A stretch of 64,000 nt of DNA from an uncultured Pelagibacteraceae bacterium (GTDB taxonomy: Bacteria > Pseudomonadota > Alphaproteobacteria > Pelagibacterales > Pelagibacteraceae), in NCBI GenBank assembly GCA_902633125.1, contig CACPEZ010000003.1, positions 1 to 64,000 of the forward strand. Direction: 5' to 3'. Made by a program: the position numbers and the translations under genes. The notes beneath the pieces are model-generated. The model worked only from the letters and a program-made list of their open reading frames with translations. It was not told the origin of the DNA and did not search any database. Positions 1 to 64,000 of the stretch are shown here, one piece after another; within the stretch, counting starts at the first letter, position 1, and each line of letters opens with the position of its first letter.

Positions 1-181
1 TCGTTCCATCTAATGCTTTTAAACCCAACATACCATCATAGATAATTGTAAAATTACCTTTATCGTCACCTAAAACCTTTGATGTACCTGCAAAAAAACC
101 GTTTTGTTTAATTTGTCCTTGTTCAGCAAAAGCTGTGCTCGACATAAATATGATAATTAAAAAAAAATATAATTTTTTCAT
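1..181 (-). CDS. Partial secreted protein of unknown function (C-terminus outside window)
   Basis: An open frame runs from an ATG at 181 off the left edge of the window, giving 60 visible residues. The first 19 look like a Sec signal peptide: two lysines, a hydrophobic stretch of Leu/Phe/Ile, and an AFA-type cleavage site before EQGQIK. The mature part (GFFAGTSKVLGDDKGNFTI) is not recognised. It starts 7 nt after the stop of the SnoaL-like gene on the same strand, so the two are probably cotranscribed. The protein is probably periplasmic; no function can be given from this fragment. Confidence 0.7.
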   Translation of the reverse strand, partial: MKKLYFFLIIIFMSSTAFAEQGQIKQNGFFAGTSKVLGDDKGNFTIIYDGMLGLKALDGT

Positions 182-187
182 AAACTA

Positions 188-562
188 TTACTTTTTCATT
201 GCATTGAACATGCTCAATGTGTCGTCAAACGCAATAAACAATGTCAGTTTACCATCATCGCTTACTTCAAAATAATGACCAAAAATAGTATCCATGCCAT
301 CTGCCTTAGCAATTGCTTTAACAAACACTTTATTCCCCTCACTTATCATCATATCAGGGGTTACTGAAAAATTACTCCATAGATCTGGAACTTGCATCAT
401 GGTTTTCATATATGCTTCTTTGCCTTTATGAGTTCCTGACATTGGATGCTTATCTCCAGGATAAATCCAAGTGATATCATCATGTACCATTTCCATAAAT
501 CCCTCCATATCTCCTTTGCCAAAAAGTTCATATCCTTTTTTTACTACTTCTTTTGCGTTCAT
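188..562 (-). CDS. SnoaL-like / NTF2-fold small protein
   Basis: A 124 aa protein with the size and pattern of the SnoaL-like (NTF2, ketosteroid-isomerase-like) fold. The N-terminal helix pair (VVKKGYELFGKGDMEGFMEMV) leads into the hallmark DDITWIYPG segment, and the end FIAFDDTLSMFNAMKK fits the closing strand. There is no signal peptide. Members of this fold range from isomerases and cyclases to non-catalytic binding domains, so the substrate cannot be named. It is followed after 6 nt by a secreted protein gene. Fold call fairly sure, function unknown. Confidence 0.8.
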   Translation of the reverse strand: MNAKEVVKKGYELFGKGDMEGFMEMVHDDITWIYPGDKHPMSGTHKGKEAYMKTMMQVPDLWSNFSVTPDMMISEGNKVFVKAIAKADGMDTIFGHYFEVSDDGKLTLFIAFDDTLSMFNAMKK

Positions 563-644
563 AAAATTCCTTTAATTATTAGATAATTATTATTCATTCT
601 AAATTAAAAATGTAATGGTTTTATTACAGTGCTGGTATGCGTGA

Positions 645-1646
645 TTATATCCAGTCGGGATAAGGCAAACCTTTTTCAATTAAAAAAGGTTTATTAAACA
701 TCTTTGAGTTGTATCTGTCTGATTTGTCGCAAAGAATAGTGACAATAGTTTTACCTGGTCCTAATTTTTTCCCTAATCTAATTGCACCTGCAATATTTAC
801 TCCACAACTTGTTCCAAGACTTAAACCTTCATTTTTGATTAAATCATATAGTATTGGCAAAGATTCTTTATCTTCAATTGAAAAAGCTCCATCTATTTTT
901 GCTTCTGCAAAATTAGCAGTTACTCTGCTGGATCCAATGCCCTCAGTTATTGATCCACCTTCAGCTTTTAACTCGCCGTTTTCAATGTGATTGTAAAGAG
1001 ATGATCCCTTTGGATCTGATAGATAAATTTTTATATCTTTATTTTTTTCTTTCAAAAAACTACTTACTCCACCAATAGTTCCACCAGTTCCAGAAGAACA
1101 TACAAATCCATCAACTTTTCCCTCCGTTTGCTCCCATATCTCAGGACCCGTTGTATGGTAGTGACCTTTAGAGTTTGCGGTATTATCAAATTGGTTAGCC
1201 CAAACAACTCCGTGATTATTTGAACTTTTTAGCTCTTCAGCCATTCTGGCAGCAACCTTAACAAAGTTATTTTCATCTTTATAAGGTTTTGGTGGAACTA
1301 ATTTTAAATCTGCACCAATATTTCTTAATGTATCTTTTTTTTCTTGAGTTTGATTATCATTCATTACAATAATCGTTTTATAACCAAGTGAATTTCCAAT
1401 AAGGCATAAACCAATACCAGTGTTTCCTGCAGTTCCTTCTACAATTATTCCACCTTTAGATATTAATTTTTTTTGTTCAGCATCCCTTATTAAAGCTAGT
1501 GCTGCTCTGTCTTTTACAGATCCTCCTGGATTTAAATATTCGGCTTTACCATAAATGTTACAGCCAGTTATTTCAGATGCAGCTTTTAGTTTTATTAAAG
1601 GAGTATTTCCAATTGATTGGATAAAATCATCCTTGTAATTTTTCAT
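645..1646 (-). CDS. cysK: Cysteine synthase (O-acetylserine sulfhydrylase)
   Basis: A 333 aa fold-type II PLP enzyme that makes L-cysteine from O-acetylserine and sulfide in the cytoplasm. The PLP lysine lies in NPGGSVKDRAAL (about residue 45). The substrate loop reads EGTAGNTGIGL and the phosphate-binding glycine loop is SSGTGGTIGG. TEGIGSSRV and SLGTSCGVN complete the family pattern. Its ATG overlaps the stop of cysE (TAATG), so the pair that makes and consumes O-acetylserine is translationally coupled. The EGTAGNTG variant in place of the enterobacterial EPTSGNTG leaves room for a related sulfhydrylase, but the cysE partner favours CysK. Confidence 0.9.
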   Translation of the reverse strand: MKNYKDDFIQSIGNTPLIKLKAASEITGCNIYGKAEYLNPGGSVKDRAALALIRDAEQKKLISKGGIIVEGTAGNTGIGLCLIGNSLGYKTIIVMNDNQTQEKKDTLRNIGADLKLVPPKPYKDENNFVKVAARMAEELKSSNNHGVVWANQFDNTANSKGHYHTTGPEIWEQTEGKVDGFVCSSGTGGTIGGVSSFLKEKNKDIKIYLSDPKGSSLYNHIENGELKAEGGSITEGIGSSRVTANFAEAKIDGAFSIEDKESLPILYDLIKNEGLSLGTSCGVNIAGAIRLGKKLGPGKTIVTILCDKSDRYNSKMFNKPFLIEKGLPYPDWI

Positions 1647-2221
1647 TATTCTTTTTCCTCATTACCATTTGTAACAGCATAAGGTTTAAATTCTTCAGTT
1701 GCTGTTCCAACATTCTTAGCAGGTATTCCTACCATAACAGCATTTTCAGGAACATTTTTTGTTACAACTGCATTAGCTCCAATTCTTGCATTTTTCCCTA
1801 CAACTACAGGCCCCAAAATCTGTGCACCCGAACCAACGACTACATTATCATGAAGAGTAGGGTGTCTTTTAATTTCTCTTTGATCATTGGAATTTATGCT
1901 TGGAGATATTCCACCTAAAGTAACCATATGATAAATTGTTACGTTATCTGCAATGTCAGAAGTTTCACCTATAACAACGCCCATACCGTGATCAATAAAT
2001 AAATTTTTACCTATCTTAGCTCTTGGATGAATTTCAATACCAGTTAAAAATCTCGAAAATTGAGAAATTATTCTTGCGATAAGATCAAATTTTGCAGTAG
2101 CAAAAAAATTTGCAATTCTGTGAAAAAATACAGCCTTAACGCCAGGGTACGTTAATATTACACTTAACTTAGATCTTGCTGCTGGATCCCTATCAATAAT
2201 TGATTGCAAATAGTCATTCAT
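1646..2221 (-). CDS. cysE: Serine O-acetyltransferase
   Basis: A 191 aa cytoplasmic enzyme acetylating L-serine with acetyl-CoA, the first step of cysteine synthesis. A helical N-terminal part (residues 1-60) precedes a left-handed beta-helix of hexapeptide repeats. The hallmark [24 protein letters not shown] and YHMVTLGG, with the catalytic Asp-His pair of the family, are visible. It is shorter than E. coli CysE (273 aa), as in many bacteria with the compact form. First gene of a two-gene operon with cysK by stop/start overlap. Confidence 0.92.
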
Positions 2222-2258
2222 AGACTGCCTATATAGTTATTAATGTTGGAATTTAAAG

Positions 2259-2954
2259 TTAATTAATATTGTCTAAAGTAAGCCCTTTTACATTAGCAGG
2301 TACTGCGACATCCATCATTTTTGGATTTGCAAGATTTAGATTATTCATTATGTCCGCATATTCTTCCTTTGAGCTTACTTGTAATCTTGGATTATTATTT
2401 TTTTCATTTTCAATAGTGGAAAATTTCTTGCCATTATAATCATGAGCTGGAAATACGAGAGTTTTTTCGGGTAATTTTAATAATTTATTAAATATAGAAT
2501 CATAAGCATCGTAAGCATTACCATTTTGAAAATCTGTTCTACCACTTCCATTTATTAAAAGTGTATCTCCAGTAAAAACTCTATCATTCATCAAAAAACT
2601 ATAAGAGCAGTCAGTATGACCAGGAGTATAAATTGCTTGAAGTTCAACTTCTTCAACTTTAATTTTTTCACCATCTTTAATTCTTAGATCTATCACTTCT
2701 GATTTAGATTTTTCTCCCATAACTCTTATACAGTTTGTTCTTTTATTTAATTCATTTAATGCTGAGATATGATCAGCATGAATGTGAGTATCAATTACTT
2801 TTACAAGTTTAAGATCTAAATTATTCAAAATAGTTGAATACTCATCAGAATGTTCAATGACTGGATCAATTATTAATGCTTCTCTACCTTCACCACTTGC
2901 AATTATATAAGTGTATGTAGAAGATTTTTGATCGAAAAGTTGTTCAAATATCAT
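2259..2954 (-). CDS. MBL-fold hydrolase, persulfide dioxygenase (ETHE1/Blh)-like
   Basis: A 231 aa metallo-beta-lactamase fold protein. The metal motif reads THIHADHISAL, followed by TPGHTDCSYSF, FTGDTLLINGSGRTDFQNG and FPAHDYNGK. The last two segments are characteristic of the ETHE1/persulfide dioxygenase branch, a mononuclear iron enzyme that oxidises glutathione persulfide to sulfite. Glyoxalase II is the alternative, but GSGRTDFQ favours the persulfide branch. It lies just upstream of cysE-cysK on the same strand (37 nt gap) and divergent from a peroxiredoxin, so a role in sulfane sulfur or sulfide handling is a reasonable inference. No fused rhodanese domain is present. Confidence 0.82.
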   Translation of the reverse strand: MIFEQLFDQKSSTYTYIIASGEGREALIIDPVIEHSDEYSTILNNLDLKLVKVIDTHIHADHISALNELNKRTNCIRVMGEKSKSEVIDLRIKDGEKIKVEEVELQAIYTPGHTDCSYSFLMNDRVFTGDTLLINGSGRTDFQNGNAYDAYDSIFNKLLKLPEKTLVFPAHDYNGKKFSTIENEKNNNPRLQVSSKEEYADIMNNLNLANPKMMDVAVPANVKGLTLDNIN

Positions 2955-3028
2955 AAATACCTAACTTTATAAAAGTTTGCTTAGTAAAACAATCTTTCAT
3001 ATAATATTTTTTTTATAAGGAGGAGACA

Positions 3029-3688
3029 ATGTTAAAAATAAATAGTATGTGTCCTGATTTTCAAGCTAAAACAACTGAAGGAGATATTTCTTTTCACGAA
3101 TGGTTAGGTGATAGTTGGGGAGTTATTTTTTCACACCCTAAAGATTTTACACCAGTTTGTACTACAGAACTTGGTGCTTTAGGATTAATGAAAGATGAAT
3201 TTGATAAAAGAAATGTAAAAGTGATTGGTTTAAGTGTTGATGGAGTAGAGGATCATAAAAAATGGTTAGATGATATTAAAGATGTATCTGGTACAAAACC
3301 AAATTATCCAATTATTGCTGATGAAGATTTAAAAGTAGCAAAATTGTTTAATATGTTGGAAGCAGATGCTGGAACAACCTCAATGGGTAGAACTGCAGTT
3401 GATAATGAAACTGTAAGAACTATTTTTGTAATCAGACCTGATAAGAGAATTGGATTATATCTTACATATCCTATGGCAACTGGAAGAAACTTTTTAGAGA
3501 TTTTGCGTGCAATAGACTCTATGCAGCTAACAGCTAAACATAAAGTAGCTACTCCTGCTAATTGGAAAAAGGGAGAGGATGTTGTTATTTTGCCAGCGAT
3601 TAAAGATGACGAAGCTAAAAAAATATATCCAGATGGATGGGAAACTGTAAAACCTTATCTAAGAAAGGTTCCAGATCCTTCTAAGTAA
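3029..3688 (+). CDS. 1-Cys peroxiredoxin (Prx6/AhpC-TSA family)
   Basis: A 219 aa thiol peroxidase. The peroxidatic cysteine is in DFTPVCTTELGAL (about residue 44), and the Prx6-type C-terminal domain contains PMATGRNFLEILRAIDSMQ and VATPANWKKGEDV. This layout reduces hydrogen and organic peroxides in the cytoplasm. The ribosome-binding site AAGGAGGAG at 3018-3026 is unusually strong for this genome and suggests high expression. It is divergent from the persulfide dioxygenase-like gene with a 74 nt shared promoter region, and a methyltransferase gene follows after 1 nt. Confidence 0.93.
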   Translation: MLKINSMCPDFQAKTTEGDISFHEWLGDSWGVIFSHPKDFTPVCTTELGALGLMKDEFDKRNVKVIGLSVDGVEDHKKWLDDIKDVSGTKPNYPIIADEDLKVAKLFNMLEADAGTTSMGRTAVDNETVRTIFVIRPDKRIGLYLTYPMATGRNFLEILRAIDSMQLTAKHKVATPANWKKGEDVVILPAIKDDEAKKIYPDGWETVKPYLRKVPDPSK

Positions 3689-3689
3689 A

Positions 3690-4343
3690 TTGGATAAAAA
3701 TATTTTAAACCGACAATCTCAGCATTGGGAAACTAATTTCTCAAATAAGCCTGAGATGTTTGGTTTAGAACCAAGTTTACCTGCAAAAAAAGCTTTAAAT
3801 ATTTTCAAAGAAAACAATTATTCTAAAATTGTTGAGCTAGGAGCAGGTCTAGGAAGAGATAGCATTTACTTTGCAAAGAATTCGATAAATGTAACAGCAT
3901 TAGACTATAGTGAAAATGGAATTAAAATTATCAATGAAAAGATAAAAAAAGAAAATTTAACATCTTCAATTTCAACATTAAAATTTGACATAAGAGAAGA
4001 CTTACCATTTGAAACTAATTCAGTTGATGCTTGTTATTCACATATGCTTTATTGCATGGCTTTAACCCTGAAAGATTTGGACAAACTTAATAGCGAGATT
4101 CATAGAATTTTAAAACCTGGAGGATTAAATATTTACACAGTCAGAAATACTAATGACGGAGACTATAAAAAAGGAATTCATAGAGGAGAAGATCTATACG
4201 AAATAGATGGTTTTATTATTCATTTTTTTTCTGAAGATAAAATACTGAATTTAACAAATGGATTTAAAAACTTAATTATTGAGTATTTTGAAGAAGGATC
4301 ATTTCCGAGAAAATTATACTTTATTTGTAATAAAAAAAATTAA
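3690..4343 (+). CDS. Class I SAM-dependent methyltransferase
   Basis: A 217 aa Rossmann-fold methyltransferase. The SAM glycine motif is VELGAGLGRDSIYFA (motif I), followed by VTALDYSENGI (acidic loop) and ILKPGGLNIY (motif V/post-II). The start is a TTG one nucleotide after the peroxiredoxin stop; the next in-frame ATG is much further in and would delete the N-terminal helix. The closest general resemblance is to small-molecule thiol/chalcogen methyltransferases such as TehB-like proteins, but the substrate cannot be read. Coupling to a peroxiredoxin in a sulfur-rich neighbourhood hints at redox or sulfur detoxification (inference). Confidence 0.82.
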   Translation: MDKNILNRQSQHWETNFSNKPEMFGLEPSLPAKKALNIFKENNYSKIVELGAGLGRDSIYFAKNSINVTALDYSENGIKIINEKIKKENLTSSISTLKFDIREDLPFETNSVDACYSHMLYCMALTLKDLDKLNSEIHRILKPGGLNIYTVRNTNDGDYKKGIHRGEDLYEIDGFIIHFFSEDKILNLTNGFKNLIIEYFEEGSFPRKLYFICNKKN

Positions 4344-5047
4344 ATTTTCTTTAAATTTTTATATTTTTTCATACACACTTGAGCTAACAAAAGATTTGGA
4401 TCAACAAATATTTTAGAGTCTTTTGCTTTTTTAAAAGATTTGTATGAAAAAATAGCTATTGGTAGTTCTGTACAACCAAGAATTATTTTTTTACATTTTT
4501 TTTTCATTAAAAATTTAACTGCTGGTCTTAAAGCTTTTTCAGCATCTTTTACTTTACCTTTTTTCACATATTTAATTGCAGTATTTACTGAACTCTTTTG
4601 TAACCTTTCACTCGGACTTATCAAATTATAATTTTTTTCAAAATACTTATGGTAGATTTTTGTGTCTAAAGTAGCTTCAGTACATAATAATCCTATAGTT
4701 GAATTTTTCTTAAATTTTTTTTTTGTGTTTAAATATACCTCTTTTGGCATACTAAGAAATGGCACTGATATTTTTTTTTGAATATCTTCATGCCAGTAAT
4801 GTGCTGTGTTACAAGGCATTACAATAAACTTGCATTTATTTTTTTCCAGCATTCGACAACCAGCAATTAATTCTTTTAAAACATTTTTGTATTGCTTTAA
4901 ATTCTCTGCTCTTCGTGGTGTATTTGATTTATTATAGAGGACAAACATCGGATATTTTTGATCTAATTTTCCTCTGTTTAATTTTGCAAGCTTATCACAA
5001 AAGTCTAAGCCCGCTTGAGTTCCCATGCCACCTAATATTCCAATCAT
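4340..5047 (-). CDS. Aspartate/glutamate racemase family protein
   Basis: A 235 aa PLP-independent racemase-fold protein. The N-terminus MIGILGGMGTQAGLDF is the family signature, and the two catalytic cysteines lie in VMPCNTAHYWH and ILGCTELPIAI. This pairing is typical of aspartate racemase. It interconverts L- and D-aspartate or a related amino acid in the cytoplasm. It converges on the methyltransferase gene with a 4 nt overlap of the 3' ends, and its start faces the MFS gene. It is not obviously the essential MurI glutamate racemase, whose motifs differ slightly. Confidence 0.85.
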   Translation of the reverse strand: MIGILGGMGTQAGLDFCDKLAKLNRGKLDQKYPMFVLYNKSNTPRRAENLKQYKNVLKELIAGCRMLEKNKCKFIVMPCNTAHYWHEDIQKKISVPFLSMPKEVYLNTKKKFKKNSTIGLLCTEATLDTKIYHKYFEKNYNLISPSERLQKSSVNTAIKYVKKGKVKDAEKALRPAVKFLMKKKCKKIILGCTELPIAIFSYKSFKKAKDSKIFVDPNLLLAQVCMKKYKNLKKI

Positions 5048-5130
5048 AATTTAAATAATATCTTCTATATTAAAATTCAAAACATCTATATAGATATTTA
5101 AATAACAGCAGAAAAATATTATCGCTAAAT

Positions 5131-6300
5131 ATGAACAGAAATTTATCCTTACTTACGTTAAGTCAGATATTTGGTTTTACCACAGCAACAATAACAGTAT
5201 TTCTTAGCGGAATAGTTGGTTCTCAAATTAGCTCAAATCAGTCTTTATCAACTTTACCAACCGCTTTATTCGTAGTTGGAACAGCAAGCTTTACTGTTTT
5301 AGCGGCAAATATTATGAGTAAAATTGGAAGGAGAAATGGTTTTGTATTTGCGGCTATAGGAAGTTCATGTTCTGCACTACTTGCTGCTTTTGCAATCAGT
5401 CAGAAAAGTTTTAATTTATTTTGTTTATCTTGCTTAATTCTTGGAATGGGAGCTGCATTTAATCATCAATATAGATTTGCAGCAGCTGAAAGTGTTGAAA
5501 AAGACAAAATACCAAAAGCAATTTCTACTCTTCTATTGGCAGGGATTGTTTCAGCATTTTTAGGCATAAGTCTTGCAAATTACACTAAAGATTTAATTCA
5601 AGATCAATTGTATGTTGGTTCTTATCTTTTGTTATCTTTCCTATCTTTCATGCCTGGAGTTTTTTTATTTTTTTTTAAAAATGTAGAAAATATTCAAGAG
5701 AATAGTCTAAAGGAAGGGAATATAAGAAATCTAAAATATATTGTATTACAACCAAGATTTTTACAAGCAATTACTGCAGCTGCTTTTGCTTATGCAATAA
5801 TGTCATTTTTAATGACAGCAACTCCTTTAAGTATGCATGTTATGGAAAATATGAGCTTAAAAGAAACTGGCTTAGTATTACAATTTCATGTGGTTGCAAT
5901 GTTTTTACCTTCGCTAGTAACAGGTAATTTAATAAAAAAATATGGACACAGTACAATAATTTATGGTGGAGTTTTATTTTTTTTTATTACAGTTCTTTTA
6001 AGTTTATTTGAACAGACATATCTCAATTATATGATCTCATTAATTTTTTTAGGCCTCGGTTGGAATTTTTTATTTATATCAGGCACTAGCTTAGTGGTTT
6101 TGACTTATAACAAAGAAGAAAAATTTAAAGTGCAAGGGATAAATGACTTAATTGTTTTTTCAACTATGGCTTTGGCCAGTTTATCTGCTGGAATTTTACT
6201 AAATTCTATTGGATGGAAAATGATGAATCTTATTTGCATACCTTTTTTAGTATTAATTATTTTAGTAAGTTTTATGGCTGATAAAAAATCAGTTTCTTAA
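5131..6300 (+). CDS. MFS transporter
   Basis: A 389 aa integral membrane protein with about 12 hydrophobic helices and the size of a typical major facilitator. The loop after helix 2 reads SKIGRRNG, a degenerate form of the MFS GxxxDRxGRR signature, and a basic/charged central loop near residues 190-200 separates the two halves. Substrate unknown. A LysE-family exporter starts 2 nt after its stop, so the two are cotranscribed; export of a small metabolite is a possible shared theme (inference). Confidence 0.82.
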   Translation: MNRNLSLLTLSQIFGFTTATITVFLSGIVGSQISSNQSLSTLPTALFVVGTASFTVLAANIMSKIGRRNGFVFAAIGSSCSALLAAFAISQKSFNLFCLSCLILGMGAAFNHQYRFAAAESVEKDKIPKAISTLLLAGIVSAFLGISLANYTKDLIQDQLYVGSYLLLSFLSFMPGVFLFFFKNVENIQENSLKEGNIRNLKYIVLQPRFLQAITAAAFAYAIMSFLMTATPLSMHVMENMSLKETGLVLQFHVVAMFLPSLVTGNLIKKYGHSTIIYGGVLFFFITVLLSLFEQTYLNYMISLIFLGLGWNFLFISGTSLVVLTYNKEEKFKVQGINDLIVFSTMALASLSAGILLNSIGWKMMNLICIPFLVLIILVSFMADKKSVS

Positions 6301-6302
6301 AC

Positions 6303-6917
6303 ATGTCTTTTATTTTTTTAGGTTTTTTGACGGGCTTAACATTAATTTTTGCAATAGGACCACAAAATGTTTTTGTAATAGAGCAAGGACTAAAGAAACA
6401 ATATATATTTTTAGTTTGTTTAGTCTGTGCATTATCTGATTTGATTTTAATTTTCTTAGGTATCTTCTTATTCAATTATTTTTCTAATTATTTTAATAAT
6501 GTAGTGGAGCTGATTTTGAATATCCTTTTAATTATTTTTTTATCTTTTTTTATTTACGGAAAAATTAAAGAAATATTTAAATTTAAATCTTTAGAATTTA
6601 AAAATAATGTCATAGCACAGAGTTCATTTAATATCTTTATTAAGACCTTAGGTTTTACATATTTAAACCCACACGTATATTCTGATACAGTATTTTTTTT
6701 AGGAAATTTCTCAAAATCCTTTAATATTGAAAACAAAATTTACTTTGGAATAGGTGCTTCTATAGCTTCTTTTTTATTTTTCTTTTCTTTAGGATACTTA
6801 TCTAAGATTTTTTCAAACAAATTAAATAATAGAAGCTTTTGGAAATACATAAATATTTTTATTATAATATTTATGTCAGGTATAGTTTTTTACATCATTG
6901 AGGATATTATTTATTAA
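6303..6917 (+). CDS. LysE/ArgO-family amino acid exporter
   Basis: A 204 aa protein of six hydrophobic segments. The N-terminus carries the family hallmark FAIGPQNVFVIEQGLKKQY, and YLNPHVYSDTVFFLG corresponds to the conserved NPH segment of helix 4. The family exports basic amino acids such as lysine and arginine across the inner membrane. It is translationally linked to the upstream MFS gene (2 nt gap) and its 3' end overlaps the convergent HAD gene by 11 nt. Confidence 0.9.
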   Translation: MSFIFLGFLTGLTLIFAIGPQNVFVIEQGLKKQYIFLVCLVCALSDLILIFLGIFLFNYFSNYFNNVVELILNILLIIFLSFFIYGKIKEIFKFKSLEFKNNVIAQSSFNIFIKTLGFTYLNPHVYSDTVFFLGNFSKSFNIENKIYFGIGASIASFLFFFSLGYLSKIFSNKLNNRSFWKYINIFIIIFMSGIVFYIIEDIIY

Positions 6918-7566
6918 AGATTTTTTTTGATAATTTATTAACCTTTAAATAGTTTCCATCAAATTCGTATTGAGTGTGATATTTTCCAGGAAATGCAATG
7001 CATTTTATATCAGCACTTAAAGCAGAATTTAAACTTTCTTCTGTATCTTCAATTGCAACACATTCGTCTGAGTTAATATTAAGGTATTTTAAAGCATAAT
7101 TATAAATATCGGGATATGGTTTTTCTCTTAATATGAATTCATTATTGCCGATAAAATCAAAATCTTTTTTTTCAATTCTTCCTCTTAACGAGTTAAAAAT
7201 AGAATTGATATTATTACTTGTTGTTGAGCTAGCAAGCCCAATTTTTATTTTGTTCTTTTTGCAAAATTGAATTATTTCATTTACACCGTCTCTAGGCTCA
7301 ACTTTGTGTTTGTTTAAATATTCATTAAAAATTTTGGTTTTTAAATTTCTTATTTTTTTTCCATCTATTTCAACACTAGTTTCTTTTGCGTAATCATTAA
7401 TTCTTGTAGTTCCGCCTGATTTTGACAATAGTTTTCTGTATATATCTTCATCCCAGAACCAGTCTAATCCACTTATTTTAAAAGCTTCATTAAATGCATC
7501 TCTTTGAAGATCTGATGTTTCAGCTAAGGTTCCAATTGAACCAAATAAAACAGCTTTATAACTCAT
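6907..7566 (-). CDS. HAD-superfamily protein with degenerate catalytic motif I (CbbY-like)
   Basis: A 219 aa protein of the CbbY-like branch of the HAD superfamily. I chose the ATG at 7566, which overlaps the permease stop (TAATG); a longer frame upstream only reads through the permease gene. Motif I, normally DxD, reads VLFGSIGTLAET, so both aspartates (nucleophile and acid/base) are replaced by Gly9 and Ile11. Motif II (LASST), the motif III lysine (EKPYPDIY) and motif IV (AIEDTEES) remain. The rest (DLQRDAFNEAF, LDWFWDEDIYRKLL) matches CbbY-like enzymes. It is coupled to a sugar-type ABC transporter, so a phosphorylated-sugar ligand or altered chemistry is possible. Confidence 0.88.
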   Translation of the reverse strand: MSYKAVLFGSIGTLAETSDLQRDAFNEAFKISGLDWFWDEDIYRKLLSKSGGTTRINDYAKETSVEIDGKKIRNLKTKIFNEYLNKHKVEPRDGVNEIIQFCKKNKIKIGLASSTTSNNINSIFNSLRGRIEKKDFDFIGNNEFILREKPYPDIYNYALKYLNINSDECVAIEDTEESLNSALSADIKCIAFPGKYHTQYEFDGNYLKVNKLSKKIFNK

Positions 7567-8447
7567 TATCCCTTCACAGCACCAGCTGTTAATCCACTGA
7601 TTACTTGTCTTTGGAAAAACATAACTAACATAAATAAAGGAGCAGTTGCTGAGACAACTGCAGAAACAGCCCACATCAAATTACCTTCATGTTGATTTGT
7701 TCCAAGATAACTTTGAATTTTGGGTACCATAGTATGATTTTCCTGATTTAATAAAAGAGCAGTCACTGTGAAATCATTATAAGCAAGCATTAAACTAAAT
7801 AATCCAGCTGTTATTACTCCAGGCCACATAACTGGCATAATGATATGTCTAAATGCTTGAAAATAAGAGCAGCCATCAATTAAAGCACTTTCATCAAGTT
7901 CTTTTGGAACAGTTTTAAAAAATGAATACAATAACCACAAAGTAAATGGTTGATTTATTGCAACAAGAACAACAATGGTCGTTGGTAGTATTCCCCAAAT
8001 TTGTAATTGAAAAAACGGAAATAAATAACCAGAGACTAATGTAATATGCGGCATTGCTCTAAAAATTAATGCTGCAATTAAAATCCAAAATGCATAATTT
8101 CTTGTAGACCTTGATAAAGCGTAAGCTCCTAAGGTCCCGAGGAACAATGAAATAGTTACAACAAAAAATGTAACTATAACTGTATTCCTAGATGCTTTCC
8201 AAAACTCTCCTTCAGTCCATGCTTGACTATAAGCATCTGTTGTAAACTTTCCTCCAGTTTCTAACAACGTATTGAATGCCGTAATAGCATACCACCAGTC
8301 GGCTCTTGAAAAAAAATCAGCTCTTACTTTAAATGACCCCCAGAAAGTCCAAATAAAGGGAAAGCATGCAACCAAAAGCCAAACTATTATAAAGGTTGTA
8401 TTAAAAATTTTTAAAGCATTTGATCTTTTATCAAGTCCGTATTCCAT
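7566..8447 (-). CDS. Carbohydrate ABC transporter permease (MalG/UgpE type)
   Basis: A 293 aa inner-membrane permease with six predicted helices. The cytoplasmic EAA loop reads ELDESALIDGCSYFQAFRHIIMP, the docking site for the ATPase. The N-terminal TTFIIVWLLVACFPFIWTFWGSFK is typical of the MalG family. Periplasmic segments around residues 45-75 are longer than minimal. It overlaps the downstream HAD gene by the TAATG junction and directly abuts the partner permease. Substrate is unknown beyond 'sugar or sugar-like'; no ATPase gene lies in the locus. Confidence 0.92.
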   Translation of the reverse strand: MEYGLDKRSNALKIFNTTFIIVWLLVACFPFIWTFWGSFKVRADFFSRADWWYAITAFNTLLETGGKFTTDAYSQAWTEGEFWKASRNTVIVTFFVVTISLFLGTLGAYALSRSTRNYAFWILIAALIFRAMPHITLVSGYLFPFFQLQIWGILPTTIVVLVAINQPFTLWLLYSFFKTVPKELDESALIDGCSYFQAFRHIIMPVMWPGVITAGLFSLMLAYNDFTVTALLLNQENHTMVPKIQSYLGTNQHEGNLMWAVSAVVSATAPLFMLVMFFQRQVISGLTAGAVKG

Positions 8448-9476
8448 TTATCTCGCTGTCCTAAATTCCTTCCATGTTCTTATTAAAACTGGTGCTAAAA
8501 GTATGGCTATCCCAACAATCGTCATCATTGAGGTGGCTGCGGCCGAACCAAATAATATTACTTCCTCATTAACGAGGTTATCATAAATTAACCAAGATAA
8601 AGATTGAGCACTTCCTTCAGCACTAAAACCAATTATAGGCTCAAAAACTCTAAAATTATCCATCAAGGATATGAGAGCAACAAATGTAACTACAGGATAA
8701 ATATGAGGTAAAACAATATGTCTTACTCTCTGCCATCTAGATGCTCCATCAATAATAGCTGCCTCAACAGGCTCTTGTGGAACTGTTTGTAAAGCTGCAT
8801 AAAATACTACAAAAGCAAATGGTGAATGGTGCCAAATTCCATAAATTATTATAGTTATCCAAGTAAGAGTTTTTGAGGATTTTAACGATAAATAAGGATC
8901 ATCCATCAACATCTGCAAATTTGCACCAATAATTCCTTCTGCATCTATCATCCAAAATAAAACTAAAGAACCTACCAATGGAGTAACAATCATCGGCAAT
9001 ATGGTTCCAAATATTAGTGGTCCTCTAATTCTTCTAGTTACTGCATTAAGACTTAAAGCAATTATAAAACCTAAAAGTAAGACGTTAGGTGTTACAAACA
9101 AACAATAGGTTAAAGTAAAAATTAGAGCCTTGTAAAAGGGTAGGTTGGTAACTTGATCTACAAATTCCCCAAAACTATTTGTTTCATTCCAAAATTTTCC
9201 AATTTCTTCTATTGCAAGATGATTTCTATCGACATAAGTCCCAAATCCGTTGAATTTTCCTAAAGGCTTTTCTTCTCGAATTTTTGATGTTTTTTCTTGG
9301 TCAACAACTATAGAAACTGTACATCCAAAAGGATCACATTTTTTTACTTCCTTAACTACTTGGTCGTGCTGCGCATAAAATGATTGTATCCCTGTTGAAA
9401 TAATAGGAAGACCTATAAATAAAATCATTGCCAATCCAGTTGGCAAGAAAAACCAAAAAAAAGTTTTGTTAGGCAT
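8448..9476 (-). CDS. Carbohydrate ABC transporter permease (MalF/UgpA type)
   Basis: A 342 aa permease partner. After helix 1 there is an extended periplasmic segment (about residues 30-110) with two cysteines in KKCDPFGCTV that could form a disulfide. Five or more helices follow, with the EAA loop EPVEAAIIDGASRWQRVRHIVLP. With the MalG-type protein it forms the translocation pore. It starts 45 nt after the binding-protein stop, beyond a stem-loop, and directly abuts the next permease gene. Confidence 0.92.
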   Translation of the reverse strand: MPNKTFFWFFLPTGLAMILFIGLPIISTGIQSFYAQHDQVVKEVKKCDPFGCTVSIVVDQEKTSKIREEKPLGKFNGFGTYVDRNHLAIEEIGKFWNETNSFGEFVDQVTNLPFYKALIFTLTYCLFVTPNVLLLGFIIALSLNAVTRRIRGPLIFGTILPMIVTPLVGSLVLFWMIDAEGIIGANLQMLMDDPYLSLKSSKTLTWITIIIYGIWHHSPFAFVVFYAALQTVPQEPVEAAIIDGASRWQRVRHIVLPHIYPVVTFVALISLMDNFRVFEPIIGFSAEGSAQSLSWLIYDNLVNEEVILFGSAAATSMMTIVGIAILLAPVLIRTWKEFRTAR

Positions 9477-9484
9477 TAATGTAA

Positions 9485-9510
9485 TAAGTGGGGATTTTCA
9501 TCCCCACTTA
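9485..9510 (-). promoter_or_regulatory. Intercistronic stem-loop between binding protein and permease genes
   Basis: A perfect 10 bp inverted repeat (arms TAAGTGGGGA and TCCCCACTTA, loop of 6 nt) lies just after the binding-protein stop and ends 8 nt before the permease start codon. There is no U-tract on the minus strand, so it is more likely an mRNA-stabilising or partial attenuation structure than a full terminator. That fits the usual excess of binding protein over membrane components. Confidence 0.6.
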
Positions 9511-9521
9511 AAATTTATAGA

Positions 9522-10742
9522 TTATAGAAAGCCTTGTTCTTTTGCTTTACTCATGTAAGCTGCTTCCACATCTTTTAAAGCTTGTTCTGCTGACTCTTTA
9601 CCTTGTAAAAATTCAACAATCTCACTTCCTAATGCACCATGCATTAAACCCATTTGTGGTAACATTGGATATGGTTTAGCTTTCATTTTAACAGCTTCGA
9701 TAACTCCAATTGATTTTGGTCCAGGCTTAAAACCTTCAATTAACCAAACAGCTTGATCCGCTGCATCTGCAACCATCTTTTTGTTAGCAGCTGCGTGTGC
9801 CAAAGCTCTAAATGTTGCTTCAGCATCAGCGTCAGATCTATTTTTTGCTAATGTGAAACCGTCCCACCATAAAGTCGCTGCTGGTATGTTTCCTCCAGCA
9901 ACTGTTGCTGGTCCAGTTAATTTAGTTGCAGCTGTAATTTTTGCATCACCATCATCATCAAGCAATGTTCCTGATCTTGATGCCCAAAGAGTCATTAATG
10001 CAACATTTCCAGATTCCCATTCAACTTTAATAGCTTCACTATCGTGAGTTAAATAATCTGGGTTACTTAAACCTGCTAATTTTTTTAGCATATTTAATGT
10101 TGCTACACCTTTTGCATTGTTAATGCTTGGTTGAGCAGTTCCTGCTTTAAAGAATTCTCCTCCATGTCCAATATACATGTTAACGAATTCTTCTGCTAAA
10201 TTCCAACCAGCTTTGTATGCTGCTGCGTAAGGATATTGCATTTTACCAGATGCTCTTATTTTTTCTGATGCCGCTACTACTTCCTCATATGTTTTAGGAA
10301 CAGCTATACCCAATTCTTTTAAAACATCTTCTCTGTAATATAAGTGCTGAGTGTTTGCCATAAAAGCAACTGCCATTATTTTTCCATCAATTGTTATCAA
10401 TTGAGAGTCTTGTATTCCTTTTCCATATTTCTTAACAAGATCATCAAGTGGTCTAATTAAATCTTGGTTCATCAAAGGAACTATAGAGCTATTTGCTGCA
10501 ATTCTTGCAGAAAACTCTGATGGATTTGCAGTTAGAGCTGGTACAGCAATTTTATTGTGCTCAGATGAGTGTGTGACTTTAAAATCTGCACTTCCTTTAC
10601 ATCCTTTAGCTGTTTCCACGAAAGTTCTTAAAGCTGGAAAATCATTAGCTAAAATATTTATTGATCCACTTTTAATGTTACAATCTGCGTAAGCAGAAGT
10701 TCCAAAAAGAAGAAACAATAAAGATATTAATATTTTTTTCAT
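9522..10742 (-). CDS. ABC transporter extracellular solute-binding protein, family 1
   Basis: A 406 aa periplasmic binding protein. Residues 1-19 are a signal peptide ending in SAYA. The mature part begins DCNIKSGSINILANDFPALRTF and shows the bilobal family 1 pattern (YREDVLKELGIAVPKTYEE, AAAYKAGWNLAEEF, LWWDGFTLAKNRSDA). This family typically binds mono- or oligosaccharides or glycerol phosphates. It is the first gene of the transporter proper and is preceded, 73 nt upstream on the same strand, by the MetE-like gene. The ligand is not readable. Confidence 0.92.
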   Translation of the reverse strand: MKKILISLLFLLFGTSAYADCNIKSGSINILANDFPALRTFVETAKGCKGSADFKVTHSSEHNKIAVPALTANPSEFSARIAANSSIVPLMNQDLIRPLDDLVKKYGKGIQDSQLITIDGKIMAVAFMANTQHLYYREDVLKELGIAVPKTYEEVVAASEKIRASGKMQYPYAAAYKAGWNLAEEFVNMYIGHGGEFFKAGTAQPSINNAKGVATLNMLKKLAGLSNPDYLTHDSEAIKVEWESGNVALMTLWASRSGTLLDDDGDAKITAATKLTGPATVAGGNIPAATLWWDGFTLAKNRSDADAEATFRALAHAAANKKMVADAADQAVWLIEGFKPGPKSIGVIEAVKMKAKPYPMLPQMGLMHGALGSEIVEFLQGKESAEQALKDVEAAYMSKAKEQGFL

Positions 10743-10815
10743 ATTTGTTTCCCTTATTAAATTTAAATTTATGATTAGAAGGATATATATTCCAAAAGGA
10801 ATTTAAAAGTATTTT

Positions 10816-11943
10816 TTAAATCGCATTTGACGCAAGCTTTGCACCTGCGACCAAAGATTCAAATTTTTTGTAAACAATATTTTCATCAACATTTCCAAAG
10901 CCAGCAAAAGTACTAAATCCACAATCACTTCCAGCCATTAATTGGTTTTTATCAATTACTTTTGAATACTGAATTATTCTATTTTTTACTAACTCTACAT
11001 GCTCTACAAAGTTTGATGTTGAGTCTATCACACCAGGAACTATTACTTTATCACTAGGAAGTTTTATATTCTCAAAAACCTGCCATTCATGAGCATGTCT
11101 TGGATTCGAGGCTTCAATTAAATAAGTTTGGATATTTGCTTTTAAAGCTATAGGTAATATTTTTTCTAATCCAATATCATGAATATGTGGTCCTTCATAA
11201 TTTCCCCAACAGATATGCATTCTCAACTTAGAGGCATCGATATCTTTGATTGCCTCATTAAGACATTCGATTTGTTTTTCAGTTCTAACTAAAAATTCTT
11301 CATCTGATACATTTTTAAAAGTCATATGTCTTGCAAGTGCAAGATCTGGACAATCAATTTGTAATAATAAATCATTATTTGTTATTTGATCATATTCAGT
11401 TTTCATCATTTTTGATAATGCCACCAAATAATCATCGTCATTTTTATAAAATTTGTTTGGAAGGAAATTTGAAATTACTCCTGGTGATGCAGAGTTAATA
11501 AATCCTTGAGAATGATTATTTTTTTTTAATGCAGATTTTAAATTACTGATATCTTTAGTTAGAGACTTAGTATCTTTAATTTTTAAATCAGCAGTGCAAC
11601 ATGGTCTTGTATAAGTAGGCGTACCTCCTGATTTTGCAATTTTTTCTTTATATGATGGAAAATCATCTAAGTCTTTAGGAGCTCTTCTCTCACTTTCGCC
11701 ACTAAAGCCATGTAATCGATCCTTGACATAAGTAGCGTAACTTATTTTTGACATTTCACCATCACTTATAATGTCAATTCCGATATCAATTTGTTTTTTT
11801 ACAATTTTGTTTACATCTTCTTCTATTATCTTATCAAGTTCTCCTTGATCGAATAATTCATTTTTATCTTTTTTAAAAAGTATCTCAGATAGCTTTTTTG
11901 ATCTTGGTAGACTTCCAACATGTGTGGTTTTAATTTTATCCAT
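10816..11943 (-). CDS. Stand-alone MetE-type zinc methyltransferase (catalytic domain only)
   Basis: A 375 aa protein like the C-terminal catalytic half of cobalamin-independent methionine synthase. I chose the ATG at 11943 (MDKIKTTHVGSLPRS), 5 nt after the upstream stop; a TTG nine codons earlier would overlap that gene. THVGSLPR is the family entry motif. All four expected zinc ligands are visible: HICWGNY (His243, Cys245), LIEASNP (Glu277) and GSDCGFS (Cys341). The N-terminal half of full MetE (about 750 aa) is absent. Core-MetE proteins and epoxyalkane:CoM transferases share this size, so the thiol acceptor and alkyl donor are open. Its neighbours suggest catabolism of a methylated or alkylated compound rather than methionine synthesis. 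Confidence 0.85.
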   Translation of the reverse strand: MDKIKTTHVGSLPRSKKLSEILFKKDKNELFDQGELDKIIEEDVNKIVKKQIDIGIDIISDGEMSKISYATYVKDRLHGFSGESERRAPKDLDDFPSYKEKIAKSGGTPTYTRPCCTADLKIKDTKSLTKDISNLKSALKKNNHSQGFINSASPGVISNFLPNKFYKNDDDYLVALSKMMKTEYDQITNNDLLLQIDCPDLALARHMTFKNVSDEEFLVRTEKQIECLNEAIKDIDASKLRMHICWGNYEGPHIHDIGLEKILPIALKANIQTYLIEASNPRHAHEWQVFENIKLPSDKVIVPGVIDSTSNFVEHVELVKNRIIQYSKVIDKNQLMAGSDCGFSTFAGFGNVDENIVYKKFESLVAGAKLASNAI

Positions 11944-11948
11944 AGTTT

Positions 11949-12908
11949 TTACATTAATATTTGTTTCCAAATAGCCACTTCATCAAACAATACCCATTCT
12001 CTTATAATTTTATCATCTCTTAATTCTGCATGATTTATACCCATTATAAATAAATCTTTGTCAGTCTTTTTCCCAAATTCTTCACTGTCTTTAGAGTGCT
12101 TACCACTTAAAAACCATCTGATTGTAGCTTTTTGATTGTTATTTTTTTCATCTAATGATGCAACATGTTCGATTGTAAACTTTATTTCAGAAAATATATT
12201 TTTTAAAGAGCTCCAATATTTAATTATATCTTCACTGCCATTTCCAACTTTATTACTTGGCCAAAATAGACTGGCTGCTCTATCATAATCTTCAAAATCA
12301 TAATCATTATTAAATATTTTCTTTAAAATATTGGAATATATATAACCTGATGAAACTTCATTTACTTTTACTGGAGTATAATCTGACTTTTTATCAGAAG
12401 ATCTATTAAAAACTTTGATAGCTTTAGATACGCCACCTTCTTTATCAATTAAATGCCTTGCAAATTGCTCAGGTGTATAACCTAGCTGTCGAACCATTGC
12501 ACCTTGATCTCTCACAATCCACTCATCATAAACCTGATTATTTTTACATGCACAGTCAGCTATAACTCTATAAACAATTTTGTTTCCTGTTTTTTTTCCG
12601 TAATACCCGTCATTTAAATGTGTAGCTTTGCTCAGAATTCTGTGAGATGAATGATATCCCTCATAGTCATTTCCACTCCAAATTACATCTTCACCTAGTA
12701 ATTGTCTGTCTGGAAATTCGTCTAAAGTTTTATAAGTTGCATCAATAACAGGTTTAAAACCATAGGTTATTCCAAAGGGTGATCTTACAGGGATATTCTC
12801 TGAATAATATTTAGATATCGACTCGACATCTTTCCCTTCCCAAATTTGTTTAGTAATTTTTAAAATGTAATCAGTTAAATTTTTATAATTACTATCAAAT
12901 CCTTTCAT
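11949..12908 (-). CDS. Protein with two SnoaL-like (NTF2-fold) domains
   Basis: A 319 aa cytoplasmic protein built from two SnoaL-like units, about residues 10-150 and 190-318. Unit 1 contains IPVRSPFGITYG, FPDRQLLGEDVIWSG and YDEWIVRDQGAM; unit 2 contains AASLFWPSNKVGNG and LRDDKIIREWVLFDEVA. The repeated D/E-EW(V/I)xxD endings are the family's closing strand. The function is unknown. Its start overlaps the cupin gene stop by one base and the MetE-like gene follows, so it belongs to the same transcript. A distant two-domain relative lies divergently at 13888-14976. Confidence 0.8.
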   Translation of the reverse strand: MKGFDSNYKNLTDYILKITKQIWEGKDVESISKYYSENIPVRSPFGITYGFKPVIDATYKTLDEFPDRQLLGEDVIWSGNDYEGYHSSHRILSKATHLNDGYYGKKTGNKIVYRVIADCACKNNQVYDEWIVRDQGAMVRQLGYTPEQFARHLIDKEGGVSKAIKVFNRSSDKKSDYTPVKVNEVSSGYIYSNILKKIFNNDYDFEDYDRAASLFWPSNKVGNGSEDIIKYWSSLKNIFSEIKFTIEHVASLDEKNNNQKATIRWFLSGKHSKDSEEFGKKTDKDLFIMGINHAELRDDKIIREWVLFDEVAIWKQILM

Positions 12909-13846
12909 TAGATCTGACTAACAAAATTTAAAATACTATTTTCTGAATTATTACAAGAGATATCTATTTTGCTATTCAAAGGAACTGAAAAAGTATCTCC
13001 TTTTTCTAATTTTATATTTGAGTTTCCTATTATTATTTTCCAATTACCTTCTTGAGCAAAAAGAACGGTTGGCTTTAAACATTCAATATCTTTAATTTCA
13101 CCAGATATAGAATTTAGTGTTGTTAAATTAAATCCAGTATCTTGTTTGATTGAAGGTTCATAAGTTTTTTTATTAAATTTGTTTCCTAATACTTGATATA
13201 ATTTAATACCATTAACTTCATCGCTGATATTGTTTTGTTTATTTCTATAAATATTTTTTTCTAATTCTTCTGGCAAATAATTATCAAATCTTTCTAATTC
13301 ATCTTGAGTGATAGGCTCTATCATCTTTCTACCTTTAGGTACCTCAACCTTTTTTAAATCTATTAACGAATTATCATCAAGCAATGCCATACCAGTCTCT
13401 TTTGCTTTTTTTAAAATTTCTGGAACCCATGTTATTATACCAGGATCATCTCCGCCTAATACAACGAACATTAAACTTTCTTTATCTCCAACATTTTCAA
13501 ATGCTCTGAACATATTTGTAGGCATTGAGATTATATCGCCAGCTTCTAATATTGTTTCTTGTTTTCCATCAGCACCCCAATAAAATCTCCATTTACCTGA
13601 ATAAATTACAAACACTTCAGCCGTAGTATGACTGTGAAGACCAGATCCATTTTTTGGCATAGCGCTCACAGCCCCTAAATTATACCCATGTAAGGACTGT
13701 ATTTTTATTAATTGTTTGGTGTCTTCAGCAACTCCACGTCCAATAATTGTATAATTTTTTCTTTCTTTATGACCTTCTAGCCTCCCTTCTACAAAAGGAA
13801 GACTGCTTGGAACCAGTTCATTAAATTTTGCCAATCTATCAATCAT
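12908..13846 (-). CDS. Bicupin-like protein
   Basis: A 312 aa protein with an N-terminal cupin (about residues 50-140). Motif 1 is LHSHTTAEVFVIYSGKWRFYWG with the HxH...E metal set; motif 2 (PTNMFRAFENVG) lacks the usual histidine. A second, weaker cupin-like barrel occupies the C-terminus (VLFAQEGNWKIIIG, LEKGDTFSVPLNS) and shows no metal ligands. Such proteins are dioxygenases, isomerases or sensors of small carboxylates. It is the promoter-proximal gene of the minus-strand run and is separated by 41 nt from the divergent second SnoaL-like gene. Confidence 0.82.
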   Translation of the reverse strand: MIDRLAKFNELVPSSLPFVEGRLEGHKERKNYTIIGRGVAEDTKQLIKIQSLHGYNLGAVSAMPKNGSGLHSHTTAEVFVIYSGKWRFYWGADGKQETILEAGDIISMPTNMFRAFENVGDKESLMFVVLGGDDPGIITWVPEILKKAKETGMALLDDNSLIDLKKVEVPKGRKMIEPITQDELERFDNYLPEELEKNIYRNKQNNISDEVNGIKLYQVLGNKFNKKTYEPSIKQDTGFNLTTLNSISGEIKDIECLKPTVLFAQEGNWKIIIGNSNIKLEKGDTFSVPLNSKIDISCNNSENSILNFVSQI

Positions 13847-13887
13847 ATTCTTGTTATTTATGTCTATTTAATTATAAATTGCAATTT

Positions 13888-14976
13888 ATGCAAATAGAAC
13901 AATTTGATACAGGTCTTAAAATTAAGAAAAACATTGAAGATGTAGAAATTACACCTATCCAAAACTTAAATAATAAAAAATTTGTTATTGAGAATTTTAG
14001 AAATATTTATCGATTAAAAAAGATTAATCTTAAAAAAAATTTACTAGATATATTTAACAAAGATATCAAAGTTAATTGTTTTGAACCATTAAATGAATTT
14101 AATGGCATAGATAATTTTATAGAAAAATTTTGGAATCCTTTATTTGATGCATTTCCAGACATCGAAAGAAGAGAAAATATCATCCTTGGAGGCTCTTTTA
14201 GAGATAAAGTACAAGTTGGTTCTTATTCTACTTTATCAGGTCTCTTTTTAAAGCCTTGGTTAGGTATAAAACCAAATTTTAAAATGATTAATCTTAAATG
14301 TTGTGAAATTCATGAAATTAAAAATGAAAGAATTATTGAAAGTCATATCTTAATTGATGTGATAGATTTTTTAAGACAAGCTGACAAATGGGTTATTAAT
14401 CCATCAAGAGGATCCGAAGGAGCATGGCTACCTCCGTTTAATACAGATGGAGTAAATTTTTTTGAAGAAGACATGAGTAAATCTAAGAATTCATTACAAC
14501 AGGCTTTGAGCATGAATAGAAGTTTAGATATTAAACCTGAGAAAGAAAATATTTCTAAAGATGAATTAAGGCAAAGGTTAATAAATCATCCTCAAAAAGA
14601 GTTTTGGCACAAAGATATGATTTGGTACGGTCCTTGTGGAATTGGAACATCGAGGTCATTAGAAGGATTTGTAGATATGCATCAGCTACCTTTTAGAAAA
14701 TCATTTTCTGAGAGAAATTATTGGGAATTAGGACATTATTGCGAAATTGGAGACGGAAAATTTTCTTTATGTGGTGGATGGCATAGTTTAAAGGCAAAGT
14801 ATGGATCAAATGATTGGCTTGGATATACAGCAGATAACCAAGACGTTGTTATGAGAGTAATGGACTTTTATCATCATGATGAAGGATTAATTAGAGAGAA
14901 TTGGGTACCTATAGATATAGTTCATATTTTAAAACAAATAGGTATTGATGTGTTTGAAAAAATTAAAAATACTTAG
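13888..14976 (+). CDS. Second protein with two SnoaL-like domains
   Basis: A 362 aa protein starting at ATG 13888 (MQIEQFDTGL); a longer frame upstream would run into the divergent cupin gene. Residues 35-165 form one SnoaL-like unit (FNKDIKVNCFEPLNEFNG, LFDAFPDIERRENIILGG, ESHILIDVIDFLRQ) and 220-355 a second (MIWYGPCGIGTSRSLEGF, GLIRENWVPIDIVHILKQIG). The pattern is that of the SnoaL/polyketide-cyclase-like family. It is divergently paired with the cupin/SnoaL/MetE run, sharing a 41 nt spacer, which implies coregulation. No reaction is known. Confidence 0.8.
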   Translation: MQIEQFDTGLKIKKNIEDVEITPIQNLNNKKFVIENFRNIYRLKKINLKKNLLDIFNKDIKVNCFEPLNEFNGIDNFIEKFWNPLFDAFPDIERRENIILGGSFRDKVQVGSYSTLSGLFLKPWLGIKPNFKMINLKCCEIHEIKNERIIESHILIDVIDFLRQADKWVINPSRGSEGAWLPPFNTDGVNFFEEDMSKSKNSLQQALSMNRSLDIKPEKENISKDELRQRLINHPQKEFWHKDMIWYGPCGIGTSRSLEGFVDMHQLPFRKSFSERNYWELGHYCEIGDGKFSLCGGWHSLKAKYGSNDWLGYTADNQDVVMRVMDFYHHDEGLIRENWVPIDIVHILKQIGIDVFEKIKNT

Positions 14977-15030
14977 ATTTAAATAAGTTTATAGTTTTTG
15001 AGTGTAATGGAAAAAAATAAAATTATTTAT

Positions 15031-16317
15031 TTAATTAGAGAAACCATACTTTCTAAGTCTCACATCACCAGTTCTAGCATGAGCTTCCATACCTTCATAT
15101 CTAGAAATTCTAGCAGCTGCAGCACCAACTTCTTTGTTAGATTCTTTATTCATCTTTTGGTAAGTGACTGTTTTTATAAATTTTCCAACGTATAAGCCTC
15201 CAGTATATTTTCCTGCACCTTTTGTTGGTAGAATATGATTTGGTCCAGAGCATTTATCTCCATATGCAACTGTTGTTTCTTCACCTAAAAATAAAGAACC
15301 ATAATTTTTAAGATTTTTTAAATACCAGTCTAAGTTTTCAGCTTGAACCTCCAAATGTTCAGGTGCATATTCATCACTCACTTTCATCATTTCTTCTTTG
15401 GTATCACACATAATTACTTCTCCATAATCTCTCCATGCAGCATCAGCATTATTTCTGTTATGTTCAGGTAGTTCTTGAATAATTTCTGGAACTCTTTTCA
15501 TAACATAATCACATAAAGATTTATCAGTAGTGTAAAGCCAAGCTGGAGAGTCAGGACCATGTTCAGCCTGTCCAACTAAATCATAAGCAATTATTTCTTT
15601 ATCAGCTGTATGATCTGCAATAATGCCTATTTCGGTTGGTCCTGCAAACAAATCAATTCCAACTTTTCCAAATAAAATTCTTTTAGACTCTGCTACAAAT
15701 TTATTTCCAGGTCCAACAATCATATCTACTTCAGGATTACCAAAGCAACCATAAGCTAGTGCACCAATTGCTCCTATACCGCCAATGTTCATAATTACAT
15801 CTGCACCACAAAGGTTAGCTGTATAAATTATAATTGGGTTTGCACCATTTGAATCTTTTGGTGGACTTGTTGCAATTACATTCTTTACTCCTGCAACTTT
15901 TGCAGTTGTGACACTCATTATAGCAGAGGCGATATTGTTATATCTTCCACCTGGCACATAACACCCAACAGTATTTACAGGTATTAATTTTTGTCCTGCT
16001 ATTAAACCAGGTGATAATTCAACTTCTGAGTCTTTTCCAAGATTTTCAAGCTGGTGTTCTGCAAACTTCCTAACTCTTTCATGAGAAAACTGAATATCGT
16101 CTTTAATCTTTTGATCTAAGGTTTTATTTATTTCTTCAATTTTTTCTTTGCTAACAATTATATCACCTTCATAATTATCAAATTTTTTTAAAATATCTTT
16201 AACCCCTTGGTCTTTTGTTTTTTCTAAATCTTTTAAAATAGAACTTACTTTAGTTCTTGTTTCATCTTCACCTGTAAATGCAGTTTTTTCAGCTTTCTTT
16301 ATATAAGTAATTGCCAT
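15031..16317 (-). CDS. hpsN: Sulfopropanediol 3-dehydrogenase-like (HisD family, HpsN type)
   Basis: A 428 aa NAD-dependent, zinc-containing dehydrogenase of the histidinol dehydrogenase superfamily. Known HpsN oxidises (R)-2,3-dihydroxypropanesulfonate to (R)-sulfolactate. Conserved blocks include GCYVPGGRYNNIASAIMS, VDMIVGPGNKFVAESKRILFG and IDLFAGPTE. The C-terminal LPTKGAGKYTGGLYVGKFIKTVTYQ region is the HpsN pattern; biosynthetic HisD has a different sequence there. The ribosome-binding site GAGGAAAG is good. It follows a phosphate acetyltransferase gene on the same strand, and suyAB for sulfolactate cleavage lies elsewhere in the window. Exact substrate is inferred; another polyol or amino alcohol is possible. 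Confidence 0.8.
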   Translation of the reverse strand: MAITYIKKAEKTAFTGEDETRTKVSSILKDLEKTKDQGVKDILKKFDNYEGDIIVSKEKIEEINKTLDQKIKDDIQFSHERVRKFAEHQLENLGKDSEVELSPGLIAGQKLIPVNTVGCYVPGGRYNNIASAIMSVTTAKVAGVKNVIATSPPKDSNGANPIIIYTANLCGADVIMNIGGIGAIGALAYGCFGNPEVDMIVGPGNKFVAESKRILFGKVGIDLFAGPTEIGIIADHTADKEIIAYDLVGQAEHGPDSPAWLYTTDKSLCDYVMKRVPEIIQELPEHNRNNADAAWRDYGEVIMCDTKEEMMKVSDEYAPEHLEVQAENLDWYLKNLKNYGSLFLGEETTVAYGDKCSGPNHILPTKGAGKYTGGLYVGKFIKTVTYQKMNKESNKEVGAAAARISRYEGMEAHARTGDVRLRKYGFSN

Positions 16318-16376
16318 TATCTTTCCTCTAATTTTATAAATGTTTAAATTATAAAAGATGTTTATTCAACAGAAGT

Positions 16377-17288
16377 TTAATCTAAAGCAACAACAGCTGC
16401 AGCTATAGAAGCAAGTCTTGCTGTCGCATCATCTGATCTACTTGTTATAACAACAGGTACTTTACCTCCAACAACTACGCCTGCTGCACATGCTCCCATA
16501 AAATAAATCATCATTTTTACAAGCGCATTTCCAGTTTCGACATTTGGAACTAATAATACATCAGCTTCTCCAGCAACTATATTCTCAATTCCCTTAATAG
16601 AAGCAGATTTTTTTGAAATACTATTGTCAAATGCTAAGGGTCCAAATATATCAGCATTAAAATTTTCTTTAGTTGCTAATTCAGTCAATTCTTTAGCTTC
16701 AACCGAACTCTGTACACTATCAATAACTTCCTCTGTTGCTGAAAGAACGGAAATCTTTGGTCTCGGAATATTAATTCTATGACTAAAATCTATAACATTT
16801 CTTAAAATATGCATTTTAGTTTTTAAGTTAGGAGAAACATTCAACGCTCCATCGGTTATGATTAATGGTTTATCATCTTTTTGTAATGTCATATGCCAAA
16901 TATGACTTAGTCTTGTTTTTCCAATTAATTTATATTCTCTTTTAAGAACTTCTTTCATCAATATATCAGTATGAATATGTCCTTTTACAATAATTTTTAC
17001 TTTATCTTCCGATGCAAGTTTTGTTGCAATTCCAGCCGTATTATTTTCAACTGGTTCATTAATTATTTCAAAATTTGATATATCAAATTTAAGTTCATCT
17101 GCGCATTCTTGTATTTTTTGTTTATCACCTATTAATATTGGGGTGATCAATTTTTCAGAGACAGCATCCATTACCGACATCATTGGTAATTTTTTACCCG
17201 CATTTACAATGGCTGCTTTTACTCCTCTTTTTTGATGAGCTATATTAAGTAGATTAACAGGGCAAACTGTGGATTTATCAGATAACAT
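16377..17288 (-). CDS. pta: Phosphate acetyl/butyryltransferase
   Basis: A 303 aa cytoplasmic acyltransferase converting acetyl phosphate (or butyryl phosphate) and CoA to acyl-CoA and phosphate. The C-terminal signature is AGEADVLLVPNVETGNALVKMM followed by GGKVPVVITSRSDDATAR; SKKSASIKGI is the substrate loop. Length matches the short single-domain family. In a genome with Xsc, which releases acetyl phosphate, this enzyme is the expected step into central metabolism (inference). It lies 59 nt upstream of the hpsN-like gene, probably one transcript. Confidence 0.87.
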   Translation of the reverse strand: MLSDKSTVCPVNLLNIAHQKRGVKAAIVNAGKKLPMMSVMDAVSEKLITPILIGDKQKIQECADELKFDISNFEIINEPVENNTAGIATKLASEDKVKIIVKGHIHTDILMKEVLKREYKLIGKTRLSHIWHMTLQKDDKPLIITDGALNVSPNLKTKMHILRNVIDFSHRINIPRPKISVLSATEEVIDSVQSSVEAKELTELATKENFNADIFGPLAFDNSISKKSASIKGIENIVAGEADVLLVPNVETGNALVKMMIYFMGACAAGVVVGGKVPVVITSRSDDATARLASIAAAVVALD

Positions 17289-17372
17289 ATGAGTTTAAAT
17301 ATTTGTTATGGTTCTAAATATCAATATTTTTTATTACGTTCGATATAAAAATAGTTTAAAATTGAATAAACG

Positions 17373-18221
17373 ATGGAGATAGTTACAAAAATTGCACCTA
17401 TAGCGTTAGCACTTATAATGTTAGGTCTTGGATTGGGCTTATCAACTAGAGATTTTTTAAGAGTTATAAATAATCCAAAAGATTTTACAGTCGGAATAAT
17501 TTGTCAATTAATCCTTCTCCCAATCGTTGCTTATATTTTACTTTTAATATTAAGATTACCAGTTGAATTAGCTTTAGGATTAATGATTATTGCTGCTGCT
17601 CCTGGAGGAGTAACATCAAATGTCTTAACAAAATTTGCAAATGGAGATGTTGCATTATCTATTTCGTTAACAGCAGTAGGTAGTTTAATTAGTATTTTTT
17701 CTGTTCCATTTATTGTTTTTTCTTCAGCAAAATTATTAGGTGTAACTGATTTATCCTCAAGTATTACGATGACTGGTATTGCTCTTAAAATGGCACTAGT
17801 TGTAACTATACCAGTAATTCTAGGAATGATAATTAGAAGATTTGCTGAAAACTTTATTTCTTCTAATATTAATATTGTAAATAGAATTACAGGTATTTTG
17901 TTTATTGTTGTATTTGCAGCAATATGGATTGAGGAAAGAGAAAATATAATATCATACTTAGGTCAAGCAGGTTTAGCTGTTTTAATATTAAACGTAGTTA
18001 TGATGACTTTGGCATTTTACATTGCAAAAGGTTTTGCAACTGGAATACCACAGAGAAAATGTATTTCTTTAGAATGTGGATTACAAAATGGAACTTTAGC
18101 TGTATTTGTAGCAACACAAATTTTCAATGATGTCGCTTACATGGTTCCCACAGCTGCTTATGCATTAATAATGTATATAACTGGATTTATATTTATATAT
18201 ATTCTTAAAAATTCTAATTAA
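17373..18221 (+). CDS. BASS-family (bile acid:sodium symporter-like) transporter
   Basis: A 282 aa membrane protein with nine to ten helices. The family hallmarks are LGLGLGLSTRDF near residue 20, AAAPGGVTSNVLTKFANGDVALS (about 70-92) and LECGLQNGTLAVFVATQIF (about 225-243), the crossed discontinuous helices that bind sodium. Bacterial BASS proteins carry pyruvate, pantoate, glycolate or sulfated steroids, so the substrate is open. It is divergent from the pta-hpsN operon, which allows coregulation with it. The 3' end overlaps the convergent regulator by 8 nt. Confidence 0.9.
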   Translation: MEIVTKIAPIALALIMLGLGLGLSTRDFLRVINNPKDFTVGIICQLILLPIVAYILLLILRLPVELALGLMIIAAAPGGVTSNVLTKFANGDVALSISLTAVGSLISIFSVPFIVFSSAKLLGVTDLSSSITMTGIALKMALVVTIPVILGMIIRRFAENFISSNINIVNRITGILFIVVFAAIWIEERENIISYLGQAGLAVLILNVVMMTLAFYIAKGFATGIPQRKCISLECGLQNGTLAVFVATQIFNDVAYMVPTAAYALIMYITGFIFIYILKNSN

Positions 18222-19176
18222 GATTTATTTGATTGTAGGTTCTTTTTATAAAAACATTTATAGATTTTAAATTTTCATCTTGGATTATCGACATATCTTT
18301 AAAATTTTGTTTGCTGACATCAAAATTTATCAATTTATTTTTGTCTAAAGAAATAAATTTATTTTTAATTAATTTCTTGATTTTTCTTACAACTGTTGGT
18401 CTTGGTATTCCTGTTATTTCAGAAATAGACATTGCATTAATTCCTTTTATTTTTTTATTAATAATTTTATCTCTCCATTTATCTAAATAACTATCAACTC
18501 CTTTAAGTTGCCTTCCAATTTTTGAATTATTATTCAAAATTATAGTTGCCAAAATAGTAAATATTTCCATATCACCAAAATAATTTTTCCACCTCAAACA
18601 GTAAGGGAATAAAAATTTATAAAATTGATACCAGCAAAATGAGAAATTATGTTTTATTAAGTTATTAATTTCATTACTGGACATTTCATTTTTTATAACT
18701 TTTTCTTCTTTTAAAATTTGACTAAAAACAGACAAAAGTGTGCATATATTTTTTAATGTATCATTTGGCTGTGTTGAATTGTAAGCACTTCTATCTATTG
18801 TAATCTTCTTGCCTTTTTTTTTAATTATTCCCTTTTTTTCCAGGAATATAACTTTTCTTCTGACACTTTCTTTTGGTATTTGAAGATCCTTTGATATTCT
18901 TATAAGGTTAATTTTCTCAATATCTAATGTTTTATCCTTATAAAAATCATTGAAAGTAATATTTAAATTATTTCTTCTGTAAAAATCAAACTGCTTACTA
19001 ATCAAATAAATTAAAATTGTGTAAGTATCTATGTCTTTGAACACTTTATAAGCACCGATTGTCCATTCAGACATAAGTTTTAAAAAAAAAGGACTTAAAA
19101 TATCAAAATGATTTTTGAAAATTTTATCGATAAGCTCATCATCTAGTTCGGAATTTACACTTGGTAGCTGCTTCAT
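18214..19176 (-). CDS. Putative transcriptional regulator with two winged-helix domains
   Basis: A 320 aa protein that looks internally duplicated. In the first half, a helical segment (IDTYTILIYLIS) precedes a winged helix with ISKDLQIPKESVRRKVIFLEKKGII. In the second half, MEIFTILATIIL precedes ISEITGIPRPTVVRKIKKLIKNKFI. Both show the MarR/Crp-like recognition-helix pattern xPxxxVxRKxxxLxxxxxI. I do not recognise a named family. Its own upstream region holds two near-identical 15 bp direct repeats, which could be its binding sites. No ligand domain is obvious, and autoregulation is an inference. Confidence 0.75.
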   Translation of the reverse strand: MKQLPSVNSELDDELIDKIFKNHFDILSPFFLKLMSEWTIGAYKVFKDIDTYTILIYLISKQFDFYRRNNLNITFNDFYKDKTLDIEKINLIRISKDLQIPKESVRRKVIFLEKKGIIKKKGKKITIDRSAYNSTQPNDTLKNICTLLSVFSQILKEEKVIKNEMSSNEINNLIKHNFSFCWYQFYKFLFPYCLRWKNYFGDMEIFTILATIILNNNSKIGRQLKGVDSYLDKWRDKIINKKIKGINAMSISEITGIPRPTVVRKIKKLIKNKFISLDKNKLINFDVSKQNFKDMSIIQDENLKSINVFIKRTYNQINLN

Positions 19177-19186
19177 AATGTATCAA

Positions 19187-19233
19187 AACCCAATTTGAAC
19201 AAATTTAAAACTTGAGTCAACCCATTTTGAACA
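19187..19233. repeat. Paired 15 bp direct repeats, candidate operator
   Basis: AACCCAATTTGAACA at 19187-19201 and AACCCATTTTGAACA at 19219-19233 differ at one position and are spaced 32 bp start to start, about three helical turns. They lie in the 101 bp divergent promoter region between the two-winged-helix regulator and the 68 aa gene. Same-face tandem sites next to a protein with two DNA-binding halves suggest an autoregulatory operator. Confidence 0.55.
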
Positions 19234-19277
19234 GTTAAATTCTGTAAAATTTTTTTACTATATGATTTAATAATTTA

Positions 19278-19484
19278 ATGAGTACTGAAAGCTTTAACAG
19301 AACATCTAATATTGAAATACCTGAAAAAAAACAGAGAGTAATTCGAATGTCCCCTCGTAAAGTAAATATAGATGTTCTAAAGAAACGAGTAATCACTGAA
19401 AAGAAAAAAGAGGCACTTCAGTCAAAAATAATAATACTTTCAGTCTGTTTATCTATCGGAATACTAGGTTATTTTGCAGGTTAA
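19278..19484 (+). CDS. Small tail-anchored-like membrane protein, unknown
   Basis: A 68 aa protein: a polar, very basic N-terminal region (RVIRMSPRKVNIDVLKKRVI) and one C-terminal hydrophobic helix (IIILSVCLSIGILGYFAG). It is divergent from the two-winged-helix regulator, sharing the repeat-containing spacer, and its 3' end overlaps the convergent Ldh2-family gene by 4 nt. No function recognised; the codon use looks like its neighbours. Confidence 0.65.
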   Translation: MSTESFNRTSNIEIPEKKQRVIRMSPRKVNIDVLKKRVITEKKKEALQSKIIILSVCLSIGILGYFAG

Positions 19485-20485
19485 CTAGCTAAAAGAATAT
19501 CTAAATCCTTTTTAATATTTTTTGGAATTTTTATAGATTTTTTAGAGTTTGTTTTTGTTCTTAAAAACTTTTGCTCGCCAGGATAAAAGATTTTTTGTCT
19601 TTTTAAATTAGGTATTTTTTTTATTCTTTTAATATTTTTTTTTATCTCTTTTTTATAATCTTTAACAAATAGATTGTCTTTAAATGCTAAAAATAAGTGA
19701 CCGATATTTTGCGGGCCAGAAAAATCATCAAATGGGTCTTTTACTTTGCCACCATGATTACTTCCAACAAATACTCCAGTTAAAATATCTACCATCCAGG
19801 CTAATCCAGATCCTCTAAATCCAGCTATTGGAAGTTGTACCCCAGCAAGAGCTTCTTTTGCATTTGTAGTTGGTTTACCAAATTTGTTTAAAGCAACTCC
19901 ATATGGTATTTTTTTTCCTAACTTTTCTGCAATCCTAATTTTACCTCTATTAATCATAGACATTGATGTATCTAGTATAAATGGAACCTTGCTATTAGTT
20001 TGAGTTCCAAAACATATTGGATTAGTTCCAAAGACTGATTTTTTCCCTCCAAAAGGCGCAATAGCAGGAGGAGCATTTGTAAATGCGAAAGTTATTAAAT
20101 TTTTTTTAACCGCTTGCTCGACGTAGTATCCAGATAGACCGTAATGTCCGCTGTTTTTTACAGCAACTAACCCAATCCCTGTTTTTTTTGCATTTTGTAT
20201 AGTTTTTTTAATAGCCTCATCTGCTGCAACAAAACCTATAGAATTATCAGCATCAATTATTGATATAGATTTTGATATATTTTTTACAGTAATTTTAGGT
20301 CTCGGATTAATGACTTTTTTTGAGATTCTTTCACAATACATTTTTAAACGAGACAATCCATGTGAAGGCGCACCCACAAGCTCTGCATTCATAATTGCAT
20401 TTGCGCAAACTATAGAGTGTTTTCTACTTAATTTAAAATTAGTAAAAATTTTAATTATTAAATTTTTAAGCTCTTTTTCATTCAT
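19481..20485 (-). CDS. Ldh2-family NAD(P)-dependent 2-hydroxyacid dehydrogenase
   Basis: A 334 aa member of the malate/L-lactate dehydrogenase type 2 family. Landmarks are GAPSHGLSRLKMYCERI, VKNSGHYGLSGYYVE (catalytic His region), PFGGKKSVFGTNPICFG and GFRGSGLAWMVDILTG. The family includes malate, sulfolactate (ComC), ureidoglycolate and delta-1-piperideine reductases. A sulfolactate role would fit the HpsN and SuyAB genes of this window but is inference only. It is a single gene, divergent from the iron-type ABC operon. Confidence 0.85.
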   Translation of the reverse strand: MNEKELKNLIIKIFTNFKLSRKHSIVCANAIMNAELVGAPSHGLSRLKMYCERISKKVINPRPKITVKNISKSISIIDADNSIGFVAADEAIKKTIQNAKKTGIGLVAVKNSGHYGLSGYYVEQAVKKNLITFAFTNAPPAIAPFGGKKSVFGTNPICFGTQTNSKVPFILDTSMSMINRGKIRIAEKLGKKIPYGVALNKFGKPTTNAKEALAGVQLPIAGFRGSGLAWMVDILTGVFVGSNHGGKVKDPFDDFSGPQNIGHLFLAFKDNLFVKDYKKEIKKNIKRIKKIPNLKRQKIFYPGEQKFLRTKTNSKKSIKIPKNIKKDLDILLAS

Positions 20486-20635
20486 AATTTATGTAAACAT
20501 AATTGATTTGAAAATTAAACTATAAATTGAATATTTTTTTTATTTATTAAAATTATCTTTAAATTTAAAGTAACAAAAGATTAACATTAGTCGTTTAAAT
20601 TTATTATCATTAACTAATAAAAAAGTGAGGGATAT

Positions 20636-21673
20636 ATGAAAAATATACTTAAAGTAGCTTCTATGGCTCTAGTTCTTTCATTAACACTTTTCGGTATCAC
20701 AAATAAAGCTTCAGCTGCAAAACTAACTTTATATTGCAGTGTTGAAATAGACGTTTGTGAAATGCTTGAACAAGCTTATGAAAAAGAAACTGGAACAAAA
20801 GTTGCTATGACAAGAGCAAGTAGTGGTGAAACTTTTGCAAAAATAAAAGCAGAAGCATCAAATCCAAAAGGAGATGTTTGGTTTGGGGGAACAGGTGATC
20901 CACATTTGACTGCAGCACAAGAAAATTTAACTGAGAAATATAAATCTGTTCATTTTAATGATTTATTACCTGCAGCTCAGAACCAGGCAAAAAATGCTGA
21001 TTTTAAATCAGTAGGAATTTATGTTGGTGCATTAGGTTTTGGATACAACAAAGATCTTTTAGCAAAAAAGGGTCTTCCAGCTCCAAAATCGTGGATGGAT
21101 TTAACAAAACCAATATATAAAGGTGAAATACAAGTAGCAAATCCAAACTCATCTGGAACTGCTTACACAACCTTAGCTACTATTCTTCAAATATTTGGTG
21201 AAGATAAAGGTTGGGATTACATGAAAAAACTTCATGCAAACATAAATACATATACTAAATCTGGTTCTGCACCAATTAAGGCAACTGGTAGAGGTGAAAA
21301 CTTAATCGGTATTTGTTTCCAACATGATGGTGTGAAACAAACAAAAAAAGGTTTGCCGGTTGTTACGGTCTCTCCTGCTGAAGGAACTGGTTATGAAGTT
21401 GGATCTATGAGTATTATTGCAGGTGCAAGAAATATGAAGGAAGCTAAAAAGTTTTATGACTGGGCTTTAAGTCCTGCTATTCAAACTATGGTCTTCACTT
21501 CAGGAAAATCTTTGCAAGTGCCATCTAATACTAAAGCAAAAGCTGATCCTGATGCTCCAGACTTATCAACAATAAACTTAATTGATTATAATTTTAAAGT
21601 TTATGGAGATAAAAGTACTAGAGCGAGTTTGTTATCCAAATGGGATAACGATGTTTCTGTAATTCCTAGATAA
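20636..21673 (+). CDS. ABC transporter substrate-binding protein (AfuA/FbpA-like)
   Basis: A 345 aa periplasmic protein. The signal peptide is residues 1-28 (ending KASA). The mature protein starts KLTLYCSVEIDVCEML and continues TRASSGETFAKIKAEASNPKGDVWFGGTGDPHL, the AfuA-type pattern, with SSGTAYTTLATIL in the hinge region. The adjacent tyrosine pair of classical ferric-binding FbpA is not evident. AfuA homologues bind hexose phosphates and other relatives bind iron or 2-aminoethylphosphonate, so calling it an iron transporter is not secure. First gene of a three-gene operon, with a GTGAGGG ribosome-binding site. Confidence 0.87.
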   Translation: MKNILKVASMALVLSLTLFGITNKASAAKLTLYCSVEIDVCEMLEQAYEKETGTKVAMTRASSGETFAKIKAEASNPKGDVWFGGTGDPHLTAAQENLTEKYKSVHFNDLLPAAQNQAKNADFKSVGIYVGALGFGYNKDLLAKKGLPAPKSWMDLTKPIYKGEIQVANPNSSGTAYTTLATILQIFGEDKGWDYMKKLHANINTYTKSGSAPIKATGRGENLIGICFQHDGVKQTKKGLPVVTVSPAEGTGYEVGSMSIIAGARNMKEAKKFYDWALSPAIQTMVFTSGKSLQVPSNTKAKADPDAPDLSTINLIDYNFKVYGDKSTRASLLSKWDNDVSVIPR

Positions 21674-21681
21674 GGAATTAA

Positions 21682-23880
21682 ATGAGAGGGCTCGTTATCT
21701 GTTGGATGCTCATTGGAGTATTGGGTTTCCTAATATTTCCATGGTATGTAACAGGTGACGGGTTTTTCTCAATAAATTGGATATTAGAATATTCTTTAGA
21801 AGATTACGGTTCTGTATTACCACAGGTATTTATAAATAAAAAATATTGGCTTCTACCTTTAATTGTCCCTTTATTTTTTCCATTATCAACTTTAAAATTA
21901 AATCAGAATAATCCCATTTATTCCAAAATTTTCTTGTACTCAGGATTGTTTGGCATTTTTTATTTTATTCTTCAGGGGTTTTCAATTGGTATAAGAGGGT
22001 GGAATTTTGAAATCTTTCAATCGATTTTTGGCGATGTAGAAAATCAATTTGGAGTAGGGTCAGGTGCAGTTCTTTTATGCTCTACATTTATTTTTTACAT
22101 TACACACGGGCTATCCTCACGTGGGTGGTTGAATGGAGATAATTTTATTGTAGGCAGTATAGGAAGCATAATTATTTTAGTTTCAACTTTCGTTTTTTTT
22201 CCTATTTTTAGAATGTTTGCTGTTGCCTTTAAAGGCACAGAAGGTGGATATGAAATTAGTAATTTTTCAACCAAAATATTTAATAAAGGAATTTGGGGCC
22301 TTGATTGTTTGTATAGTGATTATGCATGTGGTGTTTTTTGGAACACTGTTACTATGGGAACACTTACAGCTTTCTCTTCAACAATTTTGGGTTTAGGTTT
22401 TGCTTTATTAATTGCAAGAACAAGTTTTAAATTTAAAAAAACGATTAGAATTTTATCTGTTTTACCAATCATAACACCTCCATTTGTAATCGGTTTAGCA
22501 ATAATAATATTATTCGGTAGAACGGGAGTTGTAAGTTCTTTTCTTGAATGGGCATTTGAGATTGAGCCCTCGAGATGGATTTATGGTTTACCAGGAATAT
22601 GGTTTGCACAAACTCTTGCTTTTACACCTATTGCTTTTTTAGTTTTGATAGGAGTTGTTGAAAGTGTAAGTCCTGCAATGGAAGAGGCTTCACAAACATT
22701 GAGAGCTTCAAAATGGCAAGTTTTTAAAACTGTTACATTACCTTTAATGAGACCTGGAATTGCAAATGCATTTTTGCTTGGGTTTATTGAAAGCTTAGCT
22801 GATTTTGGAAATCCACTTGTACTAGGTGCCGAATATGATGTTTTATCTACAGAAATATTCTTTGCAATTGTAGGTGCACAGTATGATGAAACTAAAGCTG
22901 CAATATTAGCAATGATTTTATTAACTGTGGTTCTAGTAGTGTTTTATCTTCAGAATCAATGGTTGGGAAAAAAATCCTATATTTCAATTTCTGGCAAAGG
23001 TGATAGTGGAGTTCATCCTGAATTACCAAATAATACTAAGTGGATAATTTACTCAACTGTTCTACCTTGGGCACTCCTTACATTTATAATTTATATAATG
23101 ATTATGTTTGGTGGATTTGTAGAGATGTGGGGTGTCGATCACAGTTTTACGTTAAGACATTATGTTGAAGCATTTAGTGTTGAATGGGTTAAAGAAAGAG
23201 GAATTTTGTGGACTGGTACTGCGTGGAATTCTTTTAACACTACTTTTGCGATAGCATTAATTTCATCATTTCCTACTGCTGCAATAGGTATTTTAACAGC
23301 ATATCTTCTTACAAGACACAAGTTTAAAGGAAAAAATGCTTTCGAATTCGGTACAATGTTAAGTTTTGCAATACCTGGAAGTGTTATTGGTGTGAGTTAC
23401 GTTTTTGCGTTTAATGTTCCGCCACTTGAACTTACAGGAACAGGAATTATTTTGGTAATCGCTTTTGTATTTAGAAATATGCCGGTTGGGGTTAGGGCAG
23501 GTATAGCTTCAATGAATCAATTAGATCCTCATTTAGATGAAGCATCATCAACATTAAATGCATCTAGTTCTCAAACTTTTAGGAATGTAATTCTTCCATT
23601 GCTTAAACCTGCAATTACTGCTTCTTTAGTTTTTAGTTTTGTTAGAGCAATGACGGCAATTAGTGCTGTTATATTCCTTGTTAGTGCTAATTATGATTTA
23701 GCTGTCTCATATATATTAGGAAGATTAGAAAACAATGATTATGGTCTAGCAATTGTTTATTCTTCTGCATTAATTGTTGTTATGTTATTTACAATAACAT
23801 TAATGCAATTAATAATAGGTAAACGAAAATTAGGAAGAAGAGAAGAAACAGCAGGAATATTACAAGGAAATTTTGGATAA
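21682..23880 (+). CDS. ABC transporter permease, double-length (AfuB/FbpB-like)
   Basis: A 732 aa inner-membrane protein with two fused permease halves. An N-terminal extension with about four helices (residues 1-175) is followed by half 1 with the EAA loop EEASQTLRASKWQVFKTVTLP and half 2 with DEASSTLNASSSQTFRNVILP. One polypeptide thus supplies the whole pore. It starts 8 nt after the binding-protein stop and its stop overlaps the ATPase start, so all three are one operon. Substrate as for the binding protein. Confidence 0.9.
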   Translation: MRGLVICWMLIGVLGFLIFPWYVTGDGFFSINWILEYSLEDYGSVLPQVFINKKYWLLPLIVPLFFPLSTLKLNQNNPIYSKIFLYSGLFGIFYFILQGFSIGIRGWNFEIFQSIFGDVENQFGVGSGAVLLCSTFIFYITHGLSSRGWLNGDNFIVGSIGSIIILVSTFVFFPIFRMFAVAFKGTEGGYEISNFSTKIFNKGIWGLDCLYSDYACGVFWNTVTMGTLTAFSSTILGLGFALLIARTSFKFKKTIRILSVLPIITPPFVIGLAIIILFGRTGVVSSFLEWAFEIEPSRWIYGLPGIWFAQTLAFTPIAFLVLIGVVESVSPAMEEASQTLRASKWQVFKTVTLPLMRPGIANAFLLGFIESLADFGNPLVLGAEYDVLSTEIFFAIVGAQYDETKAAILAMILLTVVLVVFYLQNQWLGKKSYISISGKGDSGVHPELPNNTKWIIYSTVLPWALLTFIIYIMIMFGGFVEMWGVDHSFTLRHYVEAFSVEWVKERGILWTGTAWNSFNTTFAIALISSFPTAAIGILTAYLLTRHKFKGKNAFEFGTMLSFAIPGSVIGVSYVFAFNVPPLELTGTGIILVIAFVFRNMPVGVRAGIASMNQLDPHLDEASSTLNASSSQTFRNVILPLLKPAITASLVFSFVRAMTAISAVIFLVSANYDLAVSYILGRLENNDYGLAIVYSSALIVVMLFTITLMQLIIGKRKLGRREETAGILQGNFG

Positions 23881-24935
23881 TGAAAAAAGCAGAAGTAAAA
23901 TTTGAAAATATTACAAAAAAATTTAATCAGACTGTTGCTGTTGATAATGTGAGTTGTACTTTTGAAGCAGGAACACTGACTACATTGCTAGGCCCCTCTG
24001 GATGCGGAAAAACTACTTCTTTAAGAATTATTGCTGGTCTAGAAAGAGCTACTAGTGGTAAAATTTTAGTAGAAAATGAAGATGTAACATTATTACCAGC
24101 GACAGATAGAGATGTATCTATGGTATTTCAATCTTATGCTTTGTTTCCACATATGAGTGTGCTTGAAAATGTATCGTATGGTTTAAAGATGATAAATGTT
24201 CCAAAAGAAGAATTTACAGAAAAGTCTTTAGAAACTCTTAAGTTAGTTAATTTAGAAGGTTATGAAAATAGGATGCCCTCAGAGCTATCCGGAGGTCAGC
24301 AACAAAGGGTAGCTGTTGCAAGAGCAATTGTGCTGAAACCCAAGGTTCTACTTTTTGACGAGCCTTTATCTAATTTAGATGCAAAATTAAGAAGACAAGT
24401 AAGAGAGGATATTAGAGAAATTCAACAAAAACTTGGAGTAACTACAATTTATGTAACTCATGATCAAGAGGAAGCATTAGCAATTTCTGACAAAGTAATT
24501 GTAATGAACAATGCAATTATTGCTCAACAGGGTAGCCCAAAAGAATTGTATAACTTTCCTAAAACTAAATTTGTAGCTAACTTCATAGGAGACGCAAATG
24601 TTGTTAAAGCTGAAATCATTAATCAAAATAATAATATTTACGAGATTCAATTAGCAGAAATGAAAATTAATATAGAAAGTGATCAAAAATTAGAAAGTTC
24701 AGTTTCTGTCTCTTTAAGACCAGAAAAAATAACTATTTCAAAAAGTCCTGAAGAAAACTCAATACATGCATCTGTTAATAACGCGTCATTCGTTGGAAAT
24801 AGTTATCAATATATAGTCAATTCAAAAGTCGGTAAGATTTATGTTGTTTCTAGTGATACCAATGAAATATTTAATGTTGGAGAAAACGTTTATTTAAATT
24901 TCGACGAAAAAGAATTACGCTTACTCGACGATTAA
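23880..24935 (+). CDS. ABC transporter ATPase (FbpC/PotA-like)
   Basis: A 351 aa ATPase. Walker A is GPSGCGKTTS, the signature is LSGGQQQRVAVARA, Walker B is VLLFDEPLSNLDAKLRR and the switch is THDQEEALAISD. Residues 240-351 form a TOBE-type domain (VSLRPEKITIS), as in MalK, PotA and FbpC. It energises the upstream double permease. The start overlaps the permease stop by one base. It ends 3 nt from the convergent tauC stop, leaving no room for a separate terminator. Confidence 0.93.
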   Translation: MKKAEVKFENITKKFNQTVAVDNVSCTFEAGTLTTLLGPSGCGKTTSLRIIAGLERATSGKILVENEDVTLLPATDRDVSMVFQSYALFPHMSVLENVSYGLKMINVPKEEFTEKSLETLKLVNLEGYENRMPSELSGGQQQRVAVARAIVLKPKVLLFDEPLSNLDAKLRRQVREDIREIQQKLGVTTIYVTHDQEEALAISDKVIVMNNAIIAQQGSPKELYNFPKTKFVANFIGDANVVKAEIINQNNNIYEIQLAEMKINIESDQKLESSVSVSLRPEKITISKSPEENSIHASVNNASFVGNSYQYIVNSKVGKIYVVSSDTNEIFNVGENVYLNFDEKELRLLDD

Positions 24936-24938
24936 GGA

Positions 24939-26864
24939 TTAACCTTTTCCTCTCCAAGGAATTGTCTTATCTATAATTTTTCTCAAAGTTACGTCAAATA
25001 GAAGACCCAACATACCCATAATAAAAATTGTGATCCAAATTACTTCATATTGAAAATACTTTTTGGCAACATTTTCAACAAATCCAATTCCAGTTGTACC
25101 TGCTAAAAATTCTGCTGCAACTAAAGTACCCCAGCACATACCGACGGCTACTCTAATACCTGTTAAAATTTCAGGTAAAGAATTTGGAAAAATAACATAT
25201 CTAAGTATCTGTCTTTTAGAAGCACCAAGAGAATGTGCTGCATGAATTTTAGATAACTGCGTGCCTGATGCTCCGGCTCTAGCTGAAATAATCATTATAG
25301 ATAATGAGACCATAAATAATAAAAATACTTTTCCAGTATTATCAATTCCAAGAACAGAAATAATCAAAGGTGCCCATGCAAGTGGTGGAACTGGTCTGTA
25401 AAGTTCAATTAATGGATCAAAGAAGCCTTTAGCAAATCTATTTAAACCCATGAAAAGCCCTAATGGTACACCAATCAATATTCCAAAAACTAACCCTAAA
25501 AATACTCTTAAAAATGAATCCCAGATATGACCATAGGGAACAGGGATTTTAAATAATTTAAAATCACCAGTAACAATTTTTAAAACTTTACCTTTAAAAT
25601 TTTGCTTAACCACACCGTCTTTAGTGTGAACCGGATATTCTCCAGGCAAAACATCGGCTATCCAGTCTGGCAATATAAAGCCAATTATCTGGCTTACATC
25701 CATCATATCAATCCAAAGAAGTGGGATATTTTTGTAACCTACACTTGGCTTAGACATTAAAATAAATTTATTAAGTGTATCGGAGGGTTTTGGTAACCAT
25801 CTACCTGAACCTTGCTCAGAACAACTGGGACCACTTGCAACGATAGTTCCTGCAGGGAATAAAAGAATATCAATTAGTCTTAAACCCCCTTGCTCAGTTT
25901 TTTGAAGATTATCAAATTCAATAATTGCATTTTGCATTTCATTAAGAGCATTTGGAGGATAAATACTTGCAAATTCAATTCTTCTTGCAATTTTTACAAT
26001 ATTTTTTGCGTAAGTAGATGCCACTTCTTCAGTGTCATCTAAATTTTTTCTATATAATTTTATCTCTGATTTAAGTTCTTTTATTGCATTTTTGAATTGA
26101 GGATTATGGTTTCTTAATTTAAAAAATTTATCATTAATTTTTTTTAATTGTTCAGCTGCAGCGTGAAATTTCAACCCTCTATCTGTTTCAGGCACTAAAG
26201 GCACTTCAATAGTATTTTCTATTGATCCTGTTCCGGCACTTACAGTTACTATGCCCCAGCTTCCTTGATCAGCAATTGCTTTTTGTCTTTCATTTTTTTG
26301 CTCTTGTGTTTCAAATGGATAATCTTTCTTTTGAAAATTAGTGCTTAACAATCTAATTTCATCAGTCATCTCATCTATTTTTATTTTTGTATTAATCTCC
26401 ATTAGATTATCGTTAGTAAGCAATGGAATTAATTTGTTTGTTTTATTAATAAAACCAACTAATGCAGTTTTCTGTATGTTGCTTAAATCTGGCGAATTTT
26501 GAATTTCTAAACTTATTTTTTTAAGATTTTTATTTTCTATTTTTATTATTGAAGTACTTTTGAATTCTCTTTCTTCAATTGGAAATTGATATTTTAATCC
26601 TAATAAAGACTCATTTATTTTTGCGACCTGACATAATTCATTTGCTGATTTTGGATAAAATCCTTTTGCAATATCCCAAGAATAATAAAGCCAAACTAAC
26701 AATATTGCACTGCTTCCGACAATTATCCAATGAGTTCCACCTTTTGCTCTTTCTGGATTTCCAAAAACTGCATCAACTTTTTCAGTTTTTATTAAACGTC
26801 TTCCATAAAGTATGCACCCGATAATTGATACGAGAATTAATATTGTTATTATTTGAGTAAACAT
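24939..26864 (-). CDS. tauC: Taurine-type ABC transporter permease with large N-terminal extension
   Basis: A 641 aa membrane protein. The C-terminal part (about 440-640) is a normal TauC/SsuC permease of about 200-250 aa with the loop AAHSLGASKRQILRYVIFP. It is preceded by about 430 residues. These comprise two N-terminal helices (5-21, 46-66), a long charged and probably coiled-coil periplasmic region (about 70-330), and a segment with PSCSEQGSGRWLPKPSDT. Typical TauC is about 270-280 aa. The extension may bind a partner or the lipid/solute phase; no domain is recognised. It follows tauB directly. Confidence 0.85.
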   Translation of the reverse strand: MFTQIITILILVSIIGCILYGRRLIKTEKVDAVFGNPERAKGGTHWIIVGSSAILLVWLYYSWDIAKGFYPKSANELCQVAKINESLLGLKYQFPIEEREFKSTSIIKIENKNLKKISLEIQNSPDLSNIQKTALVGFINKTNKLIPLLTNDNLMEINTKIKIDEMTDEIRLLSTNFQKKDYPFETQEQKNERQKAIADQGSWGIVTVSAGTGSIENTIEVPLVPETDRGLKFHAAAEQLKKINDKFFKLRNHNPQFKNAIKELKSEIKLYRKNLDDTEEVASTYAKNIVKIARRIEFASIYPPNALNEMQNAIIEFDNLQKTEQGGLRLIDILLFPAGTIVASGPSCSEQGSGRWLPKPSDTLNKFILMSKPSVGYKNIPLLWIDMMDVSQIIGFILPDWIADVLPGEYPVHTKDGVVKQNFKGKVLKIVTGDFKLFKIPVPYGHIWDSFLRVFLGLVFGILIGVPLGLFMGLNRFAKGFFDPLIELYRPVPPLAWAPLIISVLGIDNTGKVFLLFMVSLSIMIISARAGASGTQLSKIHAAHSLGASKRQILRYVIFPNSLPEILTGIRVAVGMCWGTLVAAEFLAGTTGIGFVENVAKKYFQYEVIWITIFIMGMLGLLFDVTLRKIIDKTIPWRGKG

Positions 26865-27662
26865 TTAATTTTCTTTTCCCATAATTTCTTCCTCCATGTT
26901 CCAAATCATGGATAAAATTTCTTCTCTTTTTGATGAAAAATCTTTATTTTTTTTTATTTCTCTTAAATCTTCTTTTAAGCCCATCTCTGCAAATGGAAGA
27001 TTATATTCTTTATGTATCCTACCTGGTCTTGGTGCCATTACGTACAATCTTTCACCAAGCAGTAGTGCTTCCTCAACTGAGTGCGTAATTAAAATAATTG
27101 TTTTTCCAGTTTCTTTCCAAATTTTCAAAACTAAAGATTGCATTTTTTCTCTTGTTAGAGCATCAAGAGCACCTAAAGGCTCATCCATTAAAATCAAATC
27201 AGGATCATTGATTAAACACCTTGCAAGAGCTACTCTTTGCTGCATTCCTCCAGATAATTGATATGTTGGGGTATTTCCAAATCCTTTTAAGCCAACAATT
27301 TCCAACCACTCATCAACTTTTTTTGAAGTTTCTATAGGATCTTTTTTTTTCATTCTAAGACCAAAGTTGACGTTCTCTGCAACAGTCAACCATTCAAATA
27401 ATGCACCTTGTTGAAAAACCATACCTCTTTCAACTCCAGGTCCGTCAATTTCTTTACCGTTCAAAGTTATATTTCCAGATGTTGGTCTTAAGAAACCAGC
27501 TGCAATATTTAACAAAGTTGTTTTTCCACAACCAGAAGGTCCAAGAACTGTTAGAAGTTCTCCTTTTTTTAATTTGAAATTTAAATCTTTTAGAGCATGA
27601 ACGGTCTCTCCTTTTGGAGTTTTGAAAATCATGTTTAGATTTTGAGATATTAAATCACTCAT
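26865..27662 (-). CDS. tauB: Taurine-type ABC transporter ATPase
   Basis: A 265 aa ATPase of the nitrate/sulfonate/taurine class. Walker A is GPSGCGKTTLL, the signature LSGGMQQRVALARC, Walker B LILMDEPLGALD and the switch ITHSVEEALLLG; MVFQQGALFEWLTVAENV is the Q-loop region. It couples ATP hydrolysis to the adjacent TauC permease. It lies directly before tauC and is separated from tauA by an 82 nt spacer holding a terminator-like hairpin. Confidence 0.92.
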   Translation of the reverse strand: MSDLISQNLNMIFKTPKGETVHALKDLNFKLKKGELLTVLGPSGCGKTTLLNIAAGFLRPTSGNITLNGKEIDGPGVERGMVFQQGALFEWLTVAENVNFGLRMKKKDPIETSKKVDEWLEIVGLKGFGNTPTYQLSGGMQQRVALARCLINDPDLILMDEPLGALDALTREKMQSLVLKIWKETGKTIILITHSVEEALLLGERLYVMAPRPGRIHKEYNLPFAEMGLKEDLREIKKNKDFSSKREEILSMIWNMEEEIMGKEN

Positions 27663-27690
27663 TAGCTGACTTTATATAAAATATTTACTT

Positions 27691-27724
27691 AAAAAAATAG
27701 GCACCAATAAAATTGGCGCCTATT
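27691..27724 (-). terminator. Rho-independent-type hairpin after tauA
   Basis: Arms 27696-27708 and 27712-27724 form a 13 bp stem (one G-U wobble on the minus strand) with a 3 nt loop. A run of U follows on the minus strand (27691-27697). It lies 20 nt after the tauA stop and before tauB. This would cause partial termination, giving more binding protein than ATPase and permease. Confidence 0.75.
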
Positions 27725-27744
27725 TAATTATTCTAATCTTTAAA

Positions 27745-28686
27745 TTATAAAGGTAAGAAACTAGTGTCTACCGCTCCACCTGGAGTTCCCATTCCTTTCA
27801 AGAATGCATCTAAGTTTCCGCTTTCCATAGATTTTTTAGTTTCTTCTGGAGTTAAGAATTTGAAACCACTTAAAGTATCTTTCATATCAGCAATTTTCAT
27901 TTCTGAAGCTTTTGACATAGAATTCATATCGCTTTTTCCATTTCTATATCTTTCATTTGCTTCATGAGTTACTTCAATAAAAGTTCTCAACATTCCAGGA
28001 TTTTCCTTCATAAACTTGTCTGTTACAGAAGTAATATCTATTCCTAAAATACCTGCATCTCTTGCTTCTTGAACAGTTAAAAGTCTTGATCCTACAGCAA
28101 CCGCAGCTTTGATAGAATTACCACCAAATAGGCATGCCATTACTACATCTCCACTTACTAATGCAGCTGCTCCTTCTTCAGGGTCCATTTGGATAATATC
28201 CATTTTGCTTCTGTCAGCTCCAACAACTTTCATACTTTCGTCAAAAACGTACTCAGCCATAGTACCTAACGGAACAGCAACTTTTTTACCTTCTAATTCT
28301 GTTGCGTTCGCTTTTGTTATTCCTGATGCATTAGATGTTACACAAGTTGTTCCACCCATTCCATATTCCATTGCGATATCAACTAATTTGATAGGCGCAT
28401 TTGATTTTACAGCATTAATAAATGGTACCAAACCTTGTGAGTAAGAAATATCAATATCTCCTGCTAACATTGCATCTGTCATTGCTCCACCATTTGTGAA
28501 GTTTGTCCATTTTACTGGAACTCCTAAAGCTTTAGCAAAATTCTTTTTTTGCATGTCCTCTAAATTTGGACTTGGCCACTCTAGAAAGTATGCAACTCTA
28601 ACTTCGTTCGCAGCAGAGTTTGCTGCTGTGATTGTTAAGTTTAGAGCAAATAAACTTCCTAAAATGAAACTAATTATTTTTTTCAT
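27745..28686 (-). CDS. tauA: Taurine-type ABC transporter substrate-binding protein
   Basis: A 313 aa periplasmic protein with a signal peptide (residues 1-24, ending ANSA). The mature start EVRVAYFLEWPSPNLEDMQ is the TauA pattern. Also typical are GGAMTDAMLAGDIDISYSQG, GKKVAVPLGTMAEYV and MDPEEGAAALVSGDVVMACLFGG, the ligand pocket. It delivers a sulfonate such as taurine to TauBC. It is divergent from the aminotransferase gene for taurine breakdown, which strongly supports the substrate. Gene order is tauA-tauB-tauC. Confidence 0.9.
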   Translation of the reverse strand: MKKIISFILGSLFALNLTITAANSAANEVRVAYFLEWPSPNLEDMQKKNFAKALGVPVKWTNFTNGGAMTDAMLAGDIDISYSQGLVPFINAVKSNAPIKLVDIAMEYGMGGTTCVTSNASGITKANATELEGKKVAVPLGTMAEYVFDESMKVVGADRSKMDIIQMDPEEGAAALVSGDVVMACLFGGNSIKAAVAVGSRLLTVQEARDAGILGIDITSVTDKFMKENPGMLRTFIEVTHEANERYRNGKSDMNSMSKASEMKIADMKDTLSGFKFLTPEETKKSMESGNLDAFLKGMGTPGGAVDTSFLPL

Positions 28687-28859
28687 TTCATCTCCTGTTA
28701 ATTAAATTTAATTATTGATATTTAAGTTTAAATTTTCTTTTAAGTAAATGATGAATAAATTACACAGGCTTCAAAAGTTATAAGTTACAACCTATAGTTG
28801 CGGTCTTTTAACATAGCAAGTATGACTAAAATTTACTGGTTAATTTATATAATTAGTCT
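28687..28859. promoter_or_regulatory. Divergent promoter region between tauABC and tpa
   Basis: A 173 bp A+T-rich spacer with no gene drives tauABC leftward and the aminotransferase and alanine dehydrogenase rightward. A short dyad, CAAC-CTATA-GTTG, sits near 28791-28803. TTGCGG and TATGAC hexamers 17 bp apart (about 28798-28826) could be a rightward promoter, but the match is weak. Confidence 0.45.
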
Positions 28860-30221
28860 ATGAATCAAAACTTAATTATGAGTTCAGAAAAACCTCAAAT
28901 ACCGAATTCTTTAAATGAACATTGGATGCCATTTACATCTAATAGAGACTTTAAAGAATCTCCAAGATTAATTGTAGAAGCAAAAGGTGTATATTTAAAA
29001 AATCATCAAGGTCAAACTCAGATAGATGCAAGCTCGGGATTATTTTGTAATCCTTTAGGTCATGGAAGAGAGGAAATTATTAACGCAATTACAAATCAAT
29101 TAAAAAAATTAGACTATGCTCAACCATTTCAACAAGGTTTTGGAGGTTCATTTGAACTTGCAACAAAAATTTCAAAACATACGCCAGGAAATTTAAATAG
29201 AATTTTTTATACAATTTGTGGATCTACTGCTGTTGAGACTGCAATAAAAATTGCAGTTGCATATCATAAAGCAAGAGGTGAAGGACATAGATTTAGGTTT
29301 GTTGGAAGAGAAAGAGGCTATCATGGAATGAATATCGGAGCTACTTCTGTTGGCGGAATGATTAACAACGTGAAAACATTTGCCAATGTTTTGATGCCAG
29401 GTGTTCTTCACATGAGACATACACATTTACCAGAACATAAATTTGTTTCAGGTCAACCTGAAACTGGCGCAGAGATGGCTGAAGATCTAGAGAGAATTTG
29501 TACAAATTTTGGATCAGAGAACATAGCAGCTTGTATTGTTGAGCCAATTGCTGGATCAACAGGAACATTAGTTCCACCAAAAGGTTATTTGCAAAGGTTA
29601 CGAGAAATTTGTGATAAGCATGGTATTTTATTAGTTTTTGACGAAGTTATCACAGGATGGGGAAGGACAGGTTCACCATTTGCATCGCAAGAATACGGTG
29701 TTACTCCAGATATTATTACAATGGCTAAAGCTACAACAAATGGAATAAGTCCTTTAGGTGCAGTTGCGTGTAAAGAAGAAATTTATGACACAGTTATGGA
29801 TGGATCTCCAAAAGGAACAATAGAATTATTTCATGGTTACACTTACTCTGGAATTCCTGTCTCAGTAGCTGCAGGCTTAGCGGTTCAAGATATTTTTGAA
29901 AAAGATGATATCTTTAATAGAGCAAAAAATTTATCTCCATATTTCCAAGAAGGTTTAATGTCTTTAAAAGATATTGATGTTGTTGATAACATAAGAGGTT
30001 ATGGAATGATGGGTGGTATTGATATTAAAATGCATAAAAAACCTGGCGCAGCAGGATTTACATGTTTCAAACACTGCTATGATGCAGGAGTTAACTTTAA
30101 AGCGACTGGAGATTGTTTAATTATTGCTCCAATGTTTATCTGTGAAAAAAAACATATTGATGAAATAATCGAGAAACTAAGAACTGGTATTACAAACTAT
30201 TCAAAAAGCAAAAAAAATTAA
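28860..30221 (+). CDS. tpa: Taurine:pyruvate aminotransferase-like (class III omega-aminotransferase)
   Basis: A 453 aa class III PLP aminotransferase. LNEHWMPFTSNRDFK is the start of omega-amino acid:pyruvate aminotransferases. ICGSTAVETAIKIA, GYHGMNIGATSVGG, VFDEVITGWGRTG (Asp contacting PLP) and MAKATTNGISPLGA (PLP lysine) follow. Proposed reaction: taurine plus pyruvate gives sulfoacetaldehyde plus alanine. An in-frame ATG six codons in (28878) is an alternative start. The substrate call rests on the divergent tauABC, the following alanine dehydrogenase and the Xsc gene in the same window; beta-alanine or hypotaurine could also be used. Confidence 0.82.
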   Translation: MNQNLIMSSEKPQIPNSLNEHWMPFTSNRDFKESPRLIVEAKGVYLKNHQGQTQIDASSGLFCNPLGHGREEIINAITNQLKKLDYAQPFQQGFGGSFELATKISKHTPGNLNRIFYTICGSTAVETAIKIAVAYHKARGEGHRFRFVGRERGYHGMNIGATSVGGMINNVKTFANVLMPGVLHMRHTHLPEHKFVSGQPETGAEMAEDLERICTNFGSENIAACIVEPIAGSTGTLVPPKGYLQRLREICDKHGILLVFDEVITGWGRTGSPFASQEYGVTPDIITMAKATTNGISPLGAVACKEEIYDTVMDGSPKGTIELFHGYTYSGIPVSVAAGLAVQDIFEKDDIFNRAKNLSPYFQEGLMSLKDIDVVDNIRGYGMMGGIDIKMHKKPGAAGFTCFKHCYDAGVNFKATGDCLIIAPMFICEKKHIDEIIEKLRTGITNYSKSKKN

Positions 30222-30230
30222 TTTAATTCT

Positions 30231-31349
30231 ATGAAAATCGGGGTTCCAAAAGAAATAAAGCCTCAAGAAAATAGAATTGGACTCACTCCCGAAAGTGTAA
30301 AGACATTAACTTCTAATGGCCACGAAGTTTTAATTGAAAATAATGGAGGTTTTGAAGCAGGATTTGAAAACGATCATTACGTATCAAGTGGAGCAAAAAT
30401 AGTTAATACAGCTGAAGATATATTTAACGACTCCGACATCATTGTTAAAGTCAAAGAGCCACAATCTAGCGAAGTAAGAATGATAAGAGAAAATCAAGTT
30501 GTCTTTACATATCTTCATCTTGCTGCAGCCAAGGAACTGACACAAGGTTTAATAGACAGCAAATCAATATGCATCGCTTATGAAACAGTCACAGATAATA
30601 ACGGAAGACTTCCTTTGTTAGCACCAATGAGTGCAGTAGCTGGAAGAATGTCAGTACAAGCGGGTGCACATTGTTTAGAAAAAAATCAAAAAGGCCGTGG
30701 TCTTTTGTTAGGAGGAGCTCCTGGTGTAGAGCCTGGAAATGTAGTTATACTTGGAGGTGGAGTAGTAGGAGAAAATGCTGCTATAATTGCAACAGGCATG
30801 AAAGCCAAAGTTAATATTGTAGATAAATCTGAAAAAAGATTAAACGAACTTACCCAAATGTTTGGAGATAAAATAATACCTAATTTAAGTGATAAAACTG
30901 ATTTAGAAAAATTAATTTCCGAATGTGATTTGTTAGTAGGTGGTGTTTTGATACCAGGTGCTGAGGCACCAAAATTAGTTACAAAGAATATGTTAAAAAA
31001 AATGAAAAGGGGATCAGTGATTGTAGATGTTGCAATTGATCAAGGAGGATGTGTTGAAACCAGTAAACCAACTACCTTTGCAGAACCAACTTTTATAATA
31101 GATGATGTAATTCATTATTGCGTTGCTAACATGCCTGGTGGCGTTCCTAGAACATCAACAATTGCTTTAAATAAAGCAACACTTCCTTTTTTATCTAAAT
31201 TAGCAAAAGATGGTTACTTAAAAGCTTTAAATGATGATCAAAATTTTCAAGCAGGATTAAATGTATTTAAAGGAGGCGTTACTCATAAAGCTGTAGCAGA
31301 TGTATTTGGCCACGATTATTTACCAGCTCACAAAGCTTTGCTTAACTAA
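30231..31349 (+). CDS. ald: Alanine dehydrogenase
   Basis: A 372 aa NAD-dependent enzyme deaminating L-alanine to pyruvate and ammonium. The N-terminus MKIGVPKEIKPQENRIGLTPESV is the AlaDH/PNT signature, LGGGVVGENAAIIATGM is the NAD-binding Rossmann glycine motif, and IDQGGCVETSKPTTFAEPTF is the conserved active-site region. It starts 9 nt after the aminotransferase stop. Together the pair recycles pyruvate, so taurine nitrogen leaves as ammonium. Confidence 0.95.
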   Translation: MKIGVPKEIKPQENRIGLTPESVKTLTSNGHEVLIENNGGFEAGFENDHYVSSGAKIVNTAEDIFNDSDIIVKVKEPQSSEVRMIRENQVVFTYLHLAAAKELTQGLIDSKSICIAYETVTDNNGRLPLLAPMSAVAGRMSVQAGAHCLEKNQKGRGLLLGGAPGVEPGNVVILGGGVVGENAAIIATGMKAKVNIVDKSEKRLNELTQMFGDKIIPNLSDKTDLEKLISECDLLVGGVLIPGAEAPKLVTKNMLKKMKRGSVIVDVAIDQGGCVETSKPTTFAEPTFIIDDVIHYCVANMPGGVPRTSTIALNKATLPFLSKLAKDGYLKALNDDQNFQAGLNVFKGGVTHKAVADVFGHDYLPAHKALLN

Positions 31350-31475
31350 AATCCCTATTTTCTCTTACTTTTTAGTAAATTGACAAAAAAAAAATTAATT
31401 CTATATAGCAGCTATAATTTAAAAAATTATTCCTGAATTTAACATTCATTTATTTCTCTCTTTTTTGTTGAATTC

Positions 31476-31495
31476 ACCTCCTCGAAAGGGGAGGT
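31476..31495. other. GAAA-tetraloop hairpin in convergent spacer
   Basis: ACCTCCTC-GAAA-GGGGAGGT forms an 8 bp stem (one T-G pair) closed by a GNRA-type loop on the plus strand. It lies in the 155 bp spacer between the ald and thioredoxin-like stops. No U-tract follows on either strand, so it is not a standard terminator; it may be a 3' end stabiliser. Confidence 0.45.
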
Positions 31496-31504
31496 AAAAA
31501 GGAA

Positions 31505-31879
31505 TTATATACCTTTACTTATAAGATTGTATATTTGATCTTTGTCAGTTAAACCAATTTCTCTCGCTACTTCTTTTTCACCTTTAAAAACTACTATTGT
31601 GGTCCAATAATTAACAGCTAAAGCTTTAGCAATATCTTCATGTTCTGTTTGCTCATAAAATAAAAACTCAACATCTTTAAAGTCTTTCATTGCTTGATCG
31701 AAAACTTTTGTTTGTGCTGCACATGTTGAACAATATTCGTTCCAAGAATTAATAACAATTGTTTTACCAGATTTTTGAATTTCTAATAATTTTTTCAGAT
31801 CAAAATTTGTAGTTTTTTCAAAACCAAATGAGATATTTGGTATTAAGAATAAAATTAGAAAGACAAAATATTTTTTCAT
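31505..31879 (-). CDS. Periplasmic thioredoxin-like protein
   Basis: A 124 aa protein with a signal peptide (residues 1-19, ending SFG) and a thioredoxin fold. The active site is NSWNEYCSTCAAQTKVF (CSTC), and NYWTTIVVFKGEKEVARE supplies the later strand, where the usual cis-proline position reads Thr. It probably reduces disulfides or supports cytochrome maturation in the periplasm. The gene follows cytochrome b561 after 13 nt on the same strand, suggesting a redox pair. Confidence 0.85.
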   Translation of the reverse strand: MKKYFVFLILFLIPNISFGFEKTTNFDLKKLLEIQKSGKTIVINSWNEYCSTCAAQTKVFDQAMKDFKDVEFLFYEQTEHEDIAKALAVNYWTTIVVFKGEKEVAREIGLTDKDQIYNLISKGI

Positions 31880-31892
31880 GAGCTTTATTTAA

Positions 31893-32420
31893 TTATCTGG
31901 TCATTCTTTTCAAGATGTTTTCTTTCAAAAATATTTGATGAAACAAAACTGCTAAAATATGCAATGAGATTAAAACTATTAATGTATAATTTGAAATAAC
32001 ATGAACATTGTAAAATTGATCTGCTAAATCAAAGTTATCTTCAATCCTTAATTTAAAAATAAAAAAATTTAGTTTTTCACCATTAAATAGCTTTTTTAAA
32101 ATTCCTGATGTTGTTATTGTTAAAAGTGCGACATAAAGAGCGAAATGATTCAATTTCGCAATCAAGTTTTGTCCAAAGAATGCCTCAGGCATTAGTTTTG
32201 GGGACTTGCTAAAAAATTTATAAATTAACCTAAATAAGGTTATGTAAAATATGGATATTCCTACAATTACATGTACATTTTCAATAGTTATTCTTAAATC
32301 CGAAAAATCTAATCTGACCAAAATAAACCCCATTGGTATCTGAGCAATTAGAAGGAGCAAAGTGAACCAATGGAAAAATTTAGCTAACCAACTATATTGT
32401 AATGTTATACTGTCAGACAT
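31893..32420 (-). CDS. Cytochrome b561 family protein
   Basis: A 175 aa four-helix inner-membrane b-type cytochrome. Candidate heme histidines are in WLAKFFHWFTLL, ITIENVHVIVGIS and, near the C-terminus, VLISLHILAVLFHQIF. The family moves electrons between quinol and periplasmic acceptors. The start codon at 32418-32420 overlaps the start codon of the divergent cytochrome c gene (CATG), so each promoter must lie inside the other gene unless the transcripts are leaderless. Confidence 0.88.
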   Translation of the reverse strand: MSDSITLQYSWLAKFFHWFTLLLLIAQIPMGFILVRLDFSDLRITIENVHVIVGISIFYITLFRLIYKFFSKSPKLMPEAFFGQNLIAKLNHFALYVALLTITTSGILKKLFNGEKLNFFIFKLRIEDNFDLADQFYNVHVISNYTLIVLISLHILAVLFHQIFLKENILKRMTR

Positions 32421-32883
32421 GAGCTATTTTATAAAAATAAATAATATTTTCAAAATAATGTTTATTGTAGCACTTTCTTTTTCATTTAATTCTAATGTTT
32501 TATCAGAAGAAAGCGCAAAAGACATTATAAAGAAAAGAAAGTCTTTATTCAGTCAAAATTATAAACTAGCAAAAAGAATTAGTATTTTACTTAACGAAGT
32601 TGAAATTGAGGACTCAAAAAAACTGATGATTAGAATGAGTGATAATTATTTAGAATTACTAAATTTATTTCCAGAAAATACAAAAGAGGGACACGGAACA
32701 GAGGCTTTACCAATTATTTGGGAAGAAAAAGATGAATTTAATGCTCTAATGAAAAAATCATCTGATCAAATGATAAAGCTAGCTTCAATTATCGAAGACC
32801 AAGATGATTTTAGAGCAGCTTTGAAACAATATATGTGGTCGAGCTGTAAAGCTTGTCATAGCAGATATAGGGCTCCACACTAA
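32419..32883 (+). CDS. Cytochrome c'-like protein
   Basis: A 154 aa secreted cytochrome with a single heme motif near the C-terminus, WSSCKACHSRYR, the position typical of four-helix cytochrome c'. I start it at ATG 32419 (MSYFIKINN); an ATG at 32458 would give a shorter, more regular signal peptide of about 19 residues. The core is helical (SAKDIIKKRKSLFSQNYKLAKRIS). Cytochrome c' proteins bind NO or serve as electron carriers. It overlaps the next cytochrome gene at TAATG. Confidence 0.82.
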   Translation: MSYFIKINNIFKIMFIVALSFSFNSNVLSEESAKDIIKKRKSLFSQNYKLAKRISILLNEVEIEDSKKLMIRMSDNYLELLNLFPENTKEGHGTEALPIIWEEKDEFNALMKKSSDQMIKLASIIEDQDDFRAALKQYMWSSCKACHSRYRAPH

Positions 32884-33311
32884 TGAAAAAGTATTTTTTT
32901 ATTTTTATTGTTTTATTTTATGCAGATACTGCTTTCTCTCATTCGCACTACCCCATAACTAGAGATTCATTAGAAGCAATTAAAAATGGCAAGATATTAT
33001 ACAATCAATATTGTGTTTCTTGTCACCAAGCAAATTTAGCTGGAGCTACAAATTGGCAAGGTTTAGATGAAGATGGGCATAGAAAAGCACCGCCTTTAAA
33101 TGGAACTGGTCATACTTGGCATCATACAGATGAGTTACTACATAGAATGATAAAGTATGGATTTGCTAAATTGATAAAAAATTATGAAGGCAAGATGATG
33201 GGTTTTGGTGACAAAATAAGTGATGAAGGTATTGATAACATTCTTTCGTACATTAAATCTTATTGGAAAGATGATATTTATGAATATCATTTAGAAATGA
33301 GCAAACAATGA
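32883..33311 (+). CDS. Class I-type cytochrome c
   Basis: A 142 aa secreted monoheme cytochrome. The signal peptide is residues 1-19 (ending AFS). The heme motif is YCVSCHQANLAG, and the distal methionine is likely in KMMGFGDKISDEG. A His-rich segment (GTGHTWHHTDELLH) sits between them and may touch metal. It is coupled to the cytochrome c'-like gene and overlaps the DUF4396 gene by 4 nt, so the three are one transcript. Confidence 0.88.
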   Translation: MKKYFFIFIVLFYADTAFSHSHYPITRDSLEAIKNGKILYNQYCVSCHQANLAGATNWQGLDEDGHRKAPPLNGTGHTWHHTDELLHRMIKYGFAKLIKNYEGKMMGFGDKISDEGIDNILSYIKSYWKDDIYEYHLEMSKQ

Positions 33312-33751
33312 GTTCAGAAGCAATTAATTTTAATTGGTCATGCAAGCATACTTGGAAAAGAAGCGCAAAAAATACTGCTTGGTGTTTACTAGGCTGTGCA
33401 ATTGGTGACTTTGGAACTATATTGTATTTTCAGATAACAGGAATTCCCTGGCCTGTTTTAGCCATCATGACTTTAGCAATTATAAATGGTTTGATTACAA
33501 GTATTATTTTAGAAACTATAATTTTACTAAGACAAAAACTTGATTTTTCCAAAGCATTAAAGACTGCGCTTGGTATGAGCTTTATATCTATGGTCAGTAT
33601 GGAAATAGCCATGAACCTCACAGATGTAATTTTAACAGGTGGAGCTATTTTAAATTGGTGGGTAGTACCAATAATGCTTTTAGTTGGATTTTTAACTCCA
33701 TGGCCATACAATTATTGGAGATTAAAAAAATATAATATTGCTTGTCACTAA
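33308..33751 (+). CDS. DUF4396 membrane protein
   Basis: A 147 aa membrane protein with four helices. HTWKRSAKNTAWCLLGCAIGDFGTI, LAIINGLITSIILET, GMSFISMVSMEIAMNLTD and PWPYNYWRLKKYNIACH are the recognisable DUF4396 blocks. Conserved Cys, Met and His residues suggest metal handling, and the family often sits near copper proteins. It overlaps the upstream cytochrome c gene by ATGA. Function is not established. Confidence 0.8.
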   Translation: MSSEAINFNWSCKHTWKRSAKNTAWCLLGCAIGDFGTILYFQITGIPWPVLAIMTLAIINGLITSIILETIILLRQKLDFSKALKTALGMSFISMVSMEIAMNLTDVILTGGAILNWWVVPIMLLVGFLTPWPYNYWRLKKYNIACH

Positions 33752-33784
33752 AAACATCTCTATATCAAATTAAGACCTCAGATA

Positions 33785-34720
33785 ATGACTAAAGATTTAA
33801 TAACAATTGATAGCCTTTCAAAGGTATACGACAATGGATTTAACGCTTTAAAAACTGTTAATTTAAATATAAAGCAAGGTGAAATTATTGCTATGCTTGG
33901 ACCAAATGGAGCTGGCAAAACTACACTGATAAGTATTGTATGTGGTATAGTTAAACCAACTTCTGGAGTAATTACAGTAGATGGTTTTGATATTATAAAA
34001 GATTATAGAGAAACAAGATCAAGAATAGGACTGGTCCCCCAAGAAATTTCACTAGAACAATTTGAAACAGTGTTTAACAATGTTTCATATTCAAGAGGCT
34101 TATATGGAAAAAAGCCAAACCCCCAACATATAGAAAAAGTTCTAAAAGATTTTAGTTTATGGGATAAAAAAGATTTAAGGTTAAATCAGCTTTCAGGAGG
34201 AATGAAAAGACGTGTAATGATAGCAAAAGCATTATCTCATGAACCTTCGATATTATTTCTTGATGAACCAACAGCAGGCGTTGATGTAGAATTGAGAAAA
34301 GATATGTGGAAAGTTGTAGAGGGATTAAGGAAAACAGGAGTAACTATAATATTAACAACACACTATATTGAAGAAGCAGAGGCAATCGCAGACCGAGTTG
34401 CTGTAATTAATCAAGGAGAAATCATTGTTGTTGATAATAAAATAGATTTATTAAAAAAGATGGGTCATAAAAAATTAACCATTGAATTACAAGATAAAGT
34501 CGAAAAAATTCCAGCAGAACTTAATGAATATAATCTATCAATATCTAATGATAATTATTCATTAATTTACAACTATAACTTACATGCTGAAAGAACAGGT
34601 ATTACAAAGATGCTTCAAGATTTAAAAAATGCAGGTTTGAGGATGAGAGATTTAAAAACAGAGCAAAATAATCTTGAAAAGATTTTTGTGACATTGGTAA
34701 AGGAAAATAATGAGGATTAA
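33785..34720 (+). CDS. ABC-2 type transporter ATPase
   Basis: A 311 aa ATPase with Walker A GPNGAGKTTL, signature LSGGMKRRVMIAKA, Walker B ILFLDEPTAGVD and switch TTHYIEEAEA. The C-terminal part (about 225-311) is the extra domain common in NodI/YadG-like exporters. It overlaps the permease gene by 11 nt. The pair would form an exporter for an unidentified substrate (lipid, polysaccharide or drug-like). Confidence 0.9.
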   Translation: MTKDLITIDSLSKVYDNGFNALKTVNLNIKQGEIIAMLGPNGAGKTTLISIVCGIVKPTSGVITVDGFDIIKDYRETRSRIGLVPQEISLEQFETVFNNVSYSRGLYGKKPNPQHIEKVLKDFSLWDKKDLRLNQLSGGMKRRVMIAKALSHEPSILFLDEPTAGVDVELRKDMWKVVEGLRKTGVTIILTTHYIEEAEAIADRVAVINQGEIIVVDNKIDLLKKMGHKKLTIELQDKVEKIPAELNEYNLSISNDNYSLIYNYNLHAERTGITKMLQDLKNAGLRMRDLKTEQNNLEKIFVTLVKENNED

Positions 34721-35477
34721 TTTTTACGCATTAAGAGCAATTTATTTTCATGAAATGGATAGATTTAGAAGAACATTAATACAATCTCTTCTTTCTCCAG
34801 TTTTATCTACTTCATTATACTTTATAGTATTCGGCTCGGTAATCGGGGATTATGTACAAAAAATTGATGGCATTAGTTATGGCTCTTATATTGTTCCAGG
34901 ATTATTGATGTTAACATTATTAACGCAATCTATCAGTAACACTTCTTTTGGAATTTTTTTTCCTAAATTTAATGGAACAATTTATGAAATTTTAGCAGCT
35001 CCAATTTCTACTGTAGAAATTGTAATTGCTTATGTTGGTGCAGGTGCAACTAAAACCTTAATTGTTGCTGCAGTAATTTTCTGCACTTCACTTTTTTTTG
35101 CAGAAGTAAATGTAAAGTTTCCTTTACTAATGATTTTCTTATTAATTCTAGTTGCTTTTACTTTTGCTTTGTTTGGGTTTTTAATTGGACTTCTTAGTAA
35201 AAATTTCGAGCAAATGTCTATAATACCAACAATTGTCATAACACCAATGGTATTCTTAGGTGGAAGTTTGTATTCGCTAGATATGCTCCCAAGTTTCTGG
35301 CAAACAGTCACTTATTTTAATCCTGTTGTATATTTAATTAATGGGTTGAGGTTTGCATTTTATGGAGTTTCTGATTTTGATATTTGGATAAGTATTTCAA
35401 CAATGTTTATATTTTTAATTGTATGTGTAACTCTTGTCTCAATTATACTTAAAAAAGGTTATAATATAAAAAATTAA
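34710..35477 (+). CDS. ABC-2 type transporter permease
   Basis: A 255 aa membrane protein of six helices in the NodJ/YadH family. YFHEMDRFRRTLIQSLLSPVLSTSLYFIVFG at the start and GGSLYSLDMLPSFWQ, YFNPVVYLINGLRFAFYG near the end are typical. Start overlaps the ATPase gene, so both are translated together. It is followed after 1 nt by a TTG-start small membrane protein candidate. Confidence 0.9.
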   Translation: MRINFYALRAIYFHEMDRFRRTLIQSLLSPVLSTSLYFIVFGSVIGDYVQKIDGISYGSYIVPGLLMLTLLTQSISNTSFGIFFPKFNGTIYEILAAPISTVEIVIAYVGAGATKTLIVAAVIFCTSLFFAEVNVKFPLLMIFLLILVAFTFALFGFLIGLLSKNFEQMSIIPTIVITPMVFLGGSLYSLDMLPSFWQTVTYFNPVVYLINGLRFAFYGVSDFDIWISISTMFIFLIVCVTLVSIILKKGYNIKN

Positions 35478-35478
35478 T

Positions 35479-35646
35479 TTGACTGTTGACCAGATAATTC
35501 CTGCAATATTTTTAATATTAGTCTTAATATTAGTTCTACCTAATTTTCTCAGATCAAACTCAAATATTAAACAATTGATATCTAATTTTTCAATTTGGAT
35601 AATAATTATACTTGTTATATTTGGATTGATGTATTTTTTGATGTAA
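35479..35646 (+). CDS. Small two-helix membrane protein (candidate, TTG start)
   Basis: A 55 aa open frame starting with TTG one nucleotide after the ABC-2 permease stop. It has two hydrophobic helices (AIFLILVLILVLPNF and IWIIIILVIFGLMYFL) joined by a short polar loop. It resembles the membrane segment seen at the start of some alphaproteobacterial membrane proteases, but no catalytic part follows. It is next to a similar 54 aa gene. It is too short to identify, and its reality rests on tight packing. Confidence 0.5.
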   Translation: MTVDQIIPAIFLILVLILVLPNFLRSNSNIKQLISNFSIWIIIILVIFGLMYFLM

Positions 35647-35654
35647 ATAGATTT

Positions 35655-35819
35655 ATGATTAAATTTATTCTTCCAGCGGTACTATTAATTTTAATTATTA
35701 TTTTCTGGGAAAAAATTAATGAATTTTTATTAAGCAAATTTAAAATTAAACTCAATTACATAGCTGTCATCATATTAGTTTTAATATTAGTGGTTTTATC
35801 TTTATTACTATATTTCTAA
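35655..35819 (+). CDS. Small two-helix membrane protein
   Basis: A 54 aa protein starting at ATG 35655; a longer frame upstream has no support. Two hydrophobic helices (KFILPAVLLILIIIFW and YIAVIILVLILVVLSLLLYF) flank the basic loop NEFLLSKFKIK. It has the same size and layout as the preceding 55 aa candidate. It ends 6 nt before the TauE-family gene, probably within one transcript. No function recognised. Confidence 0.6.
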   Translation: MIKFILPAVLLILIIIFWEKINEFLLSKFKIKLNYIAVIILVLILVVLSLLLYF

Positions 35820-35825
35820 TTTATA

Positions 35826-36569
35826 ATGGAGATAAATTTATTATTCTTTGTTAGCGTTTTTCCAGCTATCGTATTATATGGAATTGCTAAATCAGGTTTA
35901 GGTGGATCAATATCATTAATTTCAGTTCCATTAATGACAGTAGTAATGCCATTAAATCAAGCACTTGCAATTATTTTACCAATATTAATTTTTTCAGACA
36001 TTATTGCAGTTTATAGATTTAGAAGAGAGTTTGATTTTGGAACACTTAAATTAATAGTTCCATTTGCAGCTATTGGAATAATAATTGGCTCATTTACATT
36101 TACTTATTTTTCTGAGGATTTGCTTAAGTTAATTGTTGGAATAATGGGTTTTTTATTTTCTGGTCATTATTTTTTATTTAAAAAAGAAAAAACTATACCG
36201 GCAAAAAAAAACTTTTTTAAAGGGGCTATTTGTTCATCCATTGCTGGTTTTTCAAGTTTTTGTGTTCATGCGGGAGGAACCCCAACAAGTCTTTATTTGC
36301 TTCCACTAAGAATGAAAAAAGAAATTTATGTTGGCACAAGAATTATTTTTTTTAGTTGTGTTAATCTAATTAAGCTTCCTCTGTATGTTTATTTATCTAT
36401 GATGAATTTTGATACTTTATATCAATCAGTTACTCTCTTTCCCCTAGCGCTTATTGGAATTTTTATAGGTTACAAATTACTTAAAATAATTGAGGAAAAT
36501 TTATTTTATAATATCATTTACGCTTTAATTCTTGTTAGTAGCGCTAAGTTAATAATTGATTTCATTTAA
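35826..36569 (+). CDS. TauE/SafE-family permease
   Basis: A 247 aa membrane protein with about eight helices. The N-terminal GIAKSGLGGSISLISVPLM and the second-half repeat IAGFSSFCVHAGGTPTSLYLLPL are the two half-signatures. Family members export sulfite, sulfoacetate or other organosulfur anions. It precedes the TPP riboswitch and thiV by only about 15 nt. A longer paralogue lies at 54668-55753 next to suyAB. Confidence 0.88.
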   Translation: MEINLLFFVSVFPAIVLYGIAKSGLGGSISLISVPLMTVVMPLNQALAIILPILIFSDIIAVYRFRREFDFGTLKLIVPFAAIGIIIGSFTFTYFSEDLLKLIVGIMGFLFSGHYFLFKKEKTIPAKKNFFKGAICSSIAGFSSFCVHAGGTPTSLYLLPLRMKKEIYVGTRIIFFSCVNLIKLPLYVYLSMMNFDTLYQSVTLFPLALIGIFIGYKLLKIIEENLFYNIIYALILVSSAKLIIDFI

Positions 36570-36589
36570 TCTTTGAAATAAGTTGTAAA

Positions 36590-36649
36590 TGGGGTGCCAG
36601 AAGGCTGAGAAATACCCTTAGAACCTGTCCGGTAATTCAGAAAGGGAAA
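36590..36649 (+). ncRNA. TPP (THI-box) riboswitch, compact form
   Basis: The conserved thiamine pyrophosphate aptamer blocks appear in order: GGGGTGCC (36591-36598), GGCTGAGAAATACCC (36603-36617), GAACCTG (36621-36627), GGTAATTC (36631-36638) and AGGG (36643-36646). The P3 hairpin is reduced to about 3 bp, and I see no clear P1 pairing of the flanks. The final AGGGAA block ends 2 nt before the thiV ATG and probably doubles as the ribosome-binding site, so TPP binding would directly block translation. It sits between tauE and thiV. Confidence 0.92.
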
Positions 36650-38080
36650 ATGAATAATTTAAATATAATCAATCAATCATCAGCAATAATATTAATTATT
36701 TCAATTTCTTTAATATTTGTTTTTGTTGGAATTTATTTTTCAAAAAAATTTAAAGGACTTAATAATTATTTAGTTGCAAACCGTTCGATTGGAACTTTAT
36801 CCTTAACAACAAGTCTTGTTGCTTCAGCACTTGGTGCTTGGATTTTATTTGGACCCGCATCAGCAGCAACATGGGGAGGAATTGGTGCAGTAATTGGCTA
36901 TTCGCTAGGAACTGCATTTCCACTTTTTATTTTAATTTATCTTGGTAAAAAATTTAGAACTAGTTATCCGCAAGGCAAAAGTATTATTGAAATAATAAGA
37001 TTAAGATTTGGACCAAATCTTTATAAACTTATTTTAGTTTTTTCTATTTTTTATATGACAATCTTTTTAATTGCCGAAGTTACTGCTGTAGCTTTTTTAA
37101 TTAATTACATATCTGGTACTGAATTGTGGATTACCTCTTTAATAGTAATATCATGTTCGTTACTTTACACATTGTATGGAGGGTTAAGAGCATCTTTAAT
37201 CACAGATAATATTCAATTTTTTGTATTTACAGGACTTTTAGTAATTAGTTTAATTTTTATTACCTCAATTGAAACAAACGAATTTAATTTTGAAATTATT
37301 AAAAATAATAATCCGCATTTGTTAAGTTTTAGTTATCTTCCAAATTATACTGCAGGTTTAACTTTCTTTATAGCTGTTGCTGCAACTAATCTTTTTCATC
37401 AAGGTAATTGGCAGAGAGTTTATGCTGCAAAAAATTACGAAGTTTTAAAAAAAAGTTTAATATTTTCATTTTTAATAATATTACCAATAGTCTTTTTTAT
37501 GGGATTTAGTGGTTTAGTGGCTATCTCCCAAGATACTAATGTCATACCTGATCTTGCATTTTTCTCAATTTTATTAAAAGAAAATTTAATAATATTTTCA
37601 GTCATTGTAATAATTTTAGCTATCTCTTTAACAATAAGCAGTATTGATACTTTAATAAATGCTATTTCAAGTTTGGTAATAGTAGATGTAGATAAGGTGT
37701 TAAATTTAAAAAATAATCATTTAAATATCTCAAAACAATTTGTTATTTTTCTTTCGGTCATAGCTTTTTTTGTTGCATCAAAAGGATTTAGTATTCTTTA
37801 TTTATTCTTAATAGCAGATTTATTTTGTTGTGCGGCTGTTTTAAGTGTTTTTTATACTTTTTATTCTAAATCTTATGATGAAAAAAATGCATATGTTTCT
37901 ATATTAATAGGATTAATTGCAGGACTATTATTTTTTCCAAGTCCTGATTTTTCTAAATCAATATTATTTGGCATAATTTTGCCAATGGATTTAGCACCGT
38001 CGTATATTTCTCAATCTCTTTTATTTTGTTCTTTTATTGCGGCAACTTTATCACCAATAATTGCATGGAAATTGAAATAA
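36650..38080 (+). CDS. thiV: Sodium:solute symporter, HMP/thiamine-precursor transporter ThiV
   Basis: A 476 aa sodium/solute symporter (SSS) family protein with about 13 helices. GLNNYLVANRSIGTLSLTTSLVASALGAWILFGPASAATWGG is the conserved helix 1-2 region, and LSLTISSIDTLINA the later Na+-site region. Control by a TPP riboswitch is the key evidence. In SAR11 the gene in this arrangement was named thiV and proposed to import the thiamine pyrimidine precursor HMP. No thiamine synthesis gene is in this window. Confidence 0.87.
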   Translation: MNNLNIINQSSAIILIISISLIFVFVGIYFSKKFKGLNNYLVANRSIGTLSLTTSLVASALGAWILFGPASAATWGGIGAVIGYSLGTAFPLFILIYLGKKFRTSYPQGKSIIEIIRLRFGPNLYKLILVFSIFYMTIFLIAEVTAVAFLINYISGTELWITSLIVISCSLLYTLYGGLRASLITDNIQFFVFTGLLVISLIFITSIETNEFNFEIIKNNNPHLLSFSYLPNYTAGLTFFIAVAATNLFHQGNWQRVYAAKNYEVLKKSLIFSFLIILPIVFFMGFSGLVAISQDTNVIPDLAFFSILLKENLIIFSVIVIILAISLTISSIDTLINAISSLVIVDVDKVLNLKNNHLNISKQFVIFLSVIAFFVASKGFSILYLFLIADLFCCAAVLSVFYTFYSKSYDEKNAYVSILIGLIAGLLFFPSPDFSKSILFGIILPMDLAPSYISQSLLFCSFIAATLSPIIAWKLK

Positions 38081-38121
38081 TTGATGTTTATTAAAAACAT
38101 AATTATTGTATAATTTAATAA

Positions 38122-39231
38122 ATGCTCAATTTTATATTACCATTTATTGTATTAATCGTTGTTGTTGTTTTCATTCATGAATATGGACACTATTATTTTG
38201 CAAAAAGATATGGTGTTGGTGTAACAGATTTTTCGATAGGTTTTGGTCGGGAATTATTTGGATGGAATGATAAATCAGGGACAAGATGGAAAGTTTGTTG
38301 GATACCACTGGGTGGTTATGTAAAATTTTTCGGAGATAGGAATGTATTTTCACAAGCAGATCAAGAGGAGCTACTAAAAAAATATAGCAAAGAAGACCAA
38401 CATAAATTGTTTGTAACAAAACCTCTTTACCAAAGAGCATTAATTGTTGCCGGAGGACCATTGGCTAATTTTATATTAGCTTTAGTCATTTTTACTTTCA
38501 TATACATGTTTGCAGGTAAAGATTTTACACCAGCTGTAATTGATGAAGTATTAAAAGATAGTCCAGCAGAAGTTGCTGGTATGCAAAAAAATGATGTTAT
38601 TATTGAAATTGATAATTCAAAAGTAGAGAGTATTCTTGATGTTTCTAAATTAATAGCAATGTCAACATCAGAATTTATCGATTTTAAAGTTTCAAGATAT
38701 GAACAGGAGATAATTTTAAAAGTTAAACCAAATTTTGTTGATAGTGTTGATGAATTAGGAAACAAATTAAAGAAAAGGATGGTAGGTATTAAACTTAGTC
38801 CTTATAACAATCAAATAACACACAAAAAACTTGGACCTGCACAAGCTTTACTTCAATCATTTAATGAAGTTTATTTTGTAACAACTTCATCACTTAAATA
38901 TCTTGGATCAATGTTTACAGGAGCAGGGGACAGCTCTCAATTGGGTGGTCCTATAAGAATAGCAAAAATTTCTGGCCAAGTTGCAGAATTTGGAATTATA
39001 CCTTTTGTCAGTATGATGGCTTATATTTCAATAAGTTTAGGATTAATTAACTTGTTTCCCATACCTTTATTAGACGGAGGACATCTCATGTTTTACGCAT
39101 TTGAAAAAGTTTTAGGTCGTCCTTTAAGTCAAAAAACTCAGGAAGGCTTTTTTCGAATCGGAATGTTTTTGTTGTTATCTTTGATGTTTTTCGCAACATT
39201 TAACGACCTTAAAGATTTAGGCTTATTTTAA
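38122..39231 (+). CDS. rseP: Site-2 zinc metalloprotease RseP/MmpA
   Basis: A 369 aa intramembrane protease. The zinc motif VVFIHEYGHYYFAKRYG lies in helix 1 (His19, His23), a PDZ domain covers about residues 125-200 (VLKDSPAEVAGMQKNDVIIEI), and NLFPIPLLDGGHLMF supplies the third ligand and the LDG motif. It cleaves anti-sigma or signal-peptide remnants in the membrane. It stands between thiV and HU rather than in the usual dxr-rseP-bamA order. Confidence 0.93.
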   Translation: MLNFILPFIVLIVVVVFIHEYGHYYFAKRYGVGVTDFSIGFGRELFGWNDKSGTRWKVCWIPLGGYVKFFGDRNVFSQADQEELLKKYSKEDQHKLFVTKPLYQRALIVAGGPLANFILALVIFTFIYMFAGKDFTPAVIDEVLKDSPAEVAGMQKNDVIIEIDNSKVESILDVSKLIAMSTSEFIDFKVSRYEQEIILKVKPNFVDSVDELGNKLKKRMVGIKLSPYNNQITHKKLGPAQALLQSFNEVYFVTTSSLKYLGSMFTGAGDSSQLGGPIRIAKISGQVAEFGIIPFVSMMAYISISLGLINLFPIPLLDGGHLMFYAFEKVLGRPLSQKTQEGFFRIGMFLLLSLMFFATFNDLKDLGLF

Positions 39232-39383
39232 GGTTTTTTTAATAGCTAAAAAAACATTGTATTTATTGACTTTTTTTACCACTATATATTGTTGTTCAAA
39301 AAAAAATATATACTAAAAAAAAGCTTGAATTATCAATGATTTTGTTAAGTATAGTTTCATAAACCTTTAAAACCGGAGCTAAA

Positions 39384-39659
39384 ATGAACAAAAAACAATT
39401 AGTAGCAAAGCTAGCTGGTTCGTTAAATCAAAGTAAAGCTGATGCAGAGCGTACTTTTGATACTATTACGAATACTATACTAGATGCGTTGAAAAACGAC
39501 GATTCTGTAAAGATTGCAGGTTTTGGTACATATAAAGTGGCTAAAAGAAAAGCCCGAATTGGACGTAATCCAAGAACTGGAGAGCAAATCCAAATCGCTG
39601 CTTCTCAAAAGGTAAAGTTTTTACCTGCTAAAGCACTTAAAGAAGTATTTAACAAGTAA
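39384..39659 (+). CDS. hup: HU-family DNA-binding protein
   Basis: A 91 aa histone-like protein. MNKKQLVAKLAGSLNQSKADAERTF is the dimerising helical part, and FGTYKVAKRKARIGRNPRTGEQIQIAASQKVKF contains the DNA-embracing arm with the signature GRNPRTG. A 152 nt spacer upstream is A+T-rich and holds the promoter. A strong hairpin follows the stop. HU is usually highly expressed, which matches. Confidence 0.95.
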   Translation: MNKKQLVAKLAGSLNQSKADAERTFDTITNTILDALKNDDSVKIAGFGTYKVAKRKARIGRNPRTGEQIQIAASQKVKFLPAKALKEVFNK

Positions 39660-39669
39660 ATCTCATTTA

Positions 39670-39711
39670 ACAGCCTTTATCAGGAATGCTAAAATTCTTG
39701 ATAAAGGCTGT
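39670..39711 (+). terminator. Long stem-loop after HU gene
   Basis: An 18 bp stem (one G-T pair), left arm 39670-39687 and right arm 39694-39711 with a 6 nt loop, begins 11 nt after the HU stop. Only a short TTT follows, so it may act as a terminator or as an mRNA 3' end protector. A second small dyad, ATGCA-AAATC-TGCAT followed by a T-rich run, lies just downstream. Confidence 0.65.
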
Positions 39712-39808
39712 TTCTACATGCAAAATCTGCATATCTATTTTTAACAACAATCATTAGTTTTTATTTATTTTAAAATTATAAGAACCTCTTTTTAACAATG
39801 GAGGTTAA

Positions 39809-41110
39809 ATGACTAAACATTTAAAAAAACTTGTCGGTCCTTTAGTAAGTTTGTTTTTCTTACTAAATATGACAAGTGTAGGTTATGCCGAATCTACAGT
39901 CTCTGCAGAAGTTGGATTTATTTTTAATACATTTCTATTTTTAGTTTGTGGTTTTCTTGTCATGTTTATGGCTTGCGGATTTGCGATGCTAGAATCAGGA
40001 ATGGTAACTTCAAAAAGTGTATCTGTAATTTGTGCAAAAAATATAGGATTATTTTCAATCGCTGGAATTATGTTCTGGATGGTAGGTTATAATCTAGCAT
40101 ATGGAATTCCAGAAGGTGGCTATATAGGAACATTCACTCCTTGGTCTGATGCAAGTGCTGTTGATACAGGATATGCAGATGGTTCGGATTGGTATTTCCA
40201 AATGGTATTCTGTGCAACAACAGTATCAATTGTATCTGGTACGTTAGCAGAAAGAATTAAATTATGGCCTTTCTTCTTATTTGCAGCAATTTTATCAGGA
40301 ATCATTTATCCAATTGTCATGGGATGGCAGTGGGGTGGTGGCTGGTTAGCCGCTTTAGGTTTCTCTGATTTTGCTGGTTCAACTCTTGTACACTCAACTG
40401 GTGGTGCTGCAGCATTAGCAGGAGCTATGTTGTTAGGTGCGAGAACAGGAAGATTTGCTAAATCAGGTGAAGCAAAACCAATGAGACCATTTGCAGCTTC
40501 TTCTATACCTTTGGTAACAGTTGGAGTATTTATTTTATGGTTAGGTTGGTTCGGTTTCAACGGTGGTTCACAGCTTGCTATGGGAACTTTCGATGATGCG
40601 GTAGCAGTATCTAATATATTTATTAATACAAACTTAGCAGCGTGTGGTGGTGTTTTAGCAGCAGCAGTAATTACTAGATTAATGTATGGTAAAACTGATG
40701 TAGTTCAAATGCTTAATGGTGCGATTGGTGGATTAGTTGCAATAACAGCTGAACCATTAGCGCCAGCACCTATAGCAGCAATATTCATCGGTGCAATCGG
40801 TGGATTGATAGTAGTGTTTGGAACAAAACTATTATTCTCATTTAAGATTGATGATGTTGTTGGTGCAATACCTGCTCACTTATTTGCAGGAGTTTGGGGA
40901 ACATTAGCTGTTCCACTAACAAACTCTGATGCAAACTTTAGTGCACAGTTAATCGGTGTAATCTCGATCAACGCATTTGTTTTTGTAGTATCATACATTG
41001 TATGGGCAATTATGAAAAACACTATGGGTATCAGATTAAGTAAAGAGGCTGAACTGAAAGGTACAGACGTAACTGAAACTGGTGTAATAGCTTACGCTAT
41101 AAGAGACTAA
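39809..41110 (+). CDS. amt: Ammonium transporter
   Basis: A 433 aa Amt-family channel with a signal peptide (ending GYA) and 11 helices. Landmarks are MACGFAMLESGMVTSKSV, DFAGSTLVHSTGGAAALAGAMLLGAR (first pore histidine), WLGWFGFNGGS and DVVGAIPAHLFAGVWGTLAVP (second pore histidine). It imports ammonium from seawater. The ribosome-binding site GGAGG is close to consensus. No glnK lies beside it in this window. A classic terminator follows. Confidence 0.96.
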   Translation: MTKHLKKLVGPLVSLFFLLNMTSVGYAESTVSAEVGFIFNTFLFLVCGFLVMFMACGFAMLESGMVTSKSVSVICAKNIGLFSIAGIMFWMVGYNLAYGIPEGGYIGTFTPWSDASAVDTGYADGSDWYFQMVFCATTVSIVSGTLAERIKLWPFFLFAAILSGIIYPIVMGWQWGGGWLAALGFSDFAGSTLVHSTGGAAALAGAMLLGARTGRFAKSGEAKPMRPFAASSIPLVTVGVFILWLGWFGFNGGSQLAMGTFDDAVAVSNIFINTNLAACGGVLAAAVITRLMYGKTDVVQMLNGAIGGLVAITAEPLAPAPIAAIFIGAIGGLIVVFGTKLLFSFKIDDVVGAIPAHLFAGVWGTLAVPLTNSDANFSAQLIGVISINAFVFVVSYIVWAIMKNTMGIRLSKEAELKGTDVTETGVIAYAIRD

Positions 41111-41137
41111 ATTTAACTCCCTCCCTTAAGTTAAACT

Positions 41138-41167
41138 AAAAAGGCCCCGTAAATGGGGCCTTTTTTT
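41138..41167. terminator. Bidirectional Rho-independent terminator
   Basis: AAAAAGGCCCC-GTAAAT-GGGGCCTTTTT makes an 11 bp stem-loop flanked by A and T runs. It therefore terminates both amt (plus strand) and the convergent bcp gene (minus strand, whose stop overlaps its T run at 41169). This is the clearest terminator in the window. Confidence 0.93.
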
Positions 41168-41168
41168 A

Positions 41169-41618
41169 TTAAACTGTTTTTAAAAATTCTAACACTTCTT
41201 TTGCGTGGTCTTTAACTTTTACTGAACGCCACTCTTTAATAATTTTGTCATCTTTTAATAAAAATGTACTTCTTATTAATCCCATAAATTCTCTACCCAT
41301 GAATTTTTTTTTACCCCAAACTTTGTATGCTTTAATCGCTTCTTTTTTTACGTCTGCTACCAAATCAAACTTAATTTTAAATTTATCTCTAAATTTTTCA
41401 TGACTTTCCATACTATCTTTAGAAATACCAATAACTTCACAGTCTAATTTTTTAAATTGTGAAAGTAAAGAATTGAAGTCTTTTGTCTCAACTGTGCACC
41501 CTGGTGTATTATCTTTTGGATAGAAATATAAAACTTTATATTTACTTTTGATTTTCTTTAGCTCTAAAAGTTTTGAATTGGTTGATGGGATTTTGAAATT
41601 AGGAGCTTTATTTGGCAT
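41169..41618 (-). CDS. bcp: Thioredoxin-dependent thiol peroxidase (BCP family)
   Basis: A 149 aa peroxiredoxin. The peroxidatic cysteine is in PKDNTPGCTVETKDF (Cys41). The typical resolving cysteine five residues on is absent; the only other cysteine is Cys60 (LDCEVIGIS). FMGREFMGLIRSTFLL and RSVKVKDHAKEVLEFL are family features. It detoxifies hydroperoxides in the cytoplasm. Divergent from the rhodanese-like gene with a 43 nt spacer. Confidence 0.9.
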   Translation of the reverse strand: MPNKAPNFKIPSTNSKLLELKKIKSKYKVLYFYPKDNTPGCTVETKDFNSLLSQFKKLDCEVIGISKDSMESHEKFRDKFKIKFDLVADVKKEAIKAYKVWGKKKFMGREFMGLIRSTFLLKDDKIIKEWRSVKVKDHAKEVLEFLKTV

Positions 41619-41661
41619 ATTTTTTCGTAGATTAAAATTTATAATGATGTATTAAACCTTT

Positions 41662-42048
41662 ATGAGCATTAAATCAGCACAAACATTGGTCGCAGAAGCT
41701 TTGACAGAAATCAAGACACTTTCTCCAGCGGAAGCATTAGAGATGTTAAACAGTGATAAATGCAATTTAATTGATATAAGAGATATTCGAGAACTTGAGA
41801 AAATGGGAAGAATAGAAAATTCTCATCATATTCCTAGAGGAATGTTAGAGTTTTGGATGGATCCAGATAGTCCTTACTTTAAAGAAGGCAAGATAGATAT
41901 GAACAAAGAAATGGTTTTATTTTGTGCAGGTGGATTAAGATCTGCACTAGCTACAAAATCATTGAAAGATATGGGGTTTGAAAAAATTTCACATATAGAC
42001 GGTGGCTTTTCTCAAATGAAGAGCAGTGGCTTTAAAGTAGAGAAATAA
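41662..42048 (+). CDS. Rhodanese-like sulfurtransferase domain protein
   Basis: A 128 aa single rhodanese domain. LIDIRDIRELEKMGRIENSHHIPRGMLEF is the CH2A-type region and LFCAGGLRSALATKSL holds the active-site cysteine and its six-residue loop. IDGGFSQMKSSGFKV is the conserved end. It could transfer sulfane sulfur to thiols or tRNA-modifying enzymes. The acceptor is unknown; no fusion partner. Confidence 0.9.
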   Translation: MSIKSAQTLVAEALTEIKTLSPAEALEMLNSDKCNLIDIRDIRELEKMGRIENSHHIPRGMLEFWMDPDSPYFKEGKIDMNKEMVLFCAGGLRSALATKSLKDMGFEKISHIDGGFSQMKSSGFKVEK

Positions 42049-42051
42049 AAA

Positions 42052-42525
42052 TTAATCAAATAAACTTATTCTTTTTGCGAAAAAAATTCTTATCACCCAG
42101 TATATAAATAATCCTAAAGGACCAATAAAATATGTGATTATTAAAGGAAAAAAGACTAGAATTTTTGACATATAAAACCTCTGGCTATCTCTAACAATCC
42201 AAGATCCACAAAACAAATTTATAGCCAAGAAGTGCGTCCAAAATAAAATTAAAAACTCATTATTCTCAAAAAGCTCAGCAAGATCATAAAAACTTAAATA
42301 TAAAATAAAGTTTTTATCAAAATCATATCCGGCAAAAAAGAATTTATATAATAGATAAGCATAAACACTTGCCAAAATAAATGTTGGAATTATTGATGTA
42401 ACAAATAAACCACAAACTTTAGTTTGAGGAAAAATAATAAGCATTAACCAAAAAGGTATTACACCTATATTCAACCACATATATATCATTTCTAATGTAA
42501 AAAATGCAGATATTTGTTCAATCAT
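42052..42525 (-). CDS. ABA4-like (DUF4281) membrane protein
   Basis: A 157 aa membrane protein with four helices. WLNIGVIPFWLMLIIFPQTKV, WTHFLAINLFCGSWIVRDSQRF and FIGPLGLFIYWVIRIFF match the ABA4-like family, named for a plant neoxanthin synthesis protein; bacterial members may act on carotenoids or retinal precursors. No carotenoid or rhodopsin gene lies in the window, so function is only suggested. Divergent from recX, 27 nt apart. Confidence 0.72.
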   Translation of the reverse strand: MIEQISAFFTLEMIYMWLNIGVIPFWLMLIIFPQTKVCGLFVTSIIPTFILASVYAYLLYKFFFAGYDFDKNFILYLSFYDLAELFENNEFLILFWTHFLAINLFCGSWIVRDSQRFYMSKILVFFPLIITYFIGPLGLFIYWVIRIFFAKRISLFD

Positions 42526-42552
42526 CAGGGTTATATTATATTAAATGCAATA

Positions 42553-43116
42553 ATGATTCCTATAAAAAATAAAAAAAAAAACTTAAAAGCAACAATTGAT
42601 GAAATGCGCAACTTTGCACTTAATTATGTAGAAAAATTTGCACCATCAAAACAACAGCTAAAAACATATCTTTTAAAGAAATATTTAAGATCTAAAGTTG
42701 ATAACGTTAAAAGAAGCAATATTTCAGATCTAATCGAGATTGTAGCTGAAGATTTAGAAAAATCTAAATTTATAAATGATAAATTTTATTCAGAAACAAA
42801 AGCAAAAAGTCTGATCCAAAGAGGTTCATCAATAAATAAGATTAGAAATTATTTAATAAACAAAGGAGTTGGAGAAAAATACATAAAAAATACAATTGAA
42901 CAAATTAATGAAAATAATGAAGATCAAGATTTTTTTTCAGCCATAAAAGTTTGTAAAAAAAAAAGAATTGGTCCTTCAAGAACTGAAGATAATAGACCTC
43001 TATTCTATAAAAAAGATATTGGTATATTGGCAAGATCTGGATTTGATTTTGAAGTTTCCAGAAGAGTAATGGAGCTAGATAAAGAAGAATATTTAAAAAT
43101 TATAAATCTTCTTTAG
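42553..43116 (+). CDS. recX: RecX regulatory protein
   Basis: A 187 aa all-helical protein that modulates RecA filaments. I chose ATG 42553 (MIPIKNKKKN), because the longer frame overlaps the divergent ABA4-like gene. NFALNYVEKFAPSKQQLKTYL, INDKFYSETKAKSLIQRGSSINKIRNYLINKGV and ILARSGFDFEVSRRVM are the three RecX repeats. No recA is in the window. Its 3' end overlaps the small minus-strand gene by 17 nt. Confidence 0.82.
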   Translation: MIPIKNKKKNLKATIDEMRNFALNYVEKFAPSKQQLKTYLLKKYLRSKVDNVKRSNISDLIEIVAEDLEKSKFINDKFYSETKAKSLIQRGSSINKIRNYLINKGVGEKYIKNTIEQINENNEDQDFFSAIKVCKKKRIGPSRTEDNRPLFYKKDIGILARSGFDFEVSRRVMELDKEEYLKIINLL

Positions 43117-43249
43117 ATTTTTTATTCTTTTCTTCTAAATAATACTGAATTTTGCTTTTGATATAGTTTTTTACCATCACAAATATTATTAATCCAAAAA
43201 TTGATACAGAAATTATTATAATTAATATTATTCTTAATTGTTCACTCAT
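43100..43249 (-). CDS. Small single-span membrane protein coupled to cysQ
   Basis: A 49 aa open frame (MSEQLRIILIIIISVSIFGL..., ending KNKKSKEDL) with one N-terminal hydrophobic helix and a charged C-terminal tail. Its ATG overlaps the stop of the cysQ-like gene in a TAATG junction, the same coupling seen between true gene pairs here, which supports a real gene. No homologue recognised. Confidence 0.55.
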   Translation of the reverse strand: MSEQLRIILIIIISVSIFGLIIFVMVKNYIKSKIQYYLEEKNKKSKEDL

Positions 43250-44019
43250 TATATATTTTTATTTCTTTTCAAAATTATACTGGGATTTTTAAAATTTTCT
43301 TTTCCGTAAAGTATTTCATTTCCCTCAAAATCTGTAACTATACCTCCTGCATTTTCAAGAATAGCATGCCCAGCTGCTATATCCCATTCACATGCTCTAG
43401 GCTCTGCAACGTAGCCGTCGTATTCATTTGATGCTATTACACAAAATTTTAAAGAACTTTTCATCCTTTTAAATTCAGTAACATTCATTGATTGATATAT
43501 TTTGTCAATTTCAGGTTTTAGTTTATTTGAATATGACACAAATTTAATTTTATTATTTGAAATTTTTGAACAGTCTAATTTTACATGTTTATTGTTAATA
43601 ATTTCAAATGAATAACCTTTCTCATAAGAATAAAATAATCTATTTTTAGCAGGTGCATATATTATACCTGCTACTGCTCGATTATTTATAATTAAACCAG
43701 CATTTAAAGTAAATTCATCAAGATCATTAATGTAATCATAAGTTCCATCAATTGGATCTATTAGCCAAAAATTTTTTAAATCTTTTTTAGATTTATTATG
43801 ACTAGTTTCTTCTGATACAATAGGTATTTGAGGAGTTAAATAATTTATTTTTTCAGTTAAAATTCTATTAACTTCGAGATCACCATTGCTAACAGGTGTG
43901 TTATCTTCCTTAATTTCTTTTATTAACCCTTTTTTCCTTAATTCTATTGAAACTTTTCCCGCATATAAAAAAGTATCAATCAGTTTTTCAATTGTTGCTT
44001 TTATTTCGATTTGTTTCAT
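43249..44019 (-). CDS. cysQ: 3'(2'),5'-bisphosphate nucleotidase / inositol monophosphatase family
   Basis: A 256 aa Mg-dependent phosphatase. The metal motifs are EETS (about 68-71), WLIDPIDGTYDYIN and ACEWDIAAGHAILENAGG. CysQ removes 3'-phosphate from PAP produced in sulfate activation, and this is the likeliest role. The DPIDGTYDYI wording differs from the DPLDGTKEFI of classical CysQ, so another sugar-phosphate phosphatase is possible. Operon order: DUF3553, cysQ, small membrane protein. Confidence 0.82.
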   Translation of the reverse strand: MKQIEIKATIEKLIDTFLYAGKVSIELRKKGLIKEIKEDNTPVSNGDLEVNRILTEKINYLTPQIPIVSEETSHNKSKKDLKNFWLIDPIDGTYDYINDLDEFTLNAGLIINNRAVAGIIYAPAKNRLFYSYEKGYSFEIINNKHVKLDCSKISNNKIKFVSYSNKLKPEIDKIYQSMNVTEFKRMKSSLKFCVIASNEYDGYVAEPRACEWDIAAGHAILENAGGIVTDFEGNEILYGKENFKNPSIILKRNKNI

Positions 44020-44187
44020 TTATTCTAACTTTTCTAATTCTATATTTTTAGCATTGATAACTTTTTTTCCTACATTTTCGAAATTCACAGTTACTTTTTC
44101 CTTAATAATTGACTGTACTTGTCCTATTCCCCAATCTTTATTATTAGGATTTACAACTTTATCACCTGGTTCAAAATCTAAAATCAT
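44020..44187 (-). CDS. DUF3553 protein
   Basis: A 55 aa protein not long enough for many gene callers. [23 protein letters not shown] and [20 protein letters not shown] are the DUF3553 signature (PGDxVxxPxxxDWGxGQVQS), a small beta-barrel found alone or attached to UvrD-like helicases. The gene stop touches the cysQ start (TAATG-type junction). No function is established, but the family match is clear. Confidence 0.85.
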
Positions 44188-44228
44188 TTGATTTTACTTA
44201 TAATAGAAATGAGTATAAATACCACCAC

Positions 44229-45347
44229 ATGAATTTAGAGTTAAACTCAATTGGACTAGATAAGAAACCGTCTGAAACAAAAGTAATTGTAGCTATGTCT
44301 GGTGGTGTAGACTCATCTACAGTTGCAGGTTTGATGAAAATGCAAGGATATAATGTTACCGGCATAACATTAAAACTATACAACGATAGTAAAGAAGTTG
44401 TTAAATCAAAAGTATGTTGCTCAGGCCAAGATGTTATAGATGCAAAAAGAGTTGCTCATAAATTAGATATTGATCATAAAATTCTTTATTACCAAGATAA
44501 ATTTAAGCAAGGTGTTATTGATAATTTTGTAGAAAGTTACTTAAAAGGAGAAACTCCAATACCATGTGTACAGTGTAATCAAACTGTCAAATTTAAAGAT
44601 TTGTATGAAGTTGCTAAAGATTTAAATGCTGATGCTTTGATTACAGGTCATTATGTAAAAAATATAACAATAAATGAAAAAAATAATATGTATAGAGCAG
44701 TAGATGAAAATAGAGATCAAAGTTATTTTCTATTTAATACTACAAGAGAGCAATTAAATTATTTACGATTTCCATTAGGTGGAATGTTAAAAAATGAAAC
44801 TAGAGAAATTGCTAAAAAACTAAATTTAAATGTTGCAGATAAGCCAGATAGTCAAGATATATGTTTTGTTCCTAACGGAGACTATTCATCAGTAATAAAA
44901 AAGTTTAAGCCAGATTCCTTAAAAAAAGGTAATATTAAAAATCTAAATGGTGAAGTAATAGGCGTTCATGATGGAATTATAAATTTTACTATTGGTCAAA
45001 GAAAAGGAATTAAAGTATCTGACAAAGAGGCATTATATGTAATTAAAATTGATGCAGAAAATAATGAGATAATTGTTGGAGGAAGAGAACATCTAGGAAA
45101 AAAGAAAATTAATTTAAAAAATATTAATCTATTATCCGATAAAAACGAATTAAATGAAAATATATTAGTCAAAGTTAGGTCCACAGGAAAGTTATTAAGC
45201 GCCAAGGTAAATTTTATAAACGAGAGTGATGCTGAGGTAAATTTAGATAATTCTGAAGATGGTATTTCACCTGGACAAGCATGTGTCTTTTATAAAAAAG
45301 ACCAATATGGTCACAAAGTTCTTGGTGGTGGTTGGATTAAAGAATAA
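44229..45347 (+). CDS. mnmA: tRNA 2-thiouridylase MnmA
   Basis: A 372 aa enzyme thiolating U34 of tRNA Glu, Gln and Lys. The ATP pyrophosphatase P-loop is [16 protein letters not shown]. The two catalytic cysteines are in [11 protein letters not shown] and [31 protein letters not shown] and the C-terminal barrel (SPGQACVFY) complete it. Cytoplasmic and usually essential. The start faces the DUF3553 gene across 41 nt. Confidence 0.96.
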
Positions 45348-45353
45348 TTAATT

Positions 45354-45437
45354 TTACTTTTTCTTATTCTTTTTTCTTGCTCTTCTTTTTTTAGAGCCCA
45401 TTTTTCTTCGGCCTCTATGCTTTTTAGGGTATCCCAT
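45354..45437 (-). CDS. Tiny highly basic protein (27 aa), ribosomal-protein-like candidate
   Basis: The frame reads MGYPKKHRGRRKMGSKKRRA... and ends with KKNKKK; 16 of 27 residues are Lys or Arg. An AAGGAG ribosome-binding site sits 5 nt before the ATG, among the best in the window. The composition recalls tiny ribosomal proteins such as bS22 or AURKAIP1/COX24-like peptides, but I cannot assign it. It is convergent with mnmA. Confidence 0.6.
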   Translation of the reverse strand: MGYPKKHRGRRKMGSKKRRARKKNKKK

Positions 45438-45512
45438 AATCTCCTTAGTTTTACAATTTTATTGACTTATTTGAGGGATATAGCATTGTCAATATAACTA
45501 ATCAATTTTTTT

Positions 45513-46691
45513 ATGGTTAATTCAATTAAAACTTTTTTAAAACAAGTAGGAAAAGATTATCAAAATCAGTCAGTTAATCCGCCAGTAGTGAGAGCTTCAA
45601 CGATAATATTTAAAACTCTTCAAGATATAAAGAAAACACAAAGTAATTATAAAAAAAATCCCTTAAGCAAAAATTTTGATTACGGTCGAAAAGGAACATC
45701 AACAACTTTTTCACTGCAAGAACTATTAAGAAAAATTGAAAATGCTTATCAAGTGTATTTAACTCCAACAGGATTTGGTGCAGTTTTTCTTGGAGTGATT
45801 AGTGTTGTAAGACCTGGTGATGAAATCATTATTACGGACTCAGTCTACTCTCCCACAAGATTTTTAACCGAAGACTATTTAAAAAAATTCAATATTAAAG
45901 CTGTATTTTATGATCCAAAAAACTTAGATGACTTAAAAAAGAAAATTACAAATAAGACTAAACTTATTTTTGTTGAAAACCCAGGCAGTAACACATTTGA
46001 ATTTCAAGATTTAAAAAAAATATTATCTTTTGCTAAGAATAAGAATATTTACACAGCTATTGATAACACCTGGGGAACACCTTATTTAATCAAGCCTTTA
46101 GACTTAGGTTTTGATATGTCTATAGTTTCAGCGACAAAATATTATTCTGGTCATTCAGATGTTATGGGTGGCAGTTTAGCTATTAAAAAAAGACTTTTTA
46201 AACAAGTGGAATTAAGTCAAAAAGCAGTTGGTTTAAGACTAAGTCCTGATGATGCCTATTTAATTATGAGAGGACTTAGAACGTTGGATATTAGGCTAGA
46301 CAGGCATCAAGAAAATACTATCAAGGTAGCTAATTTTTTGAGCAAACAAAAAAAAGTTAAAGAGGTTTTTTACCCAATTAAAAAAAATATTAAACAATAC
46401 AAAATGTGGAAAAAGTATTACTCAGGATCATCTGGGTTAATGGGTGTAAAAATTATTTCTAGAAATAAAAATTCTGTAATTAAATTTTTAAATAAATTAA
46501 AATTATTTGCTCATGGTTACAGTTGGGGTGGATTTGAAAGTCTTGCTTTATATCAAGACAAATTGGCACTGGGCAACAGGAGCTACACAAAGCTGAGTAA
46601 TAACGAACATATTATAAGATTACATATTGGTTTAGAAGACCCAAATGATTTGATTGCTGACATTAAACAGGCTATTAAATCTGTAAGATGA
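45513..46691 (+). CDS. metC: Cystathionine beta-lyase-like PLP enzyme
   Basis: A 392 aa Cys/Met-metabolism PLP enzyme. FDYGRKGTSTTFSLQELL and YLTPTGFGAVFLGV are N-terminal landmarks, VENPGSNTFEFQDL and AIDNTWGTPYLIKPL bind PLP, and VSATKYYSGHSDVMGG carries the lysine. The family cleaves cystathionine to homocysteine, pyruvate and ammonia. Its stop overlaps the MFS start by 4 nt, so it may act on an imported thioether. Confidence 0.88.
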   Translation: MVNSIKTFLKQVGKDYQNQSVNPPVVRASTIIFKTLQDIKKTQSNYKKNPLSKNFDYGRKGTSTTFSLQELLRKIENAYQVYLTPTGFGAVFLGVISVVRPGDEIIITDSVYSPTRFLTEDYLKKFNIKAVFYDPKNLDDLKKKITNKTKLIFVENPGSNTFEFQDLKKILSFAKNKNIYTAIDNTWGTPYLIKPLDLGFDMSIVSATKYYSGHSDVMGGSLAIKKRLFKQVELSQKAVGLRLSPDDAYLIMRGLRTLDIRLDRHQENTIKVANFLSKQKKVKEVFYPIKKNIKQYKMWKKYYSGSSGLMGVKIISRNKNSVIKFLNKLKLFAHGYSWGGFESLALYQDKLALGNRSYTKLSNNEHIIRLHIGLEDPNDLIADIKQAIKSVR

Positions 46692-47908
46692 ATGAAACCA
46701 AATTTTTTCCAACAAAAAAAGCATTAGTTACTGTAATAGCTGCATCTGTTGTTGTTATTATTGCATTAGGAATAAGACAAACTTTTGGAATGTTTTATTT
46801 TGATTTTGCAACTGATTTAGATATCACCATAACACAGTTCGGTTTTACAATGGGATTACAGCTCTTATTGTGGGGTGTTTTCAGTCCTATGTTTGGAATT
46901 ATTACGGATAAGTATGGTGGTAATATTGCAATCTTTATTGGTTTTGTTTTTTATTTGTTAGCAATTTTATTGTTTTATTCAGGTTTTAATACTGGTTATT
47001 ATTTTACTATAACAATTGGAATATTAGTTGGTGTTGGACTGGGATCTACAGCTATCAGTATACCTGTTTCAGTTGTAGCAAAACATTTTCCAGTATCAAG
47101 CAGAACAATAGCAACAGGCATAGTTACATCAGCAGGATCTTTTGGATATTTTGTATCACCGCTTATCACTAGATACTCACTTGTTGAACATGGATGGGAA
47201 AATACAATGTTATTTTTCTGTTTCTTTTTAGGTTTAGGATTAATAGTAGCATTATTTGTTTCAACACCAAAAATACCTGTCGGTACAAATCAAAATAACA
47301 ATCAAACAGCTAGAGAAGCTTTAAAAGAGGCTTTTTCAAATAAAAGTTACATCTATCTTACTTTAGGTTTCTTTGTATGCGGTTGGCACATTGCTTTAGT
47401 AGCAACTCATATACCCACTTACATGATTGATAAAGGATTACCAGATTGGTGTGCAGCAATGGTTTTGGCGTTAATTGGACTTTTTAATATGGTTGGAACA
47501 ATTACAAGTGGATATCTTGCAACTAGATACAGTCAAAAAATTTTATTAAGTGCAATTTATCTACTAAGAGGAGTATCAATTATTTATTTCATATTCCTAC
47601 CACCAAGTGTTTTTAATTCAGTAATCTTTGGAATAACATTTGGAATGTTGTGGCTATCAACAGTTCCACCAACAAATGGAATAATAGGCAAGGTATTTGG
47701 AACTAAGTATATCGGATTATTATATGGAATTGTTTTTGTAAGTCATCAAATTGGATCTTTTTTAGGAGCTTATTTGAGTGGAGTTTTCTACGAACTTAAC
47801 GGCAATTTTGATTATGCTTGGTACATATCTATCGCATTATCTATTTTTGCTGGTTTGATACATTTACCTATAAAAGAGAAGCCAATTGAAAGACCGCAAA
47901 TCGCATAA
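46688..47908 (+). CDS. MFS transporter (monocarboxylate-like)
   Basis: A 406 aa, 12-helix major facilitator. GIRQTFGMFYFDFATDL in helix 1 and FGIITDKYGGN in the 2-3 loop resemble bacterial monocarboxylate/oxalate-type porters. The two halves join around residues 195-215. It overlaps metC upstream and pabB downstream, which is consistent with one transcript. Substrate unknown. Confidence 0.87.
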   Translation: MNETKFFPTKKALVTVIAASVVVIIALGIRQTFGMFYFDFATDLDITITQFGFTMGLQLLLWGVFSPMFGIITDKYGGNIAIFIGFVFYLLAILLFYSGFNTGYYFTITIGILVGVGLGSTAISIPVSVVAKHFPVSSRTIATGIVTSAGSFGYFVSPLITRYSLVEHGWENTMLFFCFFLGLGLIVALFVSTPKIPVGTNQNNNQTAREALKEAFSNKSYIYLTLGFFVCGWHIALVATHIPTYMIDKGLPDWCAAMVLALIGLFNMVGTITSGYLATRYSQKILLSAIYLLRGVSIIYFIFLPPSVFNSVIFGITFGMLWLSTVPPTNGIIGKVFGTKYIGLLYGIVFVSHQIGSFLGAYLSGVFYELNGNFDYAWYISIALSIFAGLIHLPIKEKPIERPQIA

Positions 47909-49100
47909 ACTTAAATTTAACCCGTATTTAGAAAAACTTTATCAGTCGGATAAACCACTGATAATCTACAAAGTTGATAATGGTTATGACATTTATACAG
48001 ATTTTTCTAAAAAAATTAATTTAACAAAAAAAAATATACATAAATTTTTAAACTCTTTTGAAAGAACGAAATATAAAAAAGAAACTGATCAATATGTTGG
48101 TTTTTTTGGATATGAAATTTTAAATTATTTACTTGGTATTAAAATTAGCAAACAGTCTAAAAATGGTTTTTATAAAGGAGTTTTTTACAAACCAGAAACA
48201 ATCATTAAAATAAGAGATAATATTTCAATATTTTCAAATAAAAAAAAGCACGAATTTAATAATTATTTTAAACCAACTAAAATTTTATCACCCTTTAAAT
48301 TAAATATTAAATATCAAAAATATAAAAAAATATTTGATATTTTCTCAAAAAAAATAAGACAAGGAGAAACATATCAAATAAAAATTTGCACAAAATATCG
48401 TAGTAAATCTTCAATAAATCCAATTAATTTTTTTTGGAGATTAATGAAGTCAAATGCTTCACCAGAATCTTTTATGATAAGAGATAAAAATTATTCTATT
48501 GTAAGCTGCTCACCTGAAACTTTATTATTAAAAAAAGGCAACAAAATCATTACCAAGCCTATTGCTGGCACATTAAGAAAAAGTAAAAAATCTAACAGAT
48601 CTAGTGCCTTAAAGTTTTTTAGAAATAACATTAAAGAGACTAAAGAACATAATATGATTGTTGATATGGAAAGAAGTGATTTATCCAGAGTTTGTATTCC
48701 AGGAACAGTAAAAATTGATAAAGAAAAGTATGTTGAGGAATACAGACACTTATTTCATTATGTTACAACCATATCTGGAAGCCTATTAAAAGGTATGACT
48801 ATAAAAAATATTATCAAATCTATGATGCCTGGTGGATCAGTCATAGGCTGTCCAAAAGTACGAACTTTGGAACTATTAAATCAACAAGAAAAAGAGAATA
48901 GAAATATTTTTACAGGTAGTTTTGGCTATATAAAATTTAATAAAGATATGAGATTTAACATAATAATAAGATCTATACTAAATTATAAAAATACATCAGA
49001 AATATCTGCAGCATCTGGAGTTGTATTAGATAGTGCAGCAAAAAAAGAATTTAATGAAAATTTTATCAAAGCAAAATCATTATTAGAATTATTTAAATGA
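47886..49100 (+). CDS. pabB: Aminodeoxychorismate/anthranilate synthase component I
   Basis: A 404 aa chorismate-utilising enzyme starting with TTG and overlapping the MFS gene. ETYQIKICTKY, EHNMIVDMERSDLSRV, PGGSVIGCPKVRTLELL and GSFGYIKF are the family blocks. The catalytic loop reads KPIAGTLRKS, with Ala227 where classical PabB has lysine (PIKGT) and TrpE has PIAGT. The downstream amidotransferase and PabC-like genes point to 4-aminobenzoate for folate, but the active site looks TrpE-like. Both products are possible from sequence alone. Confidence 0.83.
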   Translation: MKDRKSHKLKFNPYLEKLYQSDKPLIIYKVDNGYDIYTDFSKKINLTKKNIHKFLNSFERTKYKKETDQYVGFFGYEILNYLLGIKISKQSKNGFYKGVFYKPETIIKIRDNISIFSNKKKHEFNNYFKPTKILSPFKLNIKYQKYKKIFDIFSKKIRQGETYQIKICTKYRSKSSINPINFFWRLMKSNASPESFMIRDKNYSIVSCSPETLLLKKGNKIITKPIAGTLRKSKKSNRSSALKFFRNNIKETKEHNMIVDMERSDLSRVCIPGTVKIDKEKYVEEYRHLFHYVTTISGSLLKGMTIKNIIKSMMPGGSVIGCPKVRTLELLNQQEKENRNIFTGSFGYIKFNKDMRFNIIIRSILNYKNTSEISAASGVVLDSAAKKEFNENFIKAKSLLELFK

Positions 49101-49663
49101 TTTATATAATAGACCATCAGGATTCATTCACATGGAATGTAGTTCATCAATTCTCTCAGTTTGATAAAGTTTATTGTTCAAATTATTTTGAAATAAATAA
49201 CAGTTTATTAAATAAATCTAATACAATTGTATTATCTCCTGGACCCGGTTCACCCAAAGATTATCCAAATACTTCAAAAATTTATAATAAATTTAAAGGA
49301 AGAAAAAAAATCATAGGAATTTGCTTAGGGTACCAGCAAATATTACATTGTGAAAATGCCAAAATTATTCAACAAAGGAGAATATTCCATGGTTATCAAT
49401 CTGAAGTAAAAGTTGTTTCGAATAAATCCATCTTTAGAAAGAATTCTAAATTTAAAGTCGGAAGATATCATTCACTTAAGCTTCAAGAGCCATTTATTAA
49501 AGAAAATTTTGATATTACTATGAGATGCGCTAAAACTAATATTGCTATGGCTTTCGAAAACAAAAGAGATGATGTATATGGTTTTCAATTTCATCCAGAA
49601 TCTTTTTTAACAACAAATGGTAAAATACTTATTAAAAAAATCTTACAGTCGAAAAGATCTTAA
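49097..49663 (+). CDS. pabA: Glutamine amidotransferase, component II (PabA/TrpG)
   Basis: A 188 aa class I glutamine amidotransferase supplying ammonia to the synthase. The oxyanion loop is VLSPGPGSPKDY, the catalytic cysteine is in GICLGYQQIL, and FQFHPESFLTTNGK has the His and Glu of the triad. It overlaps pabB by 4 nt (ATGA) and the PabC-like gene by 47 nt. Confidence 0.9.
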   Translation: MIYIIDHQDSFTWNVVHQFSQFDKVYCSNYFEINNSLLNKSNTIVLSPGPGSPKDYPNTSKIYNKFKGRKKIIGICLGYQQILHCENAKIIQQRRIFHGYQSEVKVVSNKSIFRKNSKFKVGRYHSLKLQEPFIKENFDITMRCAKTNIAMAFENKRDDVYGFQFHPESFLTTNGKILIKKILQSKRS

Positions 49664-50393
49664 AGAAAAAGAATTTAAAGATCTATGGAATGCCCACGGG
49701 GTTTTCACAACTATGTGGATCTATGGAAAGCCTCAAAAGATTTTATTTTTTAAAGAACACATAACAAATCTTATTAAGTCTACTAAAAATTATAAAATTT
49801 ATGATCAAAATTTAAAAAGAAATATATTTAAAATAATTAAATCGAATTTAAATAAACAAAAAAATTATAATCATTTATTTAGAATTGCTGTTACCAAAAG
49901 TTTAATTTCTATTTCTTTGAGAGATAAATTAAAAATTAAAAAAAATCTCCAGTTAAAGTTAGTAAATTATAATAGAATTAAGCCTGAGCATAAAAATCTG
50001 AAGTATAAATTTATTTTAAAAAGTTTATCTAAAATGGATAACACAAAATCTGATATTGCTCTTTGCTCAAATGGAAAAATTCTAGAAACAGGCACTTCAA
50101 ATATTATTTTCATTAAAGATAATAAATACTATTCACCTATAAGAAAATTTTATCGAGGAGTTAATCTTAAGTTTTTTGAAAAAAATTTTAGTATAAAAAA
50201 AACTAACATTAATATTAATAATTTAAATCAATATGAGGAAATACTTCTAATCGGATCTGGAAAGGGAGTTTCCACAGTTTCATCTATAAAAGAAAAAAAC
50301 TGGAATAGAAAAAAATATAAATCCTATGAAACTTTTGTAAGTAAATATAAAACTCAAATACTTAAACAAAAAAAATTGAGTAATTATTTATGA
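49617..50393 (+). CDS. pabC: Class IV aminotransferase-fold, aminodeoxychorismate lyase-like
   Basis: A 258 aa fold-type IV PLP protein. HGVFTTMWIYGKPQKILFFKEHITNL is the start of the family, HKNLKYKFILKSLSK the probable PLP-lysine region, and ALCSNGKILETGTSNIIFI the conserved Glu-containing strand. With the upstream pair it would complete 4-aminobenzoate synthesis by releasing pyruvate. The 47 nt overlap with pabA is long, and no nearer ATG exists. Confidence 0.8.
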   Translation: MVKYLLKKSYSRKDLKEKEFKDLWNAHGVFTTMWIYGKPQKILFFKEHITNLIKSTKNYKIYDQNLKRNIFKIIKSNLNKQKNYNHLFRIAVTKSLISISLRDKLKIKKNLQLKLVNYNRIKPEHKNLKYKFILKSLSKMDNTKSDIALCSNGKILETGTSNIIFIKDNKYYSPIRKFYRGVNLKFFEKNFSIKKTNININNLNQYEEILLIGSGKGVSTVSSIKEKNWNRKKYKSYETFVSKYKTQILKQKKLSNYL

Positions 50394-50788
50394 GAAATCC
50401 TAATAATCTGTGCATATTCTGTTTTACAAAGAAAAAGGAATATCTTTTTGAAAACGAACTAGCTTATGCAACTACTGACACTTACCCTGTATCAAAATTT
50501 CATTCACTTATAATTCCAAAGCGGTGTGTTAAAAATTATTTTGATCTAACCTCAAAAGAAATCTTAGCGTGCAATAAATTAATAAAGAAACTAAAAAAAA
50601 AAATTGAAATGAAAGATAAATCTGTAAAAGGTTTTAATATTGGTACCAATTCGGGCAAGGTTGCTGGACAATCTATTAATCATTGTCATATTCATCTGAT
50701 TCCAAGACGAAAAAATGATGTTAAAAATCCTCAAGGTGGTGTTCGAGCTGTAATTTCTGCTAAACAGCATTATGTAAGGAAAAAGTAA
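50390..50788 (+). CDS. HIT-family nucleotide hydrolase
   Basis: A 132 aa histidine-triad protein. NHCHIHLIPRRKND is the HxHxH catalytic motif, preceded by ATTDTYPVSKFHSLIIPKR and FNIGTNSGKVAGQS. An N-terminal CIFC pair may bind zinc. HIT enzymes hydrolyse nucleotide phosphoramidates or dinucleotides. It overlaps the PabC-like gene by 4 nt and closes that operon; the physiological substrate is unknown. Confidence 0.9.
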   Translation: MRNPNNLCIFCFTKKKEYLFENELAYATTDTYPVSKFHSLIIPKRCVKNYFDLTSKEILACNKLIKKLKKKIEMKDKSVKGFNIGTNSGKVAGQSINHCHIHLIPRRKNDVKNPQGGVRAVISAKQHYVRKK

Positions 50789-50894
50789 CCTTTATTAACA
50801 TTTTTTTATTGAGATGAGATTATTAGTCAGTTGAACTAATATTTTTTATAGATTATGAGCTTAGATTAGTATTATATTTAGCGGAGATAATAAT

Positions 50895-51689
50895 ATGTTC
50901 ACAACAAATCCATTTGCTGTCCTTTCTTCAACAGTCCCTTCAATTGCTTTGCAAGCATTTGTTTTATTGATGTTGGCATTGGTGGTGATTGGAACACTGA
51001 TGGATATTATTCATAAGAAGAATGTAAAATATTTTTTTAATAATGCTAAAAAAGCAAAAAAAGCAGCAAGTAGAGAATTAAGTCTTGGAGAGAAAACAGC
51101 AATAATTTCTAAAACAGTAGTACACGATATTGGAACTACATCTGAATTAGGTTTGGGTAAAAGAAGATTTGCACATGTATTAGGAATGTATGGAACAATA
51201 TTATTTTGGATTGGTTCAGGCGTTATGATATTTGGATATTCTTCTCCTAATGCTGTAACCCCAACTATTTGGCCAATCATTTGGCACGCTGGTGCAATTT
51301 TAACTTGCCTTGGAGCTTATTGGTTTTGGTTTTTTTTAAGAGTAGATGTATCTGCTGAAGCTCACTCAGTTTTTAGAATCATAAAAGCAGATTTATTTGT
51401 TTTAGCTTTAGTATTATCGTCTACGTTTGGTTTAGCTTGGTCGTATTTCCAATATTCAGGATCTACTGGTTTAAGTATTTTATTTTTAATTTTGTTTGCG
51501 GTTGCTAACATAGTTTTATTTGGAGGAGTTTACTGGTCTAAATTTGCCCATATGTTCTACAAACCAGGTGCTGCAATCCAAAAAAATTTAGCAGAGGCAG
51601 ATGGTTCTAGAGATAATTTACCTCCACCTGCAGATGCTCCAGAACAATTTGGACTTGGAATTAAACGTGAGGCACCAAAGCACTATTAA
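50895..51689 (+). CDS. aprM: Membrane partner of APS reductase (AprM)
   Basis: A 264 aa integral membrane protein with about six helices. It sits directly before aprB and aprA. In SAR11 and related sulfur oxidisers this gene is the AprM anchor, proposed to pass electrons from AprBA to the quinone pool. HDIGTTSELGLGKRRFAHVLGMYG and HAGAILTCLGAYWFWFFLRVD hold histidines that may bind heme or quinone. No cysteine motifs for Fe-S clusters. Confidence 0.85.
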   Translation: MFTTNPFAVLSSTVPSIALQAFVLLMLALVVIGTLMDIIHKKNVKYFFNNAKKAKKAASRELSLGEKTAIISKTVVHDIGTTSELGLGKRRFAHVLGMYGTILFWIGSGVMIFGYSSPNAVTPTIWPIIWHAGAILTCLGAYWFWFFLRVDVSAEAHSVFRIIKADLFVLALVLSSTFGLAWSYFQYSGSTGLSILFLILFAVANIVLFGGVYWSKFAHMFYKPGAAIQKNLAEADGSRDNLPPPADAPEQFGLGIKREAPKHY

Positions 51690-51728
51690 TATGATTGATA
51701 AAATTTTAAAGAAAGGTAATAAGTAGAT

Positions 51729-52199
51729 ATGTCAACTTTTGTATACATGACGAGATGTGATGGTTGTGGTCATTGTGTAGATATATGTCCATCAGATATC
51801 ATGCACATAGACGAAACTATTAGAAGAGCAAAAAATATAGAACCAAATTTTTGTTGGGAATGCTATTCATGCGTTAAGGCATGTCCCAATCATGCAATTG
51901 ATGTAAGAGGATATGCTGACTTTGCTCCTATGGGTCATAGTGTTAGAGTTAGAAGAGAAGAAGAAAAAGGAACTATTTCTTGGAGAATTAAATTTAGAAA
52001 CGGTACAGAGAAGAATTTTGTATCACCAATAACAACAAAACCTTGGGGAAAATTCATACCAAAATTAGCTGAAGCTGATACTCCTAATCAAGGAGAGATT
52101 AACTCACAAATTTTATATAATGAGCCACATGGTTTAAATACTGAAAAAGATTTACCAACATTAGATAAGAATTCATTTAAGCAAGGCGTTTACTATTAA
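51729..52199 (+). CDS. aprB: Adenylylsulfate reductase beta subunit
   Basis: A 156 aa ferredoxin-like subunit with two 4Fe-4S clusters: RCDGCGHCVDICPSDIMH and CWECYSCVKACPNHAIDV. Residues 85-156 form the tail that wraps AprA. It transfers electrons from the AprA flavin to the membrane partner. In organisms without sulfate respiration AprBA runs in reverse, oxidising sulfite plus AMP to APS. Its stop overlaps the aprA start by one base. Confidence 0.95.
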   Translation: MSTFVYMTRCDGCGHCVDICPSDIMHIDETIRRAKNIEPNFCWECYSCVKACPNHAIDVRGYADFAPMGHSVRVRREEEKGTISWRIKFRNGTEKNFVSPITTKPWGKFIPKLAEADTPNQGEINSQILYNEPHGLNTEKDLPTLDKNSFKQGVYY

Positions 52200-54058
52200 T
52201 GGCTAAGCACAAAACTATCATCGAAGAATGTGACGTACTAGTTGTCGGTGGAGGTATGGCTGGAACAGGGGCTACCTTTGAGGCAAGACACTGGGGAAGA
52301 GATTTAAAAATAATCTGTGTTGAAAAAGCAAATATAGATAGAAGTGGTGCCGTTGCACAAGGTCTTTATGCTATTAACTGTTATATGGGAATGCAGTGGG
52401 GTGAGAATATGCCAGAGGACCATGTACGGTACGCTAGAAATGATTTGATGGGTCTTGTTAGAGAAGATCTAGGTTATGACATGGCACGTCATGTAGACTC
52501 AACTGTTCACATGTTTGATGAATGGGGTCTTCCGATGATGAAAAACAAAGAAACTGGAAGATATCAAAGAGAAGGTAAGTGGCAAATTATGATACACGGT
52601 GAAAGTTACAAACCAATTGTAGCTGAAGCTGCAAAAAAATCTGCTGATAAAATTTATAACAGAATAATGATTACCCATCTTTTAAAAGATGAAAAAAATC
52701 CAAACCGAATAGCAGGCGCAGTAGGCTTTAATGTTAGAACTGGAAATTTTCACGTATTTAAATCTAGAACAGTAGTTGTTTCTGCTGGAGGAGCTTCGCA
52801 CATATTTAAACCAAGAGCAGTCGGTGAAGGTATGGGTAGAACATGGTATGCACCTTGGAGTAATGGATCTGCTTATGCATTACCTATTCAAGCAGGTGCA
52901 AAAATGACTCAAATGGAAAATAGAATTGTACTTTGTAGATTTAAAGATGGTTATGGTCCAGTTGGAGCATATTTCTTGCATTTAAAAACATATACTCAAA
53001 ACGCTAATGGCGAAAATTATGAGAAGAAATGGTATGATGCTACTAAAGAATTAGTAGGAGAATATATAGACCATCATCCAACACCAACTTGTTTGAGAAA
53101 TCACGCATTTATTCAAGAAACAGCTGCAGGTGGTGGACCAATCCACATGGTTACAAAAGAAGCTTTCCAAGATCCACACTTAGAAACGGTTGGATGGGAA
53201 AACTTCTTGGGAATGACAGTTGGACAAGCAGTAGTTTGGGCGTCTCAAAATATTGATCCAAAATATACAAATCCTGAATTAACAACTTCGGAGCCATATG
53301 TAATGGGATCTCATGCTACATGTTCAGGGGCATGGGTTAGTGGACCAGAAGATATAGCACCTGATGAATATTTTTGGGGATACAATAGAATGATGACTAT
53401 TGATGGATTATTTGGAGCAGGAGATGCAGTTGGTGGAAGTGCTCATAAGTTTTCATCAGGCTCATTCACAGAAGGAAGGTTAGCGTCTAAAGCTGCTGTT
53501 AAATATATTCAAGATAAAAAAGCTGATGATATCGAAGTTTCTGATGCACAATTAGAGAAGCTTAAAGAAGAAATATTTAAACCAATTGAGAATTATACAG
53601 TTGGCAGAAATGAAATTACTGGAGGAACCGTTTCTCCAAGCTATATTTTACCTATACAAGGACTACAAAGACTACAAAAAATTATGGATGAATATTGTGG
53701 TGGATTAACAAATAATTACATGACAAACGATAACCTGCTTAAAAAAGGCTTAGAACAACTACAATTACTTCAAGAAGACTTAGATCATGTGGGAGCTGAA
53801 GATTATCACCAATTGATGAGAGCATGGGAACTTAAGCATAGAGCTGTTACTTCAGAATGTGTTGCTCATCATACGTTATTTAGAGAAGAAACGCGTTGGC
53901 CAGGCTATTATTATAGAGGCGATCATATGAAACTTGATGATGAAAACTGGCACTGTTTAACTGTTTCTAGAAGAGATCCTGAAACTGGAAAATTTGAAAT
54001 GGAGAAAAAGCCTGTTTATCATATCGTTGATGATAAAGAGAAGAAGCAAGCTTCCTGA
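52199..54058 (+). CDS. aprA: Adenylylsulfate reductase alpha subunit
   Basis: A 619 aa FAD protein. The dinucleotide site is DVLVVGGGMAGTGATFEARHWG, followed by VEKANIDRSGAVAQGLYAINCYMG. VSAGGASHIFKPRAVGEG and FGAGDAVGGSAHKFSSGSFTEGR are conserved AprA segments. It converts sulfite and AMP to APS when run oxidatively. The likely sulfite sources here are Xsc, SuyAB and the persulfide dioxygenase. ATP sulfurylase (sat), needed to recover ATP from APS, is not in the window. Confidence 0.96.
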   Translation: MAKHKTIIEECDVLVVGGGMAGTGATFEARHWGRDLKIICVEKANIDRSGAVAQGLYAINCYMGMQWGENMPEDHVRYARNDLMGLVREDLGYDMARHVDSTVHMFDEWGLPMMKNKETGRYQREGKWQIMIHGESYKPIVAEAAKKSADKIYNRIMITHLLKDEKNPNRIAGAVGFNVRTGNFHVFKSRTVVVSAGGASHIFKPRAVGEGMGRTWYAPWSNGSAYALPIQAGAKMTQMENRIVLCRFKDGYGPVGAYFLHLKTYTQNANGENYEKKWYDATKELVGEYIDHHPTPTCLRNHAFIQETAAGGGPIHMVTKEAFQDPHLETVGWENFLGMTVGQAVVWASQNIDPKYTNPELTTSEPYVMGSHATCSGAWVSGPEDIAPDEYFWGYNRMMTIDGLFGAGDAVGGSAHKFSSGSFTEGRLASKAAVKYIQDKKADDIEVSDAQLEKLKEEIFKPIENYTVGRNEITGGTVSPSYILPIQGLQRLQKIMDEYCGGLTNNYMTNDNLLKKGLEQLQLLQEDLDHVGAEDYHQLMRAWELKHRAVTSECVAHHTLFREETRWPGYYYRGDHMKLDDENWHCLTVSRRDPETGKFEMEKKPVYHIVDDKEKKQAS

Positions 54059-54067
54059 CCATTTTAG

Positions 54068-54418
54068 ATGAGTATTGTCGACAAATCAGACGAAGAAATC
54101 ATTAAAATCGCCGATCCTATCTGGGATAACATGGTTAGATGTTCCAACATGAAAGATTATGGTGGTTTTACCAGGGATTTATCATCACAAATGCTTTATG
54201 GAGCCAACGAAGTAGAGCTCGGTAAGCAATGGGCGAGCAATAAGCTGATCTCAAGCCTTAAAGAAGGGTGTAAGGCTATAGGCTGTCTGAGAAGAGGCTT
54301 GTACGTAACTGTTATCTATAAACAAAACAGTACAGAGATACCAGGAGACTTTTTAGGCCGACTTGTCCTTGGAGAAGAGGGAGATGAGGTCAAAGTCTTC
54401 GGGGCAACTATTTTTTAA
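54068..54418 (+). CDS. Conserved-looking hypothetical after aprA
   Basis: A 116 aa soluble protein (MSIVDKSDEEIIKIADPIWD...) with a strand-rich second half (RRGLYVTVIYKQNSTEIPGD, RLVLGEEGDEVKVFGATIF). Its last strands resemble the end of a small alpha+beta barrel such as NTF2, but I do not claim it. It begins 9 nt after aprA. Base use is clearly more G/C-rich than its neighbours (GCC, CTC, CTG, GTC and GGG codons), so it may have arrived separately or be under unusual codon selection. Confidence 0.75.
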   Translation: MSIVDKSDEEIIKIADPIWDNMVRCSNMKDYGGFTRDLSSQMLYGANEVELGKQWASNKLISSLKEGCKAIGCLRRGLYVTVIYKQNSTEIPGDFLGRLVLGEEGDEVKVFGATIF

Positions 54419-54469
54419 ATTTAATTAAATATTATTTGCATTTAATAAAACTTGTGGTATTTCGCGGTT

Positions 54470-54616
54470 ATGCTTCAAGCTTTTAATCAAAATATTAAGA
54501 AAATACCTTTATTAGTTTCAAATCAGCTTTCAAAGATAATTAAATCTTTTCTTTATCTTTTTATATTTTTTACTTGGGCAATTATAATTCTAGGAACATT
54601 TCAAAATTTTATCTAA
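54470..54616 (+). CDS. Small single-span membrane protein (candidate)
   Basis: A 48 aa open frame in the 249 nt gap between the aprA-associated gene and the TauE-family gene. Basic N-terminal part (FNQNIKKIPLLVSNQLSKII) and one hydrophobic helix (SFLYLFIFFTWAIIILGTF). It is in the right orientation but has no strong ribosome-binding site. Tentative. Confidence 0.4.
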   Translation: MLQAFNQNIKKIPLLVSNQLSKIIKSFLYLFIFFTWAIIILGTFQNFI

Positions 54617-54667
54617 TTTATTCTTATAATCATTGACTTTAGATTATGAGAGGAATAGTTAGATTAT

Positions 54668-55753
54668 ATGGAATATTTTCTTCCAATAGCTCAAGTCGAG
54701 ATTAACATACTCTTTATATTTGGTTTAAGTTTAGCAGTTGGTATTCTTTCAGGATTATTTGGTGTAGGCGGTGGATTTTTAATGACACCATTTTTAATAT
54801 TTTTAGGTATTCCACCTGCTTATGCAGTTCCAAATGAAGCAAGCAATATTTTAGGTACATCGGTATCCGGTTCAACAACTCATTATTTAAAAGGTACATT
54901 AGATTATAAAATGGGATTGATGATTGTAGTGGGAGGAACTATTGGAACCTTGCTTGGGATCTTAACTTTTTCCTATTTTCAGGATATTGGAAAAATAAAC
55001 ATCGTTATATCTTTAGCCTACATGTATATCTTGGCTATACTTGGAACTTTAATGCTCATACAAGGAGTATCAGAAATTGATAAAGCTAGAAAAAAAATTG
55101 TTGTTAGAAAAAAATTACATACGCATTATTGGATACATGGACTACCTTTCAGAATGCGTTTTAAAAAATCAAAGGTTTATGAAAGTGCATTTACTCCAAT
55201 TATCATTGGTTTAATTGTTGGGTATATTGCAGCAATTATGGGAGTAGGTGGTGCATTTATTTTGGTTCCTGCAATGATTTATATTATTGGAATGCCTACC
55301 AAATTAATTCCTGGTACATCTTTGTTTGTCACAATATTTGTTAGTGCAATAGTAACAGTTCTGCATGCCTTTAATTATGGAACAATTGATCTTGTTTTAG
55401 TTTTTGTACTAATACTTGGCTCTATTATAGGGGTTCAGTTTGGTCAAAAAATTGGAGAAAAAGTTGATAGCTCAGAATTTAAAACAATCTTAGCAGTGCT
55501 TTTATTATTAGTTGGAATTGCAATTGCTTATGACACTTTTATTAAAGAAGACGTAATCGTTGAAACAGTAGCAAATGGAACTAAAAACCTTGGTAACATT
55601 GCACAGTTTATTTTAGATTATTCTAAAGACCTTCCAGTATTTTATGGACTTACTTCAGTTGTTTTAGCAGTAGTTCTTGGAATTGGAGCTGCAATTTTAA
55701 GAAATTATATCTCTAAGTGGAATAAAGCAAGAGAAGCTAAGCTTAAAGCTTAA
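54668..55753 (+). CDS. TauE/SafE-family sulfite exporter-like permease
   Basis: A 361 aa membrane protein. The duplicated signatures are [26 protein letters not shown] and [26 protein letters not shown] cytoplasmic loop around residues 140-170 and an extra C-terminal helix (about 330-350) make it longer than the 247 aa paralogue. Placed between aprBA and suyAB/xsc, sulfite export is the natural inference. Its stop overlaps the convergent suyB end. Confidence 0.88.
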
Positions 55754-56916
55754 GCACTTCTATATAATTTAGTCATTACAAATTCTCTATGACCTAATGC
55801 TTCAGCACAAGTTAATCTTCCGTTTGCAACTCTTATCGTAGCTTTAATTAATTCATCACCAGCTTCATCTAAATTCATTTCTCTTGATAAGATTTTAGAT
55901 ACATCAACATCAATATGTTCACTCATGGTTCTAGCAGTCAAAGGATTAGCAGTTAGTTTTACTACTGGTTCAATTGGGTTTCCAATTATATTTCCTTGTC
56001 CAGTTGGAAATAGGTGAAGATTAAATCCTCCAGCAGCTTGTAAAGTAACACATTCAGCAGCAGCTGATGAGGTATCCATAAAGTATAAGCCTGGACCTTT
56101 GGTTGGTTCTTCTGCGGGCTCTAGTACATCAATAAATTTACATCCCCCAATTTTTTGAAAGTTTCCAAATGCTTTTTCTTCAATTGTAGTAAGTCCGCCA
56201 GCTATGTTTCCAGCTGTTGGTTGACTTTCGGAAAGATCGTCTGTTGCTTCTTTTAAGATGAAATCATTATAGGAACTCCAAGTTTTTCTAAACTTCTCTT
56301 GAGCCTCAGGAGTCTTTCCTCTTTTTTCACACACAGTTTCAGCGCCTGTTAGCTCAGATGTTTCACCAAAACATAAATGAACACCTAGGGGCTCTAATTT
56401 ATCCATTAAATTTCCAACTGTCGGATTTGATGCTAATCCTGATGTTGTATCAGATTCTCCGCATTTAACAGATATCCATAAATCACTTATAGGACGTTCT
56501 TCTCTTTGTTTCTCAGATGCCCAAATTGAAAATTCTTGAGCTTTTTTTGAAACTCTTGCGATAGTATCTATATCTCCAACACCTTCTATACTAAAACCTT
56601 CAACTGGTTTTCCAGTCGTTGCAATTGCATCAACAATTCTTTTTGTCCATTTAGGCTCAATACCTATTACTATAACTGCTGCAACATTTGGATTTTTTCC
56701 TGTTCCAATCATTGTTCTAAAATGAAGCTCTAAGTCTGCTCCAAATTGTAATCTTCCATAAGAGTGTGGAAGTGCAATCGTACCTTTAATATTATTAGCT
56801 ACAGCTTCAGCACAAGCATTTGAGATATCATCAACAGGTAAGATTATTACATGATTTCTTGTACCTGTTCTTCCATCTTCTCTTTTATATCCTAAAAACG
56901 TTTTTGGAATTTCCAT
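55750..56916 (-). CDS. suyB: (R)-sulfolactate sulfo-lyase large subunit
   Basis: A 388 aa member of the altronate/galactarate dehydratase family, in the SuyB branch. [62 protein letters not shown] and [19 protein letters not shown] are the landmarks. With SuyA it splits sulfolactate to pyruvate and sulfite. The separation of a SAF-domain subunit and the neighbouring xsc support SuyB over a sugar-acid dehydratase. Confidence 0.9.
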
Positions 56917-56917
56917 T

Positions 56918-57205
56918 TTACCACTTTTTAGTTTTTACGTTATGAACATGTACATGCTCACCTTTTTTAATTGATTTAACTACTTTGCCAATATCATGCC
57001 CGTACTTTAATATTGTATCTCCCTCGTTAAGATCAGTCATAGCAATTTTATGACCCAAAGGTATTTCATCCATCGATTGAATTTTTATTGATTTATCATT
57101 TTCCATAATCCAGCAATCACAGTCTTGTTTAGGAGTAATTTTTTCAATAACTACAACACCTACATTGTCTTTTTCATCGTGGATTATAATATCTGTGCCG
57201 GCCAT
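56918..57205 (-). CDS. suyA: (R)-sulfolactate sulfo-lyase small subunit (SAF domain)
   Basis: A 95 aa SAF-domain protein starting at ATG 57205 ([21 protein letters not shown]); a TTG 11 codons upstream is possible but less likely. [26 protein letters not shown] and [29 protein letters not shown] match SuyA/UxaA N-domains. It lies one base before suyB in the same operon and faces xsc. Family certainty is high. Confidence 0.9.
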
Positions 57206-57295
57206 TGTGACGATTTCTTTGTTTGAAATTCGACCCAATTTATATATGAATTGGGCACTTTGACAATTAAAAAATATAATTAAGAAGGATTTGAT
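57206..57295. promoter_or_regulatory. Divergent promoter region of suyAB and xsc
   Basis: A 90 bp spacer drives two sulfite-releasing pathways in opposite directions. AATTG (57249-57253) and CAATT (57264-57268) form a short dyad that could be a regulator site. TTGGGC and TATAAT (57251 and 57275) are 18 bp apart, but the leader would be very short. An AAGAAGGA ribosome-binding site precedes xsc. Confidence 0.45.
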
Positions 57296-59080
57296 ATGGC
57301 TAAAATGACAACCGAAGAAGCTTTTGTAAAAGTTTTACAAATGCATGGTATCGAACATTCGTTTGGTATTATTGGTTCTGCATTCATGCCTATTTCTGAT
57401 CTTTTCCCAGAAGCTGGAATAACTTTTTGGGATGTTGCTCATGAAACAAATGGTGGACTGATTGCTGATGGTTACACGAGAGCAACTGGAAAAATGTCTA
57501 TGGTGATTGCTCAAAATGGTCCAGGTATTACAGGACTTGTTACACCAATTAAGACAGCTTACTGGAATCATACTCCACTTCTTTTAGTTACACCACAAGC
57601 TGCAAACAAAACTATGGGCCAAGGTGGTTTTCAAGAAGTAGAGCAAATGAATTTATTTAAAGACATGGTGTGTTATCAAGAAGAAGTTAGAGACCCATCA
57701 AGAATGGCAGAAGTTTTAAACAGAGTAATAGAAAAAGCATTTAGAGGGTCAGCGCCTGCACAAATAAATGTACCAAGAGATTTTTGGACACAAGTGATAG
57801 ATATAGAGTTACCTCCAATTGTAAGATTTGAAAGACAAGGTGGTGGAAAAGATGCTGTTGATAGAGCTGCAAAATTATTATCAGAAGCAAAATTTCCAGT
57901 AATTTTATCTGGTGCTGGAGTTGTTATAGGCGATGCCATTGATGATTGTAAAAAATTAGCAGAAAAATTGGATGCACCTGTGTGTAATGGTTATCAACAT
58001 AACGATAGCTTTCCAGGAAGTCATCCATTAGCTGTTGGCCCATTAGGTTATAATGGATCTAAAGCTGCAATGGAATTAATTTCAAAAGCTGATGTAGTTT
58101 TAGCATTAGGAACAAGATTAAATCCATTTTCAACATTGCCAGGATATGGAATTGATTACTGGCCAAAAGATGCAACAATTATTCAAGTAGATATGAATCC
58201 CGATCGTATTGGTTTAACTAAGAAAGTTACAGTTGGTATTTGCGGTGATGCTAAAATGGTAGCTCAACAGATATTAGAAAAACTTTCATCAAACGCAGGA
58301 GATAATGGTAGAGAAGATAGAAAAAATCTAATTCATCAAACTAAATCTGCATGGTTGCAAACTCTTACAAGTTTAGATCATGAGGATGATGATCCAGGCA
58401 CCGTATGGAACAAAGAAGCAAGAGAAAGAGATAAAGATAGAATGTCTCCAAGACAAGCATGGAGAGCTATTCAAGCTGGAATGCCAGAAGATGTTATAAT
58501 TTCAAGTGATATTGGAAATAATTGTGCAATTGGTAATGCATACCCAACATTTGAAAAACCAAGAAAATATTTGGCACCAGGTTTATTTGGACCATGTGGT
58601 TATGGATTTCCATCGATTCTTGGAGCAAAAATTGGATGCCCAAATACTCCAGTTATAGGTTTTGCTGGTGATGGAGCTTTTGGAATAAGCATGAATGAAA
58701 TGAGTTCGTGTGCAAGAGAAGAGTGGCCGGCAATAACGATGGTAATTTTTAGAAATTATCAATGGGGTGCTGAAAAAAGAAATTCAATTTTATGGTTCGA
58801 TGATAATTTTGTTGGAACAGAGTTAGATCCAGAGTTAAGTTATGCAAAAGTTGCTAATGCATGTGGTTTAAAAGGTGTTATTGCAAATACAATGGAAGAA
58901 ACTACAAAAGCTATTAAACAATCGTGTGAAGATCAGAAAAAAGGTATTACGACATTTATCGAAATAATTCTAAATCAAGAATTAGGTGAGCCATTCAGAA
59001 GAGATGCTATGAAAAAACCAGTTAAAGTAGCAGGTATAAGCAAGAGTGATATGAGACCTCAAAAGTCTCTTGTTAGTTGA
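57296..59080 (+). CDS. xsc: Sulfoacetaldehyde acetyltransferase
   Basis: A 594 aa thiamine pyrophosphate enzyme converting sulfoacetaldehyde and phosphate to acetyl phosphate and sulfite. MTTEEAFVKVLQMHGIEHSFG, AHETNGGLIADGYTRATGKMS (conserved Glu of the TPP fold), NPFSTLPGYGIDYWPKDA and GFAGDGAFGISMNEM with NYQWGAEKRNS (TPP-Mg motif) match Xsc closely. The length is typical. It faces suyAB and is followed by a FAH-family gene after 24 nt. Confidence 0.94.
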   Translation: MAKMTTEEAFVKVLQMHGIEHSFGIIGSAFMPISDLFPEAGITFWDVAHETNGGLIADGYTRATGKMSMVIAQNGPGITGLVTPIKTAYWNHTPLLLVTPQAANKTMGQGGFQEVEQMNLFKDMVCYQEEVRDPSRMAEVLNRVIEKAFRGSAPAQINVPRDFWTQVIDIELPPIVRFERQGGGKDAVDRAAKLLSEAKFPVILSGAGVVIGDAIDDCKKLAEKLDAPVCNGYQHNDSFPGSHPLAVGPLGYNGSKAAMELISKADVVLALGTRLNPFSTLPGYGIDYWPKDATIIQVDMNPDRIGLTKKVTVGICGDAKMVAQQILEKLSSNAGDNGREDRKNLIHQTKSAWLQTLTSLDHEDDDPGTVWNKEARERDKDRMSPRQAWRAIQAGMPEDVIISSDIGNNCAIGNAYPTFEKPRKYLAPGLFGPCGYGFPSILGAKIGCPNTPVIGFAGDGAFGISMNEMSSCAREEWPAITMVIFRNYQWGAEKRNSILWFDDNFVGTELDPELSYAKVANACGLKGVIANTMEETTKAIKQSCEDQKKGITTFIEIILNQELGEPFRRDAMKKPVKVAGISKSDMRPQKSLVS

Positions 59081-59104
59081 GATCAATAAAATTTCATAAT
59101 AAAA

Positions 59105-59962
59105 ATGAAATTTATCTCTTTCAAACATGATAATATTGATAAGTTTGGAATTATTGAAAATAATTTGATAACTGATCTAACTGGAAAAATAGGTGCGGCT
59201 TCAAATTTAAAAGAATTAATAAAGATTAAAAAAATCAAAGAAGCAAAAGAATATGCTAAGAGTAATCCTGGTTCTATAAAAACTGAAGAAATTGAATACT
59301 CGCCCCTGATTCCTAATCCAGGTAAAATTATATGTGTAGGTTTGAATTACATTGAGCATGCAAAAGAAACTAATCGTACTGTTGAAGAAAACCCAGTTAT
59401 ATTTCACAGATTTCCAGAAAGCCAAACTGCTCATATGCAGGCAATACAAAGACCATCTGTATCCAAAAGTTTAGACTTTGAAGGTGAAATGGCAGTAATT
59501 ATGGATGAAGGTGGTAAACACATTAAATCTGAAGAAGCATTAAAACACGTTGTTGGTTTTTCATGTTATAACGAGAGTACAATTAGAGAGTGGCAAAGAC
59601 ATACTAGACAATTTGGTATGGGAAAAAATTTTGAAAAGACAGGGAGTTTTGGTCCTCACATGGTTTTAGCAGAAGATATCCCTGATTATAAAAGTTTGAC
59701 TATAGAGACAAGGCTTAATGGTGAAGTCATGCAAAATGCTAAACTAAGTCAATTAATTTTCGATATACCTATTTTAATTTCATATGTATCTAAAGCTATG
59801 GCTTGGCGAGCAGGAGATGTTTTGGTAACAGGGACTCCAGGTGGAGTAGGATCAAAAAGAAATCCACCAGTTTATATGAAACCTGGAGACAATGTCGAAG
59901 TTGAAATCACAAATATTGGAGTTTTGTCTAATACTGTTAAAGATGAAATAATTCATCAATGA
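59105..59962 (+). CDS. Fumarylacetoacetate hydrolase (FAH) family protein
   Basis: A 285 aa FAH-fold protein. ICVGLNYIEHAKET, LDFEGEMAVIMDE (metal Glu residues), GFSCYNESTIREWQRHTRQFGMGKNFEKTGSFGPHMV and GTPGGVGSKRNPP are the family blocks. Members are hydrolases, isomerases or decarboxylases of dicarbonyl compounds. Its place after xsc in one transcript hints at carbon left from sulfonate breakdown, but the substrate is not readable. Confidence 0.9.
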   Translation: MKFISFKHDNIDKFGIIENNLITDLTGKIGAASNLKELIKIKKIKEAKEYAKSNPGSIKTEEIEYSPLIPNPGKIICVGLNYIEHAKETNRTVEENPVIFHRFPESQTAHMQAIQRPSVSKSLDFEGEMAVIMDEGGKHIKSEEALKHVVGFSCYNESTIREWQRHTRQFGMGKNFEKTGSFGPHMVLAEDIPDYKSLTIETRLNGEVMQNAKLSQLIFDIPILISYVSKAMAWRAGDVLVTGTPGGVGSKRNPPVYMKPGDNVEVEITNIGVLSNTVKDEIIHQ

Positions 59963-60165
59963 GTAATAATTTAAAAGTTTCTATAATTATAATACTTGGA
60001 GTGATAGCATTGTATATATCAACTCAGTATTATTCAGGTTTTAATAAAAGCAAAACTATTAAAGCGTGTATAATTGGAAAAGCTGAATTAGACTCAAATA
60101 AACCTGAAAGCGAAAGACTTTCTGCTGATGAGATTAAAAAATTTTGTGAAGATCAAATAAAATGA
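59959..60165 (+). CDS. Small single-span membrane protein
   Basis: A 68 aa protein with an N-terminal helix (VSIIIILGVIALYISTQYY) and a polar tail with two cysteines (ACIIGKAELD, KFCEDQIK) that could form a periplasmic disulfide. It overlaps the FAH gene by ATGA and the aminotransferase gene by 4 nt, so it is clearly part of the operon. No function recognised. Confidence 0.7.
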   Translation: MSNNLKVSIIIILGVIALYISTQYYSGFNKSKTIKACIIGKAELDSNKPESERLSADEIKKFCEDQIK

Positions 60166-61310
60166 TGAAAAAATCAAAAAGATCAGATGTTGATCCATTT
60201 ATTGTCATGGATGTAATGGAATCAGCAAGAATTGCAGAGGAAAAAGGTAAAGATATAATTCATATGGAGGTAGGGCAGCCAGGAACACCAGCACCTAAGA
60301 TTGCAAAAGATTATATTACTAATGAGATAAATAAAAACAATCTAGGCTACACTGTATCACTTGGTCTACCTGCTCTAAGAACAAAAATTTCAAAGTTATA
60401 TGGAGACTGGTACAATTTAGATTTAAATCCAAATAGAATAGTAGTTACAACAGGGTCTTCCGGAGCCTTTATATTATCGTTTTCGGCTTTGTTTGATAGT
60501 GGAGACAGAGTTGGAATTGGATCTCCAAGCTATCCTAGCTATAGACAAATACTAAAATCACTAAGTTTGGAAACTGTAGATATTCAAACTAAACTTCAAA
60601 ATAGATTTCAACCTGTTCCAGAAGATATTATAAATAATAATTTAAATGGAATTCTTGTTGCATCACCTGCAAATCCAACTGGGTCTATGTTAGATAAACA
60701 ATCGTTAGAGAATTTAATTAATACTGCAAATGAGAATAATGTAAGTTTTATTAGTGATGAAATTTATCATGGAATTCAATATGAAAATAATCCAACATCA
60801 GCTCTAGAGATTACAGATAATTGCTATGTAATTAATTCTTTTTCAAAATACTTTTCAATGACTGGTTGGCGAATAGGGTGGATGGTTGTACCAGAAGATC
60901 ATGTCAGACAAGTAGAAAGACTTTCGCAAAATTTGTTTGTTTGTCCTCCACACGCAAGTCAAGTTACAGCCCTTGCTTCATTAGATGCAAATGAAGAGTT
61001 ACAATCGAATGTTGAGGTATATAAAAAAAATAGAGAGATACTTTTAGAAGAATTACCGAAAGCAGGATTAAAAAAGTTTTCACCACCTGATGGAGCTTTT
61101 TACATCTATGTTGATATTTCTGAATATTCAAATGATAGCTTAGCTTTTTGTAAAAAAGTTTTAGATGAAGCAAATGTTGCTATAACACCAGGAATTGATT
61201 TTGATCAAAAAAGAGGAAATTCTACTATCCGATTCTCATATGCCAGAAGCACAAAAGATATAATTGAAGGTGCTAAGAGAATTAAAGATTTTATGTCTAA
61301 AAATTATTAA
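60162..61310 (+). CDS. Class I/II PLP aminotransferase
   Basis: A 382 aa fold-type I aminotransferase. HMEVGQPGTPAPKIAKDY, VTTGSSGAFILSFSALFD, ASPANPTGSMLDK, FISDEIYHGIQY (Asp and Tyr contacting PLP) and NSFSKYFSMTGWRIGW (PLP lysine) are visible. The amino acid substrate is unknown; aspartate- or alanine-type is likely. Last gene of the xsc-FAH-small protein operon, with a strong terminator overlapping its end. A role in cysteate or taurine turnover is possible but unsupported. Confidence 0.88.
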   Translation: MMKKSKRSDVDPFIVMDVMESARIAEEKGKDIIHMEVGQPGTPAPKIAKDYITNEINKNNLGYTVSLGLPALRTKISKLYGDWYNLDLNPNRIVVTTGSSGAFILSFSALFDSGDRVGIGSPSYPSYRQILKSLSLETVDIQTKLQNRFQPVPEDIINNNLNGILVASPANPTGSMLDKQSLENLINTANENNVSFISDEIYHGIQYENNPTSALEITDNCYVINSFSKYFSMTGWRIGWMVVPEDHVRQVERLSQNLFVCPPHASQVTALASLDANEELQSNVEVYKKNREILLEELPKAGLKKFSPPDGAFYIYVDISEYSNDSLAFCKKVLDEANVAITPGIDFDQKRGNSTIRFSYARSTKDIIEGAKRIKDFMSKNY

Positions 61311-61356
61311 ATGGGGTCAGCTCAATTGGTTATTACCAAAAGAGCTCCCCATTTTT
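61309..61356 (+). terminator. Rho-independent terminator after aminotransferase
   Basis: AAATGGGG...AGCTC (61309-61323) pairs with GAGCTCCCCATTT (61342-61354), interrupted by a 2 nt bulge. The apical part carries an inner TTGGT/ACCAA pairing, and TTTTT ends the element. The strong stem plus T-run, right at the stop codon, marks the end of the xsc operon. Confidence 0.85.
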
Positions 61357-61658
61357 ATGCCATTTTGGCCAAATCCATCAAATGGATTTAGTTTGTGTTA
61401 TTTTTAATATGTGATATCTCACCAGCTAAGTGTCAGGTGGCGTTATTCTAAGCATTTGCACCTCCTTCACTTACAAAAATAAGTTTTAAGCAGGTTGTAT
61501 TCAACAAATTTATTACTAATTTTTATAAATATATTATTTGAATACAACCTATCTCTTTAGTAGATTCTCGATATCAAAATATCTAAAGTTATTCCAATGT
61601 CTTAAATGAAACTTATGTCACAGAGACAGATAATAAATATATTTGTAATTAAAATCTC
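61357..61658 (+). other. Gene-free structured spacer, candidate ncRNA
   Basis: The only gene-free stretch near or above 300 bp in this window. Several inverted repeats follow one another. The first is AAATCCA-TCAAA-TGGATTT (61371-61389). Next is an AGTG/AGGTG pairing with CACCT/CACT around 61429-61480. Last is a perfect 13 bp repeat, AGGTTGTATTCAA (61492-61504) with TTGAATACAACCT (61538-61550). I recognise no known RNA family and no open frame with a convincing start. Confidence 0.4.
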
Positions 61659-61850
61659 ATGAAAACAATATTTGTTATAGGTTCAAAAAAACATACACTG
61701 AAGTACACAAGAAAAATGCCTGAGGGTGAGGTTAAGAAAATGAAATCTTTTGTTACAAACAAAGGACAAAAACTTGAAAAAACTTCAAAATTCAAAATTT
61801 TAAAAATCTCAGACGACAAAACTTCAAGAACTTTCAAAATCAGTCTTTAA
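61659..61850 (+). CDS. Small basic hypothetical protein upstream of photolyase
   Basis: A 63 aa protein (MKTIFVIGSKKHTLKYTRKMPEGE...) with a Lys-rich, strand-forming pattern (SKFKILKISDDKTSRTFKISL). It ends 9 nt before the photolyase ATG and would be cotranscribed with it. An opposite-strand frame of similar size exists, but the plus-strand one fits the operon better. Function unknown. Confidence 0.5.
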   Translation: MKTIFVIGSKKHTLKYTRKMPEGEVKKMKSFVTNKGQKLEKTSKFKILKISDDKTSRTFKISL

Positions 61851-61859
61851 TTATTTAAA

Positions 61860-63317
61860 ATGAACAAAATCGTATGGTTCAGGAACGATCTACGTGTATC
61901 TAATAACGATGCATTTAACGAAGCGGCAAAATCAGGAAAGATTTTACCAATTTACATATTTGATAAAGAATATCACAAATTACCTACATCAAGCTCATTC
62001 CATTTAGATTTTTTAAAATCATCATTAGATGATTTATCAAAAACACTAAAAGAAAAATATAATGCTAAACTCAATATATATTACGGAGATACATTAGAAA
62101 TTTTAACTCATTTAACTGATAAATTTAAAATAAATGAGGTTTATTCAAATATAATATTCAAGAACATGTATATAACTAACTTAGATAAAGAAGTTAGTTT
62201 TTTATTTAAAGAAAAAAATATTAACTGGAAAATATCAAATCAATTTGGCGTGCAACTAAATCATAGAATTAGAAATAAATGGTCTTATAATTGGAATAAA
62301 TTTATAGATAGTGAAAGCGCAAATTCAAATTTAAATTGCGAGTTTATTTCAGATAATTATTTAGAGGTTTTATCGAAAGTAGAAACAAACGATTTAGAAA
62401 ATGGAAAAATTCAAATTGGTGGAAGACAAAATGCACTTCAACTATTAGATACTTTCCTTAACGAAAGATCAGAAAATTACCAGAAAGAAATGTCTTCGCC
62501 GATAACAGGAGAAACTTCTTGTTCTAGACTAAGCCCTCATATTGCATTCGGAAATATTTCTATTAAAGAAATTTTTAAAAAAACTAATGATAAGTTAAAA
62601 TCCAATTTATCATTTTCAAAAAAGAAATCCTTAATTGCTTTTAAAAGTCGATTAGCCTGGCACTGTCATTTTATTCAAAAGTTATATGATGAACCAGAAA
62701 TTGAATTTAGAAATATGAATAGTGCTTATAATGGAATAAGAGAAAATAATTTTAATGAAGATTATCATTTAGCATGGAAAAATGGATCTACTGGTTATCC
62801 ATTTGTTGATGCTTGCATGAGGTATCTTAGAACAAATGGTTGGATTAATTTTAGAATGAGAGCAATGTTAGTTTCATTTGCGTCTTATCAATTGTGGCTA
62901 GATTGGAAAAAAACATCAAAACATTTAGCAAAATTATTTACAGATTATGAGCCAGGTATTCATTATTCACAATTTCAAATGCAATCAGGAACAACAGGAA
63001 TAAATTCAATAAGAATTTACAATCCAATTAAACAATCAATTGATCAAGATCCTACAGGAGATTTTATCAAAAAATGGGTTCCGGAACTAAAAAATGTTCC
63101 AGGAAAATTAATTCATGAACCATGGAAATTAACATTCATTGAACAAAAGGGAATAAATTTAGAAATTGGTAAAGATTACCCATCACCAATAGTTGATAAC
63201 AAAATATCTACAAAAATTGCTAAAGAAAAAATCTGGAGTGTTAAGAAAACAACTGAAGCAAAAGTTATTTCAGCTGAAGTATTAAATAAACACGCGAGCT
63301 TATCTCAAAGAAGATAA
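61860..63317 (+). CDS. phrB: Deoxyribodipyrimidine photolyase
   Basis: A 485 aa blue-light flavoprotein that repairs UV pyrimidine dimers. [19 protein letters not shown] is the antenna-domain start. The FAD domain shows [68 protein letters not shown] and [22 protein letters not shown] cryptochrome of the same family is the alternative. It fits a surface-ocean organism exposed to sunlight. Confidence 0.94.
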
Positions 63318-63320
63318 AAT

Positions 63321-63458
63321 TTAATTACCGTAAGGTATTCCAACTAATTTTCCATTTTCATTATAAAAATAAAAAAAATTGGGGTTTATTACTTTTGGCT
63401 TTTTTGAAAGCGTTTTAGATTTATATGTTGATTTATTTTTTTTTAATTTACGTTTCAC
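63321..63458 (-). CDS. Small basic protein (candidate, GTG start)
   Basis: A 45 aa frame, VKRKLKKNKSTYKSK... ending NFFYFYNENGKLVGIPYGN, between the photolyase stop and the next gene. The C-terminal aromatic, glycine-rich end looks protein-like rather than random. The start is GTG; an in-frame stop a few codons upstream rules out much of an extension. It may instead be a chance frame. Confidence 0.35.
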   Translation of the reverse strand: MKRKLKKNKSTYKSKTLSKKPKVINPNFFYFYNENGKLVGIPYGN

Positions 63459-63569
63459 AACTAATAAATACTAAAAAAAATTAAGTAAACTATTGATAAC
63501 TTTTCAACCCAGATATGCATTTATTCTTAATCAATAAATTCAAATTAAGTATATCTATTCATTTACCTT

Positions 63570-64000
63570 ATGAAATTATCTGAATTATTTCAGCAAAATG
63601 GATTTGATTTAAAAAATCTAAAAGAATCTTTTGGACTAATAGATGGAATATCAGAGCACATAATAGCTGCTAGTGATGAAGTTTTAGCAAAGCAGCATCA
63701 AATTTCAGAAAACATTTATTTTTTAATTAAAGGCAAAGCTACATTTACCAAGTATTTTGAAACTAAATCTATAACCTTTGCAAAAATAACAAAGCCTGCA
63801 ACACCATTAGGTATATCTGGACTTAATCAACCCAATAGATTTATGGGTGAAATATTTATTGAAGGTGGAACAGAATATATTTCGATAAAAAAAGATGATT
63901 TAAGAGATTTACAACAAAAAAATAGTAAACTTATATCAACATTATACTCAGCAATTTCTTTTTTTTCTTTCCAACTGCTTGTCTCTTCAAGAAATTTAAA
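63570..64000 (+). CDS. Partial cyclic nucleotide-binding-domain protein (C-terminus outside window)
   Basis: An open frame from ATG 63570 runs off the right edge, with 143 residues visible. Residues 25-120 show a cyclic nucleotide-binding beta-barrel pattern (ASDEVLAKQHQISENIYFLIKG, ATPLGISGLNQPNRFMGEIFIEGG, EYISIKKDDLRDLQ). This resembles Crp-like sensors or cNMP-binding domain proteins. No DNA-binding domain is reached yet, so the regulatory role is undecided. Confidence 0.7.
   Translation, partial: MKLSELFQQNGFDLKNLKESFGLIDGISEHIIAASDEVLAKQHQISENIYFLIKGKATFTKYFETKSITFAKITKPATPLGISGLNQPNRFMGEIFIEGGTEYISIKKDDLRDLQQKNSKLISTLYSAISFFSFQLLVSSRNL

Follow-up and report, generated by a model that had tools for sequence, protein, structure and literature searches.

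Two hubs of sulfonate genes in a SAR11 contig

We propose that the window, the whole 64,000-nucleotide stretch of SAR11 DNA analysed here, holds a sulfonate network arranged in two hubs, one for uptake and conversion (hub A, 15.0-31.3 kb) and one for the release and handling of sulfite (hub B, 50.4-59.1 kb), with a TRAP transporter and HpsP outside the window; we put the probability of this scheme at about 0.85. The original prediction had listed most of the genes involved, and all of those it named are open reading frames with fitting family matches: hpsN, pta, tauABC, a class III aminotransferase with ald, aprMBA, two TauE permeases, suyAB and xsc are present, mostly with the identities claimed, and a ComC-like dehydrogenase had been overlooked. 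Gene identities are observed here at the level of the family; the substrates, the direction of AprBA and the export step are what we infer. The predicted routes from taurine (Tpa-Ald-Xsc-Pta) and from DHPS and sulfolactate (HpsN-SuyAB) to central carbon and sulfite are supported. Two hubs fit the layout better than the separate operons, five or more, into which the genes had been divided, and in a closed relative, G012, hpsN-pta-comC-tauCBA-tpa-ald are contiguous.

The sulfonate degradation genes of SAR11 have already been described and are not new. DHPS and taurine catabolism in SAR11 is in print (PMC11131964, PMC12636525, PMC5864207, PMC10356861), SAR11 HpsN, HpsO and HpsP have been assayed and their genes do not share a single operon (PMC11131964), and suyAB, xsc and aprAB rank as core or nearly core genes of Pelagibacteraceae (PMC12636525). 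The first three of these accounts concern the same lineage and the same enzymes (HpsN/O/P, SuyAB, Xsc, AprAB), with hps genes likewise dispersed; the passages of these papers that we drew on do not discuss the HIT paralogue and the NTF2-fold gene of the second block.

HpsN and SuyB group with enzymes of sulfonate catabolism

HpsN (15031-16317, reverse strand) is a predicted (R)-DHPS 3-dehydrogenase, which would oxidize (R)-DHPS to (R)-sulfolactate, and SuyAB (suyB, 55750-56916; suyA, 56918-57238, identified by family match and block conservation; both reverse strand), a predicted (R)-sulfolactate sulfo-lyase with SuyB as its large and SuyA as its small subunit, would cleave sulfolactate to pyruvate and sulfite. 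The HpsN and SuyB homologues belong to the same superfamilies as histidinol dehydrogenase (HisD) and sugar-acid dehydratases, and a single HisD-family gene was found in the incomplete source genome, but the idea that they are in fact those two enzymes is almost certainly wrong. Against four DHPS-dehydrogenase sequences HpsN scores 510, 507, 506 and 493 bits (510 for sulfopropanediol 3-dehydrogenase 8v35, 493 for (R)-DHPS dehydrogenase 8wwe), versus 242 bits for the best HisD, and relatives within the genus carry a separate HisD (32-35%) besides HpsN. Of 37 genomes from the genus, 27 carry HpsN orthologues (72-100%); none of 24 genomes of the sister family does, and these hold only 36-40% HisD-like matches. 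The three catalytic residues identified in R. pomeroyi HpsN (His, Asp, His; PMC11131964) are matched, in an alignment with the numbering transferred by eye, in the window motifs EHLEV, GDK and GPNH; the Arg-Tyr-Ser triple has a different third residue here (RYN). Oxidation of (R)-DHPS to sulfolactate has been assayed for another SAR11 protein, HTCC1002 HpsN (PMC11131964).

SuyB is 60-70% identical to proteins from 12 plasmid records, the next listed being 59.7% and then 40%, and in five of these 12 best records (SuyB at least 60%) a relative of HpsN is encoded 3-7 kb away. An identity of 64-70% to SuyB-like proteins, several of them beside hpsN, together with only 123 bits for galactarate dehydratase, argues against a sugar-acid dehydratase. 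The original prediction had made the placement of the two families one of its points of failure; both group with authentic DHPS and sulfolactate enzymes, and we reject the HisD and dehydratase identities on the scores and this placement.

The original prediction had noted that hpsO and hpsP are not in the window and had advised a search of the rest of the genome for them and for DHPS transporters. On the same contig, 24-29 kb past the window (G000:C3:87629-93209), lie a homologue of HpsP and a TRAP transporter pair, DctP/DctM. The TRAP system would take up DHPS and HpsP would act on (S)-DHPS. For HpsO, three further 20-kb stretches of the contig yielded only a 28% short-chain dehydrogenase. 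The nearest comparison is the hps-suy cluster of Cupriavidus pinatubonensis (NZ_CP080769.1), to whose products HpsN is 54.5%, SuyB (encoded there beside hpsN) 64% and HpsP 41% identical. There hpsN, hpsO, an MFS gene, a dehydrogenase in the place of hpsP and suyAB stand together, whereas here the genes are divided between two hubs and one more site, and AprMBA is present.

Proposed taurine uptake and conversion in hub A

TauABC (tauC, 24939-26864; tauB, 26865-27662; tauA, 27745-28686; all reverse strand) would import taurine, a role assigned by context only. Taurine families score best for the ATPase TauB and the permease TauC, and a sulfonate/taurine family for the binding protein TauA, all below the NCBI cut-offs; the best solved relative of TauA is the taurine-binding 6ssy at 51 bits. 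TauC (641 aa) has its permease domain at 444-640 only, preceded by about 440 extra N-terminal residues, and the long form in G012 is 80% identical. The class III aminotransferase (28860-30221, forward strand) reaches 575 bits with the AptA model (cut-off 500), and among solved structures it comes closest to beta-alanine/omega-amino acid:pyruvate aminotransferases; by context, with tauABC and ald as neighbours, it is the putative taurine:pyruvate aminotransferase Tpa, which would convert taurine to sulfoacetaldehyde. Alanine dehydrogenase, Ald (30231-31349, forward strand), which scores over its cut-off, would return pyruvate and ammonium.

Hub A would also supply Pta (16377-17288, reverse strand), a phosphate acetyltransferase of the PTA_PTB family that adjoins hpsN here and in G012 and is the presumed partner of Xsc by context. 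The overlooked ComC-like enzyme (19481-20485, reverse strand), an LDH2-family dehydrogenase, may interconvert sulfolactate and sulfopyruvate. The L-sulfolactate dehydrogenase model NF040650 is its best match at 249 bits, below the cut-off of 500, malate dehydrogenase 1v9n and L-sulfolactate dehydrogenase 2x06 tie at 188 and 187 bits, and its place in G012 is consistent with the proposed role. What counts against the scheme is that TauABC, ComC and the aminotransferase score below the taurine and sulfolactate models or are unspecific to them, and that the source genome is 73.6% complete.

Three further elements share this region. A putative BASS-family transporter (17373-18221, forward strand) matches its family below the cut-off and has no counterpart between pta and comC in G012, and a putative HTH regulator (18214-19176, reverse strand) gives weak TrmB/Crp HTH matches below gathering scores. 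An ABC importer (binding protein, double permease and ATPase by family matches; 20636-24935, forward strand) was considered as a sulfonate importer and rejected: its binding protein is nearest to Fe3+-type/AfuA-like proteins (298 and 295 bits) and a PLP-binding protein (253 bits). It more likely serves a phosphorylated compound and stands outside the core; G012 has no such genes between comC and tauC.

A conserved block for the proposed release and handling of sulfite

Hub B would release and handle sulfite. Besides SuyAB it encodes the sulfoacetaldehyde acetyltransferase Xsc (57296-59080, forward strand; TIGR03457, 973 bits, cut-off 676), which would convert sulfoacetaldehyde to acetyl phosphate and sulfite, and AprMBA, which would combine sulfite with AMP to form APS. 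AprA (52199-54058; TIGR02061, 1002 bits, cut-off 642) and AprB (51729-52199; TIGR02060), both on the forward strand, score over their cut-offs. AprM (50895-51689, forward strand), the proposed membrane partner of APS reductase, is assigned by place and size with a weak QmoC match and no Pfam match; a role for aprM in Apr lineage I has been published (PMC2211403). Directly after aprA lies orf116 (54068-54418, forward strand), a conserved unnamed partner predicted to adopt an NTF2-like fold (AF2 model, pLDDT 91; many matches with Z about 9-11), for which no relatives were found in the plasmid collection. Of the two TauE/SafE permeases assigned by family match, the first (35826-36569, forward strand) lies between the hubs and the second, TauE2 (54668-55753, forward strand), is conserved in the block and may export sulfite.

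Across SAR11 loci the block keeps its gene order, more than chance would give. Among the nearest 80 AprA loci listed, orf116 is directly 3' of aprA in all 80, as in 16 of 16 further loci, and orf116-tauE2-suyBA-xsc follow aprA in all 64 that are sufficiently long. In the sister family f2, all six loci fetched retain apr-orf116 but contain no suy, xsc or TauE, and the hub is therefore not an obligate unit. The window shares the aprM-aprB-aprA order and the AMP-dependent first step with indirect sulfite oxidation by AprMBA-Sat systems, described for Apr lineage I, which has aprM (PMC2211403), and for SAR116, which has aprABM together with sat (PMC8547437). It differs from them in that no Sat or CysN over the cut-offs was found in the genomes of the order that were searched, and in that the block includes orf116 and, in many loci, HIT2.

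The missing ATP sulfurylase and the fate of sulfite

The predicted disposal of sulfite through AprBA is incomplete in the form given. A search of 397 genomes of the order found aprA over the family cut-off in 306 and Sat over its cut-off in none; 18 genomes gave weaker Sat-like matches. A narrower search gave no Sat over the cut-off in 61 genomes (one weaker match), the closed genome G012 is likewise without Sat, and CysN over the cut-off was absent from 25 of 25 genomes. Because most SAR11 lack ATP sulfurylase, it is unsettled whether sulfur is returned as sulfite or sulfate and whether energy is gained (PMC10356861).

It is possible, at somewhat less than even odds, that AprMBA is a sulfite buffer or runs at a trace rate and that most sulfite leaves through TauE2, in which case no APS exit is needed. 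All 64 long loci among the nearest 80 AprA loci listed have TauE2 in the block, and according to PMC10356861 sulfate excretion during growth on taurine has yet to be demonstrated for cultured SAR11. However, aprAB number among the core genes on which purifying selection is strongest (PMC12636525), aprM, aprB, aprA and orf116 are tightly packed, and f2 keeps apr without TauE nearby.

One way to close the route would be HIT2 (50390-50788, forward strand), a second HIT-family protein and candidate APS phosphorylase/hydrolase on its family matches, position, clade and motif. HIT2 would split the APS made by AprBA with phosphate (to ADP and sulfate) or water (to AMP and sulfate), and so do the work of Sat without ATP formation; we consider this rather unlikely. 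HIT2 lies upstream of aprM, at a median gap of 100 bases, in 57 of the 66 loci that cover the place (among the nearest 80 AprA loci listed), and in three of eight fetched loci of genus g8, where the pab genes are gone, it sits behind suyB with a one-base overlap. The H.H.H motif is present in 69 of 69 HIT2 copies, and all block copies form one clade apart from housekeeping HinT (support 100/100). The copy at locus L079 is a long branch of unsure placement. Fhit is described as freeing AMP from APS in PMC7072326, which also cites a title that names Hint4 and DcpS as APS hydrolases and phosphorylases; with these proteins, as with adenylylsulfate:phosphate adenylyltransferase (ADP sulfurylase), HIT2 would share the HIT superfamily, the H.H.H motif and the proposed reaction. 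Its similarity to them is low (best solved relative 56 bits), and its activity is putative; HIT substrates cannot be read from sequence.

In the genus of the window, at least two HIT genes occur in 214 of 251 genomes with aprA versus 1 of 20 without (hand count, Fisher test), but linkage and incomplete genomes alone could yield this difference. HIT2 overlaps pabC and so could be part of the pab operon. In 25 aprA-less genomes, PabA found best matches of only 32-41% identity (weaker ones 19-27% to 43%); the apr-side pab genes therefore seem absent there too, and whether HIT stays with pab does not discriminate. Also against HIT2 as the exit, nine of the 66 apr loci lack it and eight of those nine genomes hold only HinT-like HITs; it is further absent from five of eight loci in g8, the g12 locus and six of six in f2. 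Of the genomes in the genus, 13 have a weak Sat-like gene, and each of these nonetheless has at least two HITs. A HIT-based exit would not be universal among apr-bearing lineages, and the role of HIT2 is hypothetical. The open-access literature searched contained no HIT-apr link.

A small nucleotidyltransferase (126-130 aa; motifs GRWQPWHxGH and ISATKIR) stands beside apr outside the genus of the window, in 15 of 15 fetched loci and in L109 and L113. In f2 all 32 genomes with full aprA have it and none of the 18 others does (hand count), and an APS-kinase-like P-loop protein adjoins it. That it is a miniature ATP sulfurylase is nevertheless highly improbable, because the gene persists without aprA: in the genus of the window it sits elsewhere (G000:C4:77872-78240) and occurs in aprA-less genomes such as G099 and G101, and G078 retains it though aprA is lost. 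In its pairing or fusion with a P-loop kinase it presumably also resembles NadR-type salvage enzymes.

The fullest account, in which Sat-less AprMBA oxidizes sulfite from taurine and DHPS, HIT2 splits APS to ADP or AMP and sulfate, orf116 is a fourth Apr component and HIT2-less lineages use another exit, seems to us improbable as a whole. How the cell completes sulfite disposal remains the gap, now with HIT2 and orf116 as named candidate genes. SAR11 belongs to the most abundant groups of bacteria in the ocean, and both taurine and DHPS count as major sulfur compounds from algae; the conserved block offers, in HIT2 and orf116, two concrete genes with which the question of sulfite or sulfate as the fate of this sulfur can be tested.

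Sulfonate Genes of the Window and Hub A

The sulfonate genes named in the original prediction are all present at their places, as judged from reading frames and family matches. They lie in a genome of 994,499 bases (37 contigs, 73.6% complete), in which the window corresponds to positions 1-64000 of contig C3 (126,742 bases). Xsc, AprA, AprB and Ald passed curated cut-offs, and AprA is 98-100% identical to AprA of single-cell and other Pelagibacteraceae genomes such as AG-359-G17 and GOM-A1, which places the window in SAR11. TauA, TauB and TauC had taurine or sulfonate models as their best match, yet with scores under the cut-offs. TauC (24939-26864) is 641 residues long, with about 440 additional N-terminal residues before the permease domain, and the long form also occurs in the closed relative G012 (locus L185). 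The aminotransferase exceeded the cut-off of the AptA omega-aminotransferase model, and the solved structures closest to it, among matches down to E 1e-80, are enzymes of the beta-alanine or omega-amino acid:pyruvate type; its assignment as Tpa therefore rests on its neighbours, tauABC and ald.

The HpsN homologue groups with sulfonate enzymes, as had been claimed, giving 510 bits to sulfopropanediol 3-dehydrogenase (8v35) versus 242 to the top histidinol dehydrogenase, and 54.5% identity to annotated hpsN of C. pinatubonensis. Orthologues (72-100%) were found in 27 of 37 genomes of the genus and in 0/24 of another family of the order, where matches reached just 36-40%. Many genomes of the genus carry a second HisD-like gene, 32-35% identical to HpsN, which was not found in the window's own 73.6% complete genome. 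SuyB likewise sits with sulfonate enzymes: 12 plasmid records match it at 60-70% identity (one further record follows at 59.7%, then 40%), and five of these 12 have an HpsN relative 3-7 kb from the SuyB homologue, one of them being the C. pinatubonensis cluster hpsN-hpsO-MFS-dehydrogenase-UxaA-UxaA. Within the genus SuyB occurs in 30/37 genomes (one copy partial), and in the other family of the order in 0/24.

Hub A extends from hpsN to ald (15031-31349). In G012 (1,343,202 bases), hpsN, pta, comC-like, tauCBA, tpa and ald form an uninterrupted series, and the BASS gene, putative regulator and ABC importer inside hub A are therefore additions relative to that genome. The importer (20636-24935), placed between comC and tauC unlike in G012, has a fused double permease and a binding protein closest to Fe3+-type/AfuA-like and PLP-binding proteins. 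SnoaL-like and cupin proteins are encoded at 11949-14976, around a gene resembling methionine synthase and an ABC importer of the sugar type; the stretch from ald to the first TauE contains, at 32362-33751, genes for cytochromes c', c and b561 and for a DUF4396 protein. Beyond the window, G000:C3:87629-93209 encodes TRAP-type DctP and DctM, an NCS1-type permease and an HpsP homologue 41% identical to the C. pinatubonensis protein, and a DUF3047 gene is also part of this group (L183:3629-9206, equal to C3:87629-93206). Of the 25 genomes searched for HpsP, 10 gave matches with E below 1e-70 (G018, G080, G013, G000, G071, G082, G087, G011, G070, G012).

The Sulfite Hub and orf116

Hub B spans 50390-59080, with HIT2 at one end and xsc at the other. 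We counted its gene order over the best 80 AprA loci of at least 595 confirmed stretches; in 64/64 loci of sufficient length, aprA is followed by the complete set of orf116, TauE2, SuyB, SuyA and Xsc. The same set was present in all eight fetched loci of genus g8, the single g12 locus lacked TauE2, and the six fetched loci of sister family f2 had apr and orf116 with suy, xsc and TauE missing. A Fumarylacetoacetase-family hydrolase (59105-59962) lies directly 3' of xsc and is missing from the blocks of many relatives.

The NTF2-fold gene orf116 (54068-54418) belongs to no named family, having neither a Pfam nor an NCBIfam match. It directly follows aprA in all of the best 80 loci (of at least 595) and in 16/16 further loci (L186-L201), separated from it by a median of 15 bases (79 loci measured), and 36 of 116 alignment columns are invariant among 44 sequences. 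Its AlphaFold model (mean pLDDT 91) has an NTF2-like fold; the best Foldseek E was 8e-4, and the top VIA-align rows (Z 9-11) were mostly NTF2-like or cystatin-like proteins, including some designed ones. Relatives were not found in the plasmid collection. In G078, a genome with no aprA match, nucleotidyltransferase, TenA-like and TauE-like genes (the latter two assigned by eye) are adjacent with no apr between them, and orf116 was not seen at that site on reading the frame list.

Sat and the Small Nucleotidyltransferase

AprA exceeded its cut-off in 306/397 genomes, and Sat (TIGR00339) did so in 0/61 genomes in one profile search and 0/397 in another. Weaker Sat matches (122-256 bits) occurred in 18/397 genomes, 15 of them also with aprA. 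CysN was over cut-off in 0/25 genomes, the 400-residue matches being taken to be EF-Tu. A small nucleotidyltransferase of 126-130 residues (motifs GRWQPWHxGH and ISATKIR), found in 301/397 genomes, adjoins apr in all 15 fetched loci from outside the genus as well as in L109 and L113, and in f2 has an APS-kinase-like neighbour. In the window's genus it is not apr-specific, because in the window's own genome it lies on another contig (G000:C4:77872-78240), beside a P-loop gene, and it also occurs in genomes without aprA. TenA-like or APS-kinase-like P-loop neighbours accompany the HxGH protein at L199:5902-6976, L187:10847-11726 and that C4 site; in G310 the nucleotidyltransferase and P-loop part share one frame.

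HIT2

HIT2 (50390-50788; 132 residues) overlaps pabC by 4 bases and ends 106 bases upstream of aprM. In a tree of 51 HIT proteins, built after removing aprM-side copies more than 90% alike, 24 housekeeping HinT-like proteins were split from 27 block copies at 100/100; the L079 copy sits on a long branch, and its placement is uncertain. Block copies lie upstream of aprM in 57 of 66 loci covering that place, and in three g8 loci with no pab genes nearby (L194, L197, L199) the HIT copy stands behind suyB with a 1-base overlap. Finding a second HIT again in this block, next to another gene, speaks for a link with sulfite or APS more than with pab. Other counts speak against such a link: HIT is missing before aprM in 9/66 loci, eight of these nine genomes having HinT-like HITs only; HIT2 is absent from 5/8 g8 loci, the g12 locus and 6/6 f2 loci; and at least two HITs remain in each of the genus genomes that have a weak Sat-like gene (13 of 13). 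With aprA scored at E below 1e-20, partial copies included, a hand count gives at least two HIT genes in 214/251 aprA-bearing genus genomes versus 1/20 of those lacking it (Fisher p 1e-13), a split that linkage and genome incompleteness alone can give. A 2010 paper cited in PMC7072326, to go by its title, reportedly has Hint4 and DcpS acting on APS as hydrolases and phosphorylases. Fhit is described as freeing AMP from APS (PMC7072326), and, by analogy with this biochemistry elsewhere, it is a reasonable idea that HIT2 may act on APS.

Relation to Published Work

Earlier papers report that SAR11 HpsO and HpsN (HTCC1002) and HpsP (HIMB5) share the chiral DHPS specificity of Roseobacteraceae enzymes, that SAR11 hps genes are not in a single operon, and that, at most Tara stations, Roseobacteraceae and SAR11 together account for more than half of the transcripts for DHPS dehydrogenases (PMC11131964). 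They also describe suyAB, xsc and a sulfur dioxygenase as core or near core, and aprAB as core and under strong purifying selection, with sulfite removal as the proposed role (PMC12636525). Taurine supports SAR11 growth, and SAR11 apr has been proposed for sulfite detoxification (PMC5864207); ATP sulfurylase is described as missing in most SAR11, and sulfate release on taurine as not demonstrated (PMC10356861). The SAR11 sulfonate network is therefore already known. The original reading of SAR11 sulfonate catabolism is correct and useful, though known, and the sulfite hub, mechanistically unfinished, is conserved.
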